64,000 bases of DNA from Pirellula sp. SH-Sr6A. Lineage in GTDB: Bacteria > Planctomycetota > Planctomycetia > Pirellulales > Pirellulaceae. The translations under genes and the position numbers were made by a program. How positions within the stretch are numbered: position 1 is the first letter of the stretch; each line of letters opens with the position of its first letter. The notes below the pieces were generated by a model, which had not been told where the DNA came from, did not search any database, and worked only from the letters and a program-made list of their open reading frames with translations. Below are positions 1-64,000 of the stretch, one piece after another. The DNA lies in the NCBI RefSeq assembly GCF_001610875.1, contig NZ_CP011272.1, forward strand, positions 248,001-312,000, in the 5' to 3' direction.

Positions 1-228
1 GTTGCTCCCGAGCAAAATCAGGTCTTGGAAGGCAAAGAGATCGCGAGGAACGCAGTTGTGCTCCGTCGTCACATGAATCGTGGACAGGAGCTTCGTTTCC
101 AAGTTCCCGAAGACGGCCGATCGCTCTTCGTGAAGCTTTCCGAGCCGGCCTCGCAAGTCCGCCGCCCCCTCGCGCAAGCGGTTTCGGAGGACCTCGTACG
201 TTCCTTGGGCAAGTTGCGAGTCTGGCAT
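1..228 (-). CDS. DUF3686-type DNA repair ATPase, N-terminus only
   Basis: The first 76 codons of a minus-strand gene run off the left edge of the window. The protein begins MPDSQLAQGTYEVLRNRL and continues with LHEERSAVFG and VTTEHNCVPRD. From memory this matches the N-terminus of the large AAA-type ATPases annotated as DNA repair ATPase (DUF3686), which share a YEVLRxRL...FG...TExNCVxRD pattern. The ATPase domain lies outside the window, so no catalytic motif can be checked. The gene starts 128 bp downstream of the Rieske gene on the same strand and may belong to the cinA-Rieske unit. The family is inferred from N-terminal resemblance only. Confidence 0.65.
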   Translation of the reverse strand, partial: MPDSQLAQGTYEVLRNRLREGAADLRGRLGKLHEERSAVFGNLETKLLSTIHVTTEHNCVPRDLFAFQDLILLGSN

Positions 229-356
229 GTCTAAAACCGGGCAAAGCGAATCGTTGAGAAGACGGGATCTATCCTAACCACGGACCGATCCACCCGTGAG
301 GAAAAACCGTCTTTGCTCCGGCCCATTTTCCGCTGACACTAGGCGAACGGATTGAC

Positions 357-677
357 CTAATCCGGGACGACTTCCACGAAAACGTCGTCTCCCTCCACCA
401 GGACCGGGTAAACCTGCGATTTGATCTTCGGATTTTCGATCCAGCCCCCATCCTTGAGGGAGAACTGCCAGCCATGCCAGGGACACGCGACGGTGCCACG
501 CTGCAGGCATCCGCCCGCCAACGACGCCCCCATATGCGGGCAAAAATCGTCCATCGCGTAAAACTCTCCTTCATAATGAAAGACCGCGATCATCCGCTCC
601 GCAATGGGAAAGGCGCGCCCTTCGTTCTCAGGAATTTCGGTCGTCTTGGCAACAAAGAAGCGCTGGGGACTAGTCAC
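357..677 (-). CDS. Rieske [2Fe-2S] ferredoxin-like protein
   Basis: This 106-residue protein is a stand-alone Rieske domain. The cluster ligands are visible as C46-P-H48 and C65-P-W-H68 followed by GW, the usual CxH...CxxH pair. There is no transmembrane segment or signal peptide, so it is a soluble cytoplasmic electron-transfer protein of the NirD/biphenyl-dioxygenase-ferredoxin type. Nitrite-reductase or oxygenase partners are not present nearby, so the partner is unknown. The ATG overlaps the 3' end of the cinA-like gene by 8 bp, which suggests translational coupling. Fold assignment is secure; physiological role is not. Confidence 0.9.
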   Translation of the reverse strand: MTSPQRFFVAKTTEIPENEGRAFPIAERMIAVFHYEGEFYAMDDFCPHMGASLAGGCLQRGTVACPWHGWQFSLKDGGWIENPKIKSQVYPVLVEGDDVFVEVVPD

Positions 678-1929
678 GCTTAAGGAGCTCCGTTCGAAGG
701 AAGTTCAATCCAGTTTTGGCAAGACGATGGTAAAGGACATCGGGATGGGCGCCGAGGGTGATTTGCGTCGTGAGGGTCTTTCGATCTCGCCGGGCCAAGA
801 CCATGGTGAAGTCGGACGACGGTAGCGTGGTCGATGTGATGACATCCGCCAAGGGTGGATACGTTGCCGCGAGGAGACATAGATCCAGCTGCTCGGAATG
901 CAACATCTCCTCGGCAATCGATTGGAGCGAAGCCTCTCGCTCCAATCCCGTTTCCCCATGCGGTGGCAACTCAGGTGGCAACTGAGGATACCATCGGGCA
1001 GCCACCAATCCGAACTCTGGATCGGTTGTCTGATGTTTGCTCAACGCAGGTGCTATCCAAACCCCTGCACCGTACTCGATGACCCCAAGCTTCAATCGAT
1101 GGTCATCCAACATCTTCGCAACCGCCTCATCCAAATCCCCGCTTCCACTGCCGAACACGAGCGCACCGAGCTTCTCACGGATGATCGACTCGGTCGGTGC
1201 GATCCGCTCCCGGAACACTTCTTCGCTCTCACAGCAAGCCGCAATGCGCAGCGTGATCGTCGCCTTTGATACCGTGATCCCCACCACCGGATCGCGGTCT
1301 CGCGCGATCAAGTCGGGAATCATCTTTTCAACATCGCTCTCCCCGATTCCGAATAACTTGAGCTCCCGATAATACCATCTCGTTTTTCCAGCTCCGAGCT
1401 CGCGGACCAAGAGCGGGTCAATCGTCTCCTGAAACATTTGCTTCATTTCGGCCGGAACACCCGGCAACGCGAAAATGCGACTCGAATGGTTCCCATCGGA
1501 TACGACGATATCGATGCCCGGTGCGGTGCCGTGTGGATTCGGAATGATGCGTGCCCCCTCCGGAAACATCGCTTGCACCCGGTTGCGCTCCGGCATCGGC
1601 CTATTGCGCGTCGCGAATAGCTTTTCGATGTGATCGAGAGCTTCCTGTCGCAGCGCGAGCGGACGTTGAAACGCGTCCGCGATGGCTTCCCGTGTCAAGT
1701 CGTCGGCAGTAGGTCCTAAACCACCTGTCGAGATCACAATGTCCGCGCGAGCGGCCGCGTTTCGAAACACCGCGATATTGTCAGAATGGCAATCGCCTAC
1801 GGTGGTATGGAAAGCCGTTTGAATACCAAACGCACCCAGCTGTTGACTCAGCCACTGACTATTGGTGTCCAAGCGATTTCCACTCGTTAGCTCATCCCCA
1901 ATCGAAATGATCTCAGCTCTCAACGCCAT
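670..1929 (-). CDS. cinA: CinA-like protein (MoCF-binding domain, degenerate amidase domain)
   Basis: The 419-residue protein has an N-terminal molybdopterin-binding-like domain (residues about 1-170) with IGDELTSGNRLDTNS and STGGLGPTADDLTRE, the hallmarks of CinA. A middle region (about 175-260) and a C-terminal domain (about 262-419) follow the CinA layout. In canonical CinA the C-terminal nicotinamide-nucleotide amidase has an ESCTGG-like motif with the catalytic serine; here the aligned stretch at residues 284-290 reads IEYGAGV, so the amidase is probably inactive. The ATG at 1929 (MALRAEIISIGDE) is chosen because it matches the family start; the open frame continues upstream to 2055. It is divergent from the large membrane protein at 2215. 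Confidence 0.85.
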   Translation of the reverse strand: MALRAEIISIGDELTSGNRLDTNSQWLSQQLGAFGIQTAFHTTVGDCHSDNIAVFRNAAARADIVISTGGLGPTADDLTREAIADAFQRPLALRQEALDHIEKLFATRNRPMPERNRVQAMFPEGARIIPNPHGTAPGIDIVVSDGNHSSRIFALPGVPAEMKQMFQETIDPLLVRELGAGKTRWYYRELKLFGIGESDVEKMIPDLIARDRDPVVGITVSKATITLRIAACCESEEVFRERIAPTESIIREKLGALVFGSGSGDLDEAVAKMLDDHRLKLGVIEYGAGVWIAPALSKHQTTDPEFGLVAARWYPQLPPELPPHGETGLEREASLQSIAEEMLHSEQLDLCLLAATYPPLADVITSTTLPSSDFTMVLARRDRKTLTTQITLGAHPDVLYHRLAKTGLNFLRTELLKRD

Positions 1930-2214
1930 GACTCCTTGAATTAGGCCGTCCCCAGCCCAAGGGGATTGCGACTCACCCGGGATTTGAGCCTTAGTATCCA
2001 GGGTGAGCAAGCCCATCGCGCCAGGCCGGGTCACGCCCCAGCCGGGAAATTCCACAGATTCGCCACGAACCGACTCGATTCGAAAGGGTCCAACAGAGAA
2101 TTCACCCCCGATTCCCTGGTCCGATTGGATATAATGAATTCGATGCTCCCTGCGATCGGGATCCAGGCATCAGCACGTCAACGGTTCTCCTTGTCTCGGT
2201 CGATTGCCATTCGC
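1930..2214. other. Intergenic region between divergent genes
   Basis: This 285-bp gap separates the start of cinA from the chosen start of the large membrane protein. An in-frame upstream extension of the latter remains open back to 1966, with another ATG at 2134 (MNSMLP), so the right half may be coding. No convincing sigma-70 pair or hairpin was seen by eye; both promoters presumably lie here. Confidence 0.4.
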
Positions 2215-5200
2215 ATGCCAACCACTTCCGCCAAAGCAATTCAATCTGCCAGCGCGTCCCAAACGGGTACGGTAAGCCGAGAAACTCTTTTGGATTATTT
2301 GCAGACCGCGGCCAAATCGATGCGTCGATTGGAGCTGGGGATCGGCGTGGTGCTTTGGTTGACCGGCGTCCTCATGCTGATCGTCCTGGCTGTGTTCGTG
2401 GACCACTGGGTCGCTCCCCTTCCGAGACTCGCTAGACTCCTCTTTTGTGCAGCGATCGTCTTCTTTTCTTTGTGGTGGATTCCAAAGCGAGTCTTTCCGC
2501 TGCTCCTCAAACCCATTCACCCCGAACACGCGGCCCGCAAAATCGAATCCCTTTACCCCGGGATGAAAGAAAGCCTCATCAGTTGGTTGCAGCTATCGAC
2601 CGCGGACGATCCGACACCCCGCGGAGTGCTCGCAGTCGTGGGACGATTCGCAGCTCGCAATCTCCACGGCGCCGACTCCGGCAGCGTTCTCGACACCGGA
2701 TCGTTGCTCAAGTGGACGACCTTCTTTGTGACCTCGCTCCTCGCATTTTTGATCTATAGCTTCGCAGCCCCCAAGAGCAGCGTCGTTTCGCTCGCGCGCA
2801 TCCTCATGCCCTTTGCCGCCATCGATCCCGCGTCGCGTGTCCAAATCCTCGAGGTGAGTCCAGGCTCGACAACCATCACGCAAGGCACCAATCTCATCGT
2901 TTCCGTCAGCACCCGCGGAATGTACAAACAAGACGAAGTGCACCTTCGATACGACCTCTCCGACGGCCAAAAGGTCGGTCAACGGGTCAAACTCAAGCCC
3001 GAGATCGAAGGGCTCAGCTACTCGGTCCACTTCGGCGAGGGGATCGGCGGCCTCCACCAACCCTTTACCTACTGGATCGAAGCGGGCGATGCGGTCGAAG
3101 GTCCCTTCGATGTCAAAATCCAAACGGTCCCTCTTATCGCGATCGATCGGCTACAACTTCAGTTCCCACCCTACACGAAACTGAAGGATCGAACCATTCT
3201 CAAAGATGGATCGTGCGAAGTTCCTGAAGGCACTCGGGTGCAACTATTTGCTCACGCGAACCAACCGTTGGCGAAGGCCCGCATCGAATTCAACCCCGTG
3301 CTGGAACGGGGAATCCTCCTGCAGGCCTCCAGCCTATTGGATCTGAAAGTCCAGACGACAGAGCTCCATGGGGATTGGCTGGCTCTCCTCAACGAAGAGA
3401 AAAGTAGCCCAACCCTCCACCGCTATCGCATCAAAGGAACGAACACTCTCGGCGAACAGAACTCGGATCCCGTGATCTACCAACTAAAGGTCCTTGCCGA
3501 TATCGCTCCCACCGTCAACTTGGCCAGCGATGTTCCCGCCAGCATCGAGGTCCCGGAAGACCAGCCTCTCGATTTGGAGTTCCGCGCTCGAGATCCGGAC
3601 TACGGACTCGCGAGCTTGCGCGCCATCGTGCATCCTTTGCCGAGACGAGAACAAGCCACTCCGATCGCCAACTCGACGTTGTTCGAGACGGAAACGGGCA
3701 CGATCGAACAGGTCCTCAAATCCTACCGACTCTCGCCGCGAGAGCTGGGACTCCGCACCGGCGATCGCGTCGAAGTCTTTGCTGTCGCCACCGACAACCG
3801 CCGCAAACCCGGTACCGATACCTTGGAACCGAACGAACGAGAATCGAGCCACATCGAAGTGAAAGTGGTCGCGGCCACTGCACGCACCGAAACCAAAGAT
3901 CCAAAGGATGCAGCCAAAGAGCCCCCCAAGACGTCGGACCTGACCAAACCACAAGACCCCAAGGGGAATGGCAAAGGAAACCCGACGAAACAGAACGACC
4001 AAAAGGGCAAGAACAACAACTCCGGTGCATCGGGTGGTCAAGAATCGTCCGGCGCCCAAACGGACTCGTCGCAGAGCGGCGCGGGTGGCGGAGCATCCGG
4101 TGAAGAATCCACCCAAGGCAAAGGGAAAGGAAAAGGAACCGGGCAGGGAGGTAGTTCCGGGCAGTCAGGCAATTCGGATTCTACCAACGAAGGTGGCCAA
4201 GGGACCGGACAAGGAGGCTCGAACGCGTCCGGCACAGGCTCCTCCAGCTCTGGAGGCAATCAGAGCGCAACGTCCCAACCGTCTGGTTCTCAAGGAGCTG
4301 GCTCGGGCGATCCGCAAAACGACGCATCAAGCGGATCGGAAAGCAGCGAGCCCAACGGATCGGAAAGCGGCTCCGAAAGCGGTGGATCCAGCGGCTCCCA
4401 GAGCGGATCGCAAGGCGGATCTCAAAGTGGAACGCAAAATGGCTCGAATGCCACTTCTCCGTCGACGCCTAGCGGAGACGAGTCTGGCAAGTCGCCGGAA
4501 CACGACGGCGAAGCGTTCGACGCCATCAACGAATATCGACAGCAGCGCGAACAATCCCCCACCCAATCCGGCGATCAATCCGGCGGAGAATCTGGAGGAG
4601 AATCATCCCCCCAAACCGGCGGCCAACCCGGCGAATCCGGTCAACAACGTCAACCTGGTCAACCTCGTCCCCCCCAACCCGTCACCAACCAACCCGGCAC
4701 CAACCAGCCCGGCACCAACCAGCCCGGCACCAACCAGCCCGGCACCAACCAGCCCGGTGCCAACCAACCCGGTGCCAATCAGCCCGGTGCCAATCAGCCC
4801 GGTGCCAACCAACCCGGTGCCAACCAACCCGGTGCCAACCAACCCGGTGCCAACCAACCCGGTGCCAACCAACCCGGTGCCAACCAACCCGGTGCCAATC
4901 AGCCCGGTGCCAATCAGCCCGGTGCCAATCAGCCCGGTGCCAATCAGCCCGGTGCCAATCAACCAGGTGCCAATCAACCAGGTGCCAATCAACCAGGTGC
5001 CAATCAGCCCGGCGCCAATCAGCCCGGCGGAGAATCCGGCTCCAAATCCGGCGGTCAACCCGGTCAACAAAGTCAACCAGGTCAACCTAGTCCCTCCCCA
5101 CAATCCGCCGGAGAACCAGGCGCTAATCAACCCGGCGGAGAATCTAGCTCCCAATCGGGTTCCCCCGATTCTTCCAGTCAACAAAATCCCGGCCCGAAGG

Positions 5201-6318
5201 CCGCTCCCCAACCGGGCGGAGAATCCGGCTCCCAATCCGGCGGTCAACCCGGTCAACAAAGTCAACCAGGTCAACCTCGTCCTTCCCCACAATCCGCCGG
5301 AGAACCAGGCACTAATCAACCCGGCGGAGAATCTAGCTCCCAATCGGGTTCCCCCGATTCCTCCAGTCAACAAAATCCCGGCCCGAAGGCCGCTCCCCAA
5401 ACCGGCGGAGAATCCGGCTCCGAATCCGGCGGTCAACCCGGTCAACCTAGTCAACCTCGTCAACCTAGTCAACCTAGTCCCTCCCCACAATCCGCCGGAG
5501 AACCAGGTGCCAATCAACCCGGCGGTGAATCTAGCTCCCAATCGGGTTCCCCCGATTCTTCCAGTCAACAAAATCCCGGCCCGAAGGCCGCTCCCCAAAC
5601 CGGCGGAGAATCCGGCTCCCAATCCGGCGGTCAACCCGGTCAACCCGGTCAACCTCGTCAACCTAGTCCCTCCCCACAATCCGCCGGAGACCCGGGCGCT
5701 AATCAACCCGGAGGGTCGCCCGACAACCCATCCAGCAGCCAACCCGGAGCAGAATCCTCCCAACCATCTGGCTCCCAACCCAGCAGTCAGCCCGGTAGCG
5801 ATTCCGCCACCCCATCCGGCGAAAGCCAATCCGCCTCCGAAGGAGGCAAGCCCTCCGATCGCGGAAATATCTCCGGCAACATGCGTTCGGCCACCAGCTC
5901 GAATGCGGGAGTCGTCAAATCCGACGGTCGCGACGTTCTCCCACCTCGCAATCCCATGGACACGACCTACGCAGACAAACAAACCGACCTCGCCCTCCAA
6001 TACTTGAAAGAGCAACGAGATCAGCCCGATCCCGAACTCTTGCGGAAACTCAATTGGTCGAAAGAGGACATGCAACGCTTCATCGACCGCTGGTCCAAAG
6101 CAAAAGAAGAGGCCAGAACGGATCCGGATAAGAAACGGGATCTCGATGCGGCCCTTCGATCGTTGGGACTGAAGAAATCAGGAAGCAAAGTTCAGGGAAC
6201 GACCGATCAAGACGATCAACTGCGAGGATATCTCGAAGATGGTTCTCGCGTCAGACCACCCGAGTCCCTCCGCGAGAGATTGGAACGATTCCGCAAAGCG
6301 GCGAATCGTATCGAGTAG
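2215..6318 (+). CDS. Large membrane-anchored protein with NQPGA tandem repeats (DUF4175-like N-terminus)
   Basis: A protein of about 1367 residues. Two hydrophobic helices lie near residues 44-66 and 73-95, and a third near 165-180 (WTTFFVTSLLAFLIYSFA). This N-terminal arrangement resembles DUF4175-type planctomycete proteins. A folded extracytoplasmic region with Ig-like character follows to about residue 560. Residues about 565-1250 are low complexity, rich in G, S, Q, P and N, including about 23 NQPG[AT] pentapeptides and four 63-66-residue repeats. A charged alpha-helical tail of about 120 residues (LRKLNWSKEDMQRFIDRW) closes the protein. The ATG at 2215 puts the first membrane helix near the N-terminus; 2134 and 1966 are alternatives. 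The NfeD-like gene follows after 58 bp. Function unknown; a cell-envelope scaffold is an inference. Confidence 0.75.
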   Translation: MPTTSAKAIQSASASQTGTVSRETLLDYLQTAAKSMRRLELGIGVVLWLTGVLMLIVLAVFVDHWVAPLPRLARLLFCAAIVFFSLWWIPKRVFPLLLKPIHPEHAARKIESLYPGMKESLISWLQLSTADDPTPRGVLAVVGRFAARNLHGADSGSVLDTGSLLKWTTFFVTSLLAFLIYSFAAPKSSVVSLARILMPFAAIDPASRVQILEVSPGSTTITQGTNLIVSVSTRGMYKQDEVHLRYDLSDGQKVGQRVKLKPEIEGLSYSVHFGEGIGGLHQPFTYWIEAGDAVEGPFDVKIQTVPLIAIDRLQLQFPPYTKLKDRTILKDGSCEVPEGTRVQLFAHANQPLAKARIEFNPVLERGILLQASSLLDLKVQTTELHGDWLALLNEEKSSPTLHRYRIKGTNTLGEQNSDPVIYQLKVLADIAPTVNLASDVPASIEVPEDQPLDLEFRARDPDYGLASLRAIVHPLPRREQATPIANSTLFETETGTIEQVLKSYRLSPRELGLRTGDRVEVFAVATDNRRKPGTDTLEPNERESSHIEVKVVAATARTETKDPKDAAKEPPKTSDLTKPQDPKGNGKGNPTKQNDQKGKNNNSGASGGQESSGAQTDSSQSGAGGGASGEESTQGKGKGKGTGQGGSSGQSGNSDSTNEGGQGTGQGGSNASGTGSSSSGGNQSATSQPSGSQGAGSGDPQNDASSGSESSEPNGSESGSESGGSSGSQSGSQGGSQSGTQNGSNATSPSTPSGDESGKSPEHDGEAFDAINEYRQQREQSPTQSGDQSGGESGGESSPQTGGQPGESGQQRQPGQPRPPQPVTNQPGTNQPGTNQPGTNQPGTNQPGANQPGANQPGANQPGANQPGANQPGANQPGANQPGANQPGANQPGANQPGANQPGANQPGANQPGANQPGANQPGANQPGANQPGANQPGGESGSKSGGQPGQQSQPGQPSPSPQSAGEPGANQPGGESSSQSGSPDSSSQQNPGPKAAPQPGGESGSQSGGQPGQQSQPGQPRPSPQSAGEPGTNQPGGESSSQSGSPDSSSQQNPGPKAAPQTGGESGSESGGQPGQPSQPRQPSQPSPSPQSAGEPGANQPGGESSSQSGSPDSSSQQNPGPKAAPQTGGESGSQSGGQPGQPGQPRQPSPSPQSAGDPGANQPGGSPDNPSSSQPGAESSQPSGSQPSSQPGSDSATPSGESQSASEGGKPSDRGNISGNMRSATSSNAGVVKSDGRDVLPPRNPMDTTYADKQTDLALQYLKEQRDQPDPELLRKLNWSKEDMQRFIDRWSKAKEEARTDPDKKRDLDAALRSLGLKKSGSKVQGTTDQDDQLRGYLEDGSRVRPPESLRERLERFRKAANRIE
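4684..5025 (+). repeat. 15-bp tandem repeat coding for NQPG[TA]
   Basis: About 23 in-frame copies of a 15-bp unit encode NQPGT (first four or five) and then NQPGA. Silent variants come in runs (accaaccagcccggc, ggtgccaaccaaccc, ggtgccaatcagccc, ggtgccaatcaacca), which shows recent local expansion of sub-blocks. Because 15 is a multiple of 3, copy-number change keeps the frame. Confidence 0.95.
5026..5712 (+). repeat. 63-66-residue higher-order coding repeat, four copies
   Basis: Units start at 5026, 5215, 5404 and 5602 (189, 189 and 198 bp, then a partial fourth). Each begins GGESGS and ends near QQNPGPKAAPQ. The third unit carries a small internal expansion of the GQP/SQP type. Nucleotide identity between units is high, so they are recent duplications inside the gene. 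Confidence 0.9.
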
Positions 6319-6376
6319 TCGCCATGTTCAAACGGTTGTTCGAATTCTTGGATACCAAAGAGGGAGTGGATAGCGA

Positions 6377-6952
6377 GTGTCATTTTTAGGGATAGCGTTA
6401 GGCCTGTTCATTCTGGCCATTGTGATCTTCGCCATCGACCTGATGATCCCCAGTGGAGGCGTTCTTGTAGCCGTCACAGGTTTTCTCGCCTTGGGGGCAG
6501 TCATCTTCGCGTTTCGCTACAGCTTCCAAGCCGGATTGGCGATGCTCGTCGCCACCTTCGCCCTCATCCCTATCTTGCTCTGGGTCTTCGTCGTCGTTTG
6601 GCCCAAAACGCCCATGGGTAAACGAATGATCGTCGAGCCTGTCCCCGCGGGAACCTTCGTTTGGTCCGATGCTGCGAAGTCAGGTGCCGCAGACCAATTG
6701 ATCGGGCAACTCGGGACAGCTACCTGCGATCTACTCCCAAGTGGCTATGTGAAGATCCACGACGAGAGCTTCGAAGCCATCAGCGAAACAGGACCGATCG
6801 ACAGCGGCAAGCCGGTCAAGGTGATTCGATTGGATCTTGGACGATTGGTCGTCCGAGAATCCAAAGAGCTGCCCCCATCCACGACCATGTCCCATGGCAC
6901 CGGGCTCGATCGACCTGCCACCGAACTGGATCTCGAATCCCTCGAAGGCTGA
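6377..6952 (+). CDS. NfeD-like membrane protein
   Basis: The 191-residue protein has two or three membrane helices in residues 1-75 (GIALGLFILAIVIFAIDLMIPSG, then VAVTGFLALGAVIFAF and LAMLVATFALIPILLWVFVVVW). A soluble C-terminal domain with a QLIGQLGTATCDLLPSGYVKI stretch follows. The IGxxGxaxtdLxPsGxv pattern is typical of the NfeD OB-fold. NfeD proteins usually partner SPFH/flotillin proteins or a ClpP-like protease; neither is present here. Translation starts at GTG (6377), 10 bp after an AGGGAG sequence. The gene is 58 bp downstream of the repeat-rich membrane protein and is probably co-transcribed with it. Confidence 0.85.
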   Translation: MSFLGIALGLFILAIVIFAIDLMIPSGGVLVAVTGFLALGAVIFAFRYSFQAGLAMLVATFALIPILLWVFVVVWPKTPMGKRMIVEPVPAGTFVWSDAAKSGAADQLIGQLGTATCDLLPSGYVKIHDESFEAISETGPIDSGKPVKVIRLDLGRLVVRESKELPPSTTMSHGTGLDRPATELDLESLEG

Positions 6953-7089
6953 TCATTCTCCCCCACGAAGCATCGACTGGCGCAATAATGCATCAACTGG
7001 CCCAGCTGTGCATCGATTGGCTCCCAGCCGCAATGAGACGCACCCAGTGGCGAGCCCATAACACATGCATGGCTCGAATGCGCCTTGCG

Positions 7090-7118
7090 TTGAGCGAATG
7101 GCACTTGCCCCCTATACT
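7090..7118 (+). promoter_or_regulatory. Candidate sigma-70 promoter for the hisN-mqnBD-apbE unit
   Basis: TTGAGC (4/6 match to the -35 consensus) and TATACT (5/6 to -10) are separated by exactly 17 bp, about 45 bp before the hisN start. It lies in the 210-bp gap after the NfeD-like gene. Consensus match only. Confidence 0.4.
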
Positions 7119-7162
7119 GTCGGCCGCTTCTAGATTGAGTTACTCCCACAGGGATAGATGAG

Positions 7163-8026
7163 ATGGTGCTCGACTTTCGGTTGCCCGGTACGCTCGCTTC
7201 GGAAATGAGCGGACGGCTTCAGTTCGCGTTGGATTTGGCGATCGCCGCCGGAAACGCCACATTGCCCTTTTATCGCAGCACAGGAGTACAAGTCGAAAGG
7301 AAGAGAGACAAATCTCCGGTCACCGCTGCCGACAAAGCAGCCGAGCAACTCGCACGAGGAATGATCGCGGATCGATACCGTGACGATGCCATCCTAGGCG
7401 AAGAGTTCGGAGTCATCGAAGGGCAAAGCGAGTTCGAATGGATCATCGACCCAATCGACGGAACAAAGAGCTTTATCTCCGGAGTTCCTCTCTACTCCAC
7501 CTTGATCGGGATGACCTATCGTACCGAACCCATGATCGGAGTCATCTATATCCCGGTCCTGGGTGAACTCGTTATCGCCGCCAAGGGGCTGGGAGCTTGG
7601 TACGGCAGCGCGCCACTGCAGGGGGATCCCAAGTACGGTACCGACCCGGGGCCCATTGTTTTGCAGCGATGCCGCGTATCCTCTCAGGCACAACTGGAGG
7701 ACGGATTGATGGTCACTTCCCAAATCGACAACTTCGGCGTGCGTCAAGCGGAGTCGGCCTACAAAAATCTTGAAAAGCTCGCGTATGTCACGAGAACTTG
7801 GGGCGATGGTTACGGGTATCTCCTCGTAGCAACAGGACGCGCCGAAGTGATGGTGGATCCCATCGTCAATCCCTGGGACGTCGCAGCCGTCGCTCCGGTC
7901 ATTCAAGAAGCCGGGGGAACCTTTTCGACTTGGAGCGGGGAGTACGACATCCGCGTCCCGCATTGCCTCGGGAGCAATGGCTTGGTGCACGACCAAGTTC
8001 TGAACGAATTGAGACCGTTTGCCTAA
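7163..8026 (+). CDS. hisN: Inositol-monophosphatase family phosphatase, probable histidinol-phosphatase
   Basis: The 287-residue protein has the three metal-site signatures of the IMPase family: GEE at 79-81, DPIDGTKSF at 96-104, and a C-terminal PWDVAAVAPVIQEAGG block (about 233-250). The best family match from memory is the HisN branch, which removes phosphate from L-histidinol phosphate; inositol phosphatase or CysQ-like activity cannot be excluded from sequence alone. The ATG at 7163 follows a GGGATAGATGAG stretch. The stop overlaps the TTG start of mqnB by 8 bp, so the two are probably translated together. Confidence 0.8.
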   Translation: MVLDFRLPGTLASEMSGRLQFALDLAIAAGNATLPFYRSTGVQVERKRDKSPVTAADKAAEQLARGMIADRYRDDAILGEEFGVIEGQSEFEWIIDPIDGTKSFISGVPLYSTLIGMTYRTEPMIGVIYIPVLGELVIAAKGLGAWYGSAPLQGDPKYGTDPGPIVLQRCRVSSQAQLEDGLMVTSQIDNFGVRQAESAYKNLEKLAYVTRTWGDGYGYLLVATGRAEVMVDPIVNPWDVAAVAPVIQEAGGTFSTWSGEYDIRVPHCLGSNGLVHDQVLNELRPFA

Positions 8027-8657
8027 GAGCCCTGCATTGAATCTGCTCCTCATCCCCACTGCGTTTGAACGGGAACGACTCTCCCTGGAGCTGCGTCGCG
8101 CGTGGACCGAGCAAGGCAACGCGATCGAACTTTGTGGATTCGGAATGGCTATCGCGGGCATCACCACCGCCATGGCATTGCAGCAATGGAATCCCTCCCA
8201 AGTCGTCCTCATGGGGATCGCGGGAGCCTATGCCGAGGATATTCCCATCGGCAGCAGTATCGAATTCGCGCGCGTGACGTGCTATGGCGTTGGAGTGGGG
8301 ACCGGGGAGTCGTTTTTATCGGCGGGCGATTTGAATTGGCTCCATTGGATCGGCCCCCCGGAAATTGCCGACCGTATCGACTTCGGAAACGACCTCCGGT
8401 GCGACTCGGAGTTACTAACCGTAGCTTCTACTGCCTGCGACAACGAGGAGGTCAAACGACGCATGACCAAGCATCCGAGTGCAATCGCCGAAGACATGGA
8501 GGGCTTTTCCGTGGCCGCAGCATGCCGATTGGCCAACAAGCCTCTGCGAATCATTCGAGGGATTTCCAATCGCGTCGGGGATCGGGATCACCGTCATTGG
8601 GAGATCGATCGAAGTCTCGATGCGGCGATGACTCAAATTCTAGAGACGACCACGTAA
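8019..8657 (+). CDS. mqnB: Futalosine hydrolase
   Basis: This 212-residue protein is a nucleoside-phosphorylase-superfamily hydrolase that cleaves futalosine or aminofutalosine to release the base in the alternative menaquinone pathway. Visible motifs are VVLMGIAGAYAEDIPIGS (about 63-80), which is the GIAGay phosphate-site loop, and AIAEDMEGFSVAAACRLANKP (about 155-175), which has the EDMEg base-recognition motif. ISNRVGDRD completes the active site. Start is TTG at 8019, overlapping hisN; the first ATG would remove the N-terminal beta strand. mqnD begins 12 bp downstream, which strongly supports the pathway assignment. Confidence 0.88.
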   Translation: MPKSPALNLLLIPTAFERERLSLELRRAWTEQGNAIELCGFGMAIAGITTAMALQQWNPSQVVLMGIAGAYAEDIPIGSSIEFARVTCYGVGVGTGESFLSAGDLNWLHWIGPPEIADRIDFGNDLRCDSELLTVASTACDNEEVKRRMTKHPSAIAEDMEGFSVAAACRLANKPLRIIRGISNRVGDRDHRHWEIDRSLDAAMTQILETTT

Positions 8658-8669
8658 GGCAATAGACCG

Positions 8670-9506
8670 ATGAGCCCCCCCATACGTTTTGCCATCTCGA
8701 CTTGCCCCAACGACACCTTTGCCTTCCACGCATTCCTGAATCGATTGGTGGATTGGCGAGGATTGGACTTCGAAATCGAACTCTTGGACATTCAGACCTT
8801 GAACGATCGATTGCTGGAAGGAACGTTGGATGTCGCTAAAACCAGTTTTCATGCAGCGATCTATCTCGCCGATCGCTATGGCGTCTTTGATAGCGGATCG
8901 GCCCTTGGTTTCGGAGTCGGCCCACTCCTACTCGCCGCCGCGCCGAATTCAGTACCGTCCACACCTGAACAAACGACCCTTTGTCCCGGTAAAGACACGA
9001 CCGCCGCGCTGCTCTACCAGCTCTTCTATCCAGGCTCTGCTCAAGTGCAACATGTTGTTTTTTCGGAGATCATGCCTCGGCTGAAACGCAAGGAAGCGGA
9101 CTTCGGAGTTTGCATTCACGAAGGGCGATTTACGTGGCAACAAGAAGGACTTCACTTGGTCGAGGATCTTGGTACCCGTTGGGAGACCGAGACACAGTGT
9201 CCGTTACCCCTCGGCGGGATAATCGGAGCGTTGGATTTGGGGGAAGAGGTTCTGCACCAAGTGCAATCCATTCTTCGCGAATCGATCCTCTACGCGAAGC
9301 AAAACCCAGAATCGACTTTCCCGACCATGCGTCGGTACGCGCAAGAGTTCGACGATACCGTTCTGTTGAAACATGTCGAACTCTACGTCAACGATTGGAC
9401 CGTTTCGCTCGGTGATGTAGGGCAAAAGGCATTGGATGAACTAGGGACGCGAGCCCATTCGATCGGCCTGGGCAGCGGCTCATCTCGGTTCCGTATCATT
9501 CGATAG
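8670..9506 (+). CDS. mqnD: 1,4-dihydroxy-6-naphthoate synthase
   Basis: The 278-residue protein begins ISTCPNDTFAFHAF, the MqnD N-terminal signature. It also has LCPGKDTTAALLYQLFYP and CIHEGRFTWQQEGLHLVEDLG followed by PLPLGGI, all diagnostic of MqnD. It converts cyclic de-hypoxanthinyl futalosine to dihydroxynaphthoate, so the organism should make menaquinone by the futalosine route. mqnA and mqnC are not in the window. The periplasmic-binding-protein-like fold lacks a signal peptide, as expected for this cytoplasmic enzyme. Confidence 0.93.
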   Translation: MSPPIRFAISTCPNDTFAFHAFLNRLVDWRGLDFEIELLDIQTLNDRLLEGTLDVAKTSFHAAIYLADRYGVFDSGSALGFGVGPLLLAAAPNSVPSTPEQTTLCPGKDTTAALLYQLFYPGSAQVQHVVFSEIMPRLKRKEADFGVCIHEGRFTWQQEGLHLVEDLGTRWETETQCPLPLGGIIGALDLGEEVLHQVQSILRESILYAKQNPESTFPTMRRYAQEFDDTVLLKHVELYVNDWTVSLGDVGQKALDELGTRAHSIGLGSGSSRFRIIR

Positions 9507-9737
9507 CGAATCGCGCGTCGACAACGCCGGAGAACGAACATGAAACGATTCGACGACGATCCTTGCGAATCACAGGAACACGTTCCACCAACCGATCGGA
9601 ATTCGTCCATGCTTTGCCATAGCTCTGATGGCGATCCTAACGAGGGAGACTGCTTTCGGATCAATATCAAGGGTTCGCATCGGGACAACCGTGCTGCCGT
9701 TGTCCAGAACAAGTCCATGCACCTGCTGTCCTGTGCC

Positions 9738-10841
9738 ATGCTACCGAGGCGTCGGTTTTTAGCTCAAAGCGTATGGGGAGTCGCCGGCGCCGTTTGGATG
9801 ACGGAAACCATGGGAGGCGTGGGTGGTTCGGTCTTGTGGGGCGCGCAAGCCCCGAGTTCGGAATCGGAGCCCGCATCCTTTCAAACCCAATTCCCGGCCA
9901 TGGGGAGTCTGCTCCGGATCTTGTGGGAAGATTCCGGACCGACCCGTGCCGAGGCGGCCGAACGGGCCAAAGGGGTGGATCGAGAAGGGCGCGCGTTGGC
10001 CGAGTACTGGAACGGGTTACTCAGCGATTACGACGACGAGAGCGAAGCGTCGCGACTATCCGCAGCGGCGGACGATCTGCAATGGCACCCGGTGAGCGAA
10101 GACTTGGGACGCGTGCTGCGTGAAGCAGACCGATGGTATCGGCTCAGTGAAGGCGCATTCGATGCATCACTCGGCGCCATGACCCGATTGAGAAGAAAGC
10201 GAAAGCTACCCGCTTCGACCGACTGGGAGCGAGCCAAGGAATCGATCGGATGGGAGTGGGTGGACTGGGACGGAGACCGCGGACGATTGCGGTTCAAGCG
10301 TCCTGGGATTCGTTTCGATTTTGGAGCGATAGGCAAGGGATGGGTAGCCGATCGGATTTTTGATTTGTTGACGGGGAAGGATCTCGATCGATGTTTGATC
10401 AATTTCGCTGGTAACATGCGAATTGGAAACCCCCCGTCGAATGCGACCGGATGGCCCGTCAGTATTGATGCTTGTTCGCGTGGGGGCGCGACGGAGGAGC
10501 CGGTGGAGTTGGTGCGACTATCTTTGTCGCAATGCGGCATATCCACATCGGGAGATCGTTGGCAGCGGTTACCGGATGCGCGAAGTCAATCGCGAAGTGA
10601 AACGTCGAGTCACATTCTCGATCCGCGTCTGGGGCTGGGGCTGGATGCCCCGCAAAGCATCACGATTTTGGCACCGGACGCCACCAGCGCCGACGCGGCC
10701 TCGACCGCGACCGGAGTCCAAATCCACCGCAACGCAAGCCATTGGCTGGAACGCTTATCGGAATCCTCCCCAGACTACCGCTGGATCATCCAAATCCTCC
10801 GCGCCAACGAAATCCACCTAATGCAAAATAGCGGCGAGTAG
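9738..10841 (+). CDS. apbE: ApbE-like FAD:protein FMN transferase with Tat signal
   Basis: ApbE attaches FMN covalently to threonines of exported redox proteins. The chosen start gives MLPRRRFLAQSVWG, a twin-arginine export signal. FQTQFPAMGSLLRI follows, then DFGAIGKGWVADR (FAD-binding signature), INFAGNMRIG, CGISTSGDRWQ and HILDPRLG, matching the ApbE order. The frame is open back to an ATG at 9540 with a good GGAG seven bases upstream. That start would add 66 hydrophilic residues before the Tat signal, so it is disfavoured although its ribosome site is better. The stop codon (TAG, 10839-10841) falls inside a GCGAGTAGCGAG heptamer tract, so the last residues (SGE) are probably repeat-derived. 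No flavoprotein target is visible nearby. Confidence 0.87.
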   Translation: MLPRRRFLAQSVWGVAGAVWMTETMGGVGGSVLWGAQAPSSESEPASFQTQFPAMGSLLRILWEDSGPTRAEAAERAKGVDREGRALAEYWNGLLSDYDDESEASRLSAAADDLQWHPVSEDLGRVLREADRWYRLSEGAFDASLGAMTRLRRKRKLPASTDWERAKESIGWEWVDWDGDRGRLRFKRPGIRFDFGAIGKGWVADRIFDLLTGKDLDRCLINFAGNMRIGNPPSNATGWPVSIDACSRGGATEEPVELVRLSLSQCGISTSGDRWQRLPDARSQSRSETSSHILDPRLGLGLDAPQSITILAPDATSADAASTATGVQIHRNASHWLERLSESSPDYRWIIQILRANEIHLMQNSGE

Positions 10842-11039
10842 CGAGGGCAAAGGGCAAAGGGCAAAGAGCAAAGAGCAAAGAGCAAAGAGCAAAGAGCATG
10901 GAGCAAAGAGCATGGAGCGAAGGGCATGGAGCGAAGGGCATGGAGCGAAGGGCATGGAGCAAAGAGCATGGAGCAAAGAGCATGGAGCAAAGAGCATGGA
11001 GCAAAGGGCATGGAGCAAAGAGCATGGAGCAAAGGGCGA
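10833..11039. repeat. Heptamer repeat tract (AGCAAAG / AGCATGG)
   Basis: About 200 bp of 7-bp units, mostly GCAAAGA, GCATGGA and GCGAAGG, starting over the apbE stop codon. It produces several spurious ORFs of monotonous composition on both strands. This is the intergenic content between apbE and the first 541-bp element. Confidence 0.9.
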
Positions 11040-11051
11040 GGACAAATGGTG

Positions 11052-11071
11052 AGCCGTCGTCCTCGACGGCT
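11052..11071. repeat. Hairpin AGCCGTCG-TCCT-CGACGGCT
   Basis: A perfect 8-bp stem around a TCCT loop. It is a member of the hairpin family that recurs in the other repeats of this window. Confidence 0.85.
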
Positions 11072-11086
11072 TCCCCCGTCTCCGTG

Positions 11087-11512
11087 CTATCCCCCCGTTT
11101 TCTGCTCCCCTCGCCCCGCTTCGGGGAGAGGGGCTGGGGGTGAGGGGTTGGGCACCTTCACAAACTCTTCAATCGCTCGAATCACTTCGCGACCATCCCG
11201 AATCACCGCATAGCCAGGTATACGAAGGACTCTATACCCTCGCCCTTGCAGGAATCGATCGCGATGCCGATCATGAGCTAACCCATCCTCGGTGAAATGG
11301 CTTTCGCCATCGATCTCAATAATGAGTTTCTCCTCCACGCAACAGAAATCCACCGTGTAAGGTGGAATCGGATATTCACGACGGAACTTCAAACCTTGGA
11401 TCTGTCGATTGCGAATCCAGTGCCAAACATTTGTCGAAAATTCGTTGGACGTTCGACGCTGGCTTTGTGCAAATTCGATTGCTTCTTTGGACCTGGACCG
11501 GCTGCGTTTCAT
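11087..11512 (-). CDS. DUF559 nuclease-like protein, copy a
   Basis: A 141-residue protein of the DUF559 (Vsr/MutH-like, PD-(D/E)xK) family. A basic N-terminus (MKRSRSRSKEAIEFAQ) is followed by WIRNRQIQGLKFRREYPI, then YTVDFCCVEEKLIIEIDG with the VDF aspartate and the ExDG acidic pair. RHRDRFLQGRGYRVLRIPGY follows. These are the expected catalytic and core positions of the family. The last 20 or so residues (NPSPPAPLPEAGRGEQ) are encoded by the element's terminal inverted repeat, and the stop codon lies 20 bp outside the element. There is no methyltransferase or other R-M partner. The likely role is DNA cleavage or nicking; its substrate is unknown. Confidence 0.8.
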   Translation of the reverse strand: MKRSRSRSKEAIEFAQSQRRTSNEFSTNVWHWIRNRQIQGLKFRREYPIPPYTVDFCCVEEKLIIEIDGESHFTEDGLAHDRHRDRFLQGRGYRVLRIPGYAVIRDGREVIRAIEEFVKVPNPSPPAPLPEAGRGEQKTGG

Positions 11513-11647
11513 GGGAATGAGTCTCTCTTCGATGCCGCGGAATCCAATAGCACTTTAAGACCTGGAATCACGTTAGAAACGTTCTCTTATTCTCTCAGCA
11601 CTCAACCCCTCACCCCCCCGCCCCTCTCCCCGAAGCGGGGCGAGGGG
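11107..11647 (-). mobile_element. 541-bp DUF559 element, copy a
   Basis: The element is bounded by terminal inverted repeats of about 45 bp. The outer end reads CCCCTCGCCCCGCTTCGGGG and continues with GAGAGGGGC and GTGAGGGGTT; the other end is its reverse complement with small changes. Each terminus is itself a hairpin (CCCCTCGCCCCG / CGGGGAGAGGGG, 11 of 12 pairs). The nuclease gene is on the minus strand. All eight copies in the window measure exactly 541 bp between the same boundaries. No target-site duplication is obvious. Confidence 0.8.
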
Positions 11648-11692
11648 GGCCGAGAATCAAAAATATGAGGAGCGAGGAGCGAGGGGCATGGA

Positions 11693-11843
11693 GCGCTACC
11701 CATGTCCTGAACCTGAACCAGGGAGCTATTTTCTTCATTCTCGCCGCTCGCTGCTCGCCACTCTTTTCTCCGTTTAGGGGCGGTCGATTCGCCGATAGGG
11801 TGCGAGCAGGGGAAGCCGTCGAGACGACGGCTCTACATTTGCT
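11693..11843 (-). repeat. 145-151-bp hairpin repeat (R2), copy 1
   Basis: In this orientation it runs from gcgctacccatgtcctgaac to ctctacatttgct. It contains a GCCGTCG...CGACGGC hairpin near the right end. It sits between 541-bp elements a and b and recurs between every pair of elements. Confidence 0.85.
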
Positions 11844-12295
11844 CCCGCCTCCCGCCTCAAGCCTCCGCGCTTCCCCCCCCTTTTCTGCTCCCCTCGCCCC
11901 GCTTCGGGGAGAGGGGCTGGGGGTGAGGGGTTGGGCGCCTTCACAAACTCTTCGATCGTTCGAATCACTTCGCGACCATCCCGAATCACCGCAAAGCCTG
12001 GTATACGAAGGACTCTAACCCCTCGCGCATGCAGGAATCGATCGCGATGCTGATCATGAGCTAACCCATCCTCGGTGAAGTGACTTACGCCATCGATCTC
12101 AATAATGAACTTCTGCTCCACGCAACCGAAATCCACGGTGTAAGGTGGAATGGGATATTCGCGACGAAACTTCAATCCTTGGATCTGTCGATTGCGAATC
12201 CAGTGCCAAACATTTGTCGAAAATTCGTTGGACGTTCGACGCTGGCTTTGTGCAAATTCGATTGCTTCTTTGGACCTGGACCTACTGCGTTTCAT
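11774..12295 (-). CDS. DUF559 nuclease-like protein, copy b
   Basis: The DUF559 core is intact (VDFGCVEQKFIIEIDG, then HRDRFLHARGVRVLRIPGF). The annotated protein is 173 residues because translation runs out of the element's terminal repeat, through low-complexity DNA and into the flanking R2 hairpin repeat before a stop. The extra tail (SSRRLPLLAPYRRIDRP) is R2 read in a chance frame. It differs from copy a at scattered positions such as VSH for ESH. Confidence 0.75.
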   Translation of the reverse strand: MKRSRSRSKEAIEFAQSQRRTSNEFSTNVWHWIRNRQIQGLKFRREYPIPPYTVDFGCVEQKFIIEIDGVSHFTEDGLAHDQHRDRFLHARGVRVLRIPGFAVIRDGREVIRTIEEFVKAPNPSPPAPLPEAGRGEQKRGGKRGGLRREAGANVEPSSRRLPLLAPYRRIDRP

Positions 12296-12430
12296 GGAAA
12301 TGAGTCTCTCTTCGATTCCATGGAATCCAATAGCAATTCAAGACCTGGAATCACGTTAGAAACGTTCTCTTATTCTCTCAGCACTCAACCCCTCACCCCC
12401 CCGCCCCTCTCCCCGAAGCGGGGCGAGGGG
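11890..12430 (-). mobile_element. 541-bp DUF559 element, copy b
   Basis: Same boundaries, inverted termini and orientation as copy a. Start-to-start spacing from copy a is 783 bp. Confidence 0.8.
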
Positions 12431-12475
12431 GGCCGAGAACAGAGAATATGAGTAGCGAGTAGCAAAGAGCATGGA

Positions 12476-12620
12476 GCGCTACCCATGTCCTGAACCTAAA
12501 CCAGGTAGCTATTTTCTTCACTATTGCTGCTCGCCACTCTTTTCTCCGTTTAGGGGCGGTCGTTTCGCCGATAGGGTGCATGCGGGGGAAGCCGTCGAGG
12601 ACGACGGCTCTACATTTGCT
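12476..12620 (-). repeat. R2 hairpin repeat, copy 2
   Basis: A 145-bp copy between elements b and c. The hairpin loop here is the TCCT/AGGA form (gccgtcgaggacgacggc). Confidence 0.85.
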
Positions 12621-12665
12621 CTCGCTCCGGCCTCAAGCCTCCGTGCTTCCCCCCCCTTTTCTGCT

Positions 12666-13071
12666 CCCCTCGCCCCGCTTCGGGGAGAGGGGCTGGGGGT
12701 GAGGGGTTGGGCGCCTTCACAAACTCTTCGATCGTTCGAATCACTTCGCGACCATCCCGAATCACCGCAAAGCCTGGTATACGAAGGACTCTAACCCCTC
12801 GCCCTTGCAGGAATCGATCGCGATGCCGATCATGCGCTAACCCATCCTCGGTGAAGTGACTTGCTCCATCGATCTCAATAATGAGTTTCTGCTACACGCA
12901 ACCGAAATCCACGGTGTAAGGTGGAATGGGATATTCGCGACGAAACTTCAATCCTTGGATCTGTCGATTGCGAATCCATTGCCAAACATCTGTCGAAAAT
13001 TCGTTGGATGTTCGACGCTTGCTTTGTGCAAATTCGATTGCTTCTTTGGACCTGGACCGGCTGCGTTTCAT
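12666..13071 (-). pseudogene. DUF559 nuclease-like gene, copy c, nonsense mutation
   Basis: The gene starts at 13071 (MKRSRSRSKEAIEFAQSKRR) and reads normally for 59 codons to VDFGCV. The GAG codon found in the other copies is then TAG (12892-12894). This removes the ExDG acidic pair and the rest of the fold. The frame downstream of the stop is otherwise intact, so the mutation is recent. Confidence 0.85.
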
Positions 13072-13206
13072 GGGAATGAGTCTCTCTTCGATTCCATGGA
13101 ATCCAATAGCACTTCAAGACCTTGAATCACGTTGGAAACTTTCTCTTACTCTCTCAGCGCTCAACCCCTCACCCCCCCGCCCCTCTCCCCGAAGCGGGGC
13201 GAGGGG
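12666..13206 (-). mobile_element. 541-bp DUF559 element, copy c
   Basis: Same termini and length as the other copies, but its nuclease gene is interrupted by a nonsense codon. Confidence 0.8.
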
Positions 13207-13244
13207 GGCCGAGAACAGAGAATATGAGTAGCGAGGGGCATGGA

Positions 13245-13395
13245 GCGCTACCCATGTCCTGAACCTGAACCAGGGAGCTATTTTCTTCATTCTCGCCGCT
13301 CGCTGCTCGCCACTCTTTTCTCCGTTTAGGGGCGGTCGTTTCGCCGATAGGGTGCATGCGGGGGAAGCCGTCGAGACGACGGCTCTACATTTGCT
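13245..13395 (-). repeat. R2 hairpin repeat, copy 3
   Basis: A 151-bp copy between elements c and d, followed on the right by a GCCTCAA heptamer run (about 13420-13450). Confidence 0.85.
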
Positions 13396-13441
13396 GTCGC
13401 CACTCCTCCGGCCTCCGGCCTCAAGCCTCAAGCCTCAAGCC

Positions 13442-13882
13442 TCAAGCCTCGGTGCTACCCCCCCCGGATCTCTGCTCCCCTCGCCCCGCTTCGGGGAGAG
13501 GGGCTGGGGGTGAGGGGTTGGGCACCTTCACAAACTCTTCGATCGTTCGAATCACTTCGCGACCATCCCGAATCACCGCAAAGCCGGGTATACGAAGGAC
13601 TCTATACCCTCGCCCATGCAGGAATCGATCGCGATGCCGATCATGAGCTAACCCATCCTCGGTGAAGTGGCTTTCGCCGTCGATCTCAATAATAAGCTTC
13701 TGCTCCACGCAACAGAAATCCACGGTGTAAGGTGGAATGGGATATTCACGACGGAACTTCAATCCTTGGATCTGGCGATTGCGAATCCATTGCCAAACAT
13801 TTGTCGAAAATTCGTTGGAGGTTCGACGCTGGCTTTGTGCAAATTCGATTGCTTCTTTGGACCTGGACCGGCTGCGTTTCAT
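13442..13882 (-). CDS. DUF559 nuclease-like protein, copy d
   Basis: A 146-residue protein with an intact core (VDFCCVEQKLIIEIDGESH, then RHRDRFLHGRGYRVLRIPGF). The upstream palindrome in this copy and in copy a has a GCGC-type centre (GATTCCGCGGCATC) instead of GATTCCATGGAATC in most others. The stop lies 35 bp outside the element. Confidence 0.8.
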   Translation of the reverse strand: MKRSRSRSKEAIEFAQSQRRTSNEFSTNVWQWIRNRQIQGLKFRREYPIPPYTVDFCCVEQKLIIEIDGESHFTEDGLAHDRHRDRFLHGRGYRVLRIPGFAVIRDGREVIRTIEEFVKVPNPSPPAPLPEAGRGEQRSGGGSTEA

Positions 13883-14017
13883 GGGAATGAGTCTCTCTTC
13901 GATGCCGCGGAATCCAATAGCACTTTAAGACCTGGAATCACGTTGGAAACGTTCTCTTATTCTCTCAGCACTCAACCCCTCCCCCCCCCGCCCCTCTCCC
14001 CGAAGCGGGGCGAGGGG
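13477..14017 (-). mobile_element. 541-bp DUF559 element, copy d
   Basis: The fourth and last copy of the left cluster, in the same orientation. Start-to-start spacing from copy c is 811 bp. Confidence 0.8.
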
Positions 14018-14062
14018 GGCCGAGAATCAAAAATATGAGGAGCGAGGAGCGAGGGGCATGGA

Positions 14063-14213
14063 GCGCTACCCATGTCCTGAACCTGAACCAGGGAGCTATT
14101 TTCTTCATTCTCGCCGCTCGCTGCTCGCCACTCTTTTCTCCGTTTAGGGGCGGTCGATTCGCCGATAGGGTGCATGCGGGGGAAGCCGTCGAGGACGACT
14201 GTTCGACATTGCT
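14063..14213 (-). repeat. R2 repeat fused to the end of an R3-type hairpin, copy 4
   Basis: It starts like the other R2 copies, but the terminal hairpin changes within the stem: gaagccgtcgaggacgactg then ttcgacattgct. The left stem arm is of the R2 type and the right arm of the R3 type. This looks like recombination at the shared loop. Confidence 0.75.
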
Positions 14214-14573
14214 CTCGCCACTCGTTACTCGCCTCTCGCCACTCGCTACTTCCCACTTTGCCTAGCCACGCCAACTACTTCCTTCACGCAAAAACAGTCG
14301 AGGACGACTGTTCGACATTGCTCTCGCCTCTCGCCACTCGCTACTCGCTACTTCCCACTTTGCCTAGCCACGCCAACTACTTCCTTCACGCAAAAACAGT
14401 CGAGGACGACTGTTCGACATTGCTCTCGCCTCTCGCCTCTCGCCTCTCGCCTCTCGCTACTCGCTACTCGCTACTCGCTACTCGCTACTCGCTTTTCGTC
14501 CCTTCCCACTTTGCCTAGCCACGCCAACTACTTCCTTCACGCAAAAACAGTCGAGGACGACTGTTCGACATTG
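14191..14573. repeat. Tandem blocks ending in the AACAGTCG-loop-CGACTGTT hairpin
   Basis: The sequence gaggacgactgttcgacatt recurs at 14191, 14300, 14402 and 14553. Each of the last three is preceded by about 60 bp (tttgcctagccacgccaact through acgcaaaaacagt), which is the right end of the 233-bp R3 element. Between them lie CTCGCCT/CTCGCTA heptamer runs. No gene is present. Confidence 0.8.
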
Positions 14574-14758
14574 CTTCCGCCTCTCTTCTTTCTCGCTTCT
14601 CGCTTCTCGCTACTCGCTTCTAACTGCTAACTGCTTACTGCTTACTACTTACTACTTACTACTTACTACTTACTACTTACTACTTACTACTTACTACTTA
14701 CTACTTACTACTTACTACTTACTACTCGCCACTCGCCACTCGCTACTCGCTACTTATT
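14574..14758. repeat. Heptamer tract with about 12 TTACTAC units
   Basis: Runs of 7-bp units: CGCTTCT/CGCTACT, then about 12 TTACTAC between 14636 and 14724, then CGCCACT/CGCTACT. The last units overlap the 3' end of the TPR glycosyltransferase gene and supply its stop codon. Confidence 0.9.
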
Positions 14759-17046
14759 TCTCTCATCTTTTCTTCGAAGTCTTTTGCGAATTGGGGGCCG
14801 TCGCATAGGGGGGAGTCGAGGACGCGTTGACGGAGGGTGCGACGCAAGGGAGATAATCGCTCGATCTCGCTCGCCCACGCGCATGCTTTTGCAATGTACT
14901 CCTCCGACGACGATGCAATGAACTCGGTGAGGCCGACATTAGATAGATGACTCAAGGAATGCCGACCGGCAAACGTGCGATGCGGCCAAGTTACCGTGGG
15001 TATGCCCATCCACATGGCTTCTATCGTGGTAAGTCCACCCGAATAAGGAAACGTGTCGAGCGCGAGGTCGACGCGATGGTATCGCTCCATCAACGATGCA
15101 GCCCCAGTCGTTTGATCGAACTCGATCCGCCCCCCACAACCCATTCCCTCCATCGCCGATTCGATCCGCTCCCGATTCATTCGATCTGGCATCCCCGTAT
15201 AACAAAGCAACAATCGGGAATTCGGTACGCGTCGCATGATCTCGCCCCAATGCAGCATAACCCTGCGATTGATCTTGGCCGGATTGCACATCGCACCAAA
15301 CGTGACATACCCCTTTCGCTCCGCCGGCAACTCCCCAATGGGTGGCGCATCTTCAGGTGGCGTATAAGTCACGTACCCATGGGGCATGCGCAATATCTTT
15401 TCGGTGTAATAGCACTCGAACTCCGACGGGACATGGAAACGATCCGCGAGAAGATAGTCCATCGTTTGAAGACCCGTTGTTCCCACATATCCCGCCCAAC
15501 TGATCTGAACGGGAGCCGCCCGCGACGCAAAAACTCCCAGCCGGTTGTTCGCAGTGTGTCCCGACAGATCGAACAAAATATCCACTTCATCGGACCGAAT
15601 CCGATCGCGCAGCGCTTCATCGCTCCAAGCAGCCGCGTCCAACCAACGAAACGTCTCCGCTTCGATCTTCGCGGCAAGCCAATCGCGACCAATTCGATCC
15701 GAGTAAACAAATGTCTGGAATCGGTCGCGATCCAGATGCTTGAACAGTCGATACGTGAAATAACCCACGGGGTGGGCGCCGAGATCCGCCGAGGTGAAAC
15801 CAATCCGCAGCGGACGGTCGCGTTGAGGAAGATTTGAATTGCGCGCAACGCTCGCAACGGCGCAATGGTCCGGTGCAGCCACTTGTTCTGTTTCGGGAGC
15901 AACGCTTTGCCACCAGAGGTCATGCTCGTCGCGCAGTTTCTCGGGGGTAATATCGGGGTGGTATTGCATGGCCATGAGCAATCCGTCGTGCGCGTCCCGG
16001 ACCTTGCCTCGCAACGCGATGGCAGATCGAAACCGCTCGATCGCCGTATCGATGTCCCCGACGCTCAAGCAGCAGCCGGCCTCCAGCAACAACGCCTCGT
16101 GGTTCTTCGGATCGAGCTCTCGTCCCTTTTGAATGGCCTCGAGGGCATCGGATAGCCGTCCCAGTTTGCGCAGGGCATTGCTGTAATTGCAAAAGGTCGT
16201 CGCGTAGGAGGGATTCTCGGACAGAGAACGTTCCAAGAACGAAACGGCCGCGGTCGCATTGCCAAGCGTGGTTTGCAGAAGCCCAATTGCATTGAGAACC
16301 AGATGATGGTTCGGTGCTCGTTGATGCGCACGATCGAGCCAGCGTTTCCCTTCGTCGATTTCGTGCCGAGAGAAGTGCGTCGAAGCCAGCCGCGTCAACG
16401 CATCAACGCTAGTCGGACTCAGCTCGGTCGCTTTCGTGTATTGCACGATCGCTTCGTCGATCCGGCCCAGCCGCTTGAGAACCGCCCCTTTGGAGAGATG
16501 CAATTCGACATTCGGCCGACAGCGCTCGATCGCCCGGTTCGCCCACTCCAAGGCTTCCTCCACTCGCCGTTCTTCCGAGAGGAGACGCAATAGGCTGAGA
16601 TAGGGAGAAGCCGTGGAGGGTGAAGCGTCGATCGCTTTTCGGAAGGCTTCTTCGGCGCGCAGGTTGTTCTCTTGCAATCGGTAGGCCTTGCCAAGATTGA
16701 ACCAAGTATCGTGGGCTTCGGGGTTGGATTGGAGGGCTCGCTGATAGGTTGCGATGGCTTCGTCGATCCGTCCGATATTCCGGAGTGCAACGCCAAGGTT
16801 CCCGAGAAAGACGCTGCTATCGGGGCTCCATCGCAGGGCCTGTTGGATGCAATCGATCGCGGCAACGTGATTCCCGTTGGCCATCTCGATGAGACCTAGC
16901 AAGTGCAGTGCATCGGGTTGTTCGGGGCATACCTCGAGCACTTGCCGATAGAGAGACTGTGCATCGGCCAGTTTCCCCTGTTGTTGCAGCGCGACCCCTT
17001 TGTTGAGCAGGGCGACGACATAATCGGAGGGAGAGAAGGAGTTCAT
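14743..17046 (-). CDS. TPR-containing O-GlcNAc-transferase-like (SPINDLY/GT41) glycosyltransferase
   Basis: A protein of about 767 residues. Residues 1-370 are about ten TPR motifs. Residues about 400-760 form the split GT41 catalytic region: IGFTSADLGAHPVGYF, DILFDLSGHTANNRLGVFASRAAP, ISWAGYVGTTGLQTMDYLLAD and FDLALDTFPYSGGLTTIEAMWMG-type motifs, ending near FAGRHSLSHLSNVGL. These match UDP-sugar-dependent O-glycosyltransferases acting on protein Ser/Thr. It is cytoplasmic, with no signal peptide. ATG at 17046 is chosen; a TTG at 17064 would overlap the upstream gene. The upstream TPR glycosyltransferase ends 4 bp away, so they are co-transcribed. The last residues (SSE) and stop come from a GAGTAGC heptamer tract. 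Confidence 0.88.
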   Translation of the reverse strand: MNSFSPSDYVVALLNKGVALQQQGKLADAQSLYRQVLEVCPEQPDALHLLGLIEMANGNHVAAIDCIQQALRWSPDSSVFLGNLGVALRNIGRIDEAIATYQRALQSNPEAHDTWFNLGKAYRLQENNLRAEEAFRKAIDASPSTASPYLSLLRLLSEERRVEEALEWANRAIERCRPNVELHLSKGAVLKRLGRIDEAIVQYTKATELSPTSVDALTRLASTHFSRHEIDEGKRWLDRAHQRAPNHHLVLNAIGLLQTTLGNATAAVSFLERSLSENPSYATTFCNYSNALRKLGRLSDALEAIQKGRELDPKNHEALLLEAGCCLSVGDIDTAIERFRSAIALRGKVRDAHDGLLMAMQYHPDITPEKLRDEHDLWWQSVAPETEQVAAPDHCAVASVARNSNLPQRDRPLRIGFTSADLGAHPVGYFTYRLFKHLDRDRFQTFVYSDRIGRDWLAAKIEAETFRWLDAAAWSDEALRDRIRSDEVDILFDLSGHTANNRLGVFASRAAPVQISWAGYVGTTGLQTMDYLLADRFHVPSEFECYYTEKILRMPHGYVTYTPPEDAPPIGELPAERKGYVTFGAMCNPAKINRRVMLHWGEIMRRVPNSRLLLCYTGMPDRMNRERIESAMEGMGCGGRIEFDQTTGAASLMERYHRVDLALDTFPYSGGLTTIEAMWMGIPTVTWPHRTFAGRHSLSHLSNVGLTEFIASSSEEYIAKACAWASEIERLSPLRRTLRQRVLDSPLCDGPQFAKDFEEKMREISSE

Positions 17047-17050
17047 TCCA

Positions 17051-18985
17051 TCAGTCTGATTCAAGAAGGGTGACGAGTCGATCCCGCATGCGAGAGAAGA
17101 CCGAGTCCCAATCCCAAAGCTTCGGCTGGCGGAACATCGTCATCGTCGGATACCAAGGGTTCTCTTCCCGGTCGTCGCTCATCCATCGCCATTCGGCGGC
17201 AAAGGATTTCGCCAGCCAAATGGGGCGTCCCAGCGCTCCGGTGAGGTGCGGAATCGCGGTGCATGGTGAGATGACCAAGTCCAGGTTTTGAATGATCGCC
17301 GCGGTGTCCATGAAGGCGCCCGCATTGGCATCGAGGTTTTCGAAGCGAATCAGTTCAAAGTCGATGTCCCCGAGCTGTTCCATCCCTTCCCGCTGTTGCA
17401 AACAAATCAGACGGACCCCGGGTACGGAAGCGATCGATTGAAACATCTTCAGCGGAACTCTGCGGACTTCATCGTTGGCGAAATTCGGGTTTCCTTGCCA
17501 AGCGATCCCGATTCGGAAACCGGTGTAGGGCGAGAGTTTCGCTTTCCACTGCTCCGTGAGCGATGGGGAGGGATAAAGGTAAGGGACGCTTTTGGGGACC
17601 GAGTCCCACGTCGTCCGAAGGGCATGGGGCAAACTCATCAACGGGATATGGAGATCGTAATCGGGGAGTGGATCCCCGTCGGCGATCACGCGTTCCAGGT
17701 AGGGGCAGGCGCTCAGGAGTGGAACGAGGCAACGGTGGGAGAGAAAGGTAATCTTTCCACCCAGCGCGTGGGCGATGTTGGCATAGCGGATGAATTGAAG
17801 CGAGTCCCCGAGGCCTTGCTCGCAATGGATCAGGAGCCGGCGGCCATCGAGGGCGGAACCATCCCATTCGGGTTTGGGGAACGTACGTGGTTTGTGTTTG
17901 CTGAGCTTGCGCTTTTCGTAGAGAGGCCAGCCTTGTTCAAATCGACCGGACTGCAGGTGGAGGAAGCCCTTCATCATCAGAGAGTCGATGTCATGGGGGC
18001 TGATTCGCAATGCGGTTTCGACCGCGTCTGAAGCTTGCGAGGTATGGCCGAGAAAGTTTCGGCACGCGGCGAGTTGGCAACCTGCGATGGCACCAAACTC
18101 ACGCCAAGTCTCTTCGGAGATTGTTGCGAACGGCGGGAGTTGAGGGTTGAGTTCCGAGCGGCGGCTACCCAAAAGCAGGGTTTGATCGAATGCGTGGCAA
18201 GCTTCTTCGAATCGATTTTGGGCGGCCAGGATAATGGCGAGGTTGCACCAGACAGAAAAGAAATCGGGAAGGAGTGCGAGCGCTTCGCGGCAAGCGGCTT
18301 CGGCATCCGGATAGCGTTTCGTGTTTTTAAGAACGGTCGCATAGTTGTTCAGCATGCCTGCGTGCCCCGGATGGAGCTCGACGATCCGCTTCCAAACCGT
18401 CACACCTTCTTCGCTGGGGACCGTTTCTTTAAGAAGGCATTGCCCATATCCGATCAGGGCCGCGCGGTGATCGGGATCGGTGGCCAAGAGGGTGCGGAAG
18501 TGCGGGATTGCGGCATCGTGCTTTCCGGTTTTGGTAAGGGTAAATGCCAACGACAAACGAGCGTCGACTGCGGTCGGGTCCAATTGGAGGGCGCGTTCGA
18601 GCAAAGGAAGAGCGTTCTCCAGTTTCCCTTGTTTGATTTGATTGGTCGCGAGATTTCGCAACGCATCGAATGCATCGGGATCGACCGACAAAGCCAGTCG
18701 GTAGTAATGCTCGGCCATGCTCAGATCCGAGATCCGCGAGTAGGCCGTCCCAAGGTTCACGAGAATGGGAGCATGGCGTGGGAATTGTTTCACTCCATGT
18801 TGAAGAATCGCGATCGCTTCGTTGGCTCGATCCGATTGAACGAGCAACGCTCCCAAGAGGTAGATCGCATCGACGCAATCGGATTGTTTGCCCAGGATTT
18901 CGCGGTAAAGCGATTCCGCTTGCCCCATCGAGCCGTTTCGATGAAGGTCCAACGCGGTTTGAATCTGTTCGACAATAGCATTCAT
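17051..18985 (-). CDS. TPR protein with glycosyltransferase-9-like C-terminal domain
   Basis: A protein of about 644 residues. Residues 1-330 carry about nine TPRs (for example AESLYREILGKQSDCVDAIYLLG). A C-terminal domain of about 290 residues contains LIHCEQGLGDSLQFIRYAN, FRIGIAWQGNPNFANDEVR and TAAIIQNLDLVISPCTAIPHLTGALGRP, the pattern of ADP-heptose-transferase-like (GT-B, GT9-related) domains in many TPR proteins. The sugar donor is unknown. The ATG at 18985 (MNAIVEQIQTALDLHRNG) is preferred because homologous TPR proteins start there; an upstream extension to 19054 is possible. It is first in the pair with the GT41-like gene and divergent from the giant Calx-beta gene 1 kb away. Confidence 0.82.
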   Translation of the reverse strand: MNAIVEQIQTALDLHRNGSMGQAESLYREILGKQSDCVDAIYLLGALLVQSDRANEAIAILQHGVKQFPRHAPILVNLGTAYSRISDLSMAEHYYRLALSVDPDAFDALRNLATNQIKQGKLENALPLLERALQLDPTAVDARLSLAFTLTKTGKHDAAIPHFRTLLATDPDHRAALIGYGQCLLKETVPSEEGVTVWKRIVELHPGHAGMLNNYATVLKNTKRYPDAEAACREALALLPDFFSVWCNLAIILAAQNRFEEACHAFDQTLLLGSRRSELNPQLPPFATISEETWREFGAIAGCQLAACRNFLGHTSQASDAVETALRISPHDIDSLMMKGFLHLQSGRFEQGWPLYEKRKLSKHKPRTFPKPEWDGSALDGRRLLIHCEQGLGDSLQFIRYANIAHALGGKITFLSHRCLVPLLSACPYLERVIADGDPLPDYDLHIPLMSLPHALRTTWDSVPKSVPYLYPSPSLTEQWKAKLSPYTGFRIGIAWQGNPNFANDEVRRVPLKMFQSIASVPGVRLICLQQREGMEQLGDIDFELIRFENLDANAGAFMDTAAIIQNLDLVISPCTAIPHLTGALGRPIWLAKSFAAEWRWMSDDREENPWYPTMTMFRQPKLWDWDSVFSRMRDRLVTLLESD

Positions 18986-20029
18986 AGGGACGTAGGCGAG
19001 GATAGGGAGATCCGAGGCGTGTGAAGGTGCAGTCGATCCAGTCCGAGGAGTCACCTCGTTCGGTGGTTCTCATAGGTTCACGGGAGAAACGACAGCGAGA
19101 CGATGCGTTTCCAAACCGGCTTCTTACTATAGCAAGCCGTTGACGAACCAAGCATGAATGGGAGATCGTATCGAGGTCTATTAAACCGGCACGCTAACCG
19201 TTCCTATTACGATCGCATCCTCATCTTTTGTTGGTTTGTAGGGATTGATGAAGCGCATTCATGCACGACGACTGGGGCCGACTCTTCGACTGCACGCGTT
19301 TACGAATCGGGCGCGCGCATGCGCGATGACGCTAGATGAATGAATCAATCGTTACTGCGATGTCGCGCAAGTCTGTTCGGCGATGGTTCGATTCACGAAT
19401 TGAGAATCAACGCAAGCGTGGCAACCGCAAAACAGCCGTTTTTTTGAATGGATGCCGGTCGCGTTCCGGCACGCAACCGGCACTCCATTTTCAACACGCG
19501 ATGGAGTCGCGAAGAACAAACGGGCACGGAAAGTGAAAGTGGCTACTTCAACGCATACTTCCAGACAAGTTCTCATTCTCACCAACGAATTGATTGATAG
19601 AACCGCCACGTAATCGGTGCATCTTTTTGTCATGCGCTCATGCAAAGGAAGCTTGCTTTGCGTTCTCAAAACAAAGTCGGCAGAAAGCGAACAAGTTATT
19701 TTCCTATTTTAGCGCGCTATTTTCTTGGTTCATGGAGCTTGACTGACGAGCGTGCCGGTTCCCGTTGCTTGACGGCATGTATTGCCCATCTAAATTACGA
19801 GGCTTGTGTCGGATGGAAGGATTGTTCCTTCCGTGACAACTGTGCCGCCGCCCAAATCCAACCCCGCCTTCTTTGTGATTACATCGTTGAAAGTTGCCCA
19901 GCTTCCTTCGAGTCTGCTTAACTCAATTAGCCCGCTGAACTCAATTGTTGTTAAGGGTCTTCGGATCGGCTTCGTCGCTGACTTTCGTATTCATCTTGTT
20001 GCTGCAACTGTTAGTTCGAGAGATTTATT
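18986..20029. other. 1-kb intergenic region upstream of the giant surface-protein gene
   Basis: No convincing gene was found; the short ORFs here (61-105 codons) have no recognisable features. The region is more AT-rich than its surroundings, especially 19200-19720. It separates two divergent transcription units and probably contains regulatory sequence for both. No repeats of the R2 or 541-bp type occur here. Confidence 0.6.
19769..19796 (+). promoter_or_regulatory. Weak candidate promoter for the giant Calx-beta gene
   Basis: TTGACG (5/6) and TAAATT (4/6) are 16 bp apart, about 235 bp upstream of the start codon. Consensus match only; a long leader would result. Confidence 0.25.
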
Positions 20030-23000
20030 ATGATTCGTCGCTCCCACCGTGATTCCGCCAAATCTGCTGCACGTACTGCTCGGATTCGCGAGAAGGCTTA
20101 CTTGATGAGGAACCAAGTCCGCAAGTCTGCGGAGAGTTTCGTTATGCGCTACCAGGCTAGAATGGCTTGGTGGTCGCGAACCTTCCGAACGCCGTCGTTG
20201 GGTCTCCTGCATTGGGCAACCGGGCAAGCGAAGACATTGTGGGCGGCCTTCATGGCGATCTTGGGTTTGTCGCCAAAGGGGTGGGGTAAGGGATCATCGC
20301 GGCGAGCGCCCGCCGTTCGGCAAAGTTACTTCCGAACAGCGTTGTGCGAAGGGTTGGAAGAGCGAAAGCTTCTCGCGGTGGATATCTTCACCAACGATTC
20401 GAACTTGCAGGAAGGTGGCCCGGTTCAAAACGGCCAGTTCTTCCTCACACGAAGCGGCAATGTGGGTAACGAAGTCGTCACGTTGGCGTTCGACACCACA
20501 TCCGGATTTGCGAACACCGAAAACGCCGACTTTGTGGCAACCGCTGCGAGTGTCAAGATTTATGAGTTCGGGAAACCTTCCTTGTTGAACGTCACCATTC
20601 CCGCAGGGTCAACGAGTCTTGTGATCGACATCGACGCGATCGATGACAATTTGTACGACGGCGGGACAGAAACGGTGAAGGTAGCGTTGATTACTTCTTC
20701 GAGTGAAGCGATCGGATTGAAGACCAATGCCCAAATCGGGATCATCGATAACGAGACCGCTCCGACGATTCGAATCGTGGCCTCCGATGCATCGGCTACT
20801 GAAAATGCGGGAGGAACCGATCCAGGTGAATTCACCGTGGAGTATGTCGGTTCCCCGAGCGACAAGGCCGCCGTCGTGAACATGACTTACACTGTGCCCG
20901 GGAACACGGTAACCACTGCGTCCTCAGCCGATTACAATTCCGCTGGATCAGCGACGATTCCTGCTGGGAGCCAGAGCACGGTTGTAGCGGTAACCATCAA
21001 CGACGATAACTTGGTCGAAGCCACTGAGACCATCAAAGCGAAGATCACTTTGGCCTCGGCGAATCCATTGATCGTCGTTGGTAGTTCCGACACCGATGTC
21101 ATCACCATTGCCGATACACCTGACACGGCCAAAGTTTCGATCGGTCCCTTTGTTGCTGCGACCGTGAGTGAAACCGGGGGTGTTGCGACTGCAAAGATTT
21201 CGCAAACCCAGGCCTCTAGTTCTCCAACGGTTGTCAAGTACTCGTTGATCACGGGAACGACGGCCACCGAAGGAACCGATTTCACGTTTGGGCTGGTATC
21301 GGAAATCGAGGCCAACGATTCGGTGTTTGGTCCACAGCAGTTTGCTTCCGGAGCGCAGGGCCTGGCCGGGTTCTCGCTGAACAACGATTCGGAAATTGCG
21401 AATTCCACAACGGTTCCGCATTTGACGGTCAATAGCACCACGGGAACTAATAACGGAACGGCCGACGTCTATGCCTTCTATACCTCCACGGGAGGTGCAT
21501 CGGTGTTTGATATCGACACCACGACCGGCGGTTTCAATTCCTTCCTCGAAGTCTTCGACGGCAATGGTACGCTGCTCGGCTCCAACGATAACCTCTTTGA
21601 AGGTAGCGGTAGTGGTAGTGGTGGAGGACCGAACACGACCGACTCCCAGGTCTCCGTCAATCTGCCCAGTGCGGGGATTTACTATGTACGCGTTACCGCA
21701 GGGACCGCTGGCTCGAGCGCCAATAGCGCTGGAGCGAGTGCTGGGGCGAATACGGGAGCGACAGGAGCTCAAAGCTATCGATTGCATTTGTCGGTACCGG
21801 GTGCCCAAAACTATGGGGTGATCGGAGCGGGTAGCACGAATGTTCCCCTGATCATGAGCGCGATCGGCGACAGTTTGGTTGAACCCGATGAAGACATCAA
21901 AGTTCGGCTCGACTCCATTCCTCTCGCGGACAGCGACATCAGCTTCCAAAGCGGGACCGCCACAGACGCTTCTCGCAACGCAGCGGTAACGATTTTGGAC
22001 GACGACAATGCCAAGATTACCGTTACCTCCACCAAAGCCGTCGAACCCGGCACCAACGGTGTCTTCACCTTCACACAAAGTTTGAAGAGCTCTTCGAACA
22101 CGGTCGTAGAAGTTGTCGTCGACAACATCAATTCGACCACAAAGAGCTTGTTCAATGGTTCCGTTTCGGATCCTGCTGATCATACCCTGGCACAAACGTT
22201 GACTGTCACCATCGCTGCGAACACCACGCAGACGACATTGACCGTTCCGGTCATCGATTCGGCCTTGATCGAAGAAGACGAAACGTTGGTGGTCAAGCTT
22301 GCGACCAAAACCACCACCGACCCACAAATTACCCTGGCTGCTCCGACCGCCTCGATGCTCTTCCAAGACGAAGATCTAGGAGTGGTGGACGTCGACGCGA
22401 CATTCTCGCCAGCCGTCGAAGGAGTCAGCAACGGGAAGTTCACCTTCTTCTTGGCAGAACCACCTGGATATCCCATTGGCAAGCTGACCACGAGCGATCG
22501 CGATACGGTGATCGAGTACACCATCAGCGGATCGGCGACACCAGGAGTGGACTTTGCTCCTCTAACAGGTACCGCGACGATTCCTGCGTTTGCTTCATCG
22601 ACCGATGTCATCATCGACGTCATGGGTGCATTCAATGACCTGGAGCTCGAGGCAAACGAGACGGTCATCATCTCGATTACCAAGCTCCTTACACCGACCG
22701 ACTCCAACATTTCGGTTGGAGTCGGCTCTCCGACCGATCAGTTGGTGATCGTCGACAACGATTCCTTGACCGTTTCGGTCAGCAAGACTCTGGACGCATT
22801 CGAAGGTGGGGCAAAGGGTGTTTTCACCTTTGAAACCGTCGGTACAGGGATAACCGTTGTTCCTACAGTCGTCACGTACAAAGTGAATGCGTTGAGCTCT
22901 GCGGTGGAGGGAGTTGATTTTGGATTCCTCACTGGGACTGTCACGATTCCAGCAGGGGCAGCACCTCAATCTGCGACGGTAGAGATCGATGCGACGGGTG

Positions 23001-26000
23001 CTTTCGATGACGGGCTATTCGAAGGAAACGAGACCGTTTTTATCGAGATCGTTTCGGTCAGTGGTGGTCCCGGCGTAACAGGCTCTGGTAACGCGGTAGG
23101 GAATATTATCGACGACGAATCGGGCACTGTAACGATTACCAAGGTGGATGACGCTGCAGAAGGAAACACGAACGGCAAATTCCAAATCACGTTAGGTGGT
23201 CAAAGCCCATTGCCGACTGTGGTCGAATACTCGGTTCTGACCGGGAACATCAACGATGCGACCCCCGGGAGTGATTACGTCGCACTGGGTCCAACCGGCA
23301 AGGTAACGTTTGCTCCGTTCCAGACCAGTACCACGTTGCTGGTCGATGTAATGGATGATGGGATCAGCGAAGGAACCGAAACCGTCCGCGTGCAGGTTAC
23401 CAAGGTCCTCAGCGGTATCGGCTATACCCCAGCCGGTGGACCTGCGACCGTGAACATCTTCTCCGATCAAGAAGTCGAGTTGAGCGTTGTCGATTCGGTA
23501 GCCACCGAGACGCCACTGAACAACGACTCCGCATCGTTTGCAGTGAAGCTCTACAGCCCGAGCGCTGGGATTTACACTTCAAGTGAAACTCCCACGGTCG
23601 TGACCTACCAAGTCCTCACAGGTAACGCAGATGATGCGACGGCTGGTTCGGACTATCCTGCCCTAACCGGAACAGTGACCATTGCAGCGAACCAAACGTC
23701 TGCCGTTATCACGGTTGCAGCTACCGACGACAATTTGATCGAAGAGACCGAGAAGGTCCGGATCAAGCTGTTGAGCGTATCCAGTGGTGCTGGAGACATC
23801 ACGATTTCCAAGTCGTTGGATCAAGGATTTGTATCGATCAACGACAATGACGCAGGATACGTCTCGGTGAAAGCGACCAAGTCGCCCGCACAGGACAATC
23901 CCGCTAGCGACGTCGACGGAGAGTTCACATTCTTCCTAAGCCAGCCCAGCGCGACGAACACTGTCGTGACCTACTCGATCGCGGGCACAGCGACCTCGGG
24001 AGCAGGCAATGATTATGCGACCCTCTCAGGGACGGTAACCATTCCGGCCAATAGCACGTCGGCAACCGTGCTGGTTGATGTATTCAACGACAACATCGTC
24101 GAAGGAACCGAGACGGTCAAAGTCACCATGACTGCGATCACCTCGGGTGATCCGCAGATCAAGCTTGGTTCGTTGGGTGGCCCATCGCTGAAATTCCAAC
24201 AAGGGTTGGGGACCTACAACAGCAGTGAAGACACCTTCATTTCTCTTGCGTTCCCGACCGTGAACTTCGATGGAGGAGCGATTCAGGTCGATACCGATTC
24301 ACTGCCCGTTCCATCGAGTGCAGCGGAACACGGATTGCTGAAGTTTGGAGGAATTATCGGCCCATCGGCTATTCCGTTAGGGGCACCGATTCAGAACGCC
24401 GTTCTCTCGTTAACCACGACGATCGGCGGTCCGGTATCCCTGCACGAACTGTTCGGTGGCTGGTCCGAGGGAACGGCAACTTGGAACACGGTATTTGGTG
24501 GTAACGGGATCCAGCCGGATGGTTTGGAATCCTCGGCATCCGGTCCTTTGGCGATCTTACCGAGCTTCTCCACCACTCCAGTCAATGTCACGTCGAACGT
24601 GCAATCCTGGTCCAGTGGAAATCCAAACTTCGGATGGGCCATCCTCCCGAACAACCCCTTGATTGGAACAAAGATTGTCAGCTCGGAAGGTCTGTTCGGA
24701 GCCAGACCCTACTTGACGGTGGATCTGGATCTCTCTGCGACCGTTGAAATCGTGGACACCGATACTGCAACGGTTCAGGTCTTCGGGACGTCCGATGCAG
24801 TCGAGCCAGGCATACAGGGCAAGTTCATGATTGTGATGACCAACCCGTCCAGTTCAGCTGTAACGGTTTACTACGAGGATCTGCTTACAGGAACTGCCGT
24901 ATCGGGTAGCGATTATGTCCCGGTTCCATCCGGCTCGATCGTGATTCCAGCGAACGCGACCAATGCGACCGTATTCATTACCCCCAACAACGACAGTTTG
25001 ATCGAGTTCCCTGAGACAGTGAACCTCAAGATCACCAAGATCGTAACGGCAGACCCTGAGATCACTCTCGGTTCTCCTGTGACGGGCACGGTCACTATCA
25101 ATGACAATGATTTCGGCGTCATCTCGTTCGGTGCTGTGGTCAATGGCGATGAAAACACAATGGGGAACACGAAGCTTTCTCCGATTAATGGGACGGCAGT
25201 TATCAATTTGACCGTACCGAGCGACACCGACACCGTGCTGGCTCTATCGGTAACAGGAACTGCCACCGCGGGGAGCGATTACAACGCCCTGCCAGCGTTG
25301 GTCACCATACCGGCGAACTTCTTATCCACCACAATCACCATCGAGGTGATCGATGATGGAATCAATGAAGCGGCTGGTGAGTCGGTTATTTTGAAATTGG
25401 ACTCCATCGTCTCGGGTAACCCCAGCATCTTTGGAACTCCCACCAGCAAGACCGTCTTGATTCTGGATGACGAGCAAGTGTTGGAGGTCAACAACGTCGC
25501 GACCATTAAGAACGCTGTGGAAGGAACGACCAACGGCGAATTCCAATTCCAATTGAATTTCCCGAGTGACAAGCCAACTGTCATCACCTATCAGGTTATC
25601 AATCCAGCTGGTGGTGCGGGGCTAGCCGCCCTCGCAGTGGACGGCAAGGCTCCTGACTACAACGGATCCGCGCTAACCGGTTCGGTAGGCCCAACCTATG
25701 TCACGGGAACGGTAACGATCCCTGCGAATTCGACTTCGGTTTCGCTCCCAGTGGTGCCGTTCCTGGATTACGTGACAGAAGGGCCCGAGACGGTCCAGCT
25801 GCAGATCACGTCGGTTTCGAATGGCAACGGTGTGTTGAACGCTACACCGAATGCTTTCGTGACCATCAACGATCTGGAATACAAGGTAGCGGTGACCAAG
25901 ACTGATAGCCCGGGTGCTGAGCCCGGACCAGCAGCGGGCTCCAATGCCCAGTTCACCTTTACCTTGACCAATCCGCTCCCTGAGCCGACCGTGGTCACGT

Positions 26001-29000
26001 ACAGTGTGGTCCCGGGCGCTGGACTGTTCATTTCCCCTGCATTCGATCCCGATACCAATCTTCCTGACGTCGGACCTCTCTCGGGTACTTTGACGATTCC
26101 GGCGAACACCACCCAATTCACCTTGAGCGTCGATGTTATCGACGACTTGAAGTTGGAAGGGGACGAAACCCTCACGTTGCAAATCACGGGTGCATCGACA
26201 GCTGGCCCCAGTTACAAGTGGGGCCCAGCACCTGTTCCAACCATTGACTCGACACCTGCGACGCAAGTGGTCGTGGACAATGACACGACCACCGTTTCTG
26301 TAAGCGGTGTCGATGGAACCGAGTCTGGACAACCTTTGGCATTGAGCGATGGCAAGTTTGTCATCTCTCAAGGAAATGTTTCCGCGACCGACACCGTCGT
26401 GAAGTACAAGATCCTGGCTTCCAGTACGGCAACGAGTGGCTCGGACTATTCGACCATTTCGACGACGCTAGCGACAATTCCAGCAGGTCAATTGTCGACA
26501 TGGGTAACCGTTGATGTCCAGCAAGACAATTTGCTCGAACCGACCGAAACCGTGAACATTCAATTGCTGAGTTTGGAGGGCCCAACCGATCCAAGTGCTA
26601 AGCTTGGAACCACTCTTGGTACGGTCAACATCACGGACGACGACACATCGACAGCGTTCTTGATCCCTACCAGCCCTATCGGATTCGAGCCAGGGACGAA
26701 CGACGGTGTGTTCACCGTCTTCCTCACCAACCCATCATCGACAAATACCGTCGTCACCTTCTCGCTCGATCCGAGCGGAGATGCGACCCCAGGATTGGGC
26801 AACGATTACCAGTTGTTGGATAAGTTGGCAGGAACAACGCTAGCGATCCCAGTTGGTAGCGTAACCGTCCCTGCAGGACAGACGTCGACCACGATCATTG
26901 TGGATGTTCTCGATGACAACATCATCGAAAACGATGAGACAGTGAAGATCAAACTTTCGTCGACTAGCAACGCAAAGATCACTGCGGATACAACCTTGAA
27001 GACCGTCACCATTCAAGATTTGACCGGTTTCTCGGTCGATCAAGACACCGCGAAGGTGGTGGTGAGCAAGCTCGTGGATGGGGATGAGAACAAGGCTGGT
27101 TTGCCGATCGATGGCAAGTTCTTGCTGACATTGGTACCGACCAACCCGAACTACAACCCGCTCAATGGCAAGTTCTATTCTGACGAGAACACCGTTGTCG
27201 AGTATGTGGTTCAAGGATCCAGCACGGCGACCAACGGCAGCGATTTCAATCTCGCCGTCACGGGAACGGTAACGATCTCGGCCGGGGATACGACCGCCAT
27301 CTTGACGGTTCCAGTCCTTGAAGACAACTTGGCTGAGTTCACCGAGACGGTGGATATCAAACTCACATCGATCAAGGGAGTGCATGTCGCGGCGATTTCT
27401 GCCGACTCCACTCCTGCGACGGTGAGCATCCTCGATGATGACGCCAGCGTTCTCACGATTTCGAGTCCGACCGTTGTGGAAACGGACAGCGGTACGGTGG
27501 CGATGAAGTTCTTGGTCACCAGCCCAACGGCTGTTGCAGGTGGTTTCAGTGTTTCCTTTGCGGTAGCGGATGTGACGACTAACAAGTCGGGTCCATCCGA
27601 TTACAGCGTAGCGACGAGCAGTCCACTTGCCTTCACGGGAATCGCGGGTGAAACGCAATTCATCGTGATCGATGTCAACGGCGACACGTTGGTAGAAGCG
27701 ACTGAAACCCTCAAGGTAACGTTGACTTCGGCTACTCCTGGATCGCCGCTGGTGATTGCAGGTGCGGTCGGAACGGGAACGATTACGAACGACGACAAGG
27801 CCGTCTTCACCATTGCGGATGTAACGGTGGTGGAGGACACGGACAAAACCTCGCCATCCGGCGACGGATCGCCTGCCTTCGTCGAGATGGAATTTGAGGT
27901 CAAGGTAAGCAATCCGATCGACGTCGCGACCGACATCGACATCAACTTCACCGACCTCACTGCGGTAGGTGGTGACTTTGACAGCTTCCTCAACATCGCC
28001 AAGCCGGTACCGGTGCCGCAGTTGGTGGGTGGAATCGATTACGACAACGATGCCGCCAATGGTGGCGTAGGAGCTTACAATTCGAAGGTGACCTTCAGTG
28101 CAAACTCGACCACCAGTCAGAAGTTCCGCGTGCGGGTCAATAACGATTCCATCGTAGAAGGTGGGTTGCTCAACTCCTTTGGCAATGAGCAATTCGAGGT
28201 TACGATGGTCGACAAGACCGGAACTCGCAACACCGACGTCAACGATAAGGCGATCGGAACGATCACCGATGACGATGTCGCGACCGTAAGCTTGGTCACC
28301 AACGATCCTTTGGCATCGGAACCCTTCGACACAGTCAATGAAGGAAACGGACAGTTCACCGTGGTACAAACCGCGGTATCCAGTTCGCCAACCATCATCA
28401 GTTACACGGTAGGTGGCTCGGCGTCGCCGGGTTCTGACTACAAGGCTCTGACTGGTGTCGTCACCATTCCAGCAGGTGCGACCTCGGCGTTCATCGACGT
28501 AACGGTTGTGGACAGTGCAGAGTTGGAAGACGACGAGACGGTCGTGGTCACCTTGACCAAGATCACGAGCGGAGACCCCGATGTCACCCTCACGGGAACG
28601 TTAGCTGGAACGGTTACGATTTACGACGACGATCAAGCACTCGTGACGCTCAAGGCGAACGATCCGAACGCATCGGAAGATCCTCTCGATGACGGACAGT
28701 TCACGGTGAGTTTGTCGGAAGTCAGCGACACCAACACCGTCGTAACGTACTCGATCGCCGCCGGTGTGGGCCAAGCGACCAACGGCGCGGACTACAAAGC
28801 GTTGAGTGGAACAGTCACGATCCCAGCGGGTCAAACCGAAACCAAGATCGACGTGAGTGTTCTGCAGGACGTCGCCGTGGAGTCGGCTGAGACTGTGACG
28901 CTGACTCTGACCGGTCTGCTTTCGCCCACGAACGCAGATATCAAGATCGGGGGTGCGAACAATGACACCGTCACCATCGCCGACGATTCCGACGGTATCT

Positions 29001-30646
29001 TGGTCAGCGTGTTCAACAACGGCAATGGAACCGAAGGTGTTTCCAACGGATCGTTTATCATCAAGATCACGAAGGACGATGGGGTGACCCCAGTTCCTGC
29101 TCCTCCGTTGGGATTGACGGTAAATTACAGTTCGGCGGGAGGAACAGCGACTGCGGGACCATCTGGTGACTATGTGGCTCTTTCAGGTTCGATTTTCATC
29201 CCACCTGGACAAACAACTGGTTTGATCGACGTTTCCGTCAACGATGATTTGTTGGTCGAAGCAACCGAGACAGTTAAGGTCGGGTTGGTTGGACTAGTTC
29301 ATAGTGGATTTCCGGGTATGGAGCCGGCGTCGATCGGTGTAGGCAATGCCGCTGTCGACATCATCGACAATGACAAAGCGGTCTTCACGGTGGAAGATCT
29401 CGTGGTGAACGAGGGAGATGGGTCGGCGACGATCAAGGTTTCGATCAGCAGTAAGCTGGAAGGAATTTCGGTCCCAGTCACGGTCAACTACACACCGCTG
29501 ACGGCCGGTTCACCTTCCGACTTTGCACCTAGCGGTTCGCAAACAGTCGTGTTCGGTCCTGGAAGTCTGGCACCTCAATCGGTGACGTTCACGATTGTCG
29601 ACGATTTGCTGGTAGAAGGGCTTGAAGGATTCGGAGTCTCTCTCAGCACGACCTATGTCAACGGACCTGGATTGCATGTCGTGGACACCACAGACGTAGC
29701 CGTCGTGGGAATCCTGGATAACGACTTCCAAGTCTTCAATGTTCAGGGAGTAAAAGCAGGATCGTCGGCTTGGTCAGCAACGTTTAACGACTTTGTTGAC
29801 AATACTGGCGCACCAGTGGGGCAGAGAGGATTCTCGATACCAGCGGGCGCAGCGCAAGCAACAACGCTGCCGTGGGCAAACATTAATCGATTGTTCGTCA
29901 ATTTCAGCCAGGATCCAGATCCAGCGACTCTGACTCCCGCGAACTTCGTTCTGTTTGGATTGCAAGGTGCAGCCACGCCATCGGTTACTTCCGTAGCCTA
30001 TGACACCTCGACCAATATTGCGACACTCACCCTGAGTGGAAACATTACGAACGATCGGCTGCGATTGTTGGTTTCGGACAGTGTAACCTACCTGGGAACT
30101 CCGCTGGATGGCGAGTGGGCCAACAATGCTGACTCCTTCGACTCCGGCAATGGAACACCGGGTGGCGCATTCAACTTTACATTCAATGTGCTGCCAGGTG
30201 ATGTGGATCGTTTCTCAACCGTGAACATTGCAGACGCAAGTTTGGCATTCGGAGCGATTGGTGCATCGACAGACGGCACCAACGCCTTCCCTGCACCAAA
30301 CACCAGTCCGTATACGATATTTAAGGATGTGGATGGAAGCGGGACCGTCAATATCGCGGATGCAGCGATCACCTTCGGGCGACTTTCACTCCCACTCAAT
30401 TCACTCCCCGTGGGCTCACCCGGAAGCTTTGGGACGGGTAACACTGGAGCTGGTGACTACGAAAAGGAAGCCGTTCTCCGTTCCCTCAAGAGTCAATTAG
30501 GCGATTGGGCGCCATCACCGATCGAAATGGCTCCTTACGAACCTGATGTCACGGGAATCGACGAGGCCATGGAGTCGTTCGATGAGCTTGACCTGGTGTT
30601 AGGCGATGGGGAATTCTTGAGCGGCAACTCGGGAGAATCTCTCTAA
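20030..30646 (+). CDS. Giant Calx-beta-repeat surface protein with dockerin-like C-terminus
   Basis: This 3538-residue protein has an unusual N-terminus of about 115 residues ending CEGLEERKLLAVD, which resembles the LEPR-xLL motif of large planctomycete exported proteins. About 22 Calx-beta domains follow, each with a [ED]xxETVxVxL strand and an IxDND/INDND end. A pre-peptidase C-terminal-like domain is inserted at about residues 424-591 (SEIEANDS...YYVRVTAG...SYRLHL). A DNRLRE-like domain lies at about 1382-1567 (LGTYNSSEDTFIS, EGTATWN). A beta-sandwich lies near 3233-3360, and two dockerin-like calcium loops (GDVDRFSTVNIAD, KDVDGSGTVNIAD) near 3385-3450. It is a predicted calcium-binding, extracellular or cell-wall adhesin. 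No strong ribosome site precedes the ATG. Confidence 0.88.
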   Translation: MIRRSHRDSAKSAARTARIREKAYLMRNQVRKSAESFVMRYQARMAWWSRTFRTPSLGLLHWATGQAKTLWAAFMAILGLSPKGWGKGSSRRAPAVRQSYFRTALCEGLEERKLLAVDIFTNDSNLQEGGPVQNGQFFLTRSGNVGNEVVTLAFDTTSGFANTENADFVATAASVKIYEFGKPSLLNVTIPAGSTSLVIDIDAIDDNLYDGGTETVKVALITSSSEAIGLKTNAQIGIIDNETAPTIRIVASDASATENAGGTDPGEFTVEYVGSPSDKAAVVNMTYTVPGNTVTTASSADYNSAGSATIPAGSQSTVVAVTINDDNLVEATETIKAKITLASANPLIVVGSSDTDVITIADTPDTAKVSIGPFVAATVSETGGVATAKISQTQASSSPTVVKYSLITGTTATEGTDFTFGLVSEIEANDSVFGPQQFASGAQGLAGFSLNNDSEIANSTTVPHLTVNSTTGTNNGTADVYAFYTSTGGASVFDIDTTTGGFNSFLEVFDGNGTLLGSNDNLFEGSGSGSGGGPNTTDSQVSVNLPSAGIYYVRVTAGTAGSSANSAGASAGANTGATGAQSYRLHLSVPGAQNYGVIGAGSTNVPLIMSAIGDSLVEPDEDIKVRLDSIPLADSDISFQSGTATDASRNAAVTILDDDNAKITVTSTKAVEPGTNGVFTFTQSLKSSSNTVVEVVVDNINSTTKSLFNGSVSDPADHTLAQTLTVTIAANTTQTTLTVPVIDSALIEEDETLVVKLATKTTTDPQITLAAPTASMLFQDEDLGVVDVDATFSPAVEGVSNGKFTFFLAEPPGYPIGKLTTSDRDTVIEYTISGSATPGVDFAPLTGTATIPAFASSTDVIIDVMGAFNDLELEANETVIISITKLLTPTDSNISVGVGSPTDQLVIVDNDSLTVSVSKTLDAFEGGAKGVFTFETVGTGITVVPTVVTYKVNALSSAVEGVDFGFLTGTVTIPAGAAPQSATVEIDATGAFDDGLFEGNETVFIEIVSVSGGPGVTGSGNAVGNIIDDESGTVTITKVDDAAEGNTNGKFQITLGGQSPLPTVVEYSVLTGNINDATPGSDYVALGPTGKVTFAPFQTSTTLLVDVMDDGISEGTETVRVQVTKVLSGIGYTPAGGPATVNIFSDQEVELSVVDSVATETPLNNDSASFAVKLYSPSAGIYTSSETPTVVTYQVLTGNADDATAGSDYPALTGTVTIAANQTSAVITVAATDDNLIEETEKVRIKLLSVSSGAGDITISKSLDQGFVSINDNDAGYVSVKATKSPAQDNPASDVDGEFTFFLSQPSATNTVVTYSIAGTATSGAGNDYATLSGTVTIPANSTSATVLVDVFNDNIVEGTETVKVTMTAITSGDPQIKLGSLGGPSLKFQQGLGTYNSSEDTFISLAFPTVNFDGGAIQVDTDSLPVPSSAAEHGLLKFGGIIGPSAIPLGAPIQNAVLSLTTTIGGPVSLHELFGGWSEGTATWNTVFGGNGIQPDGLESSASGPLAILPSFSTTPVNVTSNVQSWSSGNPNFGWAILPNNPLIGTKIVSSEGLFGARPYLTVDLDLSATVEIVDTDTATVQVFGTSDAVEPGIQGKFMIVMTNPSSSAVTVYYEDLLTGTAVSGSDYVPVPSGSIVIPANATNATVFITPNNDSLIEFPETVNLKITKIVTADPEITLGSPVTGTVTINDNDFGVISFGAVVNGDENTMGNTKLSPINGTAVINLTVPSDTDTVLALSVTGTATAGSDYNALPALVTIPANFLSTTITIEVIDDGINEAAGESVILKLDSIVSGNPSIFGTPTSKTVLILDDEQVLEVNNVATIKNAVEGTTNGEFQFQLNFPSDKPTVITYQVINPAGGAGLAALAVDGKAPDYNGSALTGSVGPTYVTGTVTIPANSTSVSLPVVPFLDYVTEGPETVQLQITSVSNGNGVLNATPNAFVTINDLEYKVAVTKTDSPGAEPGPAAGSNAQFTFTLTNPLPEPTVVTYSVVPGAGLFISPAFDPDTNLPDVGPLSGTLTIPANTTQFTLSVDVIDDLKLEGDETLTLQITGASTAGPSYKWGPAPVPTIDSTPATQVVVDNDTTTVSVSGVDGTESGQPLALSDGKFVISQGNVSATDTVVKYKILASSTATSGSDYSTISTTLATIPAGQLSTWVTVDVQQDNLLEPTETVNIQLLSLEGPTDPSAKLGTTLGTVNITDDDTSTAFLIPTSPIGFEPGTNDGVFTVFLTNPSSTNTVVTFSLDPSGDATPGLGNDYQLLDKLAGTTLAIPVGSVTVPAGQTSTTIIVDVLDDNIIENDETVKIKLSSTSNAKITADTTLKTVTIQDLTGFSVDQDTAKVVVSKLVDGDENKAGLPIDGKFLLTLVPTNPNYNPLNGKFYSDENTVVEYVVQGSSTATNGSDFNLAVTGTVTISAGDTTAILTVPVLEDNLAEFTETVDIKLTSIKGVHVAAISADSTPATVSILDDDASVLTISSPTVVETDSGTVAMKFLVTSPTAVAGGFSVSFAVADVTTNKSGPSDYSVATSSPLAFTGIAGETQFIVIDVNGDTLVEATETLKVTLTSATPGSPLVIAGAVGTGTITNDDKAVFTIADVTVVEDTDKTSPSGDGSPAFVEMEFEVKVSNPIDVATDIDINFTDLTAVGGDFDSFLNIAKPVPVPQLVGGIDYDNDAANGGVGAYNSKVTFSANSTTSQKFRVRVNNDSIVEGGLLNSFGNEQFEVTMVDKTGTRNTDVNDKAIGTITDDDVATVSLVTNDPLASEPFDTVNEGNGQFTVVQTAVSSSPTIISYTVGGSASPGSDYKALTGVVTIPAGATSAFIDVTVVDSAELEDDETVVVTLTKITSGDPDVTLTGTLAGTVTIYDDDQALVTLKANDPNASEDPLDDGQFTVSLSEVSDTNTVVTYSIAAGVGQATNGADYKALSGTVTIPAGQTETKIDVSVLQDVAVESAETVTLTLTGLLSPTNADIKIGGANNDTVTIADDSDGILVSVFNNGNGTEGVSNGSFIIKITKDDGVTPVPAPPLGLTVNYSSAGGTATAGPSGDYVALSGSIFIPPGQTTGLIDVSVNDDLLVEATETVKVGLVGLVHSGFPGMEPASIGVGNAAVDIIDNDKAVFTVEDLVVNEGDGSATIKVSISSKLEGISVPVTVNYTPLTAGSPSDFAPSGSQTVVFGPGSLAPQSVTFTIVDDLLVEGLEGFGVSLSTTYVNGPGLHVVDTTDVAVVGILDNDFQVFNVQGVKAGSSAWSATFNDFVDNTGAPVGQRGFSIPAGAAQATTLPWANINRLFVNFSQDPDPATLTPANFVLFGLQGAATPSVTSVAYDTSTNIATLTLSGNITNDRLRLLVSDSVTYLGTPLDGEWANNADSFDSGNGTPGGAFNFTFNVLPGDVDRFSTVNIADASLAFGAIGASTDGTNAFPAPNTSPYTIFKDVDGSGTVNIADAAITFGRLSLPLNSLPVGSPGSFGTGNTGAGDYEKEAVLRSLKSQLGDWAPSPIEMAPYEPDVTGIDEAMESFDELDLVLGDGEFLSGNSGESL

Positions 30647-30679
30647 GGAAGAGAACCGAGACGTTTAAGGTAAAATAAT

Positions 30680-30704
30680 CTCCCCAACGCAACGCGTTGG
30701 GGAG
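30680..30704 (+). terminator. Hairpin after the Calx-beta gene
   Basis: CTCCCCAACG and CGTTGGGGAG form a perfect 10-bp stem with a 5-nt loop, 34 bp after the stop codon. There is no T-run after it, so it could be a Rho-independent-like pause or an mRNA-stabilising hairpin. Confidence 0.5.
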
Positions 30705-30731
30705 TATGCACTAAATTGATACGACAATTTT

Positions 30732-30772
30732 GTTGACCAAAATTCATTAATAATTAGGATGAGTCGGTCAAC
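30732..30772. promoter_or_regulatory. Spaced inverted repeat GTTGACC...GGTCAAC upstream of a PEP-CTERM gene
   Basis: The two 7-bp arms match perfectly and are separated by an AT-rich 27-bp spacer, directly upstream of the ribosome site (GGAG at 30783) of the PEP-CTERM gene. It is a plausible operator or promoter region; no binding protein can be named. Confidence 0.3.
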
Positions 30773-30793
30773 ACCACCTAATGGAGTACTCTC

Positions 30794-31447
30794 ATGTATC
30801 GCGTCCTTGTTTTAGTGGCATGCCTCTTTTCGCAAAGCGTTTGCCATGCAGGCTTCTTTTTCCAAGTAGAGAATGTCAACTTGGTTTCGGACGGGGTAAA
30901 CCCGACTGTTGGATCTGCGAATGTGTATTTATTTACCGACAATCCAGCGATTGATATCGCTAGTTTTCCAACGATTACAGGGTATGGTGTAAGCCTCCAG
31001 CCAACTAGTTTCTCTGGGTTGAGTGCAGCACAGGTTCAATTGACCTCGGCTACCTTTTCTTCTGCTCCATTTGCTCCTTTATTCCCAAGTGCGCCGACAG
31101 TGACGGCTAACGAAGTTGGGGGGCTGGAACGAATGACGGTGACGACGAATTTTGGGGATCTTGCTCTGAACCCAAGTGTTGTCAACAACGCAGGTCTATT
31201 CAAAGTTAATTTCTCCGTCGCTGCCGGAGCCACTGGATCGTTTTCGATCAATCCGATCAACTCCGCAGGACCTCCTTCCTTTGAATCTTTGATGTTTGGT
31301 GCTACAGGATCGGTGAACCCTGGGCTGACAGGTGGGACGGTGACGATCTCCGCTGTCCCAGAGCCAGGGAGCATGTTGCTGTTAGCGGTTAGCGGATCAT
31401 TGGTCGGTATTGTAGCCAGACGCCGATTCAAGGCTGTGCGATCATAG
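30794..31447 (+). CDS. PEP-CTERM exported protein
   Basis: A 217-residue protein with a signal peptide (MYRVLVLVACLFSQSVCHA, cleavage after residue 19), a beta-rich domain of about 165 residues, and a C-terminal sorting signal VPEPGSMLLLAV. After the motif come a hydrophobic helix and RRRFK. PEP-CTERM proteins are processed by exosortase, which is not encoded in the window. The start follows a good GGAG seven bases upstream. A strong terminator follows at 31477, so the gene appears to be transcribed alone. The domain shows no family I can name. Confidence 0.88.
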   Translation: MYRVLVLVACLFSQSVCHAGFFFQVENVNLVSDGVNPTVGSANVYLFTDNPAIDIASFPTITGYGVSLQPTSFSGLSAAQVQLTSATFSSAPFAPLFPSAPTVTANEVGGLERMTVTTNFGDLALNPSVVNNAGLFKVNFSVAAGATGSFSINPINSAGPPSFESLMFGATGSVNPGLTGGTVTISAVPEPGSMLLLAVSGSLVGIVARRRFKAVRS

Positions 31448-31476
31448 AGCGAATTCACTAACCTATTTTGCTATAG

Positions 31477-31506
31477 AAAGCTCCAGGATTCCTGGAGCTT
31501 TTTTTG
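31477..31506 (+). terminator. Rho-independent terminator
   Basis: AAAGCTCCAGGA and TCCTGGAGCTTT form a 12-bp stem around a single T (or 11 bp with a 3-nt loop) and run into a T7 tract. It is 30 bp after the PEP-CTERM stop codon. Confidence 0.92.
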
Positions 31507-31665
31507 TGCCAGAAAGGTAGATCGAATCTACCCGTATTACCGATTTGGGATACCACCCGTCGAATTTCATTCCACATTCGTTGGATCTCACGGGTCGAAT
31601 CCGCCCATGTTCCTTTCGCTGCATTCCTTGTCGAGTTTCAATCTATTCCAAAGTGACTCTACGCT

Positions 31666-32712
31666 ATGAGACGAGTGACTATTGTTGCGACCATACGATT
31701 GATTGCGATAGCGATTCTGTATGCTTTTGGGATTCCGATGAGCGTAAGAGCCGGTGTTATCGAAACGGCGGGGTTTGCGACGGCGGGGGTTCGTTGGGAT
31801 GCGGCGCCGAGTGTGATCGGGGGCGTCGAACGATCCTTGTCCGGCGGTATCCGCTATTCTCTGCAAGGGGGATCGTATGAAGCCTTTCGCGATCGGTTTC
31901 AATGGTCGATTGTCCCGACGGTGAGCGAATTTCAATCGGTTGTTCACCAGTCCTTTGGTGCTTGGCAATCGGTAGATCCTGACTCAGGTCTCGGTACCAA
32001 TCTTTCGTTCGTTTCGGACCTCTCTACTCAAGTCGTGAGTGCGAATGCGTTTGGCAGCGTGAACTATTTAGGAGCAGAGATCGATTTGTTAGGTTGGGAT
32101 GCGGGGGATGCCGGGTTGCGAGGCTTCACCGGGATGTTGGTCTCGCCTACCGAAGTAACGTTGACTAGCGGCGTCCAAAACTATGCCAACACAGCTGCTA
32201 TCGCCGGGGTCGACATCACCATCAACAGCAATCAGAACGCTGTTTATAATCTCGACACCTTTCAACGGCTTTTGACGCACGAAATTGGGCATGCGATCGG
32301 ACTTGGGGATGTCGATCTGACTGGGCCTTTTCTCGATGATAATTTTTCTGATGCGAACCCGTTAGCGACATTGAACAACTCCTGGGCTCATCTGGTGAAT
32401 CCGACGGATCCGATGCAGTCCGCCGGACTTTCGTTCTATAACATTCCTAGCTCGACATTCGCTTTGAACGGCATCGATCTGTTGATGGAATCCAATGGGC
32501 TTGGGATCGGCCCCAACAATCCGTTGAGCAACGGGATCCCCCTAACCAACGACGAATATGGGATGCGTCAGTTCTTGTACCCGACGATCACGGCCGTTCC
32601 CGAACCTGGCGCGCTGCTACTGGCTTGCACGGGACTGATGCTTTTCATCAGACGACCGCGACGACGCGAACACGCCCAACCTCCATTCTCCCAACCTCCA
32701 TTCACTGCGTAA
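31666..32712 (+). CDS. Matrixin-like zinc metalloprotease with PEP-CTERM anchor
   Basis: A 348-residue exported protein. Residues 1-28 are a signal peptide (IRLIAIAILYAFGIPMSVRAG). The central domain has LLTHEIGHAIGLGDVD at about residues 203-218, the HExxHxxGxxD zinc-binding motif of metzincins such as matrixins. DPMQSAGLSFYN downstream resembles the Met-turn region. The N-terminal FAGVRW/IRYSLQGGSYE strands fit a matrixin-type fold. The C-terminus is VPEPGALLLACTGLMLFIRRPRRR, a PEP-CTERM signal. It is therefore a predicted protease anchored to or released from the cell surface. It follows another PEP-CTERM gene but is separated by a terminator. Confidence 0.85.
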   Translation: MRRVTIVATIRLIAIAILYAFGIPMSVRAGVIETAGFATAGVRWDAAPSVIGGVERSLSGGIRYSLQGGSYEAFRDRFQWSIVPTVSEFQSVVHQSFGAWQSVDPDSGLGTNLSFVSDLSTQVVSANAFGSVNYLGAEIDLLGWDAGDAGLRGFTGMLVSPTEVTLTSGVQNYANTAAIAGVDITINSNQNAVYNLDTFQRLLTHEIGHAIGLGDVDLTGPFLDDNFSDANPLATLNNSWAHLVNPTDPMQSAGLSFYNIPSSTFALNGIDLLMESNGLGIGPNNPLSNGIPLTNDEYGMRQFLYPTITAVPEPGALLLACTGLMLFIRRPRRREHAQPPFSQPPFTA

Positions 32713-32745
32713 TACGTACTCATTTTTAAGACCCGAGGAACCCCT

Positions 32746-34341
32746 GTGACTGAACTTTCCGGAATTGCCAAGGAATCGACCTATTCGTATGACGAGATTC
32801 CTTATCCAAGCCATCCATTCGAGGCGACACACCCCGACCATATCTATTCCTTAGCGAAGCTGTTTCAGCTTCAACCAACGCTTCCGGAGAATGCGAGAAT
32901 TCTCGAATTAGGATGTGCGAGCGGAGGGAACATTATCCCTCTCGCGGATCAATTCCCCAACGCGACGGTCGTTGGAGTTGACCTATCGTCGAAGCAAATC
33001 GCCGATGGCCAAAAGATTGTCCAAGCGTTGGGATTGAAAAACATCCGGTTAATCGCCGATGATTTTCAAGCGATTAACGAGGCGTATGGCGATTTTGATT
33101 ACATCCTTTGCCACGGTGTCTTTTCATGGGTCCCCCCGGTCGCTCAGCAACGGATATTGGAAATATGCCAGGAGCGTTTAACGCCCCATGGAGTCGCTTA
33201 CATCAGCTACAACGCCTACCCCGGGTGGTTCATGCGAGGGATGATTCGGCAGATGATGTTGTATCATGTGTCCAATCTGCCGGATCCTGCGAGCAAAATC
33301 CAACAAGCCCGAGCGCTCCTTTCGTTTATCGTGGCCAGCACCGAGGGGCAAACGACTCCTTATGCGCAGGTATTGAAATCCGAATTGGAGTTGCTCGGGA
33401 AGCATCCGGATTCCTATCTCTTCCATGAGCATTTGGAAGAGAACAATCGACCGATGTTCTTTTATCAGTTCATGGAGATGGCCAAGGGGCTCGGTCTCCA
33501 GTTCCTCGGCGAGACCAGCCTAGCGTCGATGATCACGAGCAATCTCCCTCCTAAAGCGGCCGATGCACTTTCGAAACTTACGACCGACGTCTACCACCGT
33601 AGCCAGTACACCGACTTCGTCACCAATCGGATGTTTCGGCAGTCGCTCCTTTGTCGTGCGGATGTGAAACTGGATCGCCATCTCAGTCCATCGCGTATGG
33701 AAGGAGTCCGATATGCGGGCAATATCAAGCTGGAAGATCCCAGCTTGATGAACAATCTCAGTCCCGAGGTGGAAGTGGCTTTCAAGTGCCCGAACGGTCG
33801 AAAGCTTCAAACGAAGCACTCGGCCTTGAAGGCATTGATGTTCGCGTTGGTGGAAGCCTGGCCAAAATCCATGGATGTCCCTGAGTTGTGCAAGATAGTG
33901 GAGAAAAAGCTTTCGGAGTTAGTCGTCGTCGGTGAAAGGGAATCGATTTCTATTTCGCAACTCGTTACCACCAATATGTTACAGTTGGTCGTGCGAGGGG
34001 ACGTAGAGTTCCGTTGCGTTCCAGACCGATTTGTTACGGAATTGTCCTCGACCCCGAAAGTATCGGCATTGGTACGACTTCAAGCCTCGCAAGGCGGACC
34101 GGTCACGACGCAGCGGCATTCGATGGTCAATCTCGATCCACTGACACGATTGATCACGCAAGAAGTCGATGGTACCAAAACCCACGGACAGCTCGCCGAT
34201 CATTTGGCGTCACTTGCCGAGCAAGGTAAGGTAAATATTAATATCAAAGGAGGGCAGAACGTAGACATGAAGTCCATACATACCATGACGATCGACAAAG
34301 TTCTTGCACAGCTGCGACAGCACTCTCTGCTGGTTGGTTAA
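32746..34341 (+). CDS. SAM-dependent methyltransferase with PKMT-type regulatory domain
   Basis: A 531-residue protein. Residues 1-200 are a class I methyltransferase: motif I ILELGCASGGNIIPLA (about 50-65), acidic motif II VVGVDLSSKQI, and DYILCHGVFSWVP. Residues about 215-300 resemble the methyltransferase regulatory domain found in rickettsial-type protein lysine methyltransferases. The C-terminal 200 residues include a winged-helix-like segment. Start is GTG at 32746, preceded by GAGGAA six bases upstream, which is one of the better ribosome sites in the window. The substrate is unknown; outer-surface protein lysine methylation is the activity known for related enzymes. Confidence 0.82.
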   Translation: MTELSGIAKESTYSYDEIPYPSHPFEATHPDHIYSLAKLFQLQPTLPENARILELGCASGGNIIPLADQFPNATVVGVDLSSKQIADGQKIVQALGLKNIRLIADDFQAINEAYGDFDYILCHGVFSWVPPVAQQRILEICQERLTPHGVAYISYNAYPGWFMRGMIRQMMLYHVSNLPDPASKIQQARALLSFIVASTEGQTTPYAQVLKSELELLGKHPDSYLFHEHLEENNRPMFFYQFMEMAKGLGLQFLGETSLASMITSNLPPKAADALSKLTTDVYHRSQYTDFVTNRMFRQSLLCRADVKLDRHLSPSRMEGVRYAGNIKLEDPSLMNNLSPEVEVAFKCPNGRKLQTKHSALKALMFALVEAWPKSMDVPELCKIVEKKLSELVVVGERESISISQLVTTNMLQLVVRGDVEFRCVPDRFVTELSSTPKVSALVRLQASQGGPVTTQRHSMVNLDPLTRLITQEVDGTKTHGQLADHLASLAEQGKVNINIKGGQNVDMKSIHTMTIDKVLAQLRQHSLLVG

Positions 34342-35033
34342 TAGCCGCGCATCTTGGTCGGTTCCTCGTCGGGCCCACGGGTCGATTCCTGTGGCGCCCG
34401 CACCGGCCATTCCATTCCATCCTTCCAAAAACGCGTCAAATTCTTTGTTCGGATTGAGGCGTTTCCGACTCCCCCGCATCCTCGAACGCTTGACTCTTCA
34501 GAGAGACCGGCACGACACCGGCACGATGCTCACGCGATTTTTTCTGAAATCCGTGGGGATTTGACGATCAATTTTGTTCGGAACGGAACTTATTCGTCAG
34601 AGAAATGCGCCAGACCTGGGAAAAGCAAGGGAATTGTCATCGTCGCGTTGATGGACCGCGGAGCAAGTCGAGCGTGGATTGATTTCTTTTTGTCGATAAC
34701 TCGCGTTGTTTCAGTTTCACGATTTCACCCATAGTTGGACGAGATTGAAATGGTGGGTATAGTCAGCTTAAGGTGTGGTTGGGGAATCTGATACGCCGTT
34801 CGCCCGGCGTGTTATCAATTCTTCGGCCACTTCCATGCTCACCGATTTCGACTTGAACTCCCGCATTCGAGACAGGCTGGGACTGCACGGTATTTGTAGA
34901 GCTGTGCAGGAATGAGGACCGTCCGGATGCGTAAGCCCGCTCGCCCTATTTTCCGATTGCAAATCGCAAGACATTGCATTCGGAGCCCTCCAATCGCATA
35001 GCTAGCCCCCTAGCGAGGAACGCCTTTCCTGTG
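34342..35033. other. 690-bp intergenic region without a recognisable gene
   Basis: Several short ORFs up to 126 codons occur on both strands but lack recognisable motifs, ribosome sites or consistent codon bias. I see no repeats related to the rest of the window and no convincing hairpin. It may be a decayed gene remnant; I cannot support a call. Confidence 0.5.
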
Positions 35034-35702
35034 ATGACTAAATCCCGTTTTCACGCCGTGAATTCGAAACTGCTTCGCAACCTTCGCCGTCGTGTCGGAT
35101 GGTCCCAAGCCGAGTTGGGAAAACGCGCGGGGTATTGCGAACGGGTGATCCGCAAAGCGGAAGCTGGCGGAAAACTGAGCATGGAGACCATTGAAAACCT
35201 TGCTCAGACTTTCTCGAACGCTGCCATTCCGATTTCAACCAAGGAGTTGATATATAGCGAAGAGCTTCTCGCGAGAACTTTCGTCGAGAGTTATGACGCC
35301 TATGGGGTCGACATGCTCGCTCATTGTGGCGACTTTTTGGCTCCTGATTTCGTGTTCAATGTTCCTGCCCAAAAGTCGGTATTGAAGCTGGCGGGTATGT
35401 ACAACGGCAAAGAAGAGTTCCAATCGTTCTTGAATCGATTCTTTTCCTTCTTCACGCGCCGCCCTTCCTCCTTGGCCACGACTTATTTAATTGGGGAAGG
35501 ACGCGTGGCGGCGCAGTTTGAAGACATACTCTGTTTCTATGCGCATCAGCTTCCACCGATTTGGATGAACCTACATTTCTTCTTCCGGGATGGATTGATC
35601 CACCGCATCGATCAGCAGTTCGATTATCTCACCACGGTCACGGCCATCGAAGAGATCCGCCAAAAGCTGGGACTTGGAGAAGCCATGCATTTTCATCTTT
35701 GA
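35034..35702 (+). CDS. XRE-type transcriptional regulator fused to an NTF2/SnoaL-like domain
   Basis: A 222-residue protein. Residues about 10-65 form a Cro/CI helix-turn-helix (LRNLRRRVGWSQAELGKRAGYCERVIRKAEAGGKLSMETIENLAQTF). Residues about 85-205 look like a SnoaL/NTF2-like cone domain (SYDAYGVDMLAHCGDFLAPDFVFNVP, then GKEEFQSFLNRFFSFF and MNLHFFFRDGLIHRIDQQFDY). Such domains often bind small ligands, so this may be a ligand-sensing regulator; that is inference. ATG at 35034 is chosen because it directly precedes the helix-turn-helix; the frame is open to 34974. Neither neighbour is an obvious target. Confidence 0.75.
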   Translation: MTKSRFHAVNSKLLRNLRRRVGWSQAELGKRAGYCERVIRKAEAGGKLSMETIENLAQTFSNAAIPISTKELIYSEELLARTFVESYDAYGVDMLAHCGDFLAPDFVFNVPAQKSVLKLAGMYNGKEEFQSFLNRFFSFFTRRPSSLATTYLIGEGRVAAQFEDILCFYAHQLPPIWMNLHFFFRDGLIHRIDQQFDYLTTVTAIEEIRQKLGLGEAMHFHL

Positions 35703-35734
35703 AGAAGATAGAAGCGAGAGGCGAGCGGCGAGGA

Positions 35735-35967
35735 GTGTCGAACAGTCGTCCTCGACTGTTTTTGCGCGAAGGAAGTAGGTGGCGGGGCTAGGCAACATTT
35801 TCCAGTGGGCCTGTGCAGTAGCCGTTTTCAAAACGGCGTTCTGCGTTCGAACCGTTCTCCGAACGGTGTTTTGAAGGGAGAGCTCTGCTGATTCAACGGT
35901 AAACGCGTCGGTCGATTCGCCGGTAGGGTGGAGACGGGGGGAGCAGTCGAGGACGACTGCTCGACAC
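35735..35967 (+). repeat. 233-bp inverted-repeat element (R3), copy 1
   Basis: The ends are GTGTCGAACAGTCG and its near reverse complement CGACTGCTCGACAC, each continuing into a hairpin with a TCCT/AGGA loop. In this copy the inverted ends extend 3 bp further (GGAG/CTCC). Internal hairpins include GCCGTTTTCAAAACGGC and ACCGTTC-TCC-GAACGGT. A second copy of the same length lies inverted at 54008. There is no coding capacity; it resembles a MITE. Confidence 0.8.
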
Positions 35968-35970
35968 TCC

Positions 35971-36092
35971 ATGCTCCAAGAAGTCAGTCTTCAGTCTTCA
36001 GTCTTCAGCACCAAGAACCAAGAACCAAAAACCAAGAACTAAGAACGCCCCCTGCCCGCGCCCCCGCCCCCTTCTTCCCTTAGGATTCAAGG
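35971..36092. repeat. Heptamer runs (GTCTTCA, CCAAGAA)
   Basis: GTCTTCA occurs about three times, followed by CCAAGAA-type units, then a C-rich stretch before the FkbM gene. With the R3 copy this accounts for the 390-bp gap. TTAGGATTCAAGG may hold the ribosome site for the next gene. Confidence 0.75.
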
Positions 36093-36953
36093 ATGTCCGC
36101 AGCCGATTGTTCGACTCCCGAGTCATGCAATGTGTTGGTCGAATCTCGCTTTGGTCCGATGATTGTCAATCGGAACGATGCCTATATCGGTCGCTCGATT
36201 TTGGAGTATGGCGAGTTTTCCGTTGGGGAGCTGGAGGTCCTATCTCAGATACTGGGGCCTGGGAAAGTCGTGGTGGAAGCGGGCGCGAACATTGGAGCCC
36301 ACACGCTACCTCTTGCGAAAATCGTCGGGCCGACCGGTCGTGTCATCGCGATGGAGCCACAGCGATTTGTCTTCCAAACCCTTTGCGGAAATATGGCTCT
36401 CAACAGTATCACCAATGTCGACTGTCATTGGGTTGCCGTTGGTGAGGTGTCGGGGGTCGTACAAGTACCGGAGATGCCGGTGCATCAAATCAATAACTTC
36501 GGCGGCGTGAGTCTCCGTTCGGATCTTCCTGGCCATGAAGTCGCCATGATCACGATCGATAGTCTGAAGCTTCCCAAGTGCCATCTTCTCAAGGCGGATG
36601 TGGAAGGAATGGAACTAGAAGTGTTAAAGGGTGCATCGGACACGATAATGCGTTGCCGTCCATTCCTGTACGTCGAATCAGACCGTGAGGAACGACGAGG
36701 GGAATTGTTCGAATGGATCGACGCGAAGGGATACACGATGTATTGGCACACGCCGTATTTATTCAATCCTTCGAATCACCGAGGGGTTCCAACGAACCTC
36801 TTCTCGGATCTTGCATCCTGGAACGTTTTGTGCATCCCTTCGGAAAGACCGCAAGAAATCGATGGCCTCCCCCGAATCACCGTCCCCCGCTCCATTCCCC
36901 ATCCCCACTTCGATACAAACAACGCGAAGAAAAAAGTAGCGAGTAGCGAGTAG
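36093..36953 (+). CDS. FkbM-family SAM-dependent methyltransferase
   Basis: A 286-residue protein with VVVEAGANIGAHTLPLAKIV (SAM-binding motif I), GRVIAMEPQRFVFQTLCGN, and the FkbM C-terminal signature LLKADVEGMELEVLKGA followed by FLYVESD. FkbM enzymes O-methylate sugars or polyketide hydroxyls. A role in glycan modification would fit the nearby glycosyltransferases, but that is inference. The C-terminus KKKVASSE and the TAG stop are read from a GTAGCGA heptamer tract, so the native end was probably replaced or extended by the repeat. Confidence 0.87.
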   Translation: MSAADCSTPESCNVLVESRFGPMIVNRNDAYIGRSILEYGEFSVGELEVLSQILGPGKVVVEAGANIGAHTLPLAKIVGPTGRVIAMEPQRFVFQTLCGNMALNSITNVDCHWVAVGEVSGVVQVPEMPVHQINNFGGVSLRSDLPGHEVAMITIDSLKLPKCHLLKADVEGMELEVLKGASDTIMRCRPFLYVESDREERRGELFEWIDAKGYTMYWHTPYLFNPSNHRGVPTNLFSDLASWNVLCIPSERPQEIDGLPRITVPRSIPHPHFDTNNAKKKVASSE

Positions 36954-36988
36954 CGAGTAGCGAGTAGTAAGTAGTAAGTAGTAAGTTG
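36933..36988. repeat. Heptamer tract (GTAGCGA, GTAGTAA)
   Basis: Four GTAGCGA units and then GTAGTAA units. It begins inside the FkbM gene and supplies its stop codon. Confidence 0.9.
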
Positions 36989-37020
36989 CGACAAAGAAGA
37001 GAGGCCGGAGGAGTGGCGAC

Positions 37021-37165
37021 AGCAAATGTAGAGCCGTCGTCTCGACGGCTTCCCCTGCTCGCACCCTACCGGCGAATCGACCAGGCCTAGACGGAGGAAC
37101 GAGTGGCGAGTAACAAGAGTGAAGAAAATAGCTACCTGGTTTAGGTTCAGGACATGGGTAGCGCT
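37021..37165 (+). repeat. R2 hairpin repeat, copy 5
   Basis: A 145-bp copy, inverted relative to those of the left cluster. It runs from agcaaatgtagagccgtcgt to gacatgggtagcgct. Confidence 0.88.
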
Positions 37166-37313
37166 CCATGCTCCATGCTCCATGCTCCATGCTCCTTGCT
37201 CCTTGCTCCTTGCTCCTTGCTCCTTGCTCCTTGCTCCTTGCTCCTTGCTCCTTGCTCCTTGCTCCTTGCTCCTTGCTCTTTGCTCTTTGCTCTTTGCTCT
37301 TTGCTCTTTGCTA
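37166..37313. repeat. Heptamer tract (CCATGCT, CCTTGCT, CTTTGCT)
   Basis: About 148 bp of 7-bp units in three successive blocks: GCTCCAT, GCTCCTT and GCTCTTT. The blocks differ by one or two bases, as if each arose from the previous one. Confidence 0.93.
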
Positions 37314-37335
37314 CTCATATTCTCTGTTCTCGGCC

Positions 37336-37876
37336 CCCCTCGCCCCGCTTCGGGGAGAGGGGCGGGGGGGTGAGGGGTTGAGCGCTGAGAGAGTAAGAGA
37401 AAGTTTCCAACGTGATTCAAGGTCTTGAAGTGCTATTGGATTCCATGGAATCGAAGAGAGACTCATTCCCATGAAACGCAGCCGGTCCAGGTCCAAAGAA
37501 GCAATCGAATTTGCACAAAGCAAGCGTCGAACATCCAACGAATTTTCGACAAATGTTTGGCAATGGATTCGCAATCGACAGATCCAAGGATTGAAGTTTC
37601 GTCGCGAATATCCCATTCCACCTTACACCGTGGATTTCTGTTGCGTGGAGCAGAAACTCATTATTGAGATCGATGGCGCAAGTCACTTCACCGAGGATGG
37701 GTTAGCGCATGATCTGCATCGCGATCGATTCCTGCATGCGCGAGGGGTTAGAGTCCTTCGTATACCTGGTTATGCGGTGATTGGGGAAGGTCGCGAAGTG
37801 ATTCGAGCGATTCAAGAGTTTGTGAAGGTGCCCAACCCCTCACCCCCAGCCCCTCTCCCCGAAACGGGGCGAGGGG
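37336..37876 (+). mobile_element. 541-bp DUF559 element, copy e
   Basis: Same inverted termini and length as in the left cluster but in opposite orientation. Between the left terminus and the gene lies a perfect 14-bp palindrome, GATTCCATGGAATC (37439-37452), 18 bp before the start codon; it could be an operator or a recognition site. Confidence 0.8.
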
Positions 37877-37911
37877 AGCAGAGATCCGGGGGGGGTAGCA
37901 CCGAGGCTTGA
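37471..37911 (+). CDS. DUF559 nuclease-like protein, copy e
   Basis: A 146-residue protein. The core is intact (VDFCCVEQKLIIEIDGASH). Copies e, f and g share VIGEGREVIRAIQEF where the left-cluster copies have VIRDGREVIR[AT]IEEF, so the right cluster expanded by local duplication. This copy alone has HDLHRD for HDRHRD. The stop is 35 bp outside the element, after GEQRSGGGSTEA. Confidence 0.8.
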   Translation: MKRSRSRSKEAIEFAQSKRRTSNEFSTNVWQWIRNRQIQGLKFRREYPIPPYTVDFCCVEQKLIIEIDGASHFTEDGLAHDLHRDRFLHARGVRVLRIPGYAVIGEGREVIRAIQEFVKVPNPSPPAPLPETGRGEQRSGGGSTEA

Positions 37912-37965
37912 GGCTTGAGGCTTGAGGCTTGAGGCTTGAGGCTTGAGGCTTGAGGCTTGAGGCCG
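37905..37965. repeat. Heptamer tract (GGCTTGA)
   Basis: About eight GGCTTGA units directly after the DUF559 stop codon, ending in GGCCGGA variants. Confidence 0.92.
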
Positions 37966-37985
37966 GAGGCCGGAGGAGTGGCGAC

Positions 37986-38130
37986 AGCAAATGTAGAGCC
38001 GTCGTCTCGACGGCTTCCCCTGCTCGCACCCTACCGGCGAATCGACCAGGCCTAGACGGAGGAACGAGTGGCGAGTAACAAGAGTGAAGAAAATAGCTAC
38101 CTGGTTTAGGTTCAGGACATGGGTAGAGCT
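37986..38130 (+). repeat. R2 hairpin repeat, copy 6
   Basis: A 145-bp copy nearly identical to copy 5, followed by short CCATGCT/ACTTGCT heptamers to about 38190. Confidence 0.88.
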
Positions 38131-38209
38131 CCATGCTCCATGCTACTCGCTCCATGCTACTTGCTCCAAGCTCCTTGCTCTTTGCTACTCATTTTCTCCG
38201 TTCTCGGCC

Positions 38210-38750
38210 CCCCTCGCCCCGCTTCGGGGAGAGGGGCGGGGGGGTGAGGGGTTGAGCGCTGAGAGAGTAAGAGAAAGTTTCCAACGTGATTCAAGGTCTT
38301 GAAGTGCTATTGGATTCCATGGAATCGAAGAGAGACTCATTCCCATGAAACGCAGCCGGTCCAGGTCCAAAGAAGCAATCGAATTTGCACAAAGCAAGCG
38401 TCGAACATCCAACGAATTTTCGACAAATGTTTGGCAATGGATTCGCAATCGACAGATCCAAGGATTGAAGTTTCGTCGCGAATATCCCATTCCACCTTAC
38501 ACCGTGGATTTCTGTTGCGTGGAGCAGAAACTCATTATTGAGATCGATGGCGCAAGTCACTTCACCGAGGATGGGTTAGCGCATGATCGGCATCGCGATC
38601 GATTCCTGCATGCGCGAGGGGTTAGAGTCCTTCGTATACCTGGTTATGCGGTGATTGGGGAAGGTCGCGAAGTGATTCGAGCGATTCAAGAGTTTGTGAA
38701 GGTGCCCAACCCCTCACCCCCAGCCCCTCTCCCCGAAGCGGGGCGAGGGG
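38210..38750 (+). mobile_element. 541-bp DUF559 element, copy f
   Basis: Same structure and orientation as copy e, 874 bp further on. Confidence 0.8.
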
Positions 38751-38785
38751 AGCAGAGATCCGGGGGGGGTAGCACCGAGGCTTGA
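38345..38785 (+). CDS. DUF559 nuclease-like protein, copy f
   Basis: A 146-residue protein, identical to copy e except for HDRHRD and PEAGRG in the terminal-repeat-encoded tail (PETGRG in copy e). The core is intact. Confidence 0.8.
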   Translation: MKRSRSRSKEAIEFAQSKRRTSNEFSTNVWQWIRNRQIQGLKFRREYPIPPYTVDFCCVEQKLIIEIDGASHFTEDGLAHDRHRDRFLHARGVRVLRIPGYAVIGEGREVIRAIQEFVKVPNPSPPAPLPEAGRGEQRSGGGSTEA

Positions 38786-38831
38786 GGCTTGAGGCTTGAG
38801 GCTTGAGGCCGGAGGCCGGAGGAGTGGCGAC

Positions 38832-38976
38832 AGCAAATGTAGAGCCGTCGTCTCGACGGCTTCCCCCGCATGCACTCTATCGGCGAATCGACCGACCCTA
38901 GACGGAGGAACGAGTGGCGAGTAGCAAGAGTGAAGAATATAGCTACCTGGCTTAGGTTCAGGACATGGGTAGCGCT
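38832..38976 (+). repeat. R2 hairpin repeat, copy 7
   Basis: A 145-bp copy with a few substitutions (tgcactctatcggcg for tgctcgcaccctaccggcg). It is preceded by GGCTTGA heptamers at 38776-38822. Confidence 0.88.
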
Positions 38977-39076
38977 CCATGCTCCATGCTCCATGCTCCT
39001 TGCTCCTTGCTCCTTGCTCCTTGCTCCTTGTTCCTCGCTACTCGCTACTCGCTACTCGCTCTTTGCTACTCGCTAC
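38977..39076. repeat. Heptamer tract (CCATGCT, CCTTGCT, ACTCGCT)
   Basis: About 100 bp of 7-bp units that shift from CCATGCT through CCTTGCT to ACTCGCT. Confidence 0.9.
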
Positions 39077-39097
39077 TCATATTCTCTGTTCTCGGCC

Positions 39098-39638
39098 CCC
39101 CTCGCCCCGCTTCGGGGAGAGGGGCGGGGGGGTGAGGGGTTGAGCGCTGAGAGAGTAAGAGAAAGTTTCCAACGAGATTCAAGGTCTTGAATTGCTATTG
39201 GATTCCATGGAATCGAAGAGAGACTCATTCCCATGAAACGCAGCCGGTCCAGGTCCAAAGAAGCAATCGAATTTGTACAAAGCAAGCGTCGAACATCCAA
39301 CGAATTTTCGACAAATGTTTGGCAATGGATTCGCAATCGACAGATCCAAGGATTGAAGTTTCGTCGCGAATATCCCATTCCACCTTACACCGTGGATTTC
39401 TGTTGCGTGGAGCAGAAACTCATTATTGAGATCGATGGCGCAAGTCACTTCACCGAGGATGGGTTAGCGCATGATCGGCATCGCGATCGATTCCTGCATG
39501 CGCGAGGGGTTAGAGTCCTTCGTATACCTGGTTATGCGGTGATTGGGGAAGGTCGCGAAGTGATTCGAGCGATTCAAGAGTTTGTGAAGGTACCCAACCC
39601 CTCACCCCCAGCCCCTCTCCCCGAAACGGGGCGAGGGG
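39098..39638 (+). mobile_element. 541-bp DUF559 element, copy g
   Basis: The last copy of the right cluster, 888 bp after copy f, with the same structure. Confidence 0.8.
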
Positions 39639-39658
39639 AGCAGAGGACGAGGGGGTAG
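39233..39658 (+). CDS. DUF559 nuclease-like protein, copy g
   Basis: A 141-residue protein like copies e and f but with EFVQSKRR instead of EFAQSKRR, and ending GEQRTRG. The stop is 20 bp outside the element. Confidence 0.8.
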   Translation: MKRSRSRSKEAIEFVQSKRRTSNEFSTNVWQWIRNRQIQGLKFRREYPIPPYTVDFCCVEQKLIIEIDGASHFTEDGLAHDRHRDRFLHARGVRVLRIPGYAVIGEGREVIRAIQEFVKVPNPSPPAPLPETGRGEQRTRG

Positions 39659-39684
39659 CACCGAGGCTTGAGGCTTGAGGCCGG

Positions 39685-39829
39685 AGCAAATGTAGAGCCG
39701 TCGTCTCGACGGCTTCCCCTGCTCGCACCCTACCGGCGAATCGACCAGGCCTAGACGGAGGAACGAGTGGCGAGTAACAAGAGTGAAGAAAATAGCTACC
39801 TGGTTTAGGTTCAGGACATGGGTAGAGCT
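39685..39829 (+). repeat. R2 hairpin repeat, copy 8
   Basis: A 145-bp copy following a short GGCTTGA run. Confidence 0.88.
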
Positions 39830-39912
39830 CCATGCTCCATGCTCCATGCTCCATGCTCCATGCTCCTCGCTCCATGCTCCATGCTCCTCGCTACTCGCTA
39901 CTCGCTCTTTGC
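39830..39912. repeat. Heptamer tract (CCATGCT, ACTCGCT)
   Basis: A 7-bp-unit tract ending 1 bp before the TAA stop codon of the minus-strand BNR-repeat gene. Confidence 0.9.
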
Positions 39913-39913
39913 T

Positions 39914-42900
39914 TTAAGGATTGGAATCGATGAGGGTCCAGTGGTCGTTTTGGAATTGATCGGAGACGGCGGGTGAAATGGTGCGGGTTGATTTGCCGGG
40001 CTGAATATGTAGCGCACTCAAGGCCCATACCCGAGAAGACGAATCCAATGCGACGCCCGCATTGGGATTGCTGCTGTCGGCAATCAACTCCGACTTGGGG
40101 ATCGCAATCTCTGTCGACCAGCCACCACCATTCTCTTTCACGGCGACATACCAATTCGGATTCCATCCGAACAAGTCATTGCACCGATCACTGGTCTCAC
40201 CCTTGCGATTCCAGACAAACTCAAACCAAGTTGCGTAGTCCCGATCCAAATCGAACCTCAGTCGTACCTGCTCCTGCTCCTCCTTCACACTGTCATACCT
40301 GCGTTCGCCCGATGGAGTTGCCGATTCGGCGCTGGGACTTGCTGAGACATTGCAATAAACGTAAACGAATTCGTCGTCTTGCATGAAGTACAAGTCGGTT
40401 ACCCCACCATGCTCACCCCATGGATCTCGCAGCGATACCTGCGGAGCCCCGCTCCAATTGTCACTGCCTCGATCACCATCCAAAAAGGGTCTTGCGGCGG
40501 TCGTCGGCATCTTCAGTAACCCATCTGGACTCGATACATCCTGTTGCGTCTGCAATGCACGCAACAATGCCTCCTCCTGGGTGCGTACGCTGCGCCAGCC
40601 CAATAGCATCGGGTTGGGGGGCGGCCAAAAGGAATCGTAGTTGGTGCTCCCTTTCGCTGGAGTCGTGATCATGTCCCTTTCCCTCAAGGCCCGGTAGCGG
40701 GAGGCGATGAGCCATCCCCACTCGGGAGTCCTTCGCAGAAGACTCCAGTCGCTCGGGAAATCGCTCAGCAATCGGTAAAACTCGGGATATCCCGATCCGA
40801 CCGCAATGGGAATGCGTCGTGGAGCATGCGAATAACTGGCCTGTTGCACGGTCGAACTATCATTGCCGCGCGCAAACGGAGAAGAAATAGTCGATGCGGA
40901 TGCGGTGGAAATGCCATCTATCTCCTCCCGTCGATCCATGTCTTGAATTCGCTTCAAAACAACTTGCTGCACCTCCATGCTTCCATGAAAACGCATCAAT
41001 TCGCTCATGGCCGCTTCGGCATAAGAAGATCGCTTGTCTACCGCCAGCAGTAACTCCAAAGCGGAGGACCAATAGTTCCAATGCCCCAACTGACGATTCT
41101 TGATCGCAATCTCTAGAAGAATAGGGGCTTGATTGATTGTCTCGATCCCTTTCATCGCTTCGATCAAGCGTTCTTCCCAGATGCGATCGCGGACCAATGG
41201 ATTGGGATTCGAGGCCGGTACGAAGTCTTGATACTCAAACCACATCGCGGTCTTGCGAACCATGCTAGAACTGCTGATCGACGTGGGAGACTCTACTAAC
41301 TGAGAACCCAATCGACGCTGCAATCCCTCTAGGGGGTCGCGTGGCACAGCCTTTCGTCCGTCCAACGTTCGGTAATAGATCCGTTCTTCCCCAGCACGAC
41401 CTAAACGAGTCGGATTGCGATGAACGATGTTCTGCACCGGAGTGACAATTTCCCCAAGCACGCTACCTGAGTTTTTCAAAAACATGGAACGAGGAAACTG
41501 CATCCCGCCACTGCGTGTCCCGCGTTGGATGGTTCGATCGACGGACCAAACTTCATTGGGGATACTGCTGGCCTCCGAGAAGAGTGTCCATTCCCGTCTC
41601 GCGGACCACACAATAGCGAGTTCGACCGCTTCCGAGAGTCGACTTTGGAGGGAGTTTCCTGTGTAAGGACACTCGGTCACCACGACATCGGGCTGATCGC
41701 AACGGATGGTCTGAATGAGTCGTCTCATCAATGCCGACTCAGGTGGCGTCGTAACACTTCCCAGGGACTGGTAGTAGGTGAGATCCGACTGGCGAGGCAT
41801 CGCCTCTTGGCTGCTAACTGGAAAGGGACGCCACACATCGATCGTGCGCAGCCCTAGGTGATTCCCTGCCTCTACCACCCGTTGGGCTGGCTCGGGTAAG
41901 TGGCTCGATCGCTCTTCGATTCGTTGATCATGGACCACGACGGTCGACGCAGTTTGACGCGATTCCTGGTGCACATGGGCGAGTAGATCCCAAGCAACAG
42001 AGTCAGCCGTAGCGGCGATGTTCAAAACAGAGGATCGCGTCGTCGCACTGTGTACCCCCATCCACGCCTCACCGCCATTTCGCGAAAGGTGGAGCGATCC
42101 ACCATCGCCGCACGCGAGGAGCACCGAGGAATCCCAAGCCGAGAGACCGCGCAGCGAAGAGCGTTGCCCCGTGGGAAGAACGCTCCAATTCGCACCTCGA
42201 TCCGTCGAGCGCCAAACCACGCTGCCTGGATTTCCCACCAACCAAATCGTATCACCGCTGGCTGCCATCGCTTGGAAGTCGATCAACTCATAATCGCGAG
42301 GATTGCCGGGCACGAAGACTTGCTCCCATCTCTGCCCATCAGCGCTCCGGTACAACTGCCCCGACGAACCTCCTACCCACCAAACACCATCGACGCACTC
42401 GCAGAAGTGGATCGATTGATAGGGTGAAAGGTTAAGGCCCGATGGCTGAAACGTCATGCGATCGAACGAAAGGAAGCACCGACCCAACCGATCCACAGCC
42501 ATGAGTTGAGGGGGTACGGATTCGAAGGTGCTGCTGGAAGAACCCTTGTGGGCTGCGATGCTGTGCAAATGTCCGCTCGGCACGGGTATCGAAAGCCACG
42601 ATCGCCCCCCATCGCTGGACTCAAACGCTGCGGTTTGATAAAGCGAGGACCAGTCGCCCCAAGCCAGTATCCGACCCGGCCCGGTCATTCGGACTCCTGT
42701 CAATCTTGGGAGATCGGTGTCGATCTTCTTCCAAGTTCGGCCGCCATCTTCGGTCGTCAACAGAGTTCCGACGCTTCGATGGGTGGTAGGCTCCACCGAA
42801 CCACCCACCGCAACACCGAGCTTTTCGTTGAAGAAGTCGACGGCAAGCAACGTTGCAGACGTTCGGGGAGTCTGGATGGTCCAAGTGCGACCACCCGTCG

Positions 42901-43162
42901 TCGTCAAGAGAATCAAGCCCCGATCCCCGACGGCCACCGCTCGATCGATCGAAAGCATCTGGCAGTCGCGCAAAGTACCGTCAGCGATACCTGTAGGGCG
43001 ATTGACAGGCTGTGCGTACAGAGAGACGGGAGTGAGAAGGAGAGCAATCGCCAGCAGGATAAACCGGCACCCAATGAGAGAGACTCTCTCGAGTGTGAGG
43101 GGGCATCGGAAGGTAGACGGTCGAACGTTCCCATCGGGAACGGCCAATGGAGAAGCGATCAT
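39914..43162 (-). CDS. Exported BNR/YCF48-like repeat protein with CBM9-like C-terminal domain
   Basis: A protein of about 1082 residues. Residues about 25-50 are a hydrophobic export segment ending LYAQPVNRP. Residues about 60-390 carry BNR/Asp-box-like repeats (TTTGGRTWTIQT, TTEDGGRTWKKI, SSDGGRSWLSI, STDRGANWSVL), as in sortilin-type and YCF48-like beta-propellers. The middle has PDVVVTECPYTGNSLQSRL and a helical region. Residues about 910-1080 resemble a CBM9-like domain (FLDGDRGSDNWSGAP, TDLYFMQDDEFVYVYCNVS, GWSTEIAIPKSEL). ATG at 43162 leaves 5 bp to the upstream PpiC gene; 43219 would overlap it. Substrate unknown; the foldase just upstream may help fold it (inference). Confidence 0.78.
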   Translation of the reverse strand: MIASPLAVPDGNVRPSTFRCPLTLERVSLIGCRFILLAIALLLTPVSLYAQPVNRPTGIADGTLRDCQMLSIDRAVAVGDRGLILLTTTGGRTWTIQTPRTSATLLAVDFFNEKLGVAVGGSVEPTTHRSVGTLLTTEDGGRTWKKIDTDLPRLTGVRMTGPGRILAWGDWSSLYQTAAFESSDGGRSWLSIPVPSGHLHSIAAHKGSSSSTFESVPPQLMAVDRLGRCFLSFDRMTFQPSGLNLSPYQSIHFCECVDGVWWVGGSSGQLYRSADGQRWEQVFVPGNPRDYELIDFQAMAASGDTIWLVGNPGSVVWRSTDRGANWSVLPTGQRSSLRGLSAWDSSVLLACGDGGSLHLSRNGGEAWMGVHSATTRSSVLNIAATADSVAWDLLAHVHQESRQTASTVVVHDQRIEERSSHLPEPAQRVVEAGNHLGLRTIDVWRPFPVSSQEAMPRQSDLTYYQSLGSVTTPPESALMRRLIQTIRCDQPDVVVTECPYTGNSLQSRLSEAVELAIVWSARREWTLFSEASSIPNEVWSVDRTIQRGTRSGGMQFPRSMFLKNSGSVLGEIVTPVQNIVHRNPTRLGRAGEERIYYRTLDGRKAVPRDPLEGLQRRLGSQLVESPTSISSSSMVRKTAMWFEYQDFVPASNPNPLVRDRIWEERLIEAMKGIETINQAPILLEIAIKNRQLGHWNYWSSALELLLAVDKRSSYAEAAMSELMRFHGSMEVQQVVLKRIQDMDRREEIDGISTASASTISSPFARGNDSSTVQQASYSHAPRRIPIAVGSGYPEFYRLLSDFPSDWSLLRRTPEWGWLIASRYRALRERDMITTPAKGSTNYDSFWPPPNPMLLGWRSVRTQEEALLRALQTQQDVSSPDGLLKMPTTAARPFLDGDRGSDNWSGAPQVSLRDPWGEHGGVTDLYFMQDDEFVYVYCNVSASPSAESATPSGERRYDSVKEEQEQVRLRFDLDRDYATWFEFVWNRKGETSDRCNDLFGWNPNWYVAVKENGGGWSTEIAIPKSELIADSSNPNAGVALDSSSRVWALSALHIQPGKSTRTISPAVSDQFQNDHWTLIDSNP

Positions 43163-43167
43163 GCGGG

Positions 43168-44454
43168 TCACTGGTACAGTTGGCTTAGTGGCAGGGAACC
43201 GGGGAAGTCTTCGGGCCATCGGGTCCAGATGGCCGTCTCGGATCGAACCTTTTCCAAGAACTCCTTCTCAAGCTTCTTGGTTTTCTCTTCCGCTAGCTTC
43301 TTGCGGATTTCTGACTGGACGTCGGAGAACGGAACGGTCATGGCATCGGTCCGCTCGATCACGCGAACAATGTGGTAGCCATCCGAATCTTCAATGACTT
43401 GGCTCAGCTTATCGAGCGGGATGGAAAAGATCGCTTCATCGATTGGCTTGCTCTTGAGAGACCCTTTGTTCGTCCAATCCATCTTACCACCTTGGCTCGC
43501 CGTCCAGCCGGTCGACATGGACTTGGCCACGCTCTCAAAAGGATTGCCAAAGAAGACTTGGTTTCCCATTTCGGAGATTGCGTCGAAGGCGGCTTGCTTG
43601 GTGGGATACTTGGAAAAGGTCGCAGTCAGAATCTCGAAACGAGCCCGCGCCTTTCGCTTGAACTCATCGATGTGCTCATCGTAGTAGTCTTGCATTTCGC
43701 TCAACTCGATGACCGGTTTGCTCGCGACATTGCTTCGCACGCACTGCGATGCGAGCATGTTCTCCGTCCATTCGTGCTGCAAGGACTGAACAGTGCGATT
43801 GGATTTTTCCAGGAGTAGATGAAACTCCTCTTCCGTCTCGCACTTCTGACGCTTCATCATGTCGGGCAACGCTTCCTTGTAAAACATCTCGGCGATTTTT
43901 CGATTCACTTGTGTCGAAGCGGCTTCGCGTTCCTTGAGCGATTTGCCCGTCACTTGCTCATCGATGAAACGCTGCGCGAGCGCCTTGCGAATGACGATCT
44001 GTGCTAACATCTTTCGCAACTGTGGCTCGAAAGCAGGGTTCTCGAGAATTTCCGGGCTGGCTTTCTTTGGGTCGATAATATGCCCAATCAAAACAGGTTC
44101 TCGGCCAACCCAAGCGACAAGATCACCGGCTGCGAACTCCTTCAAGTCGAGTCGTGGCTCGGTACGAGCTTGGCCGACCGAATCGTCGATGTACTCTGAG
44201 AAGTCCATGTTGGTGGGAGAACTATTCGTCAGCTCCACATTGCGCGATGCAATGAAAACGGGCTGCTCGAGGGTGCGGCCTTCTGTAGGGAGGCCAGCAA
44301 CGGGGAGGTTCGCCGCGGGTGGTTGCCCCGTCGAAGGAGCTTGAGCCATCGCGAGTGGTTGTCGCATCGCGATGGTCATCAGGAGAGCTAGAGGGAGCCA
44401 ACCAAGGAACGATGCGAAGGAGCGAAGCTGGAAACGTTGTTGCTGGTTTCGCAT
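43168..44454 (-). CDS. Exported peptidyl-prolyl isomerase, PpiC/SurA-like
   Basis: A protein of about 428 residues with a signal peptide (FLGWLPLALLMTIAMRQPLAMA). A SurA-N-like helical part (residues about 80-240) includes LRKMLAQIVIRKALAQRFI. A parvulin domain (about 255-375) contains ARFEILTATFSKYPTKQAAFDAI and GGKMDWTNKGSLKSKPIDEAIFSIPLDKLSQVIEDSDGYHIVRV. It is a predicted periplasmic chaperone or foldase. The ATG at 44454 gives the signal peptide at the right place and has AGG nearby; the open frame extends to 44718. Mfd lies 143 bp upstream on the same strand. Confidence 0.85.
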   Translation of the reverse strand: MRNQQQRFQLRSFASFLGWLPLALLMTIAMRQPLAMAQAPSTGQPPAANLPVAGLPTEGRTLEQPVFIASRNVELTNSSPTNMDFSEYIDDSVGQARTEPRLDLKEFAAGDLVAWVGREPVLIGHIIDPKKASPEILENPAFEPQLRKMLAQIVIRKALAQRFIDEQVTGKSLKEREAASTQVNRKIAEMFYKEALPDMMKRQKCETEEEFHLLLEKSNRTVQSLQHEWTENMLASQCVRSNVASKPVIELSEMQDYYDEHIDEFKRKARARFEILTATFSKYPTKQAAFDAISEMGNQVFFGNPFESVAKSMSTGWTASQGGKMDWTNKGSLKSKPIDEAIFSIPLDKLSQVIEDSDGYHIVRVIERTDAMTVPFSDVQSEIRKKLAEEKTKKLEKEFLEKVRSETAIWTRWPEDFPGSLPLSQLYQ

Positions 44455-44597
44455 GTCTTGCCTATCCGTGGCTTGGCGATGGTGTAGGAACCGAGGACTG
44501 TTGCCCTGCGGCTGATGTGCTGACGGCCGACTGGGGACCGGGGCGATTGCCCTACGGCTGATGACTTCTTCCAGTGTGCCTTTTAATGGATACTGGG

Positions 44598-47500
44598 TTA
44601 GAGCTGCAAGATGGATTGGAGCAATGCGAGCAAATCGGTCCTTTGAATGAGCTTTTCGATCGGTTCGGGAGGTTCGATTTTCGCTGGCTGCGTGGGCTCG
44701 ACCGGTGTACGTCTCCAAATAGGCTCCGCGGCCGTCCCCCGTTGAGGCTGGGGTTTATCAGGGCGCAACGGCCAATAGCAGCTGGTCTGGTCCACGATTC
44801 GCAGCCGACCGTTGTGTTTTTTTGCCAGCTGTTCGGCACGATTGCGGTCGGTGTAGTGGAAGACTAGGAACTCGTCTTCGATTCCGACGTACTGGATAGA
44901 CCAAATCGTTGCATCCATGCGGAGCTGGGAAACGGCGAGCAACCGTTCCACGGGAGGTGGAAGTTTTCCAAAACGATCCTCCAATTCCTGCTTGATCTCC
45001 TCGATCGATTGAATGCTCTGGATCCGGCTCAACCGACGGTAAATGTCGATCTTGTGCCGCATCTCCGGAACATATTCCGATGGCAAATAGGCTTCAATGG
45101 GGATGTTCAATTCGACGGTGATCTCCAGCTTCTGCGGCTGTTTGGTCAGTTCACGAACGGCGTTCTCCAACAACTGGCAATACAGCTCGTATCCGACGGC
45201 GGCGATGTGTCCGCTTTGCTGGGTGCCGAGCAAGTTGCCGGCACCGCGAATTTCCAAATCGCGCATCGCGATCCCAAATCCGGCACCGAGTTGAGAGAAC
45301 TCTTCGATCGCATGGAGTCGTCGTGCAGAGTCGGGGCTAAGATGTTTGCGTTTGTCCACCAGGAGGTAGCAGTAGGCCTGATGCTTGTAGCGTCCCACCC
45401 GCCCTCGTAATTGATGGAGCTCGGAAAGGCCGTAACGGTCTGCTTCGTCGATGAACATGGTATTGGCATTCGGGATGTCCAACCCGCTTTCGATGATGGT
45501 CGTGGCCAAAAGAATGTCAGCGCGATGTTCGATGAAGTCCACCATGACCTGCTCGAGTGCCCCTTCCTCCATTTGACCGTGCCCGACCAAGATCCGAGCT
45601 TCCGGAACGATCCTCTGCAATCGCGACAAGAGTACGGGCATATCTTCGATGCGATTGTGAACGAAGTAGACTTGTCCGTCCCGATTAAGTTCCCGCAGGA
45701 TCGCATTGCGAATCAAATGTTCATCGAAGCGGGCCACTCGCGTCTCGACCGCCATTCGCTCCTCGGGGGCCGTTTCCAAATTCGAAATGTCTCGCACTCC
45801 GACCAACGACATGTGCAGTGTCCGGGGGATCGGGGTCGCAGACATACTGAGCACGTCGACGTTTTGATTGGACCGTTTGAGCCGCTCTTTTAATTCGACG
45901 CCAAACTTCTGCTCTTCATCGATGATGAGCAGCCCCAGGTTATAGAACTGAACATCCATGGAGGCGACGCGATGGGTTCCCACGACGATATCGACTTGTC
46001 CACGCGCGAGACGTTTCAACGTTTCCCGTTGCTGGCTCGCCGAAATAAATCGATTGAGCTTGGCAATTTCGAAGGGAAACTCTGCCATCCTAGCCTTGAA
46101 CGTCTTGTAATGCTGTTCTGCCAAGACCGTGGTGGGAACCAAAACGGCGACTTGGTAGCCGCTCTCCACAGCCTTGAAGGCGGCTCGCATCGCCACTTCT
46201 GTTTTTCCAAAGCCAACATCGCCGCACAGCAAGCGCTCCATGGGACGGGTCGACATCATATCGGCCTTTGTCGCTGCGATGGCGGTGAGCTGATCTGCGG
46301 TCTCTTCGTAGGGAAACGACGTATCGAATTGCGTTTGCCAAACTGAATCAGGCTTGAAGGCGATTCCGCTGATGCTGCGCCGCTGGGCTTGCAACTCCAG
46401 CAATTCTGCGGCCATGTCGACCACGGACTCTTCGGCCGCTTTCTTTTGGCGCACCCAGGCTTGACCGCCGATCTTCGCTAGCTTGGGACGCGTTTTCGTT
46501 CCCCCAACGTAGCGTTGGATCAGATCGATTTTCGTGGTTGGAACATAGAGTTTCGTCCCGCCGTCGAACTCGATGGTCAAGTGCTCGAACTTCTGTCCGT
46601 GCTTTTCAATCATCTCCATGCCGAGATAGATACCGATGCCGTGGGACAAATGAACTACCAAGTCACCCGGCTTCAGATCGAGGAAGCTATCGATCGCGCG
46701 CGAAGCATGGCGTTTCGAGGACCGTCGCAAGGTGGAACGACGCAGCATCTGATTGAGGGTCAGTACGAACGCCCCTTGCGGTGGAAGTTCAAACCCTGCG
46801 CTCAAGAGTCCCAACTCGAGAAGTACACGTCCCTCCTGATAAGCTCGACATTCCTGCATGAGATCATGCATGCGCGAGAGCTCCCCTTCATTGATGCAGA
46901 CCACCAATGCGGTGCGATTCTTACCCAAGGCCTGATCGACTTGCTTGGCGAGGCCTTCCATCTCGCCGCCGATGCGTTGCACGTCACCAATGGGTATCTG
47001 CAGCAGTTCTCCCGTATACCCCTCGATGGCCAACTGGGTGATTTGCGCGACGGCATGCTGCTGCAGCGTTTTCAGGATCTCGGTCGGCTTTCGAAACCGC
47101 TCTGGGAACGGGATGCGAGCCAAGTACGCTTCGGAATGGTGCAGGGCGGCGATCGGCTCGTGCACGAGGACCATCGTTTCCTTGGGAAGGAACTCCAGAA
47201 ACGAGGCCTCATCCTTGATCGCCTCGTCCGCCGCAATCAAATCGACTTGATCGAGCCGAGTCGACGATCGTTGGGTCATCGGATCGAAGGAGCGGATCGA
47301 CTCGATCTCATCATCGAACCACTCGATGCGCCGAGGTTCGCTGCAATCGGGCGGAAAGACGTCGAGAATTCCCCCTCGGGCCGTGAACTCGCCCGCCATT
47401 TGCACGCTGGTGGTCGTTCGATAACCGTTGTCGGCGAGCCAGTCCTTCAGTTTGGCCAAGTCGACCCGTTGGCCGACGCGAAGCCTTCGTCGGTCATTCT

Positions 47501-48266
47501 CCAATTGCGATGGGCTGGGAACATCGTGCATCATCGCTTGGATCGTCGTGACGATCACGGGTGCATCGAGTTGCTTCGAATTCTTCGTATACGACTGGAG
47601 ATGCGACAGGACATGGAGTCGCTGGATGACTTCTGCTTGTTGCAGCGCGTCTTCGGCGATCTCATCCGAGGCGGGAGGAAAGACTTCGCAGTTGTGCTCG
47701 AGAAAGAAATCGAGATCGCGAGCGACGATCTCGACGTCTTGATGTTGGGATAGGACGACCAAGATGGGACGCTGGAACTTTCGCCACGTCGCCGCGGTGA
47801 TCGGTGCGACCGCCCCGAGCCATGCCCCTTCCCAGCAAATGGGATCGTTTCGACTCCACCGACGTATGCTGTTCTCGAATCCCTTGAGGTCGAGAATGCC
47901 ATCGAGCAATTCCGTCGCTTTGGCGCGGAGCTGAATGGCTTTGGCATCGTGGTCCAATTTTTCGGACTGTTTGATTTGAGCGGCCCGTTCCGCTCGCTTC
48001 CTTTCGGCATCGAAGGAGTCTACCGAACCGGCAGAAGGGCGTGAACTCGCAGACGACCTGCTGGGAGCTTTCTTCCTGACACCTTTACCATCACCAGAAT
48101 TCGATGGCTTGTTGGACGATGCCTCGGACGATGCGTGTTTCTCGAGCGTTAGTTCGATGCTTTCGATCGCATTCGGATCGTCGTGAAAGTCATCGGGGGC
48201 CGATGGATCGGTCCCTCGTTTGAGAAAGTCCGCTAGGGTGCGCGACTTGGGTCGCTTCGCCTTCAT
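44598..48266 (-). CDS. mfd: Transcription-repair coupling factor
   Basis: A 1222-residue protein with the full Mfd layout: UvrB-like region (about 110-470), CarD-like RNA-polymerase-interacting domain near residue 535 (LKPGDLVVHLSHGIGIYLGM), and a RecG-like helicase with Walker A GDVGFGKTEVAMRAAF (about 682) and DEEQKFGV (about 785). SATPIPRTLHMSL, ATTIIESGLDIPNANTMFIDEADRYGL and the C-terminal TRCF domain follow. It removes stalled RNA polymerase at lesions and recruits UvrA. An N-terminal extension of about 100 residues is charged and low complexity (SSEASSNKPSNSGDGKG). Its ATG overlaps the stop of the prolyl oligopeptidase gene (ATGA), implying translational coupling. Confidence 0.97.
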   Translation of the reverse strand: MKAKRPKSRTLADFLKRGTDPSAPDDFHDDPNAIESIELTLEKHASSEASSNKPSNSGDGKGVRKKAPSRSSASSRPSAGSVDSFDAERKRAERAAQIKQSEKLDHDAKAIQLRAKATELLDGILDLKGFENSIRRWSRNDPICWEGAWLGAVAPITAATWRKFQRPILVVLSQHQDVEIVARDLDFFLEHNCEVFPPASDEIAEDALQQAEVIQRLHVLSHLQSYTKNSKQLDAPVIVTTIQAMMHDVPSPSQLENDRRRLRVGQRVDLAKLKDWLADNGYRTTTSVQMAGEFTARGGILDVFPPDCSEPRRIEWFDDEIESIRSFDPMTQRSSTRLDQVDLIAADEAIKDEASFLEFLPKETMVLVHEPIAALHHSEAYLARIPFPERFRKPTEILKTLQQHAVAQITQLAIEGYTGELLQIPIGDVQRIGGEMEGLAKQVDQALGKNRTALVVCINEGELSRMHDLMQECRAYQEGRVLLELGLLSAGFELPPQGAFVLTLNQMLRRSTLRRSSKRHASRAIDSFLDLKPGDLVVHLSHGIGIYLGMEMIEKHGQKFEHLTIEFDGGTKLYVPTTKIDLIQRYVGGTKTRPKLAKIGGQAWVRQKKAAEESVVDMAAELLELQAQRRSISGIAFKPDSVWQTQFDTSFPYEETADQLTAIAATKADMMSTRPMERLLCGDVGFGKTEVAMRAAFKAVESGYQVAVLVPTTVLAEQHYKTFKARMAEFPFEIAKLNRFISASQQRETLKRLARGQVDIVVGTHRVASMDVQFYNLGLLIIDEEQKFGVELKERLKRSNQNVDVLSMSATPIPRTLHMSLVGVRDISNLETAPEERMAVETRVARFDEHLIRNAILRELNRDGQVYFVHNRIEDMPVLLSRLQRIVPEARILVGHGQMEEGALEQVMVDFIEHRADILLATTIIESGLDIPNANTMFIDEADRYGLSELHQLRGRVGRYKHQAYCYLLVDKRKHLSPDSARRLHAIEEFSQLGAGFGIAMRDLEIRGAGNLLGTQQSGHIAAVGYELYCQLLENAVRELTKQPQKLEITVELNIPIEAYLPSEYVPEMRHKIDIYRRLSRIQSIQSIEEIKQELEDRFGKLPPPVERLLAVSQLRMDATIWSIQYVGIEDEFLVFHYTDRNRAEQLAKKHNGRLRIVDQTSCYWPLRPDKPQPQRGTAAEPIWRRTPVEPTQPAKIEPPEPIEKLIQRTDLLALLQSILQL

Positions 48267-50455
48267 GACTTCGAAGGCTCACGCGTGTTATGCAGAACGA
48301 AAGCCCACATGTCGGCAGCTGCTTCGATTAATTTGCTGACCGGAGTTCCAGCGCCATGCCCAGCACTGGTCTCGATTCGGATCAGGGCCGGCTTCGTTCC
48401 GCTTTGACAGGCTTGCAGACGTGCCGCAAATTTAAAGCTATGTCCCGGTACGACTCGATCGTCGTGATCCGCCGTGGTAACCATTGTCGCAGGATAACGA
48501 GTGCCAGGCCTCAAGTTGTGAAGGGGAGAATAGGATCGCAGCGTCGAAAACTGTTTGGGATCCTCACTGCTCCCAAACTCATTGACCCAAGCCCATCCAA
48601 TGGTGAACTTCTGAAACCGGAGCATATCCATAACCCCAACCGCAGGAAGAGCGACGGCGAAAAGATCGGGACGCTGCGTCATGACCGCGCCAATTAGCAA
48701 GCCCCCATTGCTCCGTCCGTGCACAGCGAGTCGCTCCTTGTTCGTGTAGCGATTCTCGATGAGATACTCTGCCGCAGCGATAAAATCGTCGAAGCAATTC
48801 TGCTTCTTGTCGAGCATCGCCGATTCATGCCACTCCCGACCATACTCTCCACCCCCGCGAATGTTCGCCACGGCATATAGGCCCCCTTGCTCCATCCAAG
48901 CAACATTGGCCGGAGAAAACGTGGGCGTGATCGAAATATTGAAGCCCCCGTACGCATAGAGGAAGGCACGTCCCTTCCCGTTTTGAACGAACCCTTTCTT
49001 GTACGACAGAATGAGTGGAATGCGCGTCCCATCTTTGCTGGTATAGAAGGTTCTCTCGGTTACGAAGTCATTGGGATCGAATGCAATCTTCGGTGCACGC
49101 CATGGTTTAACCGTGCCGTCGGACAAATCGACTTGATAGGTTGCTGGCGGGGTGATGGTGTTGGTGAACGAGAAGAAGGTTTGTTTCGATGTCCGTTTCC
49201 CTTCGAATCCGGTGACGGTCCCAAGTCCGGGGATGGGCAAATCCTCAAGGCGTGTCCCATCGACTCGATACCGCCGCACTACGCTGGTGGCGTCTTGGAG
49301 GAGAATGACAAAAAATTGATCTTGGAGAAGACTCGCCCCTTCGATCGACTCGGCGGATTCGGGAACGATGGTCTTCCAATTCGATTCCTCACTTTGCTTC
49401 CGGTCTATCGCGATAATCCGACGTTTGGGAGCATCGCGATCGGTTTCGAAATAGAACAGGTCGCCGTCGTTGCCGAGGAATTCGTATTCCGCAACGAATC
49501 CGCTCAGAAGCTCGCTAAAGTCCCTTTGGGAGGGGACGGCGTCAGCCTTGATCGGCGCATAGAAGATTTGATTTTTGCGCTCCGTACCGCGCCAAACCGA
49601 GACAATGAGAAAAGCGCCGTCGTCCGACACCTTCGGTCGGAAGCCCCATTCCTTTTCATCACGGCGTTCGTAGACGAGGAGATCGTCCGATTGCGGCGTT
49701 CCGACTTTGTGGTAACAGAGTTTCTGAAAGTAGTTGGCTCCCGTGAATTCCGATTCGGACTTGGGCTGGTCGTAACGGCTGTAGAAAAAACCGGTGTTGT
49801 CCTTCGTCCAAGCGACCGTGCTGAACTTGATCCATTCCATCGAATCGGTCAGGTCACTTCCCGTTTCTATATTACGGACCTTCCACGTATTCCAATCGCT
49901 TCCGGCTTTCGCAAGCCCATATGCCAGCCATTTTCCATCGCTGCTCACTTCATAACCGGCGAGTGAAGTCGTGCCGTCGGAGCTGAGTGTATTGGGATCG
50001 AGCAACACCTCTCTCCGGGCATCAAGCTCGGCGGCTTTGTAGAGAATGTTTTGATTCTGCAATCCGTTGTTGTGCGAATAGACCCAAGTCGTTCCGTGCA
50101 CGGAGGGAAAGCCATATCGCTCGTAATTCCAGAGCTCGCCCAACCGCTGGACCAGCGACTCACGTTCCGGAATTCCTTTTAAATACCCGAACGTAAGCTC
50201 ATTCTGTTTTTTCACCCAGTCCTTGGTGTCAGAGCTATCGACATCTTCAAGCCATCGGAAGGGGTCTTCTATTTTTTGGCCATGATAATCGTCGACCTGA
50301 TCGACCGCGTGGGACGAGGGGTAGACCAAGTTGGGAGATGCGTCGTCCGGTTCCGCAACTGGACTTGCCTGCCCAAGAACCGGGCTGGAACCAGCCCCCC
50401 AACACAGAGTGATCAAGACAAAAACCGCGCAGCGGGTGAACGATTGGTGCATCAA
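48263..50455 (-). CDS. Exported prolyl oligopeptidase (S9A family)
   Basis: A 730-residue protein with a signal peptide (MMHQSFTRCAVFVLITLCWGAG, then SSPVLGQA). The family N-terminus YHGQKIEDPFRWLED is present, followed by a seven-bladed propeller and an alpha/beta-hydrolase domain. Catalytic residues are visible: serine in HGRSNGGLL (near residue 583), aspartate in DHDDRVVPGHS (near 665), and histidine in SAGHGAG (near 700). It cleaves short proline-containing peptides, here probably in the periplasm. Its stop overlaps the mfd start by 4 bp, and the zinc-ribbon gene ends 21 bp upstream. Confidence 0.93.
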   Translation of the reverse strand: MMHQSFTRCAVFVLITLCWGAGSSPVLGQASPVAEPDDASPNLVYPSSHAVDQVDDYHGQKIEDPFRWLEDVDSSDTKDWVKKQNELTFGYLKGIPERESLVQRLGELWNYERYGFPSVHGTTWVYSHNNGLQNQNILYKAAELDARREVLLDPNTLSSDGTTSLAGYEVSSDGKWLAYGLAKAGSDWNTWKVRNIETGSDLTDSMEWIKFSTVAWTKDNTGFFYSRYDQPKSESEFTGANYFQKLCYHKVGTPQSDDLLVYERRDEKEWGFRPKVSDDGAFLIVSVWRGTERKNQIFYAPIKADAVPSQRDFSELLSGFVAEYEFLGNDGDLFYFETDRDAPKRRIIAIDRKQSEESNWKTIVPESAESIEGASLLQDQFFVILLQDATSVVRRYRVDGTRLEDLPIPGLGTVTGFEGKRTSKQTFFSFTNTITPPATYQVDLSDGTVKPWRAPKIAFDPNDFVTERTFYTSKDGTRIPLILSYKKGFVQNGKGRAFLYAYGGFNISITPTFSPANVAWMEQGGLYAVANIRGGGEYGREWHESAMLDKKQNCFDDFIAAAEYLIENRYTNKERLAVHGRSNGGLLIGAVMTQRPDLFAVALPAVGVMDMLRFQKFTIGWAWVNEFGSSEDPKQFSTLRSYSPLHNLRPGTRYPATMVTTADHDDRVVPGHSFKFAARLQACQSGTKPALIRIETSAGHGAGTPVSKLIEAAADMWAFVLHNTREPSKS

Positions 50456-50476
50456 GTTGTTAAATCCTAGTAGCGA

Positions 50477-52159
50477 TTAGTCCGCTTCTTCTGAGCTGAA
50501 ATCGCCGGTGAATCCGAGTCCGGTGATATCGCTGATACGGCCGGCTAGTAAACCGTACTGGTTGAACACGAACAACACGGTGAAGGGCATGAACAGTCCA
50601 ATGGCGATCTCGCCGACGATTCCATCCCGTAGAGCCCAAGCGTTCAGAACAAACAAGAACCCGTATGCGAGCATCGTTTGCAGATACATGGCCCCCCAAG
50701 CATCTGGCTTGGCTTTGAACGACTCGAACACATTCTTAGAAAATGGCTCGGTGATCGCATTGTTATCCGCCATGCTCAGTAGAAAGAACGGGAATAAGAG
50801 CCAGGTCGAAATCAATCCAAAGAGTGCCGTCGTGATATGACTCCCGGCAATCGAGGCCAACCCACTCCCGACCATTCCACCTGGGATGGAGGCGATCGCC
50901 AGGGAGGCTAGCACCATGATCACCTCTCCCGCCATTTCACCCGTTCGAGTGAATGGCCAATCTTGAATGCGGTGGTATTGGTTCGCCACCGTCGAGAGGA
51001 CGCACATGCCGAGCGCCAACAAGGAACCAAAGACGGGCACACAAGGTACGAGGAAGATCACTGCCTGCAGGATAACGCCGAGCCGCTCCGTCGCTTGGAA
51101 GAGCTCAGGTGCTGCCGTCACCATGGGGAACCAGATGGCGCAAAACAGTCCGAAGAAGATCATGATAAAGACGAGCAGGGGATCTCGGCAAAACCAGAAC
51201 AGGAGCGAGATCCAGCGTTGGGAATCGAAGGATGCGGTGAGTCCCTCCAATTCTTTCTGTTCTGCGTCGACTTCCGCGCGCGCCTTTTCCAACATCTCGT
51301 CGGTCCTGGCTTTGGAAGAGCTCGCTTCTCGAACGGAATTCCCCTCGGATCGCACGAACTTCACGTCGGCGATTTCATGGTCCAAGACAACCGTGCGCTG
51401 TTTCTTGGGGATCTTGGGCTCGGGGACGATGAACTCTGAAAAGCAATCGGGACATCGAACGGATTTGCCGATCCGAGACTTCGGTGCCATCATGCGGGTA
51501 CCGCATACCTTGCACCCAAAGCTGAACTCTTCTTCGCGAGCCGATTCGGACCCGATGTCCAGGGCGCTGCTAGAGAGAACGATATCGTCGAGCACTCCTG
51601 CCAAAGCTGGGGCGCTGTTAGGAAGGTCCAGGCCAATCGGCAAACCTTTCGGTTGGGTCGGCTCGATCGGGGACAACTGGAAGTCGTCATCGAATTCGTC
51701 TAGGGTCGGTTTCGTCTTACTGGCAGCGGGCGTGGAAGCCGCGTTCGCAGAGGTCTTGGGGACGCTGCGACCGGGAGGGGTCGGGACACCATTCGGGTTG
51801 TCTTGGAGTGCAGACTCGACCAACGGTGCCAGCTCCGGTAAGTCGTCGTCGAAAAGACTGGGGCGGCTTGCAGTGTCCGCGACGGAACCCTGCGCTCGCG
51901 TCGCCGATTGGGGAGCTCCCTCTTTCTCGGAAGATTCAGATGGCGATGCGGGAGGCTCGCGATGGTTGCTGGGTGGAGAGGATTGGAGATTGAGCCAGTC
52001 ATCCTCGTCGGAAGCCTTGGGTGGGGCGCCGGGAACGACGATCGTGTTCTTACATTGCGGGCAAGCCAGTCGCTGACCAGCGAGCTTCGAAGGGGCTCGA
52101 AGCTTTTTTTGGCATTGCGGGCAAAGGAAACTCAGTGGTGATGGATTCCCCGTAGACAA
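50477..52159 (-). CDS. Zinc-ribbon membrane protein of unknown function
   Basis: A 560-residue protein. The N-terminus has an MJ0042-type zinc ribbon (C13-P-Q-C16...C33-P-Q-C36). A second ribbon occurs near residue 210 (CKVCGTRMMAP, then CPDCFSEF). Between them lies a low-complexity acidic linker. The C-terminal half has about six membrane helices (for example WISLLFWFCRDPLLVFIMIFF, VILQAVIFLVPCVPVFGSLL, ITTALFGLISTWLLFPFFLL). Similar zinc-ribbon membrane proteins are common in planctomycetes, but I cannot assign a function. It lies 28 bp after ilvD and 21 bp before the peptidase gene, so it is probably in the same operon. Confidence 0.75.
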   Translation of the reverse strand: MSTGNPSPLSFLCPQCQKKLRAPSKLAGQRLACPQCKNTIVVPGAPPKASDEDDWLNLQSSPPSNHREPPASPSESSEKEGAPQSATRAQGSVADTASRPSLFDDDLPELAPLVESALQDNPNGVPTPPGRSVPKTSANAASTPAASKTKPTLDEFDDDFQLSPIEPTQPKGLPIGLDLPNSAPALAGVLDDIVLSSSALDIGSESAREEEFSFGCKVCGTRMMAPKSRIGKSVRCPDCFSEFIVPEPKIPKKQRTVVLDHEIADVKFVRSEGNSVREASSSKARTDEMLEKARAEVDAEQKELEGLTASFDSQRWISLLFWFCRDPLLVFIMIFFGLFCAIWFPMVTAAPELFQATERLGVILQAVIFLVPCVPVFGSLLALGMCVLSTVANQYHRIQDWPFTRTGEMAGEVIMVLASLAIASIPGGMVGSGLASIAGSHITTALFGLISTWLLFPFFLLSMADNNAITEPFSKNVFESFKAKPDAWGAMYLQTMLAYGFLFVLNAWALRDGIVGEIAIGLFMPFTVLFVFNQYGLLAGRISDITGLGFTGDFSSEEAD

Positions 52160-52187
52160 TTGTAACGGATCTCCGTTGAGACAAGGG

Positions 52188-53870
52188 CTATTCGTCCGTG
52201 ACGCAGCCTTCGCTGGCGCTCTTCACGTTCTTAATGTACTTGTACAGTGTACCACGAGTTGCCTTCAAAGGTGGCGCCTTCCACTCGGCCTTTCGCTTCG
52301 CCATTTCTTCATCGGATACGGCAACTTGGAGCAAATTCTTCTCGGCGTCGATGGTGACGATATCGCCGTCGCGAACCAGTGCAAAAGGTCCGCCGACTTG
52401 TGCTTCCGGCGTGACGTGTCCAACGATGAACCCGTGCGATCCACCCGAGAATCGCCCGTCGGTCAGGAGCGCGACATCGGACCCCAATCCAGCTCCCATG
52501 ATGGCCGAGGTGGGGGTGAGCATTTCCGGCATCCCGGGGCCTCCCTTGGGACCTTCGTAGCGAATGAGGATGACATCACCCTTTTGAATCTTCTTTTGTT
52601 CCAGGGCTTCGAGCATCAGCTCTTCGCTGTCGAAGCATCGAGCGGGGCCTTCGAACAAAAGTCCTTCTTTACCAGTGATCTTCGCAACGGCGCCTTCGGG
52701 CGCGAGATTGCCGAATAGAATCTGGATATGCCCGGTCGCTTTGATCGGGTTGGTCAATGGTTGGACAATTTTCTGTCCCGGTTTGAGCTCGGGAAGGGGG
52801 GCGATGTTCTCGGCCAGCGTCTTTCCCGTGACGGTCATGCAATTGCCGTCGAGAAAACCCTCCTTGAGAAGGAACTTCATCACCGCAGGGGTGCCGCCGA
52901 TGGAGTGCAAGTCTTCTTGGACGAATTTGCCAGAAGGCTTGAGGTCGGCCAACAAAGGAACGCGATCGCTGACGTTCTGAAAATCCTTCAATGTCAAATC
53001 GATATCCACACTGCGAGCCATCGCGATCAAGTGAAGGACTGCATTGGTGCTGCCCCCCAACGCCATCACGACAACCATGGCGTTTTCAAAGGCGGCGCGA
53101 GTCATGATGTCGCGAGGTTTCAAGTCGATTTCCATGAGAAGCTTGATAGCCTTGGCCGCTCGCGCACACTCGTCGATCTTGGCGGGATCTTCGGCAGGAA
53201 TGGAAGCCGAATAGGGGAGCGCCATACCGAGCGCTTCGATGGCCGATGCCATGGTATTGGCGGTATACATCCCACCGCAAGCTCCCGCACCGGGGCACGA
53301 GTTGCGAACGATGCTGGCACGCGTCTCTTCATCGATTTGACCTGCCAAATATTGACCGTAGCACTGGAATGCCGAAACGATATCGAGCGAGGTCCCATTC
53401 CACTTGCCAGCACGAATCGTCCCCCCATAGATCATGAGCGACGGGCGATTCAATCGGCCCATGGCCATCAGACAGCCCGGCATGTTCTTGTCGCAACCAG
53501 GAATGGCGATCAAGGCATCGTACCACTGAGCACCCATGATGGTCTCGATCGAGTCGGCGATCAGATCGCGAGACTGCAGGGAGTAAGACATTCCCTCGGT
53601 CCCCATGCTGATTCCATCGCTCACCCCGACGGTGTTGAATCGCATTCCGACCAACCCTTCCGCCACCACCGCGTTCTTGGCTTTGAGGCCCAAGTCCAGG
53701 AGGTGCATGTTGCAGGTATTCCCCTCGTACCAAACGCTCCCGATCCCAACTTGCCCTTTGTTCATATCCTCCGGTGTCATCCCGGTGCCATACAACATGG
53801 CTTGCGACGCCCCTTGGCTCTTGGGCTGCGTGATGCGGGACGAATATTTGTTCAAGTTAGATGCGGTCAT
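52188..53870 (-). CDS. ilvD: Dihydroxy-acid dehydratase
   Basis: A 560-residue protein, the usual IlvD length. It dehydrates 2,3-dihydroxy-isovalerate and its isoleucine analogue in branched-chain amino acid synthesis. Cysteines of the Fe-S cluster are visible in [19 protein letters not shown] and [29 protein letters not shown] and the C-terminal [23 protein letters not shown] motif confirm the family. ATG at 53870 ([13 protein letters not shown]) is chosen; the open frame runs on to 54095 through repeat DNA, which is a chance extension. Confidence 0.96.
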
Positions 53871-53954
53871 TGCGTTCAGAGAGGGCTGGAGGGTTTGAAG
53901 CGTACTATCGCAACGATTGTAGTTTCCGCGCCAGGGATTGGTAACCACAAATGA

Positions 53955-53998
53955 AGTAGCGAGTAGCGAGGGGCGGGAGGCGAGGGGCGGGAGGGGTG
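53955..53998. repeat. Heptamer-like tract upstream of ilvD
   Basis: GTAGCGA units followed by GGGCGGGAGGCGAGG variants, lying between ilvD and the R3 copy. The ilvD promoter must lie in the 80 bp before it or within it. Confidence 0.75.
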
Positions 53999-54007
53999 GC
54001 AGCCCTA

Positions 54008-54240
54008 GTGTCGAGCAGTCGTCCTCGACTGTTTCCCCCGTCTCCACACTACCGGCGAATCGACCGGCCCGTTTAACGTTGACTCGCTGGAGCACTCCCC
54101 TTTGAATACCGTTCGGAGAACAGTTCGAACATAGAACGCCGTTTGGAAAACGGCTACTACACAGGCCGACCGGGAAATGCTGCCTAGCCCCGGCAGCTAC
54201 TTCCTTCTCGCAAAAACAGTCGAGGACGACTGTTCGACAC
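54008..54240 (-). repeat. 233-bp inverted-repeat element (R3), copy 2
   Basis: Reverse-complement arrangement of the copy at 35735, with the same 233-bp length and the same terminal hairpins (GTGTCGAGCAGTCG ... CGACTGTTCGACAC). The middle shows many substitutions relative to copy 1 and small compensated differences. Confidence 0.8.
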
Positions 54241-54282
54241 TGCCTTCCCTTCCTGCCTCGCGCCTCTCTTCTTTCTCGCTAC

Positions 54283-54357
54283 GCCGTCTAGGCCTGGTCG
54301 ATGGGCCGGTAGGGTGCGAGCGGGGGAAGCCGTCGAGACGACGGCTCTACATTTGCT
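54283..54357 (-). repeat. R2 hairpin repeat, partial copy 9
   Basis: Only the hairpin half (ccgtctaggcctggtcg to ctctacatttgct) is present. It is followed by ACTCGCT heptamers to about 54422. Confidence 0.8.
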
Positions 54358-54411
54358 CTCGCTCCCGCCTCTCTTCTTTCTCGCCACTCGCTACTCGCTA
54401 CTCGCTACTCG

Positions 54412-54846
54412 CTACTCGCTATTCCCCCCGGTCCTCTGCTCCCCTCGCCCCGTTTCGGGGAGAGGGGCTGGGGGTGAGGGGTTGGGTACCTTCACAAACT
54501 CTTCAACCGCTCGAATCACTTCGCGACCTTCCCCAATCACCGCATAACCAGGTATACGAAGGACTCTAACCCCTCGCGCATGCAGGAATCGATCGCGATG
54601 CTGATCATGAGCTAACCCATCCTCGGTGAAATGACTTGCGCCATCGATCTCAATAATGAGCTTCTGCTCCACGCAACCGAAATCCACGGTGTAAGGTGGA
54701 ATGGGATATTCACGACGGAACTTCAATCCCTGAATCTGGCGATTGCGAATCCATTGCCAAACATTTGTCGTAAATTCGTTGGATGTTCGACGCTAGCTTT
54801 GTGCAAATTCGATTGCTTCATTGGACCTCGACCGGCTGCGTTTCAT
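54412..54846 (-). pseudogene. DUF559 nuclease-like gene, copy h, nonsense mutation
   Basis: Starting at 54846, the gene reads MKRSRSRSNEAIEFAQS and then TAG (54793-54795), where other copies have an AAG or CAG codon. The rest of the frame is open to 54412 and contains the full nuclease core (VDFGCVEQKLIIEIDGASH). A shorter product of 104 residues could start at TTG before KFRREYP, so residual activity is not excluded. Confidence 0.8.
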
Positions 54847-54981
54847 GGGACTGAGTCTCTCTTCGATTCCATTGAATCCGATAGCACTTCAAGACCTTGA
54901 ATCACGTTGGAAACTTTCTCATACTCTCTCAGCACTCAACCCCTCACCCCCCCGCCCCTCTCCCCGAAGCGGGGCGAGGGG
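54441..54981 (-). mobile_element. 541-bp DUF559 element, copy h
   Basis: A solitary copy with the same inverted termini and exact 541-bp length, oriented like the left cluster. Confidence 0.8.
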
Positions 54982-55033
54982 GGCCGAGAACGGAGAAAAT
55001 GAGCAGCGAGTAGCGAGCCGCGAGGGACGGGAA

Positions 55034-55927
55034 TCAAGGATCCATTCGTTTCACAATCAAATCGGCGTAATGCTCGATGCCTCGCTCGGTGAATCGAAGG
55101 TAAAGATCGGGCTCAATCATTTCGATCTCCATGAGCAAGTACGGGATTGGGCTATCGGGATCGGGATTGCGGACCCAATCCAATCGCGCGTAAAGCGTAT
55201 GGGGCTGGAATTGCTCCAGCAACACGCGAGACGAAGCGACGAGCCATGGGTCTGGCTCCCAGCGCTTGTAGATGCCACCATGCTGGACTTGAACTCGAAA
55301 ATCCCCGGACTTCGGACGCTTGAGGATCGAGTGGTAATATTCCCCTCCCAGGAATACGAGGGAGTGCTCCCCATCGTCGCAGATCGTGGGCAAAAAAGGT
55401 TGAACGATCACGTCTTCTTTCGTGAACGTGGCTTCGATGGCTGGGAGTTGCTGCTCAAGCTCCTTGTGATGGATTGCCAATGTTCGGAAGCTTCCCGCGC
55501 TCACCACCGGCTTGAGGATCAAACGATCGGCACGGAATCGGCGAACGAGTCCATTCCAATCCACACCCGACAAATTCTCGGCGGCAAGGATCTCGGTTGG
55601 AATCACCCAATCTTGAAAACGCCCGAGTTGGGTCAAGTAACGCTTGTGGATGTTCGCTTGAATGATCGATTCCGGGTGAAGCAACCTGCCGCACCGCTTG
55701 GAGATCTCTGCGATCCGATCGAGAAAAAAATCCGGCGTCAGGTAGTAGTCCCAAGGAGAGCGAATCAGCACACATTGAAACTCCTCCCACTCGACCTCTT
55801 TGTCTTTCCAGTCGACCGCTTCGATCGACCAGCCGCGTTGCTCCAGGGCATTTGCCAGCAGCGGATCGTCTTGACCGGCATAGAGGCCATGCTGTTTGGT
55901 CAAGAACGCGCATCGGATGGAAGTCAT
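55034..55927 (-). CDS. ATP-grasp enzyme, glutathione-synthetase/RimK-like
   Basis: A 297-residue protein. The N-terminal substrate domain begins MTSIRCAFLTKQHGLYAGQDDPLLANALEQRGW. The ATP-grasp part includes RLILKPVVSAGSFRTLAI (the lysine/glycine loop), KEDVIVQPFLPTICDDGEHSLVFLGGEYYHSILKRP and a C-terminal LLMEIEMIEPDLYLRF, which supplies the metal-binding E-x-E/N pattern. Related planctomycete and proteobacterial proteins are annotated as prokaryotic glutathione synthetase-like, but the substrate is unknown. ATG at 55927 matches the domain start; the frame is open to 56095. The gene's 3' end abuts a heptamer-like tract next to element h. Confidence 0.82.
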   Translation of the reverse strand: MTSIRCAFLTKQHGLYAGQDDPLLANALEQRGWSIEAVDWKDKEVEWEEFQCVLIRSPWDYYLTPDFFLDRIAEISKRCGRLLHPESIIQANIHKRYLTQLGRFQDWVIPTEILAAENLSGVDWNGLVRRFRADRLILKPVVSAGSFRTLAIHHKELEQQLPAIEATFTKEDVIVQPFLPTICDDGEHSLVFLGGEYYHSILKRPKSGDFRVQVQHGGIYKRWEPDPWLVASSRVLLEQFQPHTLYARLDWVRNPDPDSPIPYLLMEIEMIEPDLYLRFTERGIEHYADLIVKRMDP

Positions 55928-56293
55928 GGGTCGGTTGGAAATTGCAGCAAGGGGAATAATCAGACCAGCGTCGTCACTGCATGAGCTATACCGGCAGGTC
56001 GCCCGCTTTGCAAGCCGCTCTCGGACCACCCGCTGCGTCACGGCCATCGTCGCGGCCACCTTTTCCAGCACGACGAGTCTTAAACCTTCCCGCATCCTGG
56101 TCTTCTTGGACTTTGTATTTATCCTAACGTGTTACCCATGTCCTGCCCCTGGAGCGCCACCCATGTCCTGAACCTATAGCGGAAGCGACGAACGCACGGG
56201 TCACGGACTAGGCGGGGCGGCAAGGCCCGAAAAATTGGCACAATCGTCAAAGTCGTCTCAAGTTACGCGGCTTGCCTGCTCGATACGAGATGT
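55928..56293. other. Intergenic region with R2-end fragments
   Basis: This gap lies between the divergent ATP-grasp and MCE genes. Around 56133-56176 the R2 end sequence acccatgtcctg occurs twice in tandem, separated by cccctggagcgcc. No full R2 hairpin is present. The promoter of the MCE operon should be at 56180-56290, but I see only a weak TTGGCA without a good -10. Confidence 0.6.
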
Positions 56294-57160
56294 ATGGCGC
56301 CAGCGGAATCCCGTCCCAATCCTCTCCTCGAGAGGCTGAAACAGAGCTTTGTGCGGCTTGCAACCGCCTGGGGTGGGGTCGTGATCGGTGCCATTTCCAC
56401 GCTCGGCGATATCTCGCTCTTCGCTTGGCAGATGTTGGGCTGGATGTTCTCGGCCAAGCCTAAAAAAGAAACGCTGCTACCCAATTTCTATGCGGTAGGC
56501 GTTTTGAGCCTCCCCGTCGTCGCCTTGACCGGAACCTTTATTGGCATGGTTCTGGCCATTCATAGCTATGAGCAGTTTCGCAACATGGGAATGGAGAGCC
56601 GGCTTGGGGCGGTCATCAACATGTCCCTGGTTCGGGAGCTCGGCCCGGTCCTTGCCGCGACCATGCTCGCGGGACGAGTGGGTAGTGCGATGGCGGCCGT
56701 GATCGGGACAATGCGAGTCACCGAACAAATCGATGCACTGATCAGCATGGGAGCTAATCCGATTCACTATCTGGTGGTTCCCCGCTTTCTGGCCTGCGTC
56801 CTCTTGATTCCAGCCCTGACCATCATGGCCGATTTCATGGGGATTGTGGGCGGCTATTTTCATAGCGTGATCGTCTTGGGCATCGATCACGCGCAGTACT
56901 TACAAAACAGCCGTGAGTTTGTCGACGGATACGATCTTTTCTCGGGGATCTTCAAGAGCGTGATCTTCGGAGCGATCATTGCCGTGGTGAGCTGCTACCA
57001 TGGGTTCCATTGCTTGCCTGGTGCTGACGGGGTCGGGCGTGCAGCTACAACTGCGTTTGTGCAAAGTTTTGTGATGATTCTGGCATTGGATATCATTATG
57101 AATTTGATGCTCAATGCGATTGACTTCGCCCTTTGGCCAGGAAGATCGAAGCTGTTTTAA
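56294..57160 (+). CDS. mlaE: MlaE-family lipid ABC transporter permease
   Basis: A 288-residue protein with about six hydrophobic segments and the MlaE core: FYAVGVLSLPVVALTGTFIGMVLAIHSYEQF, then LVRELGPVLAATMLAGRVGSAMAAVIGTMRVTEQIDALISMGANP. This is one of the most conserved stretches of the family. It forms the membrane channel of an MCE system that moves phospholipids across the periplasm. The stop overlaps the next start (TAATG), and the ATPase and MCE proteins follow, giving the usual mlaEFD order. The C-terminal part has a CYHGF motif, normal for the family. Confidence 0.93.
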   Translation: MAPAESRPNPLLERLKQSFVRLATAWGGVVIGAISTLGDISLFAWQMLGWMFSAKPKKETLLPNFYAVGVLSLPVVALTGTFIGMVLAIHSYEQFRNMGMESRLGAVINMSLVRELGPVLAATMLAGRVGSAMAAVIGTMRVTEQIDALISMGANPIHYLVVPRFLACVLLIPALTIMADFMGIVGGYFHSVIVLGIDHAQYLQNSREFVDGYDLFSGIFKSVIFGAIIAVVSCYHGFHCLPGADGVGRAATTAFVQSFVMILALDIIMNLMLNAIDFALWPGRSKLF

Positions 57161-58044
57161 TGGACGAGAGTTTGCTCACAAACCTAGCGACTGCCACACG
57201 AGGGTCTCAGCCATTGGTTGAGACCCGCGAACTGTTTTTGCAGTTCGGGAAGCAGATCGTGTTGAACAACATTTCGCTTTCGATCCCTCGAGGCCAAACG
57301 GTTGCGATTATTGGGGAAAGCGGCTGCGGGAAGACGATGTTGCTCAAGTCCCTGGTGGGACTCATTCGGCCTACGCGCGGCACGATCGAGTTTGATGGCC
57401 AGGACATTCAGTCACTGGATGAACATGCGATGACCGCGCTTCGCAAGCGATTTGGATTCGTATTTCAAAATGCCGCGTTGTTCGACAGTATGACCATCGA
57501 ACAAAACGTCGCCTTTCCCATCCGACAACATGGAATGCCGCATGGAAAATCGGAACGCCAGCTGATCCAGCAACGTCTCAATGAAGTCGGATTGCCGAAC
57601 AACGTTTTGTCCAAGAAACCTTCGCAGCTCTCGGGTGGAATGCGAAAGCGAGTCGGCTTGGCCCGGGCGTTAATCCTCGAGCCAGACCTACTCCTTTACG
57701 ATGAACCCACCACGGGCTTGGATCCGATCATGAGCGATGTCATCAACGAACTGATGATGCGCACCCGAAAGCGATACGAAGTCACCAGCATCGTCGTAAC
57801 CCATGACATGCACTCCGCGAGAAAAGTTGCGGATCGAATCATCATGCTCTATCCGTATTCACGCTTGAAACCTGGTGAGAGTCAGATACTGTTCGACGGT
57901 CCACCCTCGGAACTGGACTTCACTCGCGATAGACGTGTGAAGCAATTTGTTACGGGAGAAGCTGGCGAACGATTGATGGAGATGTTGGGGCAGCAAGGCC
58001 GAGGGGATTTGGATTCCCTCAATCCTCTTGCCGCTCCCCGATAA
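57160..58044 (+). CDS. mlaF: MlaF-family ABC transporter ATP-binding protein
   Basis: A 294-residue ATPase with Walker A GESGCGKT, the ABC signature LSGGMRKRVGLARAL, Walker B LLLYDEPTTGLDP, and the H-loop in VVTHDMHSARKVADRI. It powers the MlaE permease. ATG at 57160 overlaps the mlaE stop by one base and gives MDESLLTNLA; an upstream in-frame start at 57133 would overlap mlaE further and is disfavoured. The C-terminal 40 residues (FTRDRRVKQFVTGEAGERL) are the usual MlaF extension. Confidence 0.93.
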   Translation: MDESLLTNLATATRGSQPLVETRELFLQFGKQIVLNNISLSIPRGQTVAIIGESGCGKTMLLKSLVGLIRPTRGTIEFDGQDIQSLDEHAMTALRKRFGFVFQNAALFDSMTIEQNVAFPIRQHGMPHGKSERQLIQQRLNEVGLPNNVLSKKPSQLSGGMRKRVGLARALILEPDLLLYDEPTTGLDPIMSDVINELMMRTRKRYEVTSIVVTHDMHSARKVADRIIMLYPYSRLKPGESQILFDGPPSELDFTRDRRVKQFVTGEAGERLMEMLGQQGRGDLDSLNPLAAPR

Positions 58045-58072
58045 CGCCCGAACCACGAGAGCGATCGAAATC

Positions 58073-59314
58073 ATGGAAGAAAACAACTATCGATTTAGCG
58101 TTGGAGTCCTCGTCTTGGCTGCCGCGATCATCGGCATCATGCTGGTGGCCTATTTCGGCGCCGTACCCGCGTTTTGGGTGGAGCGGTATCGTGTCACGAT
58201 CAACTTCCCGAGAGCTCCGAAGGTGAAGGTGGATACGCCTGTTCGCAAATCAGGTGTTCTCATCGGGCGGGTCTCGAATGTCTACCTCCGCCCCGGCTTC
58301 GAAGGTGTCGATGTGACGTTGGAACTGGAAAAGAAATTTCCGATTCAACGACTTGAGATGCCTATGATCGTCTCGGAATCGCTCATCACCGGGGATGCGG
58401 CGATCGAGTTTGTATCACCTACCCAAGATTCGCTTCTGAAACGATTCGATGGAAGTGTCGGGACGCCCAAAGACGGAATCTTGGACGAGATGGAACGCTT
58501 GGAGTCGCAGGGGACTGTGCCCGATCTGTACTACTCGTACGGCGGTGAAGTGGCCAAGGATCCGCAGGAGGCGCTGGCTGCAGTCGGCCCGGCCTTCGAG
58601 CGCTTTGAAGAAATCGCAGCCACGATTCAAGAAGCTTTGGGGACCGGAACTGGTCCGATTCGAAATTTGGCGGACTCCGCCCAATCCACTTTGGACAACA
58701 TCAATTCGACCGTCGGAACTATCAATCGAGTAGCGACGCAAATCGAAGAAGCCAAAATCGCCGATGCCGTCGCGCGCGGCTTGAACCTCCTGCCCGATGT
58801 GTTCAAGGAAGCACAATCCACGCTGGCGCAAACCCAGCGGACCCTAAAAGGCTTTGAGACCTTCAGCGGGAGCCTCGAAGGCCTAGGGAAAGAGTTTGAA
58901 GGAATCGGCGCCAACGTCCGTGAAGCAGTCAACAATGCGAATGTGGCGATCGCCAACATCGCGGAGATTACGGAGCCCATCAAAGAAAACAGCGACGTGA
59001 TCGTTTCCCAAGCTACGAATCTGCTGGGCAATTTGGACATGCTCTCACGCGACCTTCGCGTCTTCGCGAACAAACTCAACAACAGCAATGGCACCATCGC
59101 ACAATTGGTCGAGAATCCACAACTGTATCACCAAGCCACGGCGACATTGCGAAATATCCAAGCAGCATCGGAGAACGTGCAAGCGATCACGGCGAGATTG
59201 CAACCCATTGTCGACGACGTTCGAGTCTTTACCGATAAAGTAGCTCGCGACCCTGGCCAAATCGGTGTCCGCGGCGCCCTCAGCGGACGAACCCTCGGTA
59301 CCGGTCTTAAGTAA
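58073..59314 (+). CDS. mlaD: MCE-domain lipid-binding protein (MlaD-like)
   Basis: A 413-residue protein with one N-terminal membrane helix (FSVGVLVLAAAIIGIMLVAYFG), an MCE domain at about residues 35-115 (RVTINFPRAPKVKVDTPVRKSGVLIGRVSNVYL, then SLITGDAAIEFV), and a long helical region of about 270 residues that could form the coiled-coil barrel of longer MCE proteins. It captures lipid for the MlaEF complex. ATG at 58073 (MEENNYRFSVG) places the helix at the N-terminus; it is 28 bp after mlaF. No MlaB or MlaC is encoded here. Confidence 0.9.
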   Translation: MEENNYRFSVGVLVLAAAIIGIMLVAYFGAVPAFWVERYRVTINFPRAPKVKVDTPVRKSGVLIGRVSNVYLRPGFEGVDVTLELEKKFPIQRLEMPMIVSESLITGDAAIEFVSPTQDSLLKRFDGSVGTPKDGILDEMERLESQGTVPDLYYSYGGEVAKDPQEALAAVGPAFERFEEIAATIQEALGTGTGPIRNLADSAQSTLDNINSTVGTINRVATQIEEAKIADAVARGLNLLPDVFKEAQSTLAQTQRTLKGFETFSGSLEGLGKEFEGIGANVREAVNNANVAIANIAEITEPIKENSDVIVSQATNLLGNLDMLSRDLRVFANKLNNSNGTIAQLVENPQLYHQATATLRNIQAASENVQAITARLQPIVDDVRVFTDKVARDPGQIGVRGALSGRTLGTGLK

Positions 59315-59325
59315 CCCCCCACTCC

Positions 59326-59640
59326 GTCGATCTGTTGTCCTCAACAGATCTGCATCGCCTAACGCATCGCGCAAACCAAGAAACCTTTCCCACGGTCCCC
59401 CGCGTCGATCTGTTGTCCTCAACAGATCTGCATCGCCTAACGCATCGCGCCGGTTAAGAACCTTTCCCACGAGCGATTGGCTGGAGGGCCTGGGGGGAGA
59501 GGTGGTTTGGTCGATAGAGTGGTGGATTTTAGCGCTAGAACGGTCGAGGACGACCGTTCGACATTGTCGATCTGTTGTCCTCAACAGATCTGGATCGCCT
59601 AACGCATCGCGCAAACCAAGAAACCTCTCCCAAGGTAATA
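59326..59640. repeat. Tandem 72-78-bp repeat with GATCTGTTG hairpins
   Basis: Units start at 59326, 59404 and 59565. Each begins with a GATCTGTTG-TCCT-CAACAGATC hairpin (9-bp stem) and continues with gcatcgcctaacgcatcgcg and an aagaaacct-type end. Between units two and three lies a different hairpin with the same loop, AACGGTCG-AGGA-CGACCGTT (59538-59557). The repeats start right after the mlaD gene; no gene is present. Confidence 0.85.
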
Positions 59641-59727
59641 TCCCGCCGATTCTGCCATCAGACGACGCTTGAGTGAAACGACACCCGCGAGAGCGTTACG
59701 AATCGATCGATCGTTTGCATGCGCCAT

Positions 59728-60003
59728 AGATCCTGAAAGGATCAAAGCTTGTAGCCGGGGGTTGAGCGCAAGCGATACCCCCGGTACCCTCCGCGCCTTC
59801 TCCTATCCCGAAGGGATTAAAGATCCGTCCAACGAGCTGTTGTCATTCGTCCTACAAGAGGAATTCGGCGCGTTCTCGGTTCGTCCTATGGCAACGAGTT
59901 CCGTCAAGTCTTGCATCACGTCGAGATGCCTCAACCATGCTCAATCCACCGGGGGTGTCGCTAACGCTCAACCCTCGGCTAATGGCTTAAGTCCCTTCAG
60001 GAC
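59728..60003. repeat. Inverted pair of REP-like hairpin motifs (REPIN-like)
   Basis: The plus-strand motif at 59729-59785 consists of GATCctgaaaGGATC and then tagccgggggttgagcgc, whose CCGGGGGT pairs with ACCCCCGG at 59777-59784. The minus-strand motif at 59945-60003 has the same order (GTCCctgaaGGGAC, tagccgagggttgagcgt, acccccgg). A further small hairpin ATCCCgaaGGGAT lies at 59805-59817. Two convergent copies around a variable centre is the layout of REPINs. No RAYT transposase is in the window. Confidence 0.65.
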
Positions 60004-60025
60004 AAAAGAGGACCCCGTTCTAAGG

Positions 60026-61636
60026 CTAAAGCTTCCGCCCATACACATCCGTGATATCCACAAGCCAAGCGGCCGATGGGGGGTCCATCGCATTCGGTGG
60101 ACATCGCCAAGTCCAATTGCCCACCGACGTTCCCGGGGTATTCATCCTCGACTGCGCATCGAGCCCCAGCACGTCTTGCACAGGTGCCACCGCCATGGTC
60201 GCGACACTGCTCCAAATCGAGCGAATCATCCCGAGATGGATCTGATCAGGAGAACAATTCAAATAACGCAACGCAAAGGATTTTTCACGATCAATCTCTT
60301 CTTGGGTGCGGGTGCTTCCCTCTCCCTCTTTGCTGTTGAACCAACCCACGACCGTATCATTGTCGTGCGTCCCCGTGTAAGCGATGCAGTGCTTCGGATA
60401 ATTGTGGGGAAGATCGAGCGAGTTGCTATCGCCCGCTCCGAACGCAAACTGAATGATGCGCATCCCAGGAAAATGAAACCGATCCCGCAAGTCATGCACT
60501 TCCTGAGTTATGAACCCCAAGTCTTCAGCGATCACCGGCAACTCGCCACCACCCAAGTACTGCGTCATGACCTCGAAGAAATCGTTGCGCGGCCCCGGCT
60601 TCCACTCACCAACCCGGGCATCCGACATATGCGACGGAATCTCCCAATACGCTTCGAATCCACGGAAGTGATCGATCCGAATGAGATCGCATTGCTCTAA
60701 CATACGACTGCACCGACGCATCCACCAATCGTACTGCGTCTGCCGATGGACATCCCATCGATAGAGAGGATTGCCCCATCGCTGGCCGGTGGCAGAGAAA
60801 TAATCGGGGGGGACCCCCGCTACGACGGTCGGATTTCCGAAATCGTCCAACTCGAACAAATGCTGCTGCGACCATACGTCCGCGCTATCCATGGCGACGA
60901 ATATCGGAATATCACCGATCAACTGGACACCTTGGGATTTGGCGTAATGCCGCAACTGAAGCCACTGCTTGTCGAACAAGTACTGAATGAACGCTTCGAA
61001 CTCGATCGCCACACGGAGCTTGTCCTGCCAAGCCGCGATGGCGTGGTGCTCGCGACGCGCCAGAGGTTGCTCCCACGACACCCACGATTGGTCTTGGTGG
61101 GCAATTTTGCACGCCGTAAAGAGGCAGTGATCTTCTAACCAAGCTCGATGGTGGTGGCGAAACGCATCGAACTCTCCGTGGAGATCATGTCTCTGATTCT
61201 GAAATCGGCGAAACGCGATTCGAAGCAACTCCATCCGCTTGCTCGCGGATAGCTCCAGTTGCACGCGATCCTTCGGTAAATCTTGAGGATGTTGGCTCGC
61301 AGCATCGTGCCATTCCTCCAACTTGAGCAATCCATCTCGGACCAAAAGTGCCGGACTGACGAAGAGAGGATTGCCCGCAAAGGCACTGGGAGATTGATAA
61401 GGCGAGAAGCCATAGCCGGTCGGTCCACACGGTAAGACCTGCCACCATTTCTGGCCCGCGGCAGCCAGAAACCGTACGAATTCGTAGGCGCTGGGACCTA
61501 GATCTCCCGAACCGACATCCCCCGCTGCCCAAACTCCATCGCTCCCCGGTAGCTCATTGCCGTGAGGCACCGTGAAGACCGGTAGCGATGTGATATGGAG
61601 GATCAACCCACTCGACCGAGCGAAGAGACTTGTCAT
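60026..61636 (-). CDS. malQ: 4-alpha-glucanotransferase
   Basis: A 536-residue GH77 enzyme that transfers maltooligosyl units between alpha-1,4-glucans. It starts with RSSGLILHITSLP and has the QVLPCGPTGYGFSPYQSPSAFAGNP block. The nucleophile lies in LIRIDHFRGFEAYWEIP, the acid/base glutamate in VIAEDLGFIT, and the third acid in YTGTHDNDTVVGW. The length is normal for the bacterial family. It lies 30 bp downstream of asnS on the same strand and may be co-transcribed. The region after its 3' end holds the REPIN-like hairpins. Confidence 0.95.
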   Translation of the reverse strand: MTSLFARSSGLILHITSLPVFTVPHGNELPGSDGVWAAGDVGSGDLGPSAYEFVRFLAAAGQKWWQVLPCGPTGYGFSPYQSPSAFAGNPLFVSPALLVRDGLLKLEEWHDAASQHPQDLPKDRVQLELSASKRMELLRIAFRRFQNQRHDLHGEFDAFRHHHRAWLEDHCLFTACKIAHQDQSWVSWEQPLARREHHAIAAWQDKLRVAIEFEAFIQYLFDKQWLQLRHYAKSQGVQLIGDIPIFVAMDSADVWSQQHLFELDDFGNPTVVAGVPPDYFSATGQRWGNPLYRWDVHRQTQYDWWMRRCSRMLEQCDLIRIDHFRGFEAYWEIPSHMSDARVGEWKPGPRNDFFEVMTQYLGGGELPVIAEDLGFITQEVHDLRDRFHFPGMRIIQFAFGAGDSNSLDLPHNYPKHCIAYTGTHDNDTVVGWFNSKEGEGSTRTQEEIDREKSFALRYLNCSPDQIHLGMIRSIWSSVATMAVAPVQDVLGLDAQSRMNTPGTSVGNWTWRCPPNAMDPPSAAWLVDITDVYGRKL

Positions 61637-61666
61637 GCAGTTTGGAAAAGTTCGGGACCAGCGGAT

Positions 61667-63064
61667 CTAGAATTCGCAATTCCCGGGAGTCCGCGGGAAC
61701 GGAATAACGTCGCGAATGTTCGCCATCCCTGTGGAGTATTGGACCATCCGCTCCAACCCCAGTCCGAATCCCGCGTGAGGGACCGTACCGAAGCGGCGTA
61801 GATCCAAGTACCACCAATAATCTTCTGCCTTCAATCCAACCTCTTCCATACGAGAGGTCAAAACATCAAGCCGCTCCTCACGCTGGCTACCGCCGATGAT
61901 CTCCCCGACACCAGGAACGAGAACGTCCATGGCTGCGACGGTTTTGTTGTCATCGTTGAGCCGCATGTAGAACGACTTAATCTCTTTTGGATAGTTGTAG
62001 AGAATCACCGGACCACGAACATGCTTCTCCGTAATATATCGTTCGTGCTCCGCTTGCAAATCGATACCCCATGCAACTGGATAATCAAACTTCTCGTTAC
62101 TACCCTGCAAAATGTCAATTGCTTCCGTGTAGGAAAGATGGGTAAAGGGCTTTTCCAGAACCAAACGAAGCGCCTCGAGCAAACCAGGCTGGATTCGCTT
62201 CTCAAAAAAGTCCATGTCCTCATGACAGTCGTGCAAGATCGCGTGCAACATGAACTTCAAATACCGCTCGGCCAAGTCCATATTGTCTGCGAGCTCGAAG
62301 AACGCCATCTCAGGCTCGATCATCCAAAACTCAGCCAAATGCCGTGATGTGTTAGAGTTCTCCGCTCGAAAGGTGGGACCAAACGTGTAGATCTTTCCCA
62401 TGGCGGTCGCATACGCCTCTCCCTCCAACTGTCCGCTCACCGTCAAGAACGATGGCTTGCCAAAAAAATCCTGAGCATGGTCGACTTTGCCATTCACCGT
62501 CGGAGGGTTGTCGAGCGGAAGGGTGGTGACACGAAACATCTGACCCGCTCCCTCGCAATCGCTCGCGGTGATGATCGGAGTGTGGATGTAGACGAATCCC
62601 TCTTTTTGAAAGAACTCATGTGTCGCATGGCTGAGCCGATTGCGTACGCGAGTGACAGCACCGAACGTATTCGTGCGAGGTCGGAGATGCGCCCACTCCC
62701 GAAGCTTTTCAAACGTGTGTTGCTTTTTCTGAAGCGGATAGTCTGTGGCGCTCGCGGTGCCAAGAATTCGAACTTCGTGCGCGAACAACTCGGTCGCTTG
62801 CCCCTGCCCAGCACTTGCCTTGATCTCCCCAGTAACGATCACGCTGCTCCCAACGGTCAAAGTGGGGATGTCGCTCTCGTAGTTGGGTAGAGTTTTGTCC
62901 GCGATGATTTGGAGATTGCCAAAGCAGCTGCCATCGTTGACCTCGATGAAGCTAAAGCCTCCCTTGCTATCGCGCCGAGTCCTTACCCACCCTCGAACTT
63001 GTGCGATCGATCCAATCGCCTGCGCGTCGCGAGCCTTGCTTACCGAAATCCAGTTGCTGTTCAT
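61667..63064 (-). CDS. asnS: Asparagine--tRNA ligase
   Basis: A 465-residue class IIb synthetase. Residues 1-110 are the OB-fold anticodon domain ([24 protein letters not shown]). Motif 2 lies in [22 protein letters not shown], and motif 3 in [47 protein letters not shown] is the AsnRS form that distinguishes it from AspRS. The ATG at 63064 starts [13 protein letters not shown]. It charges tRNA-Asn directly, so the cell need not rely only on the transamidation route. Confidence 0.96.
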
Positions 63065-63307
63065 GTGTTGCTACCATCCAGGTCAAAACCAAAAGAGACC
63101 GCCCACCGCCACCCACTCTATCGGCACGGCTAGGCCCACTCGATGACCCGCGTATTCTAGCGAAGAACCTTAGAAAATGAGCAGCCATCTTCGAGACCCG
63201 CTGGACTCGATCACCAGGAACGGACTCATCACCTAGGTGAGGTATCTATTCAGGAAAAGGCTGTCGCCCCGCTCCCCGCTCGCACCTCCGCCCCTCGCCA
63301 CTTATTC

Positions 63308-63991
63308 TCAAGGCTGGAGAGCGACCAGGGAAGCGCCGGTGGTGAGGATCTGGAAGCGAAGAGCGCCCTTGTCATACGGAGCTCGCTCGCGGATGCCAGG
63401 AGCGGCGCTGCCGGGTCGGAAGTGCCCGGTATTGGGATGATCCGACAGCGGGCGATGCAAATAGGCTTGGTACGGCAACGTCGCGACGCCAGTGAAAAAT
63501 CGGACTCCCGAGAGCATCGGCGTCAGCTTCGGAAAACGCTCGTGGCCATGGCGTTCGAGCATCGTGTCCTCGAAGTACAAAGGCTGATGGCAAATCACCG
63601 GCGCGGTCCAATTCTTTTGCAACCCGACCAATCCATACTTCCGATCAGGACCATACGGAAGAGTTTGCATTTCCGGAAGACGCCCCTCTACCAAATCGTC
63701 CGGCAGCTTGCCGGTCCCGATATCGCTGATAGAAAGGTTTCGCGTAGGGAGTGGCGGAAGAACGATCGGACCTCGATCCTCCGCTTGCCGTGGCCCTCCT
63801 TCTTGCGGTGACGCTTCTTGCACAGTACCGGTCGAGGACGCGGACTCTTGTACCTTCGCAGAGACTTGCTGCGCCGGGACGGTTCCACTGCCAAAGAGAA
63901 TGCTCACACCGGAGTCCTGGCCCCAAGCGACATTGGTGTGAAGCAACCCGACAAGAACAAAGCTTCGGATCAACCCTCGTTGCATCGTCAA
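63308..63991 (-). CDS. Exported planctomycete-type protein of unknown function
   Basis: A 227-residue protein with a signal peptide (MTMQRGLIRSFVLVGLLHTNVAWG). A disordered segment follows to about residue 75, then a conserved-looking domain with NWTAPVICHQPLYFEDTMLERHG and FFTGVATLPYQAYLHRPLSDHPNTGHFRPGSAAP. From memory, the CHQPLYFED..LER motif is shared by other planctomycete exported proteins of unknown function. The start lies 9 bp from the window edge, so upstream context is not visible; an alternative ATG is at 63985. The 243-bp gap to asnS holds nothing recognisable apart from a C-rich stretch. Confidence 0.75.
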   Translation of the reverse strand: MTMQRGLIRSFVLVGLLHTNVAWGQDSGVSILFGSGTVPAQQVSAKVQESASSTGTVQEASPQEGGPRQAEDRGPIVLPPLPTRNLSISDIGTGKLPDDLVEGRLPEMQTLPYGPDRKYGLVGLQKNWTAPVICHQPLYFEDTMLERHGHERFPKLTPMLSGVRFFTGVATLPYQAYLHRPLSDHPNTGHFRPGSAAPGIRERAPYDKGALRFQILTTGASLVALQP

Positions 63992-64000
63992 TGGCCTTGG

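Follow-up and report, generated by a model that had tools for sequence, protein, structure and literature searches.

What spreads the short palindromic repeats that are common in bacterial genomes? Outside the RAYT-linked classes, we know of no named enzyme that does so. The question is raised by a stretch of 64,000 nt from Pirellula sp. SH-Sr6A (assembly GCF_001610875.1, NZ_CP011272.1, positions 248,001-312,000, forward strand; hereafter the window), in which a small nuclease gene of the DUF559 family is enclosed, again and again, between inverted hairpins. We propose that the DUF559 nuclease may be a partner that spreads these common, unexplained repeats. A literature search judged by title, with subscription papers and outside preprints beyond its scope, retrieved no published link between DUF559 or ycjD and palindromic repeats, REP or box C. 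If the proposal is true, DUF559, a family without assigned function, would acquire one, E. coli K-12 offers a testable pair (ycjD and its box C palindrome), and the long-open question of how palindromes spread becomes concretely assayable.

The 541-bp unit and its nuclease

A preliminary description of the window counted eight copies of a 541-bp unit, and all eight are found where it placed them. The string CCCCTCGCCCCG occurs within the window at exactly the eight unit starts and nowhere else, and each copy ends 541 bp on in CGGGGCGAGGGG. Copies 1 to 4 form a first array on the minus strand (11107..11647, 11890..12430, 12666..13206 and 13477..14017), copies 5 to 7 a second array on the plus strand (37336..37876, 38210..38750 and 39098..39638), and copy 8 is solitary, on the minus strand (54441..54981). 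Identity among them is 92.6-99.6%.

The ends were described as inverted repeats of about 45 bp that fold as hairpins, and both points hold. Across array 1 the arms of all four copies measure 43-49 nt and are 88-91% complementary, and the four remaining copies have the same ends. The hairpin and tail on the 3' side of the gene occupy 11107..11151 in copy 1 (stem CCCCTCGCCCCG..CGGGGAGAGGGG, tail GGGGGTGAGGGG), with equivalents in 8/8 copies; those on the 5' side, at 11603..11647, are inverted relative to the opposite end. As single DNA strands, both ends of copy 1 fold, at -12.5 and -11.9 kcal/mol (z -2.1 and -2.6). The terminus consists of a stem-loop and then a tail, mostly gene-facing, that repeats the stem half-site (GGGnGAGGG, a short spacer, then GGTGAGGGG).

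The gene inside is DUF559, as the description had it: each of the three copies scanned matches PF04480, with E values of 6e-26 to 8e-23. Six of the eight frames are open, with start codons at 11512 (copy 1, whose frame overruns the unit to 11087), 12295, 13882, 37471, 38345 and 39233; the copies at 12666 and 54441 each carry a single in-frame TAG. A pN/pS of 0.31 among the window copies shows that the gene is under purifying selection. The modelled product of copy 4, about 120 residues with no added DNA-binding domains, has the predicted fold of a Vsr/EDxHD nuclease. The model matches the homing endonuclease I-Bth0305I in its catalytic domain (3r3p, E 5e-5) and Vsr (1vsr, E 3.6e-3; 1cw0, E 0.019), and a profile from seven relatives matches 3r3p at the sequence level (E 0.012). 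All four EDxHD residues (E, D, H, D) are invariant in these seven relatives; the window clade retains D, H and D, with the first Glu two residues off and a Ser at its usual place.

Copy history in the Pirellula genome

How did eight copies come to lie so close together? Seven of them sit in the two tandem arrays, with periods of 776-811 bp in array 1 and 874-888 bp in array 2. The 264-bp spacer between copies 3 and 4 (13207..13470) has matches beside other copies over 79-229 bases, and the duplicated segment was therefore larger than the 541-bp unit. Homology overruns the unit's limits, by about 20 bp on the upstream side of the gene and by at least 6 bp downstream, with 7-mer satellites beyond. 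Genome position 242223, outside the window, holds a ninth copy, which is degraded, and all nine of the genome's copies fall inside 61 kb. Across the 6.53-Mb genome, the hairpin pattern has 21 forward and 20 reverse matches at up to three mismatches (reversed-pattern control, 0), and only three of its hairpins are solos.

The tandem arrays with their common spacers rule out eight independent transpositions in the window: the local copies have the appearance of segmental duplication, and most of them most likely arose through tandem duplication of the unit together with its flank. The preliminary description saw a REPIN or MITE that carries its own nuclease; its REPIN-like geometry and its nuclease fold stand, solo and gene-less forms do exist, and what falls is the window copies as separate insertions. 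It had also held that confinement to one genome, within larger segmental duplications, would speak against its reading. Nine copies within 61 kb, seven of them in arrays with common spacers, largely give that picture inside the Pirellula genome, but it does not extend across genomes.

Hairpins and DUF559 genes in other genomes

The description had guessed that the association might be broad and suggested looking for palindromes beside other DUF559 genes. They are there: the flanks form inverted repeats (score of at least 16) at 84 of 125 DUF559 loci, in 13 named phyla, against 0/350 shifted windows and 2/135 flanks of neighbouring genes. These two controls at 16 were L121, itself a DUF559 array, and L144. 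By source, the inverted repeat is present at 35/42 planctomycete loci, 46/79 GTDB loci and 3/4 loci from the plasmid collection, with shifted windows at 0/50, 0/284 and 0/16. The planctomycete loci are those among 49 taken (L082-L130) whose ORF covers at least 70 HMM positions; from GTDB come the 80 best among at least 573 matches, less one with too short a flank; the four loci of the plasmid collection were hand-picked out of 44 records. The set of 125 excludes the eight window copies, of which seven were scored separately, all at 16 or above; their single control window also reached 16, owing to its position inside the array. Pairing flanks across loci gives a score of 16 in 61/300 draws because termini are alike across phyla; the weight therefore rests on the shifted windows and gene flanks.

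The repeats are mostly hairpins. Among the 84 positive loci, 71 have one in both matched segments, where shuffling gives a mean of 2.9 and at most 5; the Bipolaricaulota locus L190 has one on a single side, and seven positive loci, including the Elusimicrobiota locus L212, have none. The tail points toward the gene at 56 positive loci, away from it at 5 and ambiguously at 23. At 41 of the 125 loci, E. coli ycjD among them (score 9.5), the inverted repeat is absent. With matched ends longer than 75 nt excluded, similarity of the termini tracks similarity of the proteins (Mantel r 0.56 over 71 loci and 0.29 over 39 GTDB loci, p 0.0005, with no change on GC correction), a signal that plain co-inheritance would also produce. 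On a tree of 124 DUF559 domains, presence of the repeat requires 30 changes versus 34.5 when shuffled, and is thus weakly clustered.

The same genomes carry the terminus without the gene. Hairpins of matching type stand at other places in them, singly or in gene-less pairs; the hairpin types of two Chloroflexota DUF559 loci have 34 and 23 occurrences in their own genomes and none in 13 others. A second genome-specific hairpin pattern that we tried was not clean. A scan of 20 loci gave six units without the gene, 252-275 bp long and spread over two genomes; they lie at unrelated sites, with flanks no more similar than shuffled ones; their interiors are mostly dissimilar as well (median score 11, equal to shuffled). 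The gene-less pairs that were fetched were hand-chosen from longer lists.

The E. coli member of the DUF559 family, ycjD, adjoins a palindrome with terminus CCCCTCGCCCCTCTGGGGAGAGGGTTAGGGTGAGGGG, which has a median of 19 sites per genome and which we take to be the box C repeat. No matching left palindrome is found at the ycjD locus, so this is not a full unit. The palindrome occupies 12-27 places in 37 sampled genomes with ycjD and 1-18 in 23 genomes lacking it; O55/O157-type strains without ycjD still carry about 12 copies, and the link between gene and palindrome is therefore confounded by lineage. Three of four inspected palindrome sites are polymorphic among strains. Two of these, at recA-recX and tisB, show replacement-like alleles with no clear target duplication, and the third shows an 8-bp repeat and would fit a deletion between 8-bp repeats equally well; the copy at zntA-tusA is covered in 5364/5375 genomes and is uninformative.

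For gene-bearing units, no clean empty site came to light: array 1 and its neighbours gave no usable orthologous junction in seven relatives, another gene occupies the place when L115 is compared with G020:C274, and at the ycjD locus an efflux operon sits instead in strains SS52 and FDN-4. The solo hairpin at 5066480 in the Pirellula genome is shared with G026.

A proposed partner for the palindrome, rival explanations and known systems

We lean, if only slightly, towards the view that the unit is a gene-bearing form of a REP/REPIN-like element, in which a DUF559 nuclease takes the place of RAYT as the partner spreading the terminus. One terminus would then come in three forms: solo hairpin, gene-less inverted pair, and pair enclosing the nuclease gene. 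The nuclease would recognise the hairpin terminus and nick or cut it, the DNA next to it or a related empty site; repair would copy the hairpin, the pair or the whole unit into a new place. Nuclease activity would in this way drive the spread of the hairpins. In favour we also count Legionella pneumophila, where segments that hold both a transposase and DUF559 have been reported as recombination hotspots (PMC12308824). More tentatively, and with some doubt, DUF559 could be the missing partner of one class of hairpin repeats present throughout bacteria, including E. coli box C and the cyanobacterial CCCCCAATTCTGGGGG-type, and so an additional means of spreading short palindromes, its Vsr/EDxHD nuclease reading an inverted plus a direct half-site by neither HUH nor DDE chemistry.

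Could the gene be a mere passenger, cargo between hairpins that another enzyme, a RAYT or a MITE transposase, has spread? An outer motif on one or both sides of 13 of the 18 window-type gene-less pairs suggests that such pairs may ride in an ordinary MITE, and an outer repeat around TGGGCTGTTAAAAATT is present in a second type of DUF559 unit (L096, L097 and L114), with both sides complete in the first two. Y1_Tnp genes, too, are present in the Pirellula genome (3) and in the nine relatives searched (2-19). However, there is no Y1_Tnp match in G060 or in G066 and G067, the Chloroflexota genomes where 34 and 23 hairpins were counted, all of them bins that may be incomplete, and cargo would not be expected to come from a single gene family across 13 named phyla, flanked by termini that track its phylogeny. 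We regard the passenger explanation as unlikely.

The hairpins could instead be a long recognition site rather than transposon ends, the nuclease cutting an element-less allelic or similar site and recombination copying the element in, as with free-standing homing endonucleases. I-Bth0305I, whose catalytic domain is among the nearest solved homologues, is reported to use a target of nearly 60 bp (PMC3943268), and the replacement-like alleles at recA-recX and tisB fit such gene conversion. Yet hairpins lie at many unrelated sites, which is not what strict allelic homing gives, and we consider homing improbable. It is highly improbable, in our judgement, that DUF559 is simply a Vsr-like repair nuclease framed by chance by terminators or mRNA stabilisers, with the window a local tandem amplification. 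The arrays and their spacers would suit such an amplification, and Caulobacter VsrA, a DUF559-domain protein, is proposed to repair TG mismatches, SOS induction without the ScmA methyltransferase depending on it (PMC12907096). But a terminator need not be mirrored upstream of a gene, nor track the phylogeny of its protein, and up to 10 DUF559 matches per genome in the genus, several with stops, are atypical of a repair gene.

The preferred reading, a REP-like element with a nuclease partner, is best judged against known systems. Like REP/REPIN-RAYT, it has solo palindromes, inverted pairs, pairs flanking a single- or low-copy gene and genome-specific palindrome types, with short palindromes dispersed widely in genus, Chloroflexota and E. 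coli genomes. The partners differ, DUF559 having a PD-(D/E)xK-type fold and RAYT the HUH Y1 fold; and, whereas REP elements have one end tagged with GTAG or CGTC (PMC3733652), neither the window terminus nor the E. coli terminus bears such a tag. Box C shares the architecture of the window ends and adjoins a DUF559 gene, but ycjD stands without the left palindrome of a full unit. I-Bth0305I resembles the DUF559 protein in its catalytic-domain fold and its D, H and D residues; in contrast, the DUF559 model is small and lacks added DNA-binding domains, the window gene lies outside any intron or intein, and its clade has the shifted Glu. Vsr shares the fold of the window protein model, and Caulobacter VsrA its domain, whereas window-type DUF559 is bracketed by inverted hairpins and is multi-copy in several genomes. 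Finally, MITEs are likewise short, end in inverted repeats and include gene-less copies, but the window unit carries a gene, each of its ends is itself a hairpin, and gene-bearing units come without evident target duplication.

Arrays of DUF559 units in one genome

All eight copies of the unit lie where the preliminary description placed them, each 541 bp long, and its account of their anatomy holds as well: the inverted-repeat arms span 43-49 nt with 88-91% complementarity in the four array 1 copies measured, each terminus of copy 1 forms a hairpin and the enclosed gene is indeed a DUF559 gene. The 6.53-Mb genome carries nine copies between 242 and 303 kb, the ninth degraded, and has no DUF559 match beyond these nine. 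Two arrays (periods 776-811 bp and 874-888 bp) hold seven of the eight copies in the window, a 264-bp spacer is partly matched beside other copies, and copy-to-copy homology extends past the 541-bp limits before reaching 7-mer satellites. Thus, the copies within this genome mostly spread as segments, and not as eight independent insertions. The satellites are dense 7-mer and 14-mer repeats (GCTCCTT, CTCGCTA, GAGGCTT, GCAAAGAGCATGGA) on both sides of units, at window positions 10861-11034, 14423-14726, 37163-37312, 37903-37970 and 38974-39078. A distinct 102-bp tandem repeat of 2.6 copies, with GTCGAGGACGACTGTTCGACATTG, lies directly past array 1 (14188-14461).

The DUF559 gene is open in six of the eight window copies, and the ratio of mean pN to mean pS among them, 0.31, indicates that the protein has been under constraint. 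A model of the copy 4 protein (mean pLDDT 83) matches 3hrl (E 7e-6) and the I-Bth0305I catalytic domain 3r3p (5e-5), then mitoribosomal chains and, more weakly, E. coli Vsr (1vsr, 3.6e-3; 1cw0, 0.019). A sequence profile of seven relatives, window protein excluded, also finds 3hrl (9e-37) and 3r3p (0.012). Residues E19, D48, H65 and D72 are invariant in those seven; in the putative nuclease of the window clade, D, H and D are retained, Glu stands two residues earlier and Ser takes its usual place.

DUF559 genes between inverted hairpins

DUF559 is present in 35 of 60 genomes (window genome counted). Scanning GTDB species genomes turned up at least 573 relatives, and the best 80 of them were taken forward. 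We reverse-complemented the right-hand 300-bp flank of each DUF559 domain and matched it to the left-hand one, calling a locus positive at a local score of at least 16. The earlier suggestion that palindromes flank DUF559 genes more widely is borne out: 35/42 planctomycete loci, 46/79 GTDB loci (from the best 80 of at least 573) and 3/4 plasmid-collection loci reached the threshold, against 0/50, 0/284 and 0/16 respectively when the windows were shifted by 1.0-1.3 kb at the same loci. Flanks of other long ORFs at these loci reached 16 in 2 of 135 cases, one being a DUF559 array. Both matched segments contain a hairpin at 71 of the 84 positive loci (shuffled segments: mean 2.9, maximum 5). The positive GTDB loci among the best 80 of at least 573 relatives represent 11 named phyla as well as Aminicenantes, many being metagenome bins, so that individual phylum labels are less certain than the total. 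The Deinococcota and Cyanobacteriota positives are plasmid-collection loci, the Elusimicrobiota locus fails the hairpin rule and the Bipolaricaulota locus passes it on one side. One locus (L144) has inverted-repeat flanks, score 29, around a non-DUF559 ORF.

The common terminus consists of a stem-loop on the outside and, after it, a tail that repeats the half-site of the stem. It reads CCCCTCGCCCCG..CGGGGAGAGGGG CT GGGGGTGAGGGG in the window, CCCCTCGCCCC..GGGGAGAGGG TTA GGGTGAGGGG in E. coli, CTTCCCCC..GGGGGAAGG TTA GGATGGGGGTGA in Chloroflexota and CCCCCCAGAATTGGGGGG CTA GGGGGGC in Pseudanabaena. By a simple pattern rule, the tail points towards the gene at 56 positive loci, away at 5 and is unclear at 23. 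Loci with similar proteins tend to have similar termini (Mantel r 0.56, 71 loci; r 0.29, 39 GTDB loci; p 0.0005, which is the floor for 2000 permutations), with the same result after GC correction. From these sequences, terminus and protein would seem to form one unit; the correlation is by itself no proof of binding, because inheritance of the whole cassette would also produce it. On a Pseudanabaena plasmid (L134), CCCCCAATTCTGGGGG-type palindromes bracket the DUF559 gene, with two more copies downstream.

Solo, paired and gene-bearing forms

The hairpins also occur apart from the gene. Lone unit ends of 41-43 bp lie at 5066480, 3605183 and 33544 of the window genome, where a control pattern gave 0 matches; the first is common to a relative (G026). 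Window-type palindromes occupy many sites in the genus, often as gene-less inverted pairs about 150 bp apart. Eighteen selected pairs align across about 195 bp, and an outer motif, CTCATCTTTACCCACAT, stands on at least one side of 13 and on both sides of 5, so the pairs with this motif may be carried by an ordinary MITE. Several genomes of the genus also have a palindrome pair inside a MITE-like element with ends near CCTCATCTTTACCCACAT (L260-L277). A second hairpin type (CCCCTTCTCCTCC..) forms gene-bearing DUF559 units in several genomes. A scan of 20 loci also turned up six units of this type, 252-275 bp long, that lack the gene (G020 and G023); their flanks resemble one another no more than shuffled sequence does, and their insides are mostly dissimilar (median score 11, highest 44). 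Three second-type DUF559 units (L096, L097, L114) have an outer repeat around TGGGCTGTTAAAAATT nearby, on both sides in the first two, and look as though they sit inside another small element. Two Chloroflexota genomes contain 34 and 23 hairpins of the type present at the DUF559 locus of each, with 0 matches in 13 other genomes; a second genome-specific pattern is less clean, matching 3 times in the genome it came from, two of these at the locus, and 2, 1 and 10 times in three other genomes.

In E. coli, the DUF559 gene is ycjD, between sapF and fabI. Between ycjD and fabI stands a palindrome that we take to be the box C repeat. A 46-mer from it (E up to 10) is found in 5377/5426 genomes, at a median of 19 places and a maximum of 35. 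Among 60 sampled rows, genomes with ycjD (n=37) have 12-27 places (median 19) versus 1-18 (median 4) in those without it (n=23), a difference (Mann-Whitney p 7e-10) whose statistic ignores lineage; O55 and O157 strains lacking ycjD have about 12. Three of the four sites compared vary between strains. The pstB-pstA site is occupied in 12 and empty in 17 of 29 sampled rows, the alleles differing by a 92-bp indel flanked by AACCGTGT, of which the empty allele has a single copy; insertion and deletion would both give this pattern. The occupied query is covered in 1623/5375 genomes at recA-recX, where the occupied allele stands in place of about 16 bp, and in 1502/5372 at tisB, whereas zntA-tusA is covered in 5364/5375. 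The empty emrD-tisB allele has REP-like sequence instead; between strains, this sequence alternates with an inverted box C pair (L310 and L311 versus L302 and L312), and the first box C loop and stem differ between two occupied strains.

A proposed nuclease partner for hairpin repeats

How would such elements spread? We favor, as somewhat better than an even bet, a REP/REPIN-like element with the DUF559 nuclease as its partner, spread by nuclease and repair: the nuclease would nick or cut at the terminus, and repair would then copy the element. That DUF559 nucleases partner a pan-bacterial class of hairpin repeats including E. coli box C is a more tentative proposal. Both readings lose slightly because 13 of the 84 positive loci lack a hairpin on one or both sides. 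It is unlikely that DUF559 is a passenger between hairpins, a homing route appears less probable still, and a role of the protein in repair has very little likelihood. A search of 15 genomes for Y1_Tnp found 3 in the window genome, 2-19 in nine relatives, 6 in G064 and 2 in G072, and none in the two hairpin-rich Chloroflexota genomes or in G060. Thus, a RAYT seems unneeded for the repeats there, unless incomplete assembly hid one.

Our literature search found no DUF559-palindrome link, including in passages of PMC9403480, PMC3733652, PMC12907096, PMC12308824 and PMC3943268, and no joint mention of ycjD with box C or of box C with fabI, nor, among the papers listed, of DUF559 with repetitive extragenic palindromic; PMC12306157 has no mention of the terms sought. 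The pattern itself is that of the REP/REPIN/RAYT system, in which solo, paired and gene-bearing paired forms are likewise built around one gene family.
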